From a virus, in IMG/VR virus record IMGVR_UViG_3300020153_000130, positions 1 through 24,002 of that record: DNA of 24,002 nt; one strand, written 5' to 3'. This document shows, in pieces, positions 1 through 24,002 of the stretch (within the stretch, counting starts at the first letter, position 1; each line of letters opens with the position of its first letter). The notes under the pieces were generated by a model. The model was given only the letters and a program-made list of their open reading frames with translations, searched no databases and was not told where the DNA came from. Made by a program: the position numbers and the translations under genes.

Positions 1-1041
1 ATGATTGATTTTAATGATTTTAAAATCTATATCACAGTTAAAGCAGGTTTAAAACCAAATAGTATTCGTCACGCCTTATCTCGAGTTAAAATTTTTTTAA
101 ATTGGTTAAAGGAAAATAAAAAAGAATTAAATCAAAAATCAACTGAAGAGTTTATCCTTTATTTAAAAAACAAAACCAATAACAATAATACTTTAAATAC
201 TTATGTGTATGCTTTAAGACAATTAAGAAATTATTTATTTCACCGGGGAATTTTAAATAACTTTTTTGAAGGGATAAGATCGTTTAAAAAATATCAACCA
301 CCAGTTATTATTTTAAGTGAAAAAGAAGTTGAAAAGATAATAAATACCGATACGACTAATAAAAAATATAAAGGTGAGAAAATAGAGAAACTTCAATTTA
401 CCCTTCAGACTCTTCGAATGTTTTTAGCCTACACCGGCTGTCGATTTGAAGAAGCGGTAACACTTGAAGTAAAATCAGTCGATTTAGAAAATCAAAGAGC
501 AATCCTTCGCTATACTAAAAACAGCGAACCCAGAAACGTTTATTTAATAAAACCATTAGCAAAAAGACTTAAAAAATTAATTGAAAATAAAAACCCTAAT
601 GATTTAGTTTTTCAAAACCTTCGAGGAAAAAAGATATATGCTACCGATTTTACAAAAGATTTAAAAAAAGCAGCAGAAAAGGCAGGAATAAAAAAAAGAG
701 TTCACCCGCATATTTTTCGCCACACATATGGGACTTTACTATATATTGCCACCCGTGATGTTGCTTTAGTTAAGGAAGTATTAGGACATAAAGACATAAA
801 ATCAACAATGACTTATGTCCATATTGCCGATGAAGTAGTTAAAGAAGGAATGTTATACCGACACCCTTTTGCTTATAAACACATTCCACCAAAAAATTAT
901 ATTGAAATAATAAAAAAAGCGATTGAACAATTTAACCTAACCGATGATAAGCGATTTGATTATTTAAAAGTATTAAAAGCAATTAATGATTTTATCTTTA
1001 ATCTTAACGAGGCTGTGCTTCCCAACTATAGAAACATTTAA
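1..1041 (+). CDS. Tyrosine recombinase / integrase (XerC/D-like)
   Basis: Site-specific recombinase of the tyrosine integrase family, 346 aa, likely for phage integration/excision or dimer resolution. An N-terminal SAM-like core-binding domain covers about residues 1-95. The catalytic domain follows, with the full residue set visible: R148 (in GCRFEE), K173, H237 and R240 (in HIFRHT), H263 (in LGHKD) and Y272 (in TYVHI). About 74 residues follow the nucleophile, longer than in a minimal Xer protein. The start codon is the first base of the window, so upstream signals and any attachment site on that side cannot be seen, and a longer start cannot be excluded. Its place just before the phage genes suggests it belongs to the element, but a host Xer protein remains possible. 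Confidence 0.9.
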   Translation: MIDFNDFKIYITVKAGLKPNSIRHALSRVKIFLNWLKENKKELNQKSTEEFILYLKNKTNNNNTLNTYVYALRQLRNYLFHRGILNNFFEGIRSFKKYQPPVIILSEKEVEKIINTDTTNKKYKGEKIEKLQFTLQTLRMFLAYTGCRFEEAVTLEVKSVDLENQRAILRYTKNSEPRNVYLIKPLAKRLKKLIENKNPNDLVFQNLRGKKIYATDFTKDLKKAAEKAGIKKRVHPHIFRHTYGTLLYIATRDVALVKEVLGHKDIKSTMTYVHIADEVVKEGMLYRHPFAYKHIPPKNYIEIIKKAIEQFNLTDDKRFDYLKVLKAINDFIFNLNEAVLPNYRNI

Positions 1042-1052
1042 TAAAAAAGTAG

Positions 1053-1058
1053 TATCAT
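1053..1058 (+). promoter_or_regulatory. Candidate -10 box (TATCAT) for the 1065 gene
   Basis: TATCAT differs from the TATAAT consensus at one base. It ends 6 nt before the ATG at 1065, so the predicted start of transcription is the start codon itself. It has neither the A-tract nor the CCATAAAATATT context of the late motif, and I see no convincing -35 hexamer. Confidence 0.3.
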
Positions 1059-1064
1059 TAAATT

Positions 1065-1304
1065 ATGATCAATGTTTATCTTGCGATAGTAATAAACTTA
1101 CTAACTAATCTAATTACCTTTCTTTTTCTTTTGCTTTACTTTCGAAAAAAAGATAAAGAAAAAGAAAAACTGTTTACCTCATATTTGGCTGAGTTGGATG
1201 ATAAAAACAAAAGACTTGAGAAAAAAATTGAAAAATTAGAAAGTTTAAAAAAGAATAATGAGAAAAAAAGAAATAAGAAAAAAAATAATAAAAACAAGCT
1301 TTGA
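1065..1304 (+). CDS. Small membrane protein with coiled-coil tail
   Basis: 79-aa protein of unknown function. Residues 5-26 form one hydrophobic membrane segment. The rest is highly charged, with a heptad-like coiled coil at about residues 30-65 and a Lys/Asn-rich end. It begins 23 nt after the integrase stop. The layout (single N-terminal membrane anchor plus cytoplasmic coiled coil) resembles many small phage membrane proteins, including holin-like or superinfection-related proteins, but nothing allows a specific assignment. No Shine-Dalgarno sequence is visible, and a TATCAT box sits 6 nt upstream of the ATG. Confidence 0.6.
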   Translation: MINVYLAIVINLLTNLITFLFLLLYFRKKDKEKEKLFTSYLAELDDKNKRLEKKIEKLESLKKNNEKKRNKKKNNKNKL

Positions 1305-1410
1305 TGGTTATAAACTTTTAATTGAAAAAATATTTAATGGAATTGGTTGGTTTGGTGTAAGAACTAAACCAAGAAAGCTTAAAAAATCGCTATTGACACA
1401 AGGAAAATAA
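1258..1410 (+). CDS. Small basic hypothetical protein
   Basis: A 50-aa reading frame (MRKKEIRKKI...LLTQGK) overlaps the end of the preceding gene by 47 nt and fills the stretch up to the next promoter. It is strongly basic at both ends with a hydrophobic, aromatic middle (IFNGIGWFG). It has no visible Shine-Dalgarno sequence and no recognised family. The long overlap and AT-rich composition mean it could be a chance frame. The putative promoter for the 1453 gene begins inside its last codons. Confidence 0.35.
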   Translation: MRKKEIRKKIIKTSFDGYKLLIEKIFNGIGWFGVRTKPRKLKKSLLTQGK

Positions 1411-1421
1411 AAGCCTAAAAT
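1393..1421 (+). promoter_or_regulatory. Sigma-70-type promoter for the 1453 operon
   Basis: TTGACA (1393-1398, perfect -35) and TAAAAT (1416-1421) are separated by 17 bp, the ideal spacing. Transcription would start near 1428, giving a leader of about 25 nt before the GTG at 1453. It is the only promoter with a consensus -35 that I found in the window, in contrast to the -35-less late motifs. It likely drives the HTH protein, methyltransferase and terminase genes. Confidence 0.6.
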
Positions 1422-1431
1422 TAAAATAGGC
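1413..1431 (+). promoter_or_regulatory. Inverted repeat over the -10 box (possible operator)
   Basis: GCCTA (1413-1417) and TAGGC (1427-1431) flank an AT-only centre. The repeat spans the -10 hexamer and the predicted transcription start, a typical operator position. The adjacent HTH protein would be a natural candidate ligand. This is inference from position and symmetry only. Confidence 0.3.
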
Positions 1432-1433
1432 GG

Positions 1434-1457
1434 CTCACGAAAAAAAATATTCGTGGG
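1434..1457 (+). promoter_or_regulatory. Leader hairpin enclosing the GTG start of the 1453 gene
   Basis: CACGAA (1436-1441) pairs with TTCGTG (1450-1455). C1434-G1457 and a T1435-G1456 wobble extend the stem, and the loop is eight A/T bases. The GTG start (1453-1455) lies inside the 3' arm, so the folded mRNA would hide the start codon. This suggests translational control. Confidence 0.35.
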
Positions 1458-1935
1458 TTATAAAAGAGAAAATTATCACTTCATTCCAACTTATTCGTTG
1501 GATTCTTGCGTTGGCGATTTTGAGCCAAGAGCTGATGATTTATTCGAAAAAATCATAGAACAAGACTACGAGGATAAATTGATTGAAAACTTTGAAGGGA
1601 TAGAAAAAGACATAGTCTCAATGGCAATGGAAGGATTTGATCTTTACCAAATCTCTCAGATTTTAGGGATAAAAACCTCAAAAATATATAAGATAAAAAA
1701 GATTCTAATGAAGAAAATCTCAAAACTTAAAGGCGTGAATCTTAAATCATCAAGAGAAAGATTTTTAGAAAAACTTCTATATCTTTATCTTCTTAAAAAC
1801 AGAAACAAAAGCGAAAAAGAAATATATGAGAATTGGGAAAAAGACGTAATTCTCAAAGAGTATAAGAGGCCGCCATATAATATTTTTGAAAACATTATTA
1901 AGGAGGTTAAAAGTTATTTAAATGAAAATGGTTAA
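1453..1935 (+). CDS. Small HTH protein resembling sigma factor region 4
   Basis: 160-aa predicted DNA-binding protein. Residues about 48-92 read as a helix-turn-helix of the sigma-70 region 4 / LuxR type: an acidic helix, then DLYQISQILGIKTSKIYKIK, then a basic helix. The ~45 residues before it are acidic, and the ~65 after it are helical and basic. No full sigma region 2 is visible, so it is not a complete sigma factor. The GTG start is the first usual start after the in-frame stop at 1408, and it lies in a hairpin. The gene ends 14 nt inside the methyltransferase gene. It could be a late-gene activator or sigma-like factor (inference), or simply a small regulator or TerS-like protein. Confidence 0.65.
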   Translation: MGYKRENYHFIPTYSLDSCVGDFEPRADDLFEKIIEQDYEDKLIENFEGIEKDIVSMAMEGFDLYQISQILGIKTSKIYKIKKILMKKISKLKGVNLKSSRERFLEKLLYLYLLKNRNKSEKEIYENWEKDVILKEYKRPPYNIFENIIKEVKSYLNENG

Positions 1936-3199
1936 TGCAACTCGTTCAGAATACTGGGAAATAGAAAAATTAAAAGAATGGGATAAAAACCCCAGAAAAG
2001 CAACTAAAAGTGCTTTAGAGAGATTAAAAAAGCATATTTTAAAGTTTAGGGTATATAAACCGTTAATCGTAACACCGGAGGGGATTGTTTTAGGTGGCAA
2101 TATGCGGCTTAAAGTTTTTAAAGAATTAGGATTAAAAAAAGTATGGGTATCAGTGGTTGAGCCAAAAAACGAAAAAGAAATGCTTGAGTATGCTTTATCT
2201 GACAACGATAGAATTGGTTATTACGATAAAGAATTATTCTTTACCAACTTTCAACACATCGAACTTGAGAAAGGATTGTTTTCAATAGACTATAAAGAAC
2301 CACTTAAACTTGATGATTTTGTTTTGATAAATGAAAAATTAAAAGAAGATGAAATACCAGAAGTTGATGAGAACAACATAAAATCAAAACCGGGTGAAGT
2401 TTATCAATTAGGACAACATCGATTAATGTGTGGAGACGCAACTAAAAAAGAAGATGTGGAAAAATTAATGGGAGGAGAAAAAGCAAATCTTATATTCACC
2501 GATCCCCCATATAATGTTGACTATCAGTCACACGGTAGTCATTCTTATTCAGAAGGTAGATTTAAACATAAGAAAATATTTAATGATAACTTATCTGATG
2601 AAAACTACTATCAATTTTTGCTTGATTCATTAAAAAATGCTTATCATTTTTCAACTGATGATTCACCTGTCTATCTTTGGTATGCTTCCAAAAATCAACA
2701 TATTGTAAGAAAAGCATTTTTAGATGCGGGTTTTTATTTTTCTCAAATTATTATTTGGGTAAAAGAACATTTTGTTTTTTCTCATCAAGATTACCAGCGA
2801 ATATATGAGCCTTGTATGTATGGATGGAAAGAAGGGAAAAACCATCAAAGAAATATTTATTTAACCAATTTAGAAGATGTAATTTTGCTTGATAAAAAGA
2901 CATTTACTGAATTAATGGATGTTTGGTATGAGAAAAGAGATAATACTGCTCAATACGAACATCCAACCCAAAAACCAGTAGGACTTTCCGGGCGAGCAAT
3001 AAGACACTCATCAAAGATAGGTGATATTGTTTTGGATTTATTTGGTGGAAGCGGCTCAACTTTGATTGCGGCTGAACAATTGGAAAGAAAAGCCTACCTT
3101 ATGGAGCTTGATCCATATTATTGCGATGTTATTAGAAAACGTTATGCAAAGTTTATTGGAAAGGAGGAGGTATGGGAAAGCGAAACCAAAGCAATATAA
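1922..3199 (+). CDS. ParB-domain / DNA methyltransferase fusion (beta class)
   Basis: 425-aa DNA methyltransferase. Residues about 10-105 are a ParB/Srx-like domain (GGNMRL at 58-63), often fused to phage methyltransferases. The catalytic part has the amino-methyltransferase motif DPPY (194-197), HPTQKP (347-352) and the AdoMet-binding FGGSGST (374-380). DPPY before FGGSG marks the beta arrangement, methylating N6 of adenine or N4 of cytosine. No restriction partner is adjacent, so it probably shields phage DNA from host restriction or marks it for packaging or replication. The start is the first ATG after an in-frame stop at 1919. AGGAGG at 1901-1906 lies 15 nt upstream, longer than ideal spacing. 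It overlaps the next gene by 28 nt. Confidence 0.93.
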   Translation: MKMVNATRSEYWEIEKLKEWDKNPRKATKSALERLKKHILKFRVYKPLIVTPEGIVLGGNMRLKVFKELGLKKVWVSVVEPKNEKEMLEYALSDNDRIGYYDKELFFTNFQHIELEKGLFSIDYKEPLKLDDFVLINEKLKEDEIPEVDENNIKSKPGEVYQLGQHRLMCGDATKKEDVEKLMGGEKANLIFTDPPYNVDYQSHGSHSYSEGRFKHKKIFNDNLSDENYYQFLLDSLKNAYHFSTDDSPVYLWYASKNQHIVRKAFLDAGFYFSQIIIWVKEHFVFSHQDYQRIYEPCMYGWKEGKNHQRNIYLTNLEDVILLDKKTFTELMDVWYEKRDNTAQYEHPTQKPVGLSGRAIRHSSKIGDIVLDLFGGSGSTLIAAEQLERKAYLMELDPYYCDVIRKRYAKFIGKEEVWESETKAI

Positions 3200-3741
3200 A
3201 AAAAACTTTACCAACACACACCAACAAAAACCAACAAAAAAAGAAAAATGTTGGTTATAGAACTTATGAGCAGTTAAAACCACTTCATCAAAAAGCGGTT
3301 GATCTAAGACTTAACGGAGTAAAGTATAGAGATATTGCTAAAGAAATTGGCGTTAAAGAACAAACAGTAAGAGAGTGGTTTATCAAAGACGGTATTTGTT
3401 ATTTTGCTTTTAATCAAATAAAAAAAGAACGAGAAAAGGAAAAAAGAGATTTATTTAAAGAAATAGATCAGCGATTAAAAGATATAGCAATTGACGCGGT
3501 GATTGTTTTGGAAAATACCGTTCGAAAAGGAAATTGGAAAGCGGCGGTTAAAGCTTTGGAGATGGCAGGTTTTGAACCAGTTCATAAAGTAGCTGATGTA
3601 ACTGAAGATGAGAAACAAAAAACGTTACAAATGTTGAAAGAAATTTTTCAAAAACATGGACGAAATAGACAAACTAACCAGTCTGTTTCAAATAAAAGGA
3701 AGGCCGGTGAAACTGACTCCGATGCAGAAGAAAATATTTGA
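3172..3741 (+). CDS. Terminase small subunit-like HTH protein
   Basis: 189-aa protein immediately before terL. A helix-turn-helix lies at about residues 29-71 (HQKAVDLRLNGVKYRDIAKE, then IGVKEQTVREWF). A long helical region follows (about 75-125) ending in KAALEM-like sequence, typical of TerS oligomerisation helices. The N-terminus is basic and Asn/Gln/Lys-rich. By position and fold it should recognise the packaging site and recruit TerL. AAGGAGG stands just upstream of the ATG. It overlaps the methyltransferase by 28 nt and TerL by 86 nt, the latter unusually long. Confidence 0.75.
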   Translation: MGKRNQSNIKKTLPTHTNKNQQKKKNVGYRTYEQLKPLHQKAVDLRLNGVKYRDIAKEIGVKEQTVREWFIKDGICYFAFNQIKKEREKEKRDLFKEIDQRLKDIAIDAVIVLENTVRKGNWKAAVKALEMAGFEPVHKVADVTEDEKQKTLQMLKEIFQKHGRNRQTNQSVSNKRKAGETDSDAEENI

Positions 3742-5008
3742 TCTTATTGCTTTTGCAAGACACCCAAGAAATCAAATAATTGCTCCAACCCAATATGGGA
3801 AATCTTTAACTGTAGCTTTGGCAGTTTTGATTCGGTCTTTGGTTGCTGGTGAGCGATTTATAATTTTAGCTCCATCAGAAAACAAAGCTCAGATAATAAT
3901 GAGTTACATTATAGATCACTGTTTTGACAATGCTTTGTTTTTAGATCAATTAGAGCTTGATCCATCGGAAAAATTAGACAGGCTTAGAAGACAAAGATCA
4001 CGAGATTATATAACTTTTAAAACAGGTGGAGGGGTAAGAACTTTAACTTTAGATGCCAGAAACACAAAAAGAAATATCGAGGCGGCAATGGGATTTGGTG
4101 GAAACAGAATTATTTTAGATGAGTCATCATTAATTGATGATACTTTATATGCAACTGTCAAAAGAATGTTGGGGGGCTACGCTTATGATGATCAGTTTCT
4201 TTTAGAGATAGGAAATCCTTTTTACCGCAATCATTTCTATCGCACTTGGCACTCGCCCACTTATAACAAGATTTTTATTGACTATAAAATTGGTTTAGAA
4301 GAAGGTCGATATTCGCCTGAGTTTATTGAAGAAATGAGGCAAGAGGCTTTTTTTGATATTTTGTATGAGTGTAAATTCCCTGATGAGGATGAGATTGATC
4401 AGCGAGGATATAGAACTTTAATAACAATGGAGCAAATAGAAAAAGCATATACCGAAACTTTACCGAAAGGAAAAAAAACTGATTGGATTTTGGGAGTTGA
4501 TATTGGAGCAGGTGGTGATTTTAATGTTTATGTTTTGCGAAATAAAGATATAGCAATTATTGAAAGTAAAAACCAAAGCAACGACACAATGACAAATGTT
4601 TTTGAAGTTGAAAGGATAATAAAGGAATATAAAATTGATCCCTCTAATGTTTTTATTGATGATACTGGAGTTGGAAAAGGTGTAACTGATAGATTAAAAG
4701 AAAAAGGAATTCGTGTTAACGCTGTCTCATTTGGTCAAGACCCTCAAGACAAGACAAAGTTTAAAAATTTAAAAGCAGAAATATACTGGGCGGCAAAACA
4801 ATGGATTGAGGCAGGAGGAAAACTTTTCAAAAACCCCAATTGGATTCAACTTCACTGGATAAAATACAAAATCTCAACTGATAAAGTTTTGCAAATAGAG
4901 CCAAAAGATGAGCTTATAAGAAGAACGGGTAAATCGCCAGACTTTGCCGATGCTTTTGCCCTAACTTTTACTCCAAGAAAACCAGAACCAAAAATTCGTT
5001 TTCTTTAG
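3656..5008 (+). CDS. terL: Terminase large subunit (TerL)
   Basis: 450-aa packaging motor ATPase and nuclease. The ATPase shows a Walker A-type loop APTQYGKS (43-50), a Walker B IILDESS (152-158) with acidic D155/E156, and an Asn-rich coupling segment near 187-192 (GNPFYRN). The C-terminal RNase H-like nuclease has the expected acidic residues: D282 in GVDIGAGGD, D335/D336 in FIDDTGVG, and D429/D432 in SPDFADAFA. Length is normal. The start at 3656 keeps the usual N-terminal GRPVKLTPMQ segment that precedes the ATPase, although it overlaps terS by 86 nt in the +1 frame. An alternative ATG at 3722 would lose that segment. Confidence 0.95.
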   Translation: MDEIDKLTSLFQIKGRPVKLTPMQKKIFDLIAFARHPRNQIIAPTQYGKSLTVALAVLIRSLVAGERFIILAPSENKAQIIMSYIIDHCFDNALFLDQLELDPSEKLDRLRRQRSRDYITFKTGGGVRTLTLDARNTKRNIEAAMGFGGNRIILDESSLIDDTLYATVKRMLGGYAYDDQFLLEIGNPFYRNHFYRTWHSPTYNKIFIDYKIGLEEGRYSPEFIEEMRQEAFFDILYECKFPDEDEIDQRGYRTLITMEQIEKAYTETLPKGKKTDWILGVDIGAGGDFNVYVLRNKDIAIIESKNQSNDTMTNVFEVERIIKEYKIDPSNVFIDDTGVGKGVTDRLKEKGIRVNAVSFGQDPQDKTKFKNLKAEIYWAAKQWIEAGGKLFKNPNWIQLHWIKYKISTDKVLQIEPKDELIRRTGKSPDFADAFALTFTPRKPEPKIRFL

Positions 5009-5033
5009 CAACTTATTTTGCAACCTACCAAAT

Positions 5034-5068
5034 AAAAAAAATACACATCTCATCCATAAAATATTTGT
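5034..5068 (+). promoter_or_regulatory. Late promoter module, copy 1 (portal)
   Basis: A8 (5034-5041), 12-nt spacer, CCATAAAATATT (5054-5065), then ATG at 5069. The -10-like TAAAAT is 5057-5062, putting the predicted transcription start exactly on the A of ATG. There is no Shine-Dalgarno sequence and no -35 hexamer. Confidence 0.65.
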
Positions 5069-7018
5069 ATGAATCCACTAAACTTTTTTAAAACAATTGC
5101 TAAGGCTTTAAGTCGAAAACCAGTTTTTTCCAGTATTTTTATTCCTTGGGGAATTGGTCGATCGTTTACAAGACGTGATTATTACTATGGTATTGTTTTT
5201 TCATGTATTGATGCTATTGCACAAAATGTTGCGGCTACTCGATTTTTTTTAGTTAAAAAAGATGATAAAACTCAAGTTAAAGAAGAAGAACACCCATCAA
5301 TTAAACTTTTATATAAACCAAACCCTTTTCAGTCATCTTATGATTTTTTTTATCTTATTTCTTCTCATATTGATGCTTTTGGAAAAGCATATATCTATCC
5401 AGTTTTAGATGGCAAAGGAGAACCTAAAGAACTTTGGCTTTTAGATCCACAAAAAACAAAACCAGTGCCAGGAAAAGAAAGCTTATTGGAAGGTTATGTT
5501 TATTACAACTTAAAAGGTGAAAAAATACCATTTGAAGTTCATCAATTAATTGAAATAAAAAGACAAAATCCATTTAATCAAATAGAAGGCATATCAACGA
5601 TTGAAATGGCCAAACACTCAATTGAGGGCGATATAAACGCAGTTGAGTGGAATAAAAACTTTTTTGAAAATGGAGCAATGCCATCTGGGGTTTTATCAAC
5701 TGAACAAGAGTTGTCAGAAGAAGCATTTCAAAGACTAAAAAAACAATGGCAAGAGCGGTATCAGGGAAAAGAAAACGCTCATCGGCCAATGATTTTAGAA
5801 GCAGGCCTTCAATGGACTTCTTTGACCATAAAACAAAAAGATATGGATTTTATAGAACAAAGACGTTTTTCTCGCGATGAGATTTTATCTATCTTTAAAG
5901 TCCCAAAAACAGTTTTGGCAATAACCGATGATGTAAACAGAGCTAATGCTGAGGCCTCAGAATATGTTTTTGCCAAAAGAACCATTGAGCCAAGACTTCG
6001 ACTTATCTTTGATAAATTAAATCAGTTTTATATGCCGTTATTTGCCGATGGTGACAAATATACCTTGCGATTTGAGGACCCAACACCAGAAAATGTAGAA
6101 CTTAAACTTAAAAAATGGGAAACGGGACTTAGAGCTGGATTTTTAACCATAAATGAAGTAAGAGCTGAAGATAAAAAAGAACCGGTAAAAGGTGGCGATG
6201 TGATTTATATTCCTTTCAACTTGATGCCGTTGTCTTCTGAGGAAAATAAAGACAGCAAAGAAGAAACAAAGACAATTAAAACTAAAGCGGTTGATCATAC
6301 ACCTTTAAGAGATGAGACTTTACGAAGATTGGAAGGCCAATATCGGGCAAAACTTGATGAACTTTTTAGAAAACTAACATCAGAAATTAGAAAAAAGAAA
6401 AAGAGCATAAAGAAAAAACAAGAGGATCCATTACTTGATGAGATTATTGCCGACATTTATCCAGACACAACTGAATGGAAAAAATTATTTACCACAATCA
6501 CCTTTGATTTGGGAGTTCAGGCTACTCAAGCGGCAATTGATCATGTGGTGCAAACTTATGGTATTCAAAGAATGACTGATCCAGCATATAAAAAAGTTAT
6601 TGACTGGCTTAAAAAAAGAATAGACACAACCGCCAAAGAAGTTGATCAAACATTATACAACCGGGCAAGAGAGATAATTGCCAGAAACTTAGCTGATGAT
6701 CTTTTAGATGTTGAAAAAATTCGTGAAGAAGTGGCCAACGTAATTGATGATGAAAGATACTGGAGAGTGGAGCGAATTGTAAGAACTGAACTTTTTACCG
6801 CTTATTCAGAAACAGAATACCAAAGTTATCTTCAATCAGGAACGGTTAAAAACCTAAAATGGATTGCGGCGGAAGATGAGCGAACTTGCCCAATATGTAT
6901 GGAAAACCATTTAAAAGTTGTTGGACTTGGTGAGGAATTTCCAAGCGGGCATACTCACACACCCGCACACATTCAATGTCGTTGCTCATCAATTCCAACT
7001 TTAGATGAAAAAACCTAA
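5069..7018 (+). CDS. Portal protein fused to a MuF-type head morphogenesis domain
   Basis: 649-aa protein. Residues 1-390 match the HK97-family portal layout: an RDYYYGIVFSCIDAIAQNVA-type N-terminal helix, a central SRDEILSIFKVPKTVLAI clip/crown segment and the conserved NRANAEASEYVF segment. The portal dodecamer forms the DNA entry vertex. Residues about 470-649 are a Mu gpF-like domain ending with four cysteines, C607/C610 and C637/C639 (TCPIC...QCRC), likely a zinc site. The two genes are separate in many phages, so this is a fusion. The linker at about 395-470 is Lys-rich. It is preceded by late promoter copy 1 and followed by copy 2. Confidence 0.92.
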   Translation: MNPLNFFKTIAKALSRKPVFSSIFIPWGIGRSFTRRDYYYGIVFSCIDAIAQNVAATRFFLVKKDDKTQVKEEEHPSIKLLYKPNPFQSSYDFFYLISSHIDAFGKAYIYPVLDGKGEPKELWLLDPQKTKPVPGKESLLEGYVYYNLKGEKIPFEVHQLIEIKRQNPFNQIEGISTIEMAKHSIEGDINAVEWNKNFFENGAMPSGVLSTEQELSEEAFQRLKKQWQERYQGKENAHRPMILEAGLQWTSLTIKQKDMDFIEQRRFSRDEILSIFKVPKTVLAITDDVNRANAEASEYVFAKRTIEPRLRLIFDKLNQFYMPLFADGDKYTLRFEDPTPENVELKLKKWETGLRAGFLTINEVRAEDKKEPVKGGDVIYIPFNLMPLSSEENKDSKEETKTIKTKAVDHTPLRDETLRRLEGQYRAKLDELFRKLTSEIRKKKKSIKKKQEDPLLDEIIADIYPDTTEWKKLFTTITFDLGVQATQAAIDHVVQTYGIQRMTDPAYKKVIDWLKKRIDTTAKEVDQTLYNRAREIIARNLADDLLDVEKIREEVANVIDDERYWRVERIVRTELFTAYSETEYQSYLQSGTVKNLKWIAAEDERTCPICMENHLKVVGLGEEFPSGHTHTPAHIQCRCSSIPTLDEKT

Positions 7019-7022
7019 AAAG

Positions 7023-7056
7023 AAAAAAAATTAATAGTTGTCCATAAAATATTTAT
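7023..7056 (+). promoter_or_regulatory. Late promoter module, copy 2 (prohead protease)
   Basis: A8 (7023-7030), 11-nt spacer, CCATAAAATATT (7042-7053), ATG at 7057. TAAAAT is 7045-7050, so the predicted start of transcription equals the A of ATG. No Shine-Dalgarno sequence is present. Confidence 0.65.
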
Positions 7057-8304
7057 ATGAAAAACATAAAAAACAAATTATTTACCTCAGCAACTTGTAA
7101 GTCTATTGTAAACAAGGACGAGAAAATCGTCCATGTAATCGCATCAACTGGTGTAGTTGACAGACACGGTGAATCTGTTAATCCTAAAGGATGGAAGTTA
7201 GATAACTACTTAAAAAATCCTGTTGTTTTAATTGCTCATGATTATCGATCACTGCCAATTGGAAAAGCAATAAAAGTCTGGGTTGAAGATGAAAAACTTC
7301 AGGCACTTTTGCAAATTGCAAACACTGAGGCGGGTAAAGAAGTTTTTTATTTAGTTGAGGGTGGATTTTTAAATACGGTTTCGGTTGGTTTCATTCCAAC
7401 TAAGTATGGTGTTGCCGGCCAAGATCAATACACCATTATGGAGGCTGAACTTTTGGAAATTTCATTTGTCGCCGTTCCCGCAAATCCAGAAGCTTTAATT
7501 AACAACGACGTTCAATCAAGATTTTTATTTTTGGAAAAATCAATTGAGGAGGCACAATACAAAGGTGTAGTTCCTTTTGAATCTTATGAAAAAGATGATT
7601 CATCTTCATGGGATGGGGATAAAGCACGAAAACAGTTGGCAAAGTGGGCATCATCTGATGGATCAGGCGATAAAGATAAAATTGACTGGGGGAAATATAA
7701 AAAAGGTTTTGCTTGGTTTGATGAGAAAAATAAGGAAAATTTTGGTGCTTATAAACTTCCTCATCATTATGTTAAAGATGGAAAACTGGTAACTGTTTGG
7801 TCGGGAGTCAAGGCGGCAATGGGGGCTTTGCTTGGTGCAAGAGGTGGGACTGATATGCCAACTGAGGATAGGAAAGGAGTATATAATCATTTAGCAAAAC
7901 ACTATAAAGATTTTGATAAAGAAGTACCCGAGTTTAAAGAATACACAAATGAAGAACTTTTTGAATTAGATCAAAAAGGATTGATTGATTGCGGTGAAAG
8001 TATAGAGGTTAAAAAAGAATATTTAGCAAAGATAAAGTCACAAGCCGATGAAATAAAAAGTCTTAAAGAAACTATAAAAAGTGTGATGGAAGAAGTGCTT
8101 AAAAAATATAAAGTAGTTGAGGAAAGGGTTGTGGAAAAAATAATTAAAGTAAAAGACAACGAACTATCTGAGGGGGCAACTAAACTTCTTTATCAAATAA
8201 GAAAAGAGATGAGAAAAAGTGACAAATATACCGGGCTTTCATTAAAAATCTTAAATTCGCTATTAAAAGTTAATAGTTTTGATGCGAAAGGGGGTGAAAA
8301 ATAA
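7057..8304 (+). CDS. Prohead maturation protease with C-terminal scaffold-like region
   Basis: 415-aa protein. Residues about 20-160 are an HK97-type prohead protease (S78 fold): VVDRHGESVNPKGW, H61 in LIAHDY and S109 in NTVSVGF are the expected catalytic His and Ser, followed by ELLEISFVAVPANPEA. Residues about 185-300 form a second domain (WDGDKARKQLAKW, FGAYKLPHH, ARGGTDMP) that occurs in many phage head proteins. Residues about 325-375 are a coiled coil (IKSQADEIKSLKETIKSVME), probably serving as internal scaffold. Self-cleavage and capsid cleavage would follow assembly. The capsid gene starts 2 nt after the stop. Confidence 0.9.
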   Translation: MKNIKNKLFTSATCKSIVNKDEKIVHVIASTGVVDRHGESVNPKGWKLDNYLKNPVVLIAHDYRSLPIGKAIKVWVEDEKLQALLQIANTEAGKEVFYLVEGGFLNTVSVGFIPTKYGVAGQDQYTIMEAELLEISFVAVPANPEALINNDVQSRFLFLEKSIEEAQYKGVVPFESYEKDDSSSWDGDKARKQLAKWASSDGSGDKDKIDWGKYKKGFAWFDEKNKENFGAYKLPHHYVKDGKLVTVWSGVKAAMGALLGARGGTDMPTEDRKGVYNHLAKHYKDFDKEVPEFKEYTNEELFELDQKGLIDCGESIEVKKEYLAKIKSQADEIKSLKETIKSVMEEVLKKYKVVEERVVEKIIKVKDNELSEGATKLLYQIRKEMRKSDKYTGLSLKILNSLLKVNSFDAKGGEK

Positions 8305-8306
8305 AC

Positions 8307-9440
8307 ATGGAAGAGGAAAAAAAAGCTTTCGAGGAATTAAGCCAAAAGGTTATTGAAACCGTAACACCAGCTATCACTGAAAAGGTGTTGGCTGAACTTC
8401 CTCGAAGAAAAAATATCTTCGGCGGCGAAAGCGCTAATGCTGAAGTTTTAGAGCAAAAAAAGGCTGCGGCTGAATATTTGCGAGCTAAATTTTTAAGAGA
8501 TGAGGCTAAAGCAAAAGCCTTGTCTTCAGGCACCGCAGGTAGTGGTGCTGAACTGGTTCCAACTTACATTTCCTCAGAAATTATAAGATTGGCACCCGAA
8601 ACTGGGTTAGTAAGAAAATATGCTCGAAAATGGCCGATGCAGGGAATGAATGAAAACATCCCCACTATGTCAAGTCTTGTTTCCTTTAGAATTGATAGTG
8701 ATGGACAGAGAATTAATGCTTCTCAGCCAACCACAGGTAATGTTCCATTACGCACTAAAACTTTAGGAGTAATCGTTCCCGTTCCTAAACGTCTTTTAAG
8801 AAACGCAACAGTAAATTTGGTCGATGCATTAGTATCTTTAGCGGCCGAAGCTATTGCGTTATCTGAAGATAAATGGGCGATTTTAGGCTTGACTTCAGGT
8901 GAGGGAGTTTTCCAACATGCTTCAGTTCCTGGTGTGACTTTAGGGACTGGAGATACCACCTATGCAAAGGTTGAACCCGAGGATCTACTTGATGCGCTTG
9001 ATCAAGTTGTTGAAGAAGCTGTCAACGACAAAATGAAATGGGTAATGTCCTTATCCGTCTTAAACGCTCTTCGTAGAAAAAGAGCCGTCGTTGGCACTGA
9101 TCCTCAAGGGTTCTTGCTTGGTGGACCCGGAGTTCCTGTCCCAAAAACTTTATGGGATATAGCATATGAGATTCGATCTTACATGCCAAGAACTTCCGAG
9201 TCAAATCAAGCTGGTAAAAAGTTTATTGCTCTTGTTAACTTTGATTACGTGCTGTTTGGTGATGAAAATGTTTATACCATCGAAATTTCCGATGAGGCAA
9301 CCATCACCGACACCAACGGATCAACCCTTATCAACTTATTTGAACAGGAGATGGTGGGGGTTAAAGTTACAGAGTCAGTAGACATCCAGCTTGCTGAACC
9401 AAGCAAAGCATTTGCATGGATTAAAACAGCTGCATCATAA
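8307..9440 (+). CDS. Major capsid protein (HK97 fold)
   Basis: 377-aa major capsid protein. The first ~70 residues are helical, charged and probably the removable delta/scaffold segment. An HK97-like core follows from about residue 75 (SGAELVPTYISSEIIRL, then IPTMSSLVSFRIDSDGQRIN) with E-loop and P-domain-like segments, ending in VGVKVTESVDIQLAEPSKAFAWIK. A GGGGGTG Shine-Dalgarno (8290-8296) lies 10 nt upstream. It lacks its own late motif and is probably read with the protease, with Shine-Dalgarno-driven translation giving the high output a capsid needs. The folded RNA at 9449-9554 directly follows. Confidence 0.92.
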   Translation: MEEEKKAFEELSQKVIETVTPAITEKVLAELPRRKNIFGGESANAEVLEQKKAAAEYLRAKFLRDEAKAKALSSGTAGSGAELVPTYISSEIIRLAPETGLVRKYARKWPMQGMNENIPTMSSLVSFRIDSDGQRINASQPTTGNVPLRTKTLGVIVPVPKRLLRNATVNLVDALVSLAAEAIALSEDKWAILGLTSGEGVFQHASVPGVTLGTGDTTYAKVEPEDLLDALDQVVEEAVNDKMKWVMSLSVLNALRRKRAVVGTDPQGFLLGGPGVPVPKTLWDIAYEIRSYMPRTSESNQAGKKFIALVNFDYVLFGDENVYTIEISDEATITDTNGSTLINLFEQEMVGVKVTESVDIQLAEPSKAFAWIKTAAS

Positions 9441-9451
9441 GTTTAAACCGA

Positions 9452-9554
9452 TGGCCGTAGGGTGAGTGGCAATGCCTAACGAAAAAGATAAGTTAGGCAA
9501 ATACCACCGGCCAACATCTTAGGCCATCTAGGGATGGGGGTGGCCTGAGATGTT
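9452..9554 (+). promoter_or_regulatory. Structured RNA between capsid gene and next gene
   Basis: A GC-rich island (55 of 106 bases at 9449-9554 by hand count) in AT-rich DNA, with nested pairing. TGGCCG (9452-9457) pairs with CGGCCA (9508-9513); GTGG (9466-9469) with CCAC (9504-9507); TGCCTAAC (9473-9480) with GTTAGGCA (9492-9499). A second hairpin pairs 9513-9526 with 9541-9554, 14 bp with one G-T wobble. Its 3' arm contains the ATG of the next gene (9550-9552) and its loop holds the G-rich ribosome site. A 16-codon frame (9472-9522) ends in the left arm, so its translation could open the hairpin. There is no U-tract directly after the stem, so it is not a simple terminator. It matches no riboswitch class I know. 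Confidence 0.6.
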
Positions 9555-9777
9555 AAAAGTTTTTAAAAAAAATATGAAAATCAAAATGGTCGAAACAACT
9601 ATTTTTGAAGGGGTGAGATACGAGAAAGGAAAAAAATATAACATAGCTAAAGAAAAAGCACTAGCTTTAGGTTCATCGGCGATAATCTTAGAGGAGGAAA
9701 AAAAAGAAGAAAAAACTAAGATTATCGATGATGCTAAAAACACAATGATTTCGCGTGAAGAAAGTAAAAAGAAATAA
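9550..9777 (+). CDS. Small head-associated protein after the capsid gene
   Basis: 75-aa protein of unknown function. The core (MVETTIFEGVRYEKGKKYNI then KEKALALGSSAIILEEEKK) looks like the short beta-rich proteins that often follow capsid genes (a body of form 'F-GV-Y--G---I---A--LG-A'), with a charged Lys/Glu tail. The start at 9550 is supported by GGGGGTGG at 9536-9543, 6 nt upstream, but both lie in a strong hairpin. An in-frame ATG at 9574 is an alternative. It resembles, weakly, the 55-aa protein at 11790. Confidence 0.65.
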   Translation: MLKVFKKNMKIKMVETTIFEGVRYEKGKKYNIAKEKALALGSSAIILEEEKKEEKTKIIDDAKNTMISREESKKK

Positions 9778-9806
9778 AAATAATAAAAAAATAATAATAA
9801 TATGTT

Positions 9807-10421
9807 ATGGCAAACAAAAACGCAACACTCTACTATAGTGGCTATTCAGGAATAACCGCACAAGCGGTTGCTGATTTTTTGGGAAAAACTTTAACCACAA
9901 CCGAACAAAATATTATCTCTTCTTTAATTTCATCAATTGAACTTTTTTTAGCTCAAAAATGTCGAAGAAATTTCAAATATGATTTAGGAAATGATTATTA
10001 TGAGGAAATATTTGACGCTGGATTTGAAAAATATTATTTTCACAACTTCCCAGTTAAAGAAGTAGCAAAAATAACAATTGATGATAGCGATGTTTATATA
10101 AAAGGTGGGGGGAGTAATCTTTATGAGTTAAATAAAGACTTTTTTGTTTACCGTGACTATATTATTTTTAGAACGATTCCTCAATCATCAAAAGATAATT
10201 CTCAGGCATTAAAAATATCATATAACATCGAAAAGTTTTGGGGTGAGGATGTAGAGCTTGGGATAAAACAATGGGTATCTCAAATCTTTTCTCAAAAAGA
10301 GTATGGGGGTAAAAATATATCTTCGTTTAACTTTGCAGGCTTGTCTTTATCCTTCAATCAAGGCGAAATCCCAGAATATATCAAAGCTTTAATTAGAACT
10401 TATAAAAAAGTGCTTATATGA
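9807..10421 (+). CDS. Head-tail connector (gp6-like adaptor)
   Basis: 204-aa protein with the layout of the Phage_connect / HK97 gp6-like adaptor family. An N-terminal helical part (AQAVADFLGKTLTTTEQNII then LISSIELFLAQKCRRNF) that rings the portal is followed by a beta-rich middle (NFPVKEVAKITIDDSDVYI) and a helical end. The order after the capsid gene supports this. ATG follows 29 nt of A/T-only sequence without a Shine-Dalgarno. It overlaps the next gene by 4 nt (ATGA), suggesting coupled translation. Confidence 0.8.
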   Translation: MANKNATLYYSGYSGITAQAVADFLGKTLTTTEQNIISSLISSIELFLAQKCRRNFKYDLGNDYYEEIFDAGFEKYYFHNFPVKEVAKITIDDSDVYIKGGGSNLYELNKDFFVYRDYIIFRTIPQSSKDNSQALKISYNIEKFWGEDVELGIKQWVSQIFSQKEYGGKNISSFNFAGLSLSFNQGEIPEYIKALIRTYKKVLI

Positions 10422-10747
10422 TAAGGGAAAATTGTATTGTCAAAATTCAACGATTAACCGGTGATGAGAATAACAAAAACTATCAAGATTTAGCAGAAAA
10501 TGTCCGAATTTTAATCGAACCAGCATCAAATGAAATGGCAGTAATGTATGAGGTGCCAGTTGGCCAGTCTTATTCATTTATGGTTATGGATCAAGTGGAT
10601 TGGATAAGGCCGGGAGATAAGATTATTGTTTTAAATCCAGAAACCAGTGGATTGTCAACGAATGATCAGTTAATAGTTCGCGGCAACGCTCAAAAAGCTT
10701 ATGTTTTAGGCCATATCTTAAATAGCGGCATTGCTGTTAAAACTTAA
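10418..10747 (+). CDS. Head-closure / head-tail joining protein
   Basis: 109-aa mostly beta-strand protein between the adaptor and the gp10-like protein, the usual place for the head-completion stopper. Features are VKIQRLTGDENN, RILIEPASNEMAVMYEVP and VDWIRPGDKIIV, the latter a phrase typical of small beta-barrel stoppers. The 4-nt overlap with the adaptor gene and 5-nt gap to the next gene suggest one translational unit. The family call relies on length, order and strand pattern. Confidence 0.65.
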   Translation: MIRENCIVKIQRLTGDENNKNYQDLAENVRILIEPASNEMAVMYEVPVGQSYSFMVMDQVDWIRPGDKIIVLNPETSGLSTNDQLIVRGNAQKAYVLGHILNSGIAVKT

Positions 10748-10752
10748 AAAAT

Positions 10753-11337
10753 ATGCCATCAGGGTATCAGTTGGAAATTAAACTTGAAGGATTTGAGGAG
10801 TTTAAAGAAAAATTAAGGCAAGCACCAGAGATTGTGGCTGAGGTGAAGTATAAAATGATGGATAGAATGGTAACAATTGCGAGGGAAAAAGCAGTGATGG
10901 AAGCACCAATTGATACTGGTAATTTAAGAAAAAATATTGGAGCAAATAGTAAAGTAACAGCGATGGGTAATGATTTATATGGTGTGGTGGGAACAAATTT
11001 GGTCTCAAATGGATTTCCATATCCAAAAGCTCAAGAGTATGGAACTGGAATTTACGGACCAAAAGGAACACCAATTACTCCAAAGAAAAAAAAATTTTTA
11101 GCTTGGCCAGTTTTTGGATCTGGTCATAAATTTATAGCTACTGGAATTAGTATTAGTAAAACTGGAAAAATTAGAAAAAACAAAAGAAAAGATGTTTATT
11201 TAATTTTTGCAAAAAAAGTTTCCGGTGTTAAACCAAAATATTTCATGAAAAAAGCCGCTGAAGAAGTAAAAAGAAGAATGGGTGAGGTGTTAAAAATAGG
11301 CTTTGAGATAGTTAATAAGTTATCTTTTAGATCATGA
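10753..11337 (+). CDS. HK97 gp10-family neck/tail completion protein
   Basis: 194-aa protein of the HK97 gp10 type. It begins with an LEGFEEFKEKLRQAPEIV-style helix, followed by REKAVMEAPIDTGNLRKNIG, the family's signature 'A-P-DTG-LR-SI'. Then come a beta region with FPYPKAQEYGTGIYG and a C-terminal helix (KPKYFMKKAAEEVKRRMGE), matching the 'p-Pfl-pA-e' ending. It acts at the head-tail junction. It overlaps the next gene by 4 nt. Confidence 0.85.
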   Translation: MPSGYQLEIKLEGFEEFKEKLRQAPEIVAEVKYKMMDRMVTIAREKAVMEAPIDTGNLRKNIGANSKVTAMGNDLYGVVGTNLVSNGFPYPKAQEYGTGIYGPKGTPITPKKKKFLAWPVFGSGHKFIATGISISKTGKIRKNKRKDVYLIFAKKVSGVKPKYFMKKAAEEVKRRMGEVLKIGFEIVNKLSFRS

Positions 11338-11756
11338 CATACAATACTTTGATTGAAAAAATAAAAAATGTAATTATCAGTAATGTATCGGAAATCCAAT
11401 CATCTTATGATTATTATCCAGAGAGTTTAACATCATTTCCTTGTTTAGTGGTGGTTCCTATCGGCCATGAGGATAGTTTTTATACTCTATCTCACTCAGG
11501 ATTTAATACCCGTCAATACTCAATATCAATTCGAATAATTGGGGATTTAGAAAATACCGAGATAAACACACAAAAGAAAATAAGAGAATTAACCGATAAG
11601 GTGATTGATGTTTTGGAGAAAAACCCAACTTTAGATAATACCATTGATTGGTGTTATCCAACCAAAGCTCGTTATGGTTTTGAGGGTCAACCGGCAAAAT
11701 ATTATTATTCAGAAATTACTTTAAATGTTAAGTTTAGATTTCAACGGGCAAATTAA
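11334..11756 (+). CDS. Tail completion / tail terminator protein
   Basis: 140-aa protein between the gp10-like gene and the tail tube, as expected for a lambda gpU-like terminator. It has an N-terminal helix (TLIEKIKNVIISNVSEI), a beta strand (FPCLVVVPIGHED), a SISIRIIGDLENTEINTQKK segment and a final strand (SEITLNVKFRFQ). The assignment follows position and secondary structure, not a decisive motif. Its stop is followed by the A-tract of late promoter copy 3. Confidence 0.65.
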   Translation: MTYNTLIEKIKNVIISNVSEIQSSYDYYPESLTSFPCLVVVPIGHEDSFYTLSHSGFNTRQYSISIRIIGDLENTEINTQKKIRELTDKVIDVLEKNPTLDNTIDWCYPTKARYGFEGQPAKYYYSEITLNVKFRFQRAN

Positions 11757-11789
11757 AAAAAAATAAAAAGGTAACCATATAATACTTTT
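11755..11789 (+). promoter_or_regulatory. Late promoter module, copy 3 (variant)
   Basis: A9 (11755-11763), 11-nt spacer, CCATATAATACT (11775-11786), ATG at 11790. This copy has a perfect TATAAT (11778-11783) instead of TAAAAT and keeps the exact spacing, so the predicted start of transcription is the A of ATG. The A-tract overlaps the stop codon of the upstream gene. Confidence 0.6.
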
Positions 11790-11957
11790 ATGAGAAAAAA
11801 ATATATTTACAAAGGCGAGGTTGAAACTTACGTACCAAAAGTGGGGATTGTTTATCCCAATCAAGAGATTGAAACAGAAAAAGAAATAAGAAATGCGTTA
11901 TTTGAGGAGGTAAAAGAAGAAAAAAAAGAAAATAAAGAAAAAAAGAAAAAAAATTAA
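11790..11957 (+). CDS. Small hypothetical protein before the tail tube gene
   Basis: 55-aa protein (MRKKYIYKGEVETYVPKV... to ...KEKKKKN), unknown function. The first 40 residues look like a small beta fold (YKGEVETYVP, GIVYPNQEIETEKE), then LFEEV and a Lys/Glu-rich tail. It has its own late-type promoter, arguing that it is real. Small proteins with a similar body and charged tail occur next to capsid or tube genes, and the one at 9550 looks distantly alike. It may decorate a virion part (inference). Confidence 0.7.
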   Translation: MRKKYIYKGEVETYVPKVGIVYPNQEIETEKEIRNALFEEVKEEKKENKEKKKKN

Positions 11958-11982
11958 AAGTTCACCATAAAATATTAATACT
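11946..11982 (+). promoter_or_regulatory. Late promoter module, copy 4 (tail tube)
   Basis: A8 (11946-11953), 11-nt spacer, CCATAAAATATT (11965-11976), then ATG at 11983. TAAAAT is 11968-11973. The ATG is 3 nt further downstream than in most copies, so a 3-nt leader is predicted. The A-tract overlaps the coding end of the 11790 gene. Confidence 0.65.
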
Positions 11983-12933
11983 ATGGCATCAGGACTAAAT
12001 AACCATATAGGAATAGGAAAAGAAACTGTATTTGGTACACCAGTTGCTCCAACAGTTTTTTTACCCATTAAAGAATCAGATGGAATTCAAATAAACAAAG
12101 ACATTCAGTTTATTGAAGCGATAAAATCGGGGGTGGCGGGGAAAAATAAAGGTGCTTTTGTTGGTAAAGTTGAATATAGCGGTGGATTTGAAAGCGATGC
12201 TTATCCTCAATTTTTAGGTCATATTTTACGTTCTGCTTTTGGATCAGTATCATCAGCTTTAGAATCAGGAGAAACAACTGTGTATCGTCATACATTTACT
12301 GAAAGCTTGACTAAACCATCTTATACCGTTGAACAAAAGATTGGCGAGATTGTGAAAAGATTTGCTGGATTTGTGGTTCAAAACTTAAAAATAGAATCAA
12401 AAGCAGGTGAATCGGTTGCTGTCTCTTTTGAGGGATTGGCCAAAACCCAGGCTGATGCTACTGCTCAAACTCCAGCCTATGAGACTTCAAGACCATTTAA
12501 CTTTGCCGATGTAACATCAATTAAAATCGGAAATACTGAGGTTAAATCTTATTGTGAAGAGCTAAGCTTTGAATATGACAATCAACTTGAAGGATTTTAT
12601 AGTATGGGGGCTAATGAACTTCAATCAGTTTATCCCAAGCCATCTGAAGCAAAAGGTAAATTAACCCTTTACTTAGATGACACAACCAAAGCATTTTTAG
12701 AAGATTATATTTCAAAAACTGAGCGAGCAATTGAAATAAAAATCGAAGGCGATTCAATTGGTGCGGCCAGTAAAGAAAAACTTTATATCAAACTTCCAAA
12801 AGCGGTGATGACTTCAGTTGGGACTAAACTATCAACTGAATATAACGCTTTGGAGATTGAATTTGAAGGAGTTGTTGATGAAACCGATGGGTTAATAATA
12901 GCTTATCTTATAAATACATTATCAAGTTATTAA
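11983..12933 (+). CDS. Major tail tube protein
   Basis: 316-aa tail tube subunit. The N-terminus (GLNNHIGIGKETVFGTPVAP) carries the 'G-G-Et-yGT-v-pt' signature common to long tail tube proteins, followed by a beta-rich body (GKVEYSGGFESDAYPQFLGH, then LKIESKAGESVAVSFEGLAK) and a second beta domain at about residues 170-300. It would polymerise into the tube around the tape measure. Its own late promoter fits a highly expressed structural gene, and the chaperone gene follows after 1 nt. Confidence 0.88.
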   Translation: MASGLNNHIGIGKETVFGTPVAPTVFLPIKESDGIQINKDIQFIEAIKSGVAGKNKGAFVGKVEYSGGFESDAYPQFLGHILRSAFGSVSSALESGETTVYRHTFTESLTKPSYTVEQKIGEIVKRFAGFVVQNLKIESKAGESVAVSFEGLAKTQADATAQTPAYETSRPFNFADVTSIKIGNTEVKSYCEELSFEYDNQLEGFYSMGANELQSVYPKPSEAKGKLTLYLDDTTKAFLEDYISKTERAIEIKIEGDSIGAASKEKLYIKLPKAVMTSVGTKLSTEYNALEIEFEGVVDETDGLIIAYLINTLSSY

Positions 12934-12934
12934 T

Positions 12935-13276
12935 ATGGTTGAGTTTAAAACACCGGGAGGGTATACAGTTCGGCTTAAAAGGCATTATTTAACGTATGGG
13001 GAGAAAGTAGAACTTCAGAAACTTTATTTAAAATCAACTAAAATTGATCCAGCTACTCAAAAGATTGTTGAATTAGATCCATCAATTGTTTTTGAGGCAA
13101 ATAAAATGGCGTTTAAATATTTAGTTGTTGAGATTATTACTCCTGATGGTCAATCTATAAAAGATAATCTTTATGATTATGTAATGAATTTAAAAGAAGA
13201 AGATGGTCAAGCTATTTTTAATGAATTAAATAAATATACTAATCCTCCACAAGATTTGGAAAAAAAAAGCAATTGA
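12935..13276 (+). CDS. Tail assembly chaperone, short form (gpG-like)
   Basis: 113-aa protein between the tail tube and the tape measure, the standard place of the tail chaperone G. It starts KTPGGYTVRLKRHYLTYGEK, typical of short tail chaperones, and ends PPQDLEKKSN at TGA 13274-13276. Nine A's at 13260-13268 lie six bases before that stop. A downstream frame (13230-13499) continues with a protein that fits the T part. Chaperones of this type bind the tape measure and tube subunits during assembly. Confidence 0.82.
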   Translation: MVEFKTPGGYTVRLKRHYLTYGEKVELQKLYLKSTKIDPATQKIVELDPSIVFEANKMAFKYLVVEIITPDGQSIKDNLYDYVMNLKEEDGQAIFNELNKYTNPPQDLEKKSN

Positions 13277-13499
13277 ACTTTTTAAATTCTTCAAAGGATC
13301 AGGAAAACTTCCGATAGATTTTGAGGATGCATATATTTGTGATTTATTAAATATTACTTATACTGAACTTGAAAAACAACCGGCTAATTGGGTTGAAAAG
13401 ATGATTTTATATAAGAATCAAAAAGCAAAGGTGGAAGAGATGGAGATAAATAAACAAAAAAGAATTGGAAAAGCATCAAAGAGTATGATAAAAAAGTAA
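13230..13499 (+). CDS. Tail chaperone frameshift extension (gpT-like)
   Basis: This frame is open from 13230 (previous in-frame stop 13227-13229) to TAA at 13497-13499. It has no ATG, GTG or TTG before the A9 run; the first in-frame ATG is near 13401, well inside. The 76 codons after the run (AIELFKFFKGSGKL... then ICDLLNITYTELEKQPANWV and a charged helix) read like the C-terminal part of G-T fusions. It is in the +1 (equivalently -2) frame relative to the short form, giving a fusion of about 187 residues. It is best annotated as the product of a programmed frameshift. Confidence 0.75.
   Translation: MNILILHKIWKKKAIELFKFFKGSGKLPIDFEDAYICDLLNITYTELEKQPANWVEKMILYKNQKAKVEEMEINKQKRIGKASKSMIKK
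13260..13268 (+). other. A9 slippery run (tail chaperone frameshift site)
   Basis: Nine consecutive A's in GGA-A8-GC. In the short frame they read AAA AAA AGC; in the extension frame AAA AAA GCA. AAA pairs equally well after a +1 or -2 shift, and RNA polymerase slippage on A9 would give the same products. Most characterised long-tailed phages use -1 here; phage Mu uses -2. Confidence 0.6.
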
Positions 13500-13500
13500 T

Positions 13501-13971
13501 ATGGGGTTTTTCGATTTTTTAAAAAAACAACCTCCTAAAATAAATTTTAATTTAGAGTTAAAAACGGAATTTAAAGAAGATGATGTTATTGACACTTCTT
13601 GGGACATAGATATTTTAAATAAAAAAAAGGAAGAGGCTTTAGGAAAAAAAGATTATGGAAGAGCTTCACAAATTTTATTTTTAATTGCTCGTAAATTATA
13701 TGAAAAAGGTGAAAACCATATTGAAGCTGCCTCAGAATCAATAAGATTAAGTTTATTATCAATATTAGAGAAACCTTTTGGAGAAAAGAAAGTAAAGATA
13801 ATTACAGCATTAGATAAATCATGCTCAAATTGTAGAAAATTACACGGAAAAACTTTAACAGTTGATAAGGCTTTAAAATTAAATCTTTTACCTTGTAAAA
13901 AATGCAAACACGAAATTAATCCGAAGACAAAACTTGGTTGGTGTAGATGTGTTTATGTAGAAACAATTTAA
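13501..13971 (+). CDS. Cys-rich protein, likely zinc-binding
   Basis: 156-aa protein, function unknown. Residues about 30-100 are helical and TPR-like (KKEEALGKKDYGRASQILFL). The end holds three cysteine pairs: C108/C111, C132/C135 and C148/C150 (CSNCRKLHGKTLT, LPCKKCKH, WCRCVY). The first and last pairs resemble the zinc knuckle at the end of MuF domains, as in the portal fusion at 5069. It lies between the tail chaperone and an antisense nuclease, where the tape measure would normally come. Its stop overlaps the convergent nuclease stop by 2 nt. It may be an accessory gene. Confidence 0.7.
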   Translation: MGFFDFLKKQPPKINFNLELKTEFKEDDVIDTSWDIDILNKKKEEALGKKDYGRASQILFLIARKLYEKGENHIEAASESIRLSLLSILEKPFGEKKVKIITALDKSCSNCRKLHGKTLTVDKALKLNLLPCKKCKHEINPKTKLGWCRCVYVETI

Positions 13972-14966
13972 CGACAGATTTTTTCGCAAGGAATACCATC
14001 ACCATCGCTATCTTTATTAGAACATCCGCAGTTATTTAATTGAAAATAAGCCTCTTCACAGCTTGACATTTGAGAACAAGATTTAGCACAATTACAGACA
14101 AAACTTCCAGTATTAGAATTTATATTATTTTGTGATGTATTAGATGTATTAGATAAGCAGGCATCATCAGCCCAAAGCCCGATTTTATTTTCCCTTGCGT
14201 ATCTTTCTGCTTCTTTAAACTCTTTTTGGTATTTATATGGTAGATTATAAGTATATTCATACGCATAACCTTCTTTAATCATAGAAAGATTAAAGTTTGT
14301 TCCATCAGGTAAAAAAACATATCTAAGTAGACGATTATATTTATCTCTTTCACCTTGAGAAGGATCGAACTCAAGATAAACACTTTGGCCATAAAGAATA
14401 GATTTAGCTTTATTAGAAGCCTCAACACCAAAACATTCAACTTTCTTTCGGGGATCAACCGTTTCCGGTGTATTTATACCAATAAGTCTTACTCTTTCTT
14501 TTTTACCATTAATTTCAACGTCAATTGTGTCGCCATCAATAACATTGATTACTCTATATAATTCGCCTTTATTTTCATTATTATTAAAACTTAAGGTTGG
14601 AGTGATTAAGTTAATAGGTAAAGGTGTAATTGAAGGAATTTTGCTTGGGGTTACTTTTTTTTCAACGCTTGATGATAATACTTTTTCATTTTTATTATTA
14701 ATTGTTTTTTTTATATTTTGCTTCGGTGGAGCTTTTGGATAAAAAAACATTGAAACAAAAAACAAGATAAACACTAAAATATATCGTTTTTTATTTGTTA
14801 GATTAGGAATAAAAGATTTTATTAGATTAAAACTTTTAGGAATTAGAAATAATGAGATTATTAAGGAAATTAAAAAACCAATCAAAGAATCTTTGATTAA
14901 AGTAATAGCAACCAATAAGAATCCAAAACCAAAAAACCAATTGATTAGATTTAAAATCCAAATCAT
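13968..14966 (-). CDS. Membrane-anchored thermonuclease with Excalibur domain
   Basis: The only minus-strand gene. In the longer 345-aa numbering: hydrophobic segments at about 14-36, 40-58 and 75-90, a low-complexity linker (95-145), then a staphylococcal-nuclease domain (148-284) with DGDT (157-160), RLIGINTPE (R173, E181) and R225/R228. A C-terminal Excalibur calcium-binding domain follows (304-344) with four Cys pairs and DSDGDGIPCE. The SNase fold cuts DNA/RNA with Ca2+. I place the start at Met14 (14966, 332 aa) because TATAAT lies 7 nt upstream. The longer start at 15005 would run across the plus-strand tape measure promoter. Likely an outward-facing accessory nuclease. Confidence 0.85.
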   Translation of the reverse strand: MIWILNLINWFFGFGFLLVAITLIKDSLIGFLISLIISLFLIPKSFNLIKSFIPNLTNKKRYILVFILFFVSMFFYPKAPPKQNIKKTINNKNEKVLSSSVEKKVTPSKIPSITPLPINLITPTLSFNNNENKGELYRVINVIDGDTIDVEINGKKERVRLIGINTPETVDPRKKVECFGVEASNKAKSILYGQSVYLEFDPSQGERDKYNRLLRYVFLPDGTNFNLSMIKEGYAYEYTYNLPYKYQKEFKEAERYARENKIGLWADDACLSNTSNTSQNNINSNTGSFVCNCAKSCSQMSSCEEAYFQLNNCGCSNKDSDGDGIPCEKICR

Positions 14967-14973
14967 CCTTTCT

Positions 14974-14979
14974 ATTATA
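14974..14979 (-). promoter_or_regulatory. -10 box (TATAAT) for the antisense nuclease
   Basis: Minus-strand TATAAT, with the ATG at 14966 seven bases downstream. It supports the shorter nuclease start and a near-leaderless mRNA. It sits next to the tape measure promoter's A9 tract, so the two promoters are divergent and closely packed. Confidence 0.45.
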
Positions 14980-14981
14980 TC

Positions 14982-15016
14982 AAAAAAAAACAGCCACCCA
15001 TCCATAAAATATTAGT
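14982..15016 (+). promoter_or_regulatory. Late promoter module, copy 5 (tape measure)
   Basis: A9 (14982-14990), 11-nt spacer, CCATAAAATATT (15002-15013), ATG at 15017. TAAAAT is 15005-15010, with the predicted transcription start exactly on the A of ATG. This copy restarts plus-strand transcription after the antisense gene. Confidence 0.65.
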
Positions 15017-16870
15017 ATGGAAAACCTACTACAGATTACAATGCGGCTCAAAGATGAAGCCACTGGTGAATTACAAAAAACTGTTAAAAATATAAACAGT
15101 GCGTTTAATGAAGCAGAAAAATCATCATCTAACTTTAAGGCTGCTCTTTCTGATGTTGGGAAAATAGCGGCGGGGATTGGATTGTATAAGTTAGTTGACT
15201 GGGTGGTGTCTTACACAAAAGAAATGATTACGGCAGGGGTAGAAACAGCTAAATTTTATGAGAATGTGAAAATTGGTTATACAACTATATTGAAAGATGG
15301 CCAAAAGGCTCAAAAGGTAATTGAAGAAATTAAAGCAACTGCCTTAAAAACTCCATTTGACACCGGTGCTTTATTAAGAGCTAATCAGCTTTTAATCTCA
15401 ACTGGTTTATCAGCCGAAGAAAGTCAAAAAGCGGTAGTTTTACTTGGTAATGCAGTTTTAGCCACTGGTGGTGGTAATGAGGAATTATTAAGAATGGCGG
15501 TTAATTTACAGCAAATAAAAAATATGGGTCAAGCAACCGCATTAGATGTTCGTCAGTTTGCAATGGCGGGAATTCCGATTTATAAAATGGTAGCGGAGGC
15601 TCAAGGGAAAAGTGTTGAGCAGGTAAAGGATATGAAAATAACCTATGAGATGTTAGTTGACGCTTTTGAAAAAGCGGCTCAAAAAGGTGGAATGTTTTAT
15701 AAAGGAATTGAAAATGCGGCGGGGTCTTTTCAACAAGTACAATCTAATTTAAAAGAAAATCTAAACGTTTTTTTTGCGGATATTTTGACAAAATCAGGAG
15801 TGTTTGATGCTTTAAAAAATGGAATGTTAAAAATACAAAATGCTTTAACTGTTATAAAGCCTTACATCATTGACTTTATTCAAAATCTAAGTAAATTTGT
15901 CCAAGAACATCAAAAATTGATAACATTTATTTTAATAGCAAGTGGTGTGTTTTTAGGATTAGTTTCAATTATAGCAATAGTTATTGGTGTTATAACGGTT
16001 TTGTCTTTTGTTATTGGATTGATTACTTCACCGATATTAATTGTAATTGGGGCTATTTCATTATTGATAACTGCTTTTGTTTTATTTAAAGATCAAATAT
16101 TTTTAATTCTTCAAAATATTTATTTAACAGTATCAACTATTTTCACTCAAATATGGATGTTTATCAGTAATATTTTTATGATGATTTTTAATATTGTATC
16201 TACAATATTGTCATCTATTTGGGCTGTTATCTCATATATTCTTACTCAAATCTTTACTTTTTTTCAATTTATATTTTTAGCAATAAAAGCAGTTGTGGAA
16301 ATAGTTTTTACAATTATTTCAACTATTATTTCAACAATTTTAGATGCTATTTGGGGAGTAATAGGTTCAACTTTGACAGGTTGGTGGAATACTTTTAAAA
16401 CATACTTAAATGCCATTAAAAACACAGTTCAATCGATTTATAACTCAGTTCATGATTGGTTTGTTGATAAATTAAACAAAACATGGAAAGCAGTGACTGA
16501 CATTACTAAAAAAATTTGGGACGCTTTTAAAAATATGGCAAAGGGGATAATGGATGCTTTAAGATCAATAAAATTTCCTCATTTGTCAATCGGCGAGGGC
16601 TCAGTGACAATTATGGGCAAAGAAATCAAGTATCCAAAATTAAACGTAGATTGGTATCAGGAAGGCGGTTGGGTTAGAAGAACGGGATTAGCAGTAGTCC
16701 ATGCTGGGGAGTATGTATTATCGCGTGATATGTTAAGAGGACAAAAAAATCCCGAAGTTGGAATTGGAAAACAACAATATGTTTATAACACTATTTATGC
16801 TAATGTTAACACTCAAGTTGATTTAGATTACTTAGCGTACAAACTTTCATATATGCTTCGAAATTCTTGA
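15017..16870 (+). CDS. Tape measure protein
   Basis: 617-aa tape measure that sets tail length and is ejected with the DNA. It begins with the ITMRLKDEATGELQKTVKNI helix typical of the family. Residues about 75-255 match the tape-measure N-terminal domain (TTILKDGQKAQKVIEEIKAT, PFDTGALLRANQLLISTG, QFAMAGIPIYKMVAE). Residues about 290-460 are strongly hydrophobic with several membrane-like segments. The end (GLAVVHAGEYVLSRDMLRG) matches the common C-terminal HAGE motif. At roughly 1.5 angstroms per helical residue the tail would be about 90 nm (estimate). Confidence 0.92.
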   Translation: MENLLQITMRLKDEATGELQKTVKNINSAFNEAEKSSSNFKAALSDVGKIAAGIGLYKLVDWVVSYTKEMITAGVETAKFYENVKIGYTTILKDGQKAQKVIEEIKATALKTPFDTGALLRANQLLISTGLSAEESQKAVVLLGNAVLATGGGNEELLRMAVNLQQIKNMGQATALDVRQFAMAGIPIYKMVAEAQGKSVEQVKDMKITYEMLVDAFEKAAQKGGMFYKGIENAAGSFQQVQSNLKENLNVFFADILTKSGVFDALKNGMLKIQNALTVIKPYIIDFIQNLSKFVQEHQKLITFILIASGVFLGLVSIIAIVIGVITVLSFVIGLITSPILIVIGAISLLITAFVLFKDQIFLILQNIYLTVSTIFTQIWMFISNIFMMIFNIVSTILSSIWAVISYILTQIFTFFQFIFLAIKAVVEIVFTIISTIISTILDAIWGVIGSTLTGWWNTFKTYLNAIKNTVQSIYNSVHDWFVDKLNKTWKAVTDITKKIWDAFKNMAKGIMDALRSIKFPHLSIGEGSVTIMGKEIKYPKLNVDWYQEGGWVRRTGLAVVHAGEYVLSRDMLRGQKNPEVGIGKQQYVYNTIYANVNTQVDLDYLAYKLSYMLRNS

Positions 16871-16875
16871 TTTTA

Positions 16876-16881
16876 TATAAT
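16876..16881 (+). promoter_or_regulatory. -10 box (TATAAT) for the zinc-ribbon gene
   Basis: Perfect TATAAT, 7 nt before the ATG at 16889. It has no A-tract or CCATAAAATATT context and no -35 in view. If used, the mRNA would be nearly leaderless. Confidence 0.35.
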
Positions 16882-16888
16882 TAACTTA

Positions 16889-17794
16889 ATGCTTAAAAAA
16901 CTATTAATAACAACATTTGAAATAATAATTAATATAACGATTGAGGTTTTTAAATTTTTGATCAATATCTTATCTTACATAAAAGAAAAAATTAAAATCG
17001 AAAAAGAAAAAAAATATAAAGTAATTTCAGTAGATGAAAATAAAGATTATAAGATAACAATAACTGAAGAAATCGAAGATTATAAACCACAATCTTTTAC
17101 ACCTCCAGTAGAAAATAAAAACTATGATAAAAACTGCCCTTATTGTCACAAAGCTTTAGAAAAACCACCTCAAAGAAAAAAACAATGTCCTTATTGTAAA
17201 CAATATATGTATGTGAGAACACGTCTTAAAGATAGGAAAAAAGTATTAGTAACTAAAGAAGAAGCAGACAGAATTGATTTAGAGTGGGAAAAATATCAAT
17301 TTGAAGAAGAAATAAAGACAATAAGAGTAAATCATAATATCGCTTTAAGTGAATGGGAAAGTGTTAAAAATAAATTAAGGCAAGAATTTGGTCGTGATCC
17401 GCTTTTTAATGATGTTTTATGGGCAATATTAAATGATCGGTTGAATAAAGCGATTATAGAAAAAGATAATTATAAGGTAAGGATAATTTTTAGTGATATG
17501 ATTAAGATTTTAAGGAATGAAAATAAATTAAAATCTGTTTTAGGTTATTCTTTAATGATTTGTTATTTAGATTGTGATAACTATAGTAAGATGTCATTAC
17601 CAAAATCAAAATGGTTTGCCCCTTCTTATTTATCAGAAATTATAAATACTATTAAATCTTTAAATCTTTCAATGGATGAAGTTAAAAAAATATTTTTTGA
17701 ACAAGCAAATAGTTATCAAAAAGCTTTAGGACTAACTTATTCACCAAATGATGCTTGGAATGATATAAAAGAACATATTCTTCCGTTAAAATAA
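16889..17794 (+). CDS. Zinc-ribbon accessory protein
   Basis: 301-aa protein of unknown function. Residues about 5-30 form a hydrophobic, probably membrane or amphipathic helix. A two-CxxC zinc ribbon follows (C83/C86 in CPYCHKAL, C100/C103 in CPYCKQYM) with YVRTRLKDRKKVLVT just after it. This ribbon-plus-'LVT-EEA--ID' arrangement recurs in uncharacterised bacterial proteins. The rest is helical. It sits between the tape measure and distal tail genes, where no structural gene is expected, and has its own TATAAT box, so it looks like cargo. A signalling or regulatory role is speculative. Confidence 0.7.
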   Translation: MLKKLLITTFEIIINITIEVFKFLINILSYIKEKIKIEKEKKYKVISVDENKDYKITITEEIEDYKPQSFTPPVENKNYDKNCPYCHKALEKPPQRKKQCPYCKQYMYVRTRLKDRKKVLVTKEEADRIDLEWEKYQFEEEIKTIRVNHNIALSEWESVKNKLRQEFGRDPLFNDVLWAILNDRLNKAIIEKDNYKVRIIFSDMIKILRNENKLKSVLGYSLMICYLDCDNYSKMSLPKSKWFAPSYLSEIINTIKSLNLSMDEVKKIFFEQANSYQKALGLTYSPNDAWNDIKEHILPLK

Positions 17795-17806
17795 TACCCA
17801 ATTTTT

Positions 17807-17840
17807 AAAAAAAAGAAGACTATCTCCATAAAATATTTAT
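17807..17840 (+). promoter_or_regulatory. Late promoter module, copy 6 (distal tail)
   Basis: A8 (17807-17814), 11-nt spacer, CCATAAAATATT (17826-17837), ATG at 17841. TAAAAT is 17829-17834, placing the predicted start of transcription on the A of ATG. Confidence 0.65.
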
Positions 17841-18674
17841 ATGATCACTAAACTTATTATCGACAACTTAGAACTATCACCAGAAAACGGCTATTTTATT
17901 CAAGCAGTTAAGGATTTAGGATATAAAACTAAATATCCGGTGGCGTCTATTTTATATCTTCACGGAGTAAAGATTGGTGATTTATTTTTTGAAAATAAAG
18001 CATTGGCGGTAGAACTTAAAATCGGGGCTTTGACAATCTCTGATTTAATTGAAAAAAGAAGTAAGATTTATGAGAAATTGACTTTAAAAGAATACGGTGA
18101 TGATAAAATAACAATTGAATTTCACTTAGGAAATAATTTAATTCTTGAAGCAAAAGGTGTTGTTAAAGATGTTAATTCAGATTTAGAAGTAGATAATTTG
18201 ACAACTTGCGATTTATCTTTTACTTTAGAACTTGAAGAGCCATTTTTAAAATCAAAACAGACTTATGAGGTAAGTTTTGGTATTACTAAAGGTGGCGGGG
18301 CTTCAGTCCCGATGGAAATTCCATTAAGCATGACACAAGGGTCTTCTGGGTTTTCAATTGTCAACAACGGCGGAAATATTTTTGCTTTTCCAGAGATTTA
18401 TTTTTATGGTCAATTAACTAATCCAGTTTTGTTAAATAAAACAACTAATAAATCAATTTCATTTAATCAGACAATAACTTCAGGCAATCATATTTACGTT
18501 GACACCTATAATCGAATCGTGGTTGATAATTTAGGTAATAATAAAAGAGATAAAATGAGTGGTGATTTTGTGATTTTAGAAAAAGGTGAAAATCAATTTA
18601 CATTATCATCAGATGTGCCAACGGAGACGGGATTTGTTAAGTTGATTTATAAGTATTTTTATATCTCAATATGA
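17841..18674 (+). CDS. Distal tail protein (Dit-like)
   Basis: 277-aa protein directly after the tape measure module and before the hub, the standard distal tail position. It starts with KLIIDNLELSPENGYFIQAV, typical of Dit N-termini. A beta-rich body, then IPLSMTQGSSGFSIVNNGGN and FPEIYFYGQLTNPVLLN, recalls the second galectin-like domain. It would form the ring joining the tube to the baseplate hub. It overlaps the hub gene by 4 nt (ATGA), suggesting coupled translation. Confidence 0.8.
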   Translation: MITKLIIDNLELSPENGYFIQAVKDLGYKTKYPVASILYLHGVKIGDLFFENKALAVELKIGALTISDLIEKRSKIYEKLTLKEYGDDKITIEFHLGNNLILEAKGVVKDVNSDLEVDNLTTCDLSFTLELEEPFLKSKQTYEVSFGITKGGGASVPMEIPLSMTQGSSGFSIVNNGGNIFAFPEIYFYGQLTNPVLLNKTTNKSISFNQTITSGNHIYVDTYNRIVVDNLGNNKRDKMSGDFVILEKGENQFTLSSDVPTETGFVKLIYKYFYISI

Positions 18675-19696
18675 TTGGCAACTGGAGGGCTTTTTTATAT
18701 GATAAATCAGATGTTTTTTTAGCCGAACTTCCAATTGAAGGGTTAACTATCACTTTTGAATTAAATGGAATACCAAAATCCCAAATAAGAGTGAATTATC
18801 ATATATTTAAGGACTGGATGGAAAGACAAAATGTAGCGGTAAATGATGTTTTATCATCGGGTTTTAGGTGGGTAAAGATTACTCGAAATAATTTAACTAT
18901 TTTTAAAGGAATTTTAACTGAGGCTTCCATTCAAAAGTATGAGATGGATATTAATATATCTTTGACTTTTAAAGGCTGGCTTTCGTATTTTGAAAAAAGA
19001 TATATTACAAAAACTTATTCAGATACCGATGCGGGACAGATTGCTTGGGATATGATTAATGCGGCTCAATCAGAAAGTTATGGGGATATTGGAATAATTC
19101 AGGGGACGATTGAAACAACGGTTAGTCGCGATAGAACATATAAAGATGATGAGATAGCAAAAAGTATTATTGGACTTTCAAACTTTAATATATTAAACGG
19201 CTTTGAATTTGAAATTACTAATGATAAAGTTTTTACTGTTAAATCACGAATTGGAGCTGATAAGCCATATATTGTTTTTGATAGATCAAATATTAAATCG
19301 TGGCAGGTTGATTATAAACTTTCGTTGCTTTTAACAAATAAAGTTATTGCTTATGGTGAAGGAATGGGAGAGGCTCAACTTCGGGTAGTAAGGGAAGGAT
19401 CAAATACTTATAAGGACAAATGGTATTTGTTGGAGGAAATTTACAATAATATCTCAGTTAAGGAACAGGCAACACTTGAGGCTCAGGCGGATAAATATAT
19501 AGATCAGAATAAAGACTCGTCAAAAGTTTTTAATATTTCAGTGATAACCAATAACATCGATTTAAATGATTATAACGTTGGTGATGGAGTAAAGGTTGAG
19601 ATTGAGGATATAATAAACGGGCTTTATAGGATAAAAACAAAAGAAATAAATGTTAATGAAGGAGTTGAAGAAATAAAGTTAGAATTTTTGTTTTAA
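18671..19696 (+). CDS. Baseplate hub / tail-tip protein (Gp37-like)
   Basis: 341-aa hub protein. Segments such as WRAFLYDKSDVFLAELPIEG, KITRNNLTIFKGILTEASI, GWLSYFEKRYITK and VDYKLSLLLTNKVIAYGEG match the Tal/Gp37-like hub fold of siphoviruses with simple tips, which starts with two jelly-roll or OB-type domains. No peptidase or lysozyme domain is visible, so cell-wall cutting must come from elsewhere. It follows Dit with a 4-nt overlap and precedes the fibre gene by 6 nt. Confidence 0.8.
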   Translation: MIGNWRAFLYDKSDVFLAELPIEGLTITFELNGIPKSQIRVNYHIFKDWMERQNVAVNDVLSSGFRWVKITRNNLTIFKGILTEASIQKYEMDINISLTFKGWLSYFEKRYITKTYSDTDAGQIAWDMINAAQSESYGDIGIIQGTIETTVSRDRTYKDDEIAKSIIGLSNFNILNGFEFEITNDKVFTVKSRIGADKPYIVFDRSNIKSWQVDYKLSLLLTNKVIAYGEGMGEAQLRVVREGSNTYKDKWYLLEEIYNNISVKEQATLEAQADKYIDQNKDSSKVFNISVITNNIDLNDYNVGDGVKVEIEDIINGLYRIKTKEINVNEGVEEIKLEFLF

Positions 19697-19702
19697 AAAC
19701 TT

Positions 19703-20419
19703 ATGGATAACTTTTTAGAAGAATTTAAAAAATTGAAAGAAAAGGTTGAGGAGTTGGAGAAAAGAACGATTACTGACTTAAGTGTAGATAATTTAAAAAC
19801 TGATTTAATAAAATTAAAAGAACAATCATCTTCACTACCACAACCACCATCTGGAATAGGTTTTTTTTATTATAAAAATAAAACATTATATTTAAAAAAT
19901 GAACAAAATGAAACTACAATTATTGTCCCGGTTGGGACTATATTACCATTTGCTTCAAGTATTATTCCATCAGGTTTTTTGTTGTGTGATGGGTCTGAAG
20001 TTTCAAGAACAACTTATTCAGAACTTTTTAATGTTATAGGCACAACTTATGGCTCGGGCAATGGTTCAACTACTTTTAATTTACCAAATTTGAAAGGTAG
20101 AGTTTTAGTCGGGTTAGATTCTTCTCAATCTGAATTTAACAATTTAGGAAAAACTGGTGGTTCTAAGACTCATACACTTTCAATTTCTGAAATTCCCTCC
20201 CACAATCACAGTTTAACTGGTGTAAATAATAATAATTTTACGGTTCAAGCAGGAATGGGAGCTGGTGTATCAGGAATTCCAAATAATGTTTCAGGTTGGG
20301 GAAGTTATAATCAAGCTCACTGGTTTACTGGGTCTTTCACTACAGTTTATGTTGGTGGCGGACAACCACATAATAATTTACAACCATATTTGACTATTAA
20401 CTTTATAATTAAGTATTAA
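19703..20419 (+). CDS. Collar-domain tail fibre protein
   Basis: 238-aa receptor-binding-type protein. An N-terminal coiled coil (about 3-45, LEEFKKLKEKVEELEKRTI) and short linker lead to a tail collar domain at about 75-150: VGTILPFASSIIPSGFLLCD, GSEVSRTTYSELFNVIGTTYG, STTFNLPNLKGRVLVGLD. The end (SHNHSLTGV... then HNNLQPYLTINFIIKY) is the typical short C-terminus of collar fibres, with an HxH motif. It would form trimeric side or tip fibres. It is followed by a 55-nt gap containing late promoter copy 7. Confidence 0.88.
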   Translation: MDNFLEEFKKLKEKVEELEKRTITDLSVDNLKTDLIKLKEQSSSLPQPPSGIGFFYYKNKTLYLKNEQNETTIIVPVGTILPFASSIIPSGFLLCDGSEVSRTTYSELFNVIGTTYGSGNGSTTFNLPNLKGRVLVGLDSSQSEFNNLGKTGGSKTHTLSISEIPSHNHSLTGVNNNNFTVQAGMGAGVSGIPNNVSGWGSYNQAHWFTGSFTTVYVGGGQPHNNLQPYLTINFIIKY

Positions 20420-20440
20420 ATTTTTCAATAACTCAAAAAC

Positions 20441-20474
20441 AAAAAAAATAACTTCTCCTCCATAAAATATTTAT
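20441..20474 (+). promoter_or_regulatory. Late promoter module, copy 7
   Basis: A8 (20441-20448), 11-nt spacer, CCATAAAATATT (20460-20471), ATG at 20475. TAAAAT is 20463-20468, with the predicted transcription start on the A of ATG. Confidence 0.65.
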
Positions 20475-20747
20475 ATGATTGACTTTCAGCTTATTAAACA
20501 AAAAGAAGAAAAAGGACTTATATCTTACGATGTAATTGATAATATGTTAGTGGTTTTTGAAAAGGTTTATGATGAGGAAACAGGTCAGGAGAAAGAACCA
20601 AAAAAAACATATATTGACTTAAAAGAATTAATCATAAAAAGAAAACTCTATCAAGATGAGATAAATAAAATTGACGAGATTTTAAATAAAGCAAAAGAAA
20701 AGAAAAAAACAATTATTAGTTTATTAACAAAAGAAATCTATGGCTAA
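20475..20747 (+). CDS. Small coiled-coil protein in the fibre module
   Basis: 90-aa protein of unknown function. Beta-like residues (ISYDVIDNMLVVFEKVYDEE) precede a helical coiled coil (about 50-90: LKELIIKRKLYQDEINKIDE, then KAKEKKKTIISLL). It could be a fibre linker or assembly chaperone (inference). It has its own late promoter and overlaps the next gene by 8 nt, so the two are probably translated together. Confidence 0.65.
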   Translation: MIDFQLIKQKEEKGLISYDVIDNMLVVFEKVYDEETGQEKEPKKTYIDLKELIIKRKLYQDEINKIDEILNKAKEKKKTIISLLTKEIYG

Positions 20748-21618
20748 ATATATCTCAATCAGAAGCGGGGCAACGGCACTTCCCGAACAATCAGTGGCTC
20801 ACTTGACGCACGATTTGATTTATCAAACTGGGGTAGTTGATTTAACTTCAGATTGGAAAGTCTTGGAAAATAATCCTCAAAATATGACAGTGAATATTTC
20901 ATCAGGTAGAGGATTTTTTAAGAAAACATCAATTACTTATCACGGCTATTCTGATAGCGTTGAAAATATTTCAATTGGAGCTAATAACTCGGGTAATCCT
21001 CGAATTGATGCGGTTGTTTTATATGTTGATTTAACGGCTACTCCAAATTCTGATGCTTCAAATGTTTTAAAATCGATAGTAGTACAAGGAACACCAGCGT
21101 CATCACCTGTAGCACCAACGGATAATGAAATTCAAACAGCGATAGGATCAGGCAATCCTTTTTTAAGATTGGCTAATGTTTATGTAGAAAATGGTGCGTC
21201 GTCAATAACTAATGCTAATATCACCGATACGAGAGTACCTGCGTATTTAAAAACTCCGGGGGGAATTTATCAACAAGATTTATTAAAGCCAAAAGTAAAG
21301 GCAAGTTATCAGGAAACTTATATTACATCAGGTAGCGGATCAATTATTTTAGATTGTAGTAAATATAATGTTTTTAAAATCACTTTAACAGGAAATGCTA
21401 CTTTATCAGTTTCTAATATTTCAATTGGCCAGTTTATAAAGATTGATTTAAAGCAAGATGCGACTGGATCAAGAACTGTCACTTGGTTTTCAACGATAAA
21501 ATGGCCAGATGGGGTTGAACCAGTTTTAACACCAACAGCAAATAAGACTGATAGTTTTGTTATTGAATGCGTCGACACTAATCAATATTTAGGTTATATA
21601 GTTGGACAAAACTTATGA
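20740..21618 (+). CDS. Baseplate / tail fibre structural protein
   Basis: 292-aa structural protein. Residues 50-170 match a phage pattern: NISSGRGFFKK, then RIDAVVLYVDL, IVVQGTPASSPVAPTDNEI, FLRLANVYVENGASSIT and NITDTRVPAYL, as in baseplate upper proteins and fibre adaptor modules of many siphoviruses. Residues 190-292 form a beta-rich lobe (TLTGNATLSVSNISIGQFIK, RTVTWFSTIKWPDG) resembling receptor-binding domains. It overlaps the next small gene by 4 nt. Confidence 0.75.
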   Translation: MAKYISIRSGATALPEQSVAHLTHDLIYQTGVVDLTSDWKVLENNPQNMTVNISSGRGFFKKTSITYHGYSDSVENISIGANNSGNPRIDAVVLYVDLTATPNSDASNVLKSIVVQGTPASSPVAPTDNEIQTAIGSGNPFLRLANVYVENGASSITNANITDTRVPAYLKTPGGIYQQDLLKPKVKASYQETYITSGSGSIILDCSKYNVFKITLTGNATLSVSNISIGQFIKIDLKQDATGSRTVTWFSTIKWPDGVEPVLTPTANKTDSFVIECVDTNQYLGYIVGQNL

Positions 21619-21791
21619 AAACGATTTTTATAATTCAAGGTTATGAGCAAAAGATGGAAGATGGTAGATTAATAGATGTGGTTGTTTTTGAGGTTTACGC
21701 CAAGTCGGAAAAAGAGGCTATAAATAAAGCAAAAAAATATTTAAAAAAACCATTTTATAGAGTTAGCAGTATTATTGAAAAAAATGAATGA
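21615..21791 (+). CDS. Small hypothetical protein between fibre genes
   Basis: 58-aa protein (MKTIFIIQGYEQKMEDGRLIDVVV...), function unknown. It looks like a compact beta-alpha fold ending in a basic helix (KSEKEAINKAKKYLKK). It overlaps both neighbours by 4 nt (ATGA each time), which suggests a real gene translated by coupling. Such tiny genes sometimes encode fibre chaperones. Confidence 0.65.
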   Translation: MKTIFIIQGYEQKMEDGRLIDVVVFEVYAKSEKEAINKAKKYLKKPFYRVSSIIEKNE

Positions 21792-23068
21792 GAATACCAA
21801 AAGATGTTATTTTAATTTGGACAGGACAAAATTCTAATATCCCATCTGGATGGAGTAGGGAAACTTCTTTGGATGATAAATTTCCTAAAGCTTGGGGAAG
21901 TCAAAATCCTAATCAAACTGGTGGATCTTTAACTCATTCACATACAACGCAACCTCATTCTCATAATTTAAGCAATCATACTCATTCTTATACTTTAAAT
22001 CCTGATCCTAATACTTCGTATGGGGGAGTTTGGGGTGGAGGAGAGTCAATAAGAGATGGCCATACTCATACAGGAACAAGTGGGAATGTTATTGGCGGAA
22101 CAACCTCTTCAGATAGTTTTACAACTGGTGAATCGTCAAATTTACCGCCTTATTATGAGGTTATTTTTATAAAAGCTGGAAATTCATCAATTTTATCGGA
22201 GGGAATTATTGCTTTATGGGGAGATAATAATCCTCCATCTGATTGGCAAATTTGTAATGGAAGTAATGGGTCGCCAGATTTAAGAAATAAATATTTAAAA
22301 GGTGCGGCAAGTGGGGCTAATGCCGGAGGGACAGGCGGAAGTTATTATAATGTTCATAGTTTAAATCATTCTCATACACCAACTTCTCATTATCATGCTA
22401 CATCGACAAGCAATCAATCAAGTGATGCTCGTGCAGGATCAGGAGGAAGTTATGAGTGGGCAGTTCCATATTGGCACACTCATCAGGTTAGTTTTGGAAG
22501 TTCAACTCAAGATATAAATTCATTTACTGGAAATTATAATACTTCAGAAATAGTTGAACCAGCTTATAAAAAGTTATTAGCTATACAATTTAAAACAGGT
22601 GCAATAAAAAGAAAAGGAATTATTGGTTTATGGTTAGGTGATATAAATCATATACCAAAAGGTTGGGTTTTATGCGATGGAAATAATGGAACGTTAGATT
22701 TAAGAGATAAATTTATAAAAATAGCTAACGACGTAAATGAGGTTGGACAAGTAGGTGGGAATAATACTCATAGTCATGCTAATTTTTCTCATAGTCATTC
22801 AGGAAATAGTGGACATAGTCATTCGGCTTCTTCAGATGCTCATCAAAATCATTCTTCTCAAATTCAAGCAGGTAATGCGAGTTCTCAACATAGAACTTTA
22901 CAAAGAAATTATCATTCAAGCGTAAGTGTAAATTCAGTTATAGCAAATTATGATAATTCTAATATTGTTTTTAATTCAGCCGATAATCAACCACCATATA
23001 GGACTGTTGCTTATATTCAATTTCAAAAAGAAATATACGGGGGTAGCGCTCTTTTAAACTTTCTTTAA
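21788..23068 (+). CDS. Three-repeat collar-type, His-rich fibre protein
   Basis: 426-aa probable receptor-binding protein made of three tandem copies of one collar-like unit: about 1-132, 133-276 and 277-426. Each has I-LW-G-----P-GW (ILIWTGQNSNIPSGW, IIALWGDNNPPSDW, IIGLWLGDINHIPKGW), a (D/N)KF or (N)KYLK step, a GG turn, a burst of HxH motifs (HSHTTQPHSH, HSHTPTSHYH, HSHSGNSGHSH) and a closing PPY or PAY strand (PPYYEVIFIK, PAYKKLLAIQF, PPYRTVAYIQF). In T4 gp12 and P2 spikes His-x-His sites bind metal, so zinc or iron is expected here. The end lacks a separate lectin domain. Confidence 0.85.
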   Translation: MRIPKDVILIWTGQNSNIPSGWSRETSLDDKFPKAWGSQNPNQTGGSLTHSHTTQPHSHNLSNHTHSYTLNPDPNTSYGGVWGGGESIRDGHTHTGTSGNVIGGTTSSDSFTTGESSNLPPYYEVIFIKAGNSSILSEGIIALWGDNNPPSDWQICNGSNGSPDLRNKYLKGAASGANAGGTGGSYYNVHSLNHSHTPTSHYHATSTSNQSSDARAGSGGSYEWAVPYWHTHQVSFGSSTQDINSFTGNYNTSEIVEPAYKKLLAIQFKTGAIKRKGIIGLWLGDINHIPKGWVLCDGNNGTLDLRDKFIKIANDVNEVGQVGGNNTHSHANFSHSHSGNSGHSHSASSDAHQNHSSQIQAGNASSQHRTLQRNYHSSVSVNSVIANYDNSNIVFNSADNQPPYRTVAYIQFQKEIYGGSALLNFL

Positions 23069-23071
23069 CTT

Positions 23072-23108
23072 AAAAAAATATAACTTCTCAACCATAAAAT
23101 ATTTTTGT
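23072..23108 (+). promoter_or_regulatory. Late promoter module, copy 8 (C39-like peptidase)
   Basis: A7 (23072-23078), 13-nt spacer, CCATAAAATATT (23092-23103), then ATG at 23109. TAAAAT is 23095-23100. The ATG is 2 nt further than in most copies, so a 2-nt leader is predicted. Confidence 0.6.
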
Positions 23109-24002
23109 ATGAGAAAACTAAGTTTACCGAACATCTACTCACAACGAGATGGACGTTGGGGAAATATACTTTTAGGTTTTAATACAAATCCTCAATATAA
23201 TATTGCCAATTACGGTTGTTTGATAACTTGTTTATCAATGGTGGTAAATTATTATGGTAAAAATGATACTCCACAAACTATAAATGAAAAATTAAAACAA
23301 GTAAACGGTTTTGTTTCAGGTGGTTTATATGTTTGGGGAGCAATAACAAAATATTATGGTGATATTAAAGAAAAATTGGTAAACACACCTCAAAAATTAA
23401 CTGACTCTCAAATAAATGAGATAAAACAAGCAATTGATAATGGCTATCCTGTTATCTTCCAGATTGATTTTATTCCAGAAACGTCGCCAACGGACATGCA
23501 CTATGTTTTATGCATTGGCTATGATGATGCTGATGAAAATAACTTTCAAATTGCTGACCCATGGATTGGTCAAATTAGATCGTTAAAAGATTATCTTCGC
23601 GGAACTCGGCCATCGGCTCGAATTTCCATTGAGCAATATATAATTTATCAAGGAAAAGTCCCAAAACCTGGGGATTATTATCTTGGAATTGACTTAAATA
23701 ACAAAGAAAGTGTTAAGGTATGTGTCAAAACTTGGAAAGAAGTTGTAGATGGGAAGTTTATAAGAAAAGGAGAAGTTGAAAAGAATTATATTCCTAAATC
23801 AGAATACGAAAAGGTAGTTTTAGAACGAGATGAATTTAAAAAAAATCAATTAAGTAGTGAAGCCTTACTTTATGAGAAAAACACCTTAGCAGTTAAGCTT
23901 CAGGAATGCGAAAAACAAAGAGATATATACAAAGCAGAATATGAAAACGCAACTAAAGAAGGCGGTTATATAGAACAAATAAAGTATTTAGAAGAAGCAA
24001 AA
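23109..24002 (+). CDS. C39-like cysteine peptidase, C-terminal part beyond window
   Basis: 298 codons are open to the window end, so the protein is partial at the 3' side. Residues 8-165 fit peptidase family C39_2: QRDGRWGN with Q12, the nucleophile C37 in YGCLITCLSMV, H131 in MHYVLCIGYDD and D150 in ADPWIG. Such domains cut peptides, often in cell-wall lysis or virion-associated host contact. A charged coiled coil follows from about residue 225 (YEKVVLERDEFKKNQLSSEA). No signal peptide is evident. Its position after the fibres suggests a lysis or tail-tip enzyme; which one is unresolved. It has its own late promoter. Confidence 0.85.
   Translation, partial: MRKLSLPNIYSQRDGRWGNILLGFNTNPQYNIANYGCLITCLSMVVNYYGKNDTPQTINEKLKQVNGFVSGGLYVWGAITKYYGDIKEKLVNTPQKLTDSQINEIKQAIDNGYPVIFQIDFIPETSPTDMHYVLCIGYDDADENNFQIADPWIGQIRSLKDYLRGTRPSARISIEQYIIYQGKVPKPGDYYLGIDLNNKESVKVCVKTWKEVVDGKFIRKGEVEKNYIPKSEYEKVVLERDEFKKNQLSSEALLYEKNTLAVKLQECEKQRDIYKAEYENATKEGGYIEQIKYLEEAK

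Follow-up and report, generated by a model that had tools for sequence, protein, structure and literature searches.

An A-tract module repeated before the late genes of a probable Patescibacteria phage, and a candidate factor for its recognition

Eight copies of an A-tract module before structural genes

The window analysed here, a viral record of 24,002 bases with 31.8% G+C, carries a repeated module made up of A7-9, a spacer of 11-13 nt and the box CCATAAAATATT (once CCATATAATACT), followed by an ATG. Its eight copies all lie on the + strand, as follows.

5034-5065, + strand: predicted late promoter copy 1 (A8, N12, CCATAAAATATT), before the portal-MuF gene 5069-7018
7023-7053, + strand: predicted late promoter copy 2, before the prohead protease gene 7057-8304, which is followed by the capsid gene 8307-9440
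11755-11786, + strand: predicted late promoter copy 3 (TATAAT variant), before a small gene starting at 11790
11946-11976, + strand: predicted late promoter copy 4, before the tail tube gene 11983-12933
14982-15013, + strand: predicted late promoter copy 5, before the tape measure gene 15017-16870
17807-17837, + strand: predicted late promoter copy 6, before the distal tail (Dit) gene 17841-18674
20441-20471, + strand: predicted late promoter copy 7, before a small fibre-region gene 20475-20747
23072-23103, + strand: predicted late promoter copy 8, before a peptidase-like gene 23109-end (labelled by inspection of its sequence only; its PHROG match is of unknown function)

The original prediction had placed a copy before each of the ATGs at 5069, 7057, 11790, 11983, 15017, 17841, 20475 and 23109; all eight are confirmed, each ATG lying directly 3' of its module, and a scan of both strands of the window returned no ninth. 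From copy 1 to copy 8, the A-tracts measure 8, 8, 9, 8, 9, 8, 8 and 7 nt and the spacers between tract and box 12, 11, 11, 11, 11, 11, 11 and 13 nt, in agreement with the predicted 11 nt with 12 and 13 in two copies. The box is CCATAAAATATT in 7 of the 8 copies, the one at 11775 reading CCATATAATACT. The better-fixed edge of the A-tract is its 5' edge, which always falls 19-20 nt before the box; the 3' edge and the spacer vary. Inside the box lies a -10-like hexamer, TAAAAT (TATAAT in copy 3). Six of the eight copies have exactly 6 nt between the end of this hexamer and the ATG; copies 4 and 8 have 9 nt and 8 nt, respectively.

In its strict form (A7+, 10-13 nt, CCATA[AT]AATA[CT]T), the module was observed 8 times against 0.00 expected, with none in any of 100 dinucleotide-preserving shuffles; for a loose form, the 8 observed copies compare with 0.01 expected in 100 such shuffles. 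The box by itself, with 2 mismatches allowed, was found 21 times in the window against 13 expected: it is the combination of A-tract and box that is remarkable, the box alone being unremarkable. Considering this excess of 8 over 0.00, and that all copies precede structural genes, it is very probable that the modules form a promoter class of late or structural genes, as had been proposed. Window genes inside operons lack the element, and those preceded by it have no Shine-Dalgarno sequence. Searches of the window for tRNAs and Rfam families gave no matches. Copy 5 overlaps the 5' end of a divergent ORF on the - strand, a SNase and Excalibur gene (13968-15005) lying opposite to its surroundings within the late region; its likely start is at 14966, and a TATAAT 7 nt upstream of this position suggests that the gene probably has a leaderless promoter of its own.

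Spread of the module among relatives, and the probable host

Motif searches beyond the window showed that the module is kept in close relatives. In G001, G009, L025, L026 and L028 (terL 92-94% or portal 88-90% identical to the window's), and in L021, a further relative found through the module pattern itself, A-tract and box are retained and the letters of the spacer have changed; the tape-measure promoter, for instance, occurs as CAGCCACCCAT, GCCGTGCACTCT and CACAAAATAT, with diverged spacers between a constant A-tract and a constant box. The 27.5 kb of G001 contain seven modules, each of them preceding a late gene. The window's extra module relative to G001 is the Dit copy, preceded by the gene 16889-17794; in G001, the ORFs of tape measure and Dit share 4 nt. 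The gene 16889-17794, between tape measure and Dit, is zinc-ribbon-like. Among all viral contigs, the exact module was found in 18 stretches, about half of them from the window clade, and the remainder, single matches with no ATG at the right distance, look like chance. One contig, L050 (IMGVR_UViG_3300043544_000085), has other genes unlike the window's and shares with it the fibre-region gene together with one A module, which suggests that a cassette moved with its promoter.

Four more distant phages (G002, G003, G004 and G005), whose terL is 63-68% identical to the window's, lack the A module. They contain 3-6 copies each of TRTATAA-N18/19-TANAAT against 0.25-0.35 expected in shuffles, an excess that is descriptive and no independent test, since the pattern was chosen by eye on the same contigs. 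The genes that follow these modules are those for portal, protease, tape measure, fibre and the like. Box and ATG are anything from 6 to more than 20 nt apart, whereas the spacing from element to box is nearly constant, which argues for a role in transcription rather than translation. Further out, G006 (terL 53%) has neither the A module nor the TRTATAA module, and none was seen on inspection of prophages with 30-35% portal identity, so the module seems confined to one phage family.

A terL alignment scan of 84,980 species genomes found relatives in Patescibacteria only: a Daviesbacteria MAG, in which terS/terL adjoin secA and dnaG, and another Patescibacteria MAG. Of 380 Patescibacteria genomes, 10 contain portal relatives, at 20-35% identity. 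On the strength of these similarities, the Patescibacteria, a very large group of tiny, mostly uncultured bacteria, are the probable host phylum of the window virus. The Daviesbacteria terS/terL pair (L037, 9550-11347; terL 65% identical to the window's) is flanked by host secA/dnaG on one side and a BlaI-like gene on the other, and no further phage structural genes were recognised in its vicinity. The exact module had 0 matches in the 380 sampled Patescibacteria genomes; an equal frequency in host DNA, named beforehand as the outcome that would speak against a phage promoter, was thus not what we found. Published phages of hot-spring Roizmanbacteria measure 31-32 kb at about 33% G+C (PMC6509639).

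A host-type -10, a predicted leaderless geometry and a candidate recognition factor

Judged by its letters, the -10 of all eight copies is of host type (TAAAAT/TATAAT), as in host-sigma-dependent promoters. As transcription usually starts 6-7 nt after a -10, a hexamer ending 6 nt before the ATG predicts a start on or next to the A of that codon, and the late mRNAs would probably have their 5' ends at the ATG or no more than about 3 nt from it, and hence be leaderless or nearly so. Relative to this predicted start, the A-tract covers about -34 to -27, and so lies, in line with the earlier proposal, where a -35 element would be expected. The same geometry is seen in the probable host phylum. In a Daviesbacteria sample of 382 kb with 138 upstream regions, 11 of 32 TATAAT hexamers are separated from the ATG by exactly 6 nt (P about 7e-11 by a binomial test corrected for 65 positions). 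The peak recurs at this distance in a second genome, G163, though less strongly (6 copies). Leaderless starts therefore look like a host habit, with only the upstream element being phage-specific. Indeed, none of the 32 Daviesbacteria hexamers has an A7 tract or TRTATAA upstream, and in neither of the two host genomes does an A7 tract adjoin a TATAAT. The missing -35 is by itself a weak argument, since host leaderless promoters score alike against TTGACA: at 16-19 nt, the phage modules reach at best 2-4 of 6 positions and the host promoters 2-5 of 6.

What, then, might recognise the upstream element? The early part of the window offers a candidate.

1393-1421, + strand: canonical promoter of the candidate factor gene, TTGACA-N17-TAAAAT
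1436-1455, + strand: inverted repeat CACGAA-N8-TTCGTG, lying across the GTG start of that gene
1453-1935, + strand: gene of the candidate recognition factor, 160 aa, with a sigma-70-region-4-like HTH and a conserved C-terminal domain
Corresponding genes: G001, 1749-2255; G009, 2907-3413; G005, 2285-2686
Corresponding genes, - strand (coordinates count from the other end): G004, 2320-2613; G002, 7317-7646; G003, 23754-24323

All phages of either class whose contigs cover the region have a small HTH gene 5' of their MTase/terS/terL genes. A specific recognition factor, as invoked in the original prediction, is plausible. In two relatives the promoter of the factor gene is TTGACA-N17-TACAAT. The inverted repeat at 1436-1455 could be an operator or a hairpin. 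The window protein matches PHROG 351, RNA polymerase sigma factor, with E=1.2e-4, and has no Pfam sigma match above the cut-off; its G002 orthologue matches Pfam Sigma70_r4_2 above the cut-off (E=6.9e-6), and the G005 counterpart matches Pfam GerE, a related HTH family. The C-terminal domain is fused to the HTH in the window clade and G003 and forms a separate ORF in G002, G004 and G005, and the window protein is found with E=2e-6 by a C-terminal profile that excluded the window clade. As the HTH similarity between the window clade and the TRTATAA class (E 0.03-0.3) is not significant alone, it is the C-terminal domain and the gene position that argue for kinship between the factors of the two classes. 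Their recognition helices read QAVHQI or QAVYQI in the phages with TRTATAA, and TSKIYKI in the A-tract clade.

Structure prediction for the window protein was of low quality (pLDDT 54.5), and no structural match to it reached significance. For the G003 orthologue, confidence is limited to the second two thirds of the model, which looks like sigma region 4 domains at Foldseek E-values short of significance. When viral contigs were scanned with ORF 1453 or the G005 counterpart, no new relatives turned up; a PDB sequence search with the regulator profile returned nothing relevant, and the Pfam and PHROG results contained no match of the candidate to an ArpU/RinA-type family. Within annotations that cover the early parts of the longer relatives only partly, no regulator other than the ORF 1453 family recurs at the same place in all relatives of either promoter class. 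Its product is, we infer, the best candidate for the late-promoter recognition factor.

Proposed mechanism, alternatives and known systems

We consider it reasonably probable that the modules are late promoters combining a host -10 with a phage factor, most likely ORF 1453, on the A-tract, and with near-leaderless starts. They would serve the late genes of a temperate siphovirus of Patescibacteria, whose host's RNA polymerase and primary sigma factor would read the ordinary -10 (TAAAAT/TATAAT), while a small phage protein, most likely the product of ORF 1453-1935, would occupy the A-tract and replace the -35 contact. Transcription would start at the start codon or at most 3 nt from it, by way of the host's leaderless initiation, and the factor gene would be expressed earlier than the late genes, from its standard host promoter. 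The start sites, the timing, the binding of the protein to the A-tract and its contact with host sigma or polymerase are what we infer in this scheme. More tentatively, we posit the possibility that the protein acts as a detached sigma region 4, which would give -35 recognition in trans while host sigma reads the -10; changes in this protein could then have re-specified all late promoters together, between TRTATAA and the A-tract within one clade, with leaderless late mRNAs arising in the window clade.

Could these late promoters function without any phage factor? Host polymerase would read the -10, helped by the shape of the A-tract (narrow minor groove, alpha-CTD or sigma contact), and timing would be set otherwise, for instance by repression or copy number. 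Indeed, A-tracts help polymerase binding, the modules have a host-like -10, and a weak -35 is frequent among host leaderless promoters, so that A-tract promoters might work with host sigma alone. However, the two host genomes have no A7 beside their TATAAT and the full module is absent from the 380 genomes, the tract at -34 to -27 lies downstream of the usual UP-element position, and related phages carry a sequence-specific TRTATAA at a fixed distance, which a specific protein fits better than does DNA shape; we hold this explanation to be unlikely. Less probable still, and doubtful to our mind, is recognition by some other phage factor, whose gene would lie in genome sequence that the contig lacks. 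The contig is incomplete, as it starts at an integrase and ends within a gene, but the ORF 1453 family alone stands in the same place in all relatives of both promoter classes. We reject as very improbable the idea that the conserved sequence is a signal for translation, acting as a ribosome site or operator of late genes within the 5' leaders of longer mRNAs, which would suit a box directly before the ATG of genes that have no Shine-Dalgarno sequence: the box-to-ATG distance varies in relatives while the element-to-box distance stays fixed, the box is a sigma-70 -10 consensus, TATAAT-N6-ATG also marks host promoters, and genes inside operons are without the element. A phage RNA polymerase was also set aside, with no candidate recognised among the ORFs inspected, some of the relatives' ORFs having been compared with families, and a -10 that is host-like.

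The phage-activated reading that we favour has parallels, each of them partial. T4 late promoters (gp55/gp33/gp45), to which the modules had been likened, depend on a phage sigma that reads a special -10, TATAAATA, and are not known to have an element upstream of it. Both sets would be made up of many short promoters before late genes and, in the proposed reading, lack a -35 hexamer; however, a -10 of TAAAAT/TATAAT and a conserved upstream element set the modules apart, and the T4 late analogy is left unsupported, as the -10 is of the ordinary host type and only the upstream element is unusual. The ArpU/RinA/LtrA late regulators of Gram-positive phages are small sigma-region-4-like proteins encoded just before the terminase genes and thought to switch on late genes; the candidate, likewise a small protein with a probable sigma-region-4-like HTH, is encoded at a comparable position, but would act on many small promoters rather than on one late operon promoter. 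MotA of T4 is not known to be a sigma-region-4 homologue. At the T4 middle promoters (MotA/AsiA sigma appropriation), the host-type -10 is kept and a phage element replaces the -35, bound by a phage protein working with host sigma (PMC6755090). The same arrangement of host-type -10 and phage element in the -35 place is predicted here, although the element is A7-9 rather than a MotA box, the genes are late and not middle, and the geometry would be leaderless. The phi29 late promoter A3 has a poor -35 consensus and is activated by the phage protein p4, which reads A-tracts, binding several of them within an inverted repeat upstream of the promoter (PMC3100819). A late promoter with an A-tract and, in the proposed reading, a poor -35 would be common to both, whereas the modules have a single A-tract at -34 to -27 and their candidate factor is a sigma region 4-type HTH protein. 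By this comparison, the proposed mechanism resembles T4 middle (MotA) or phi29 p4 activation more than T4 late transcription, and we would file the module set with the phage-activated late promoters, as a variant.

In a limited library of literature, our search found no description of late gene control in Patescibacteria phages, for which the modules now supply a recognisable late-promoter signature and a candidate regulator. Two natural versions of the element/factor pair, A-tract and TRTATAA, are available for swapping. The analysis further suggests that leaderless initiation is common in at least one Patescibacteria lineage. Several of the leaderless Daviesbacteria promoters (L087-L106) have CCTATAGTTTGAT, or a close form of it, upstream of TATAAT-N6-ATG.
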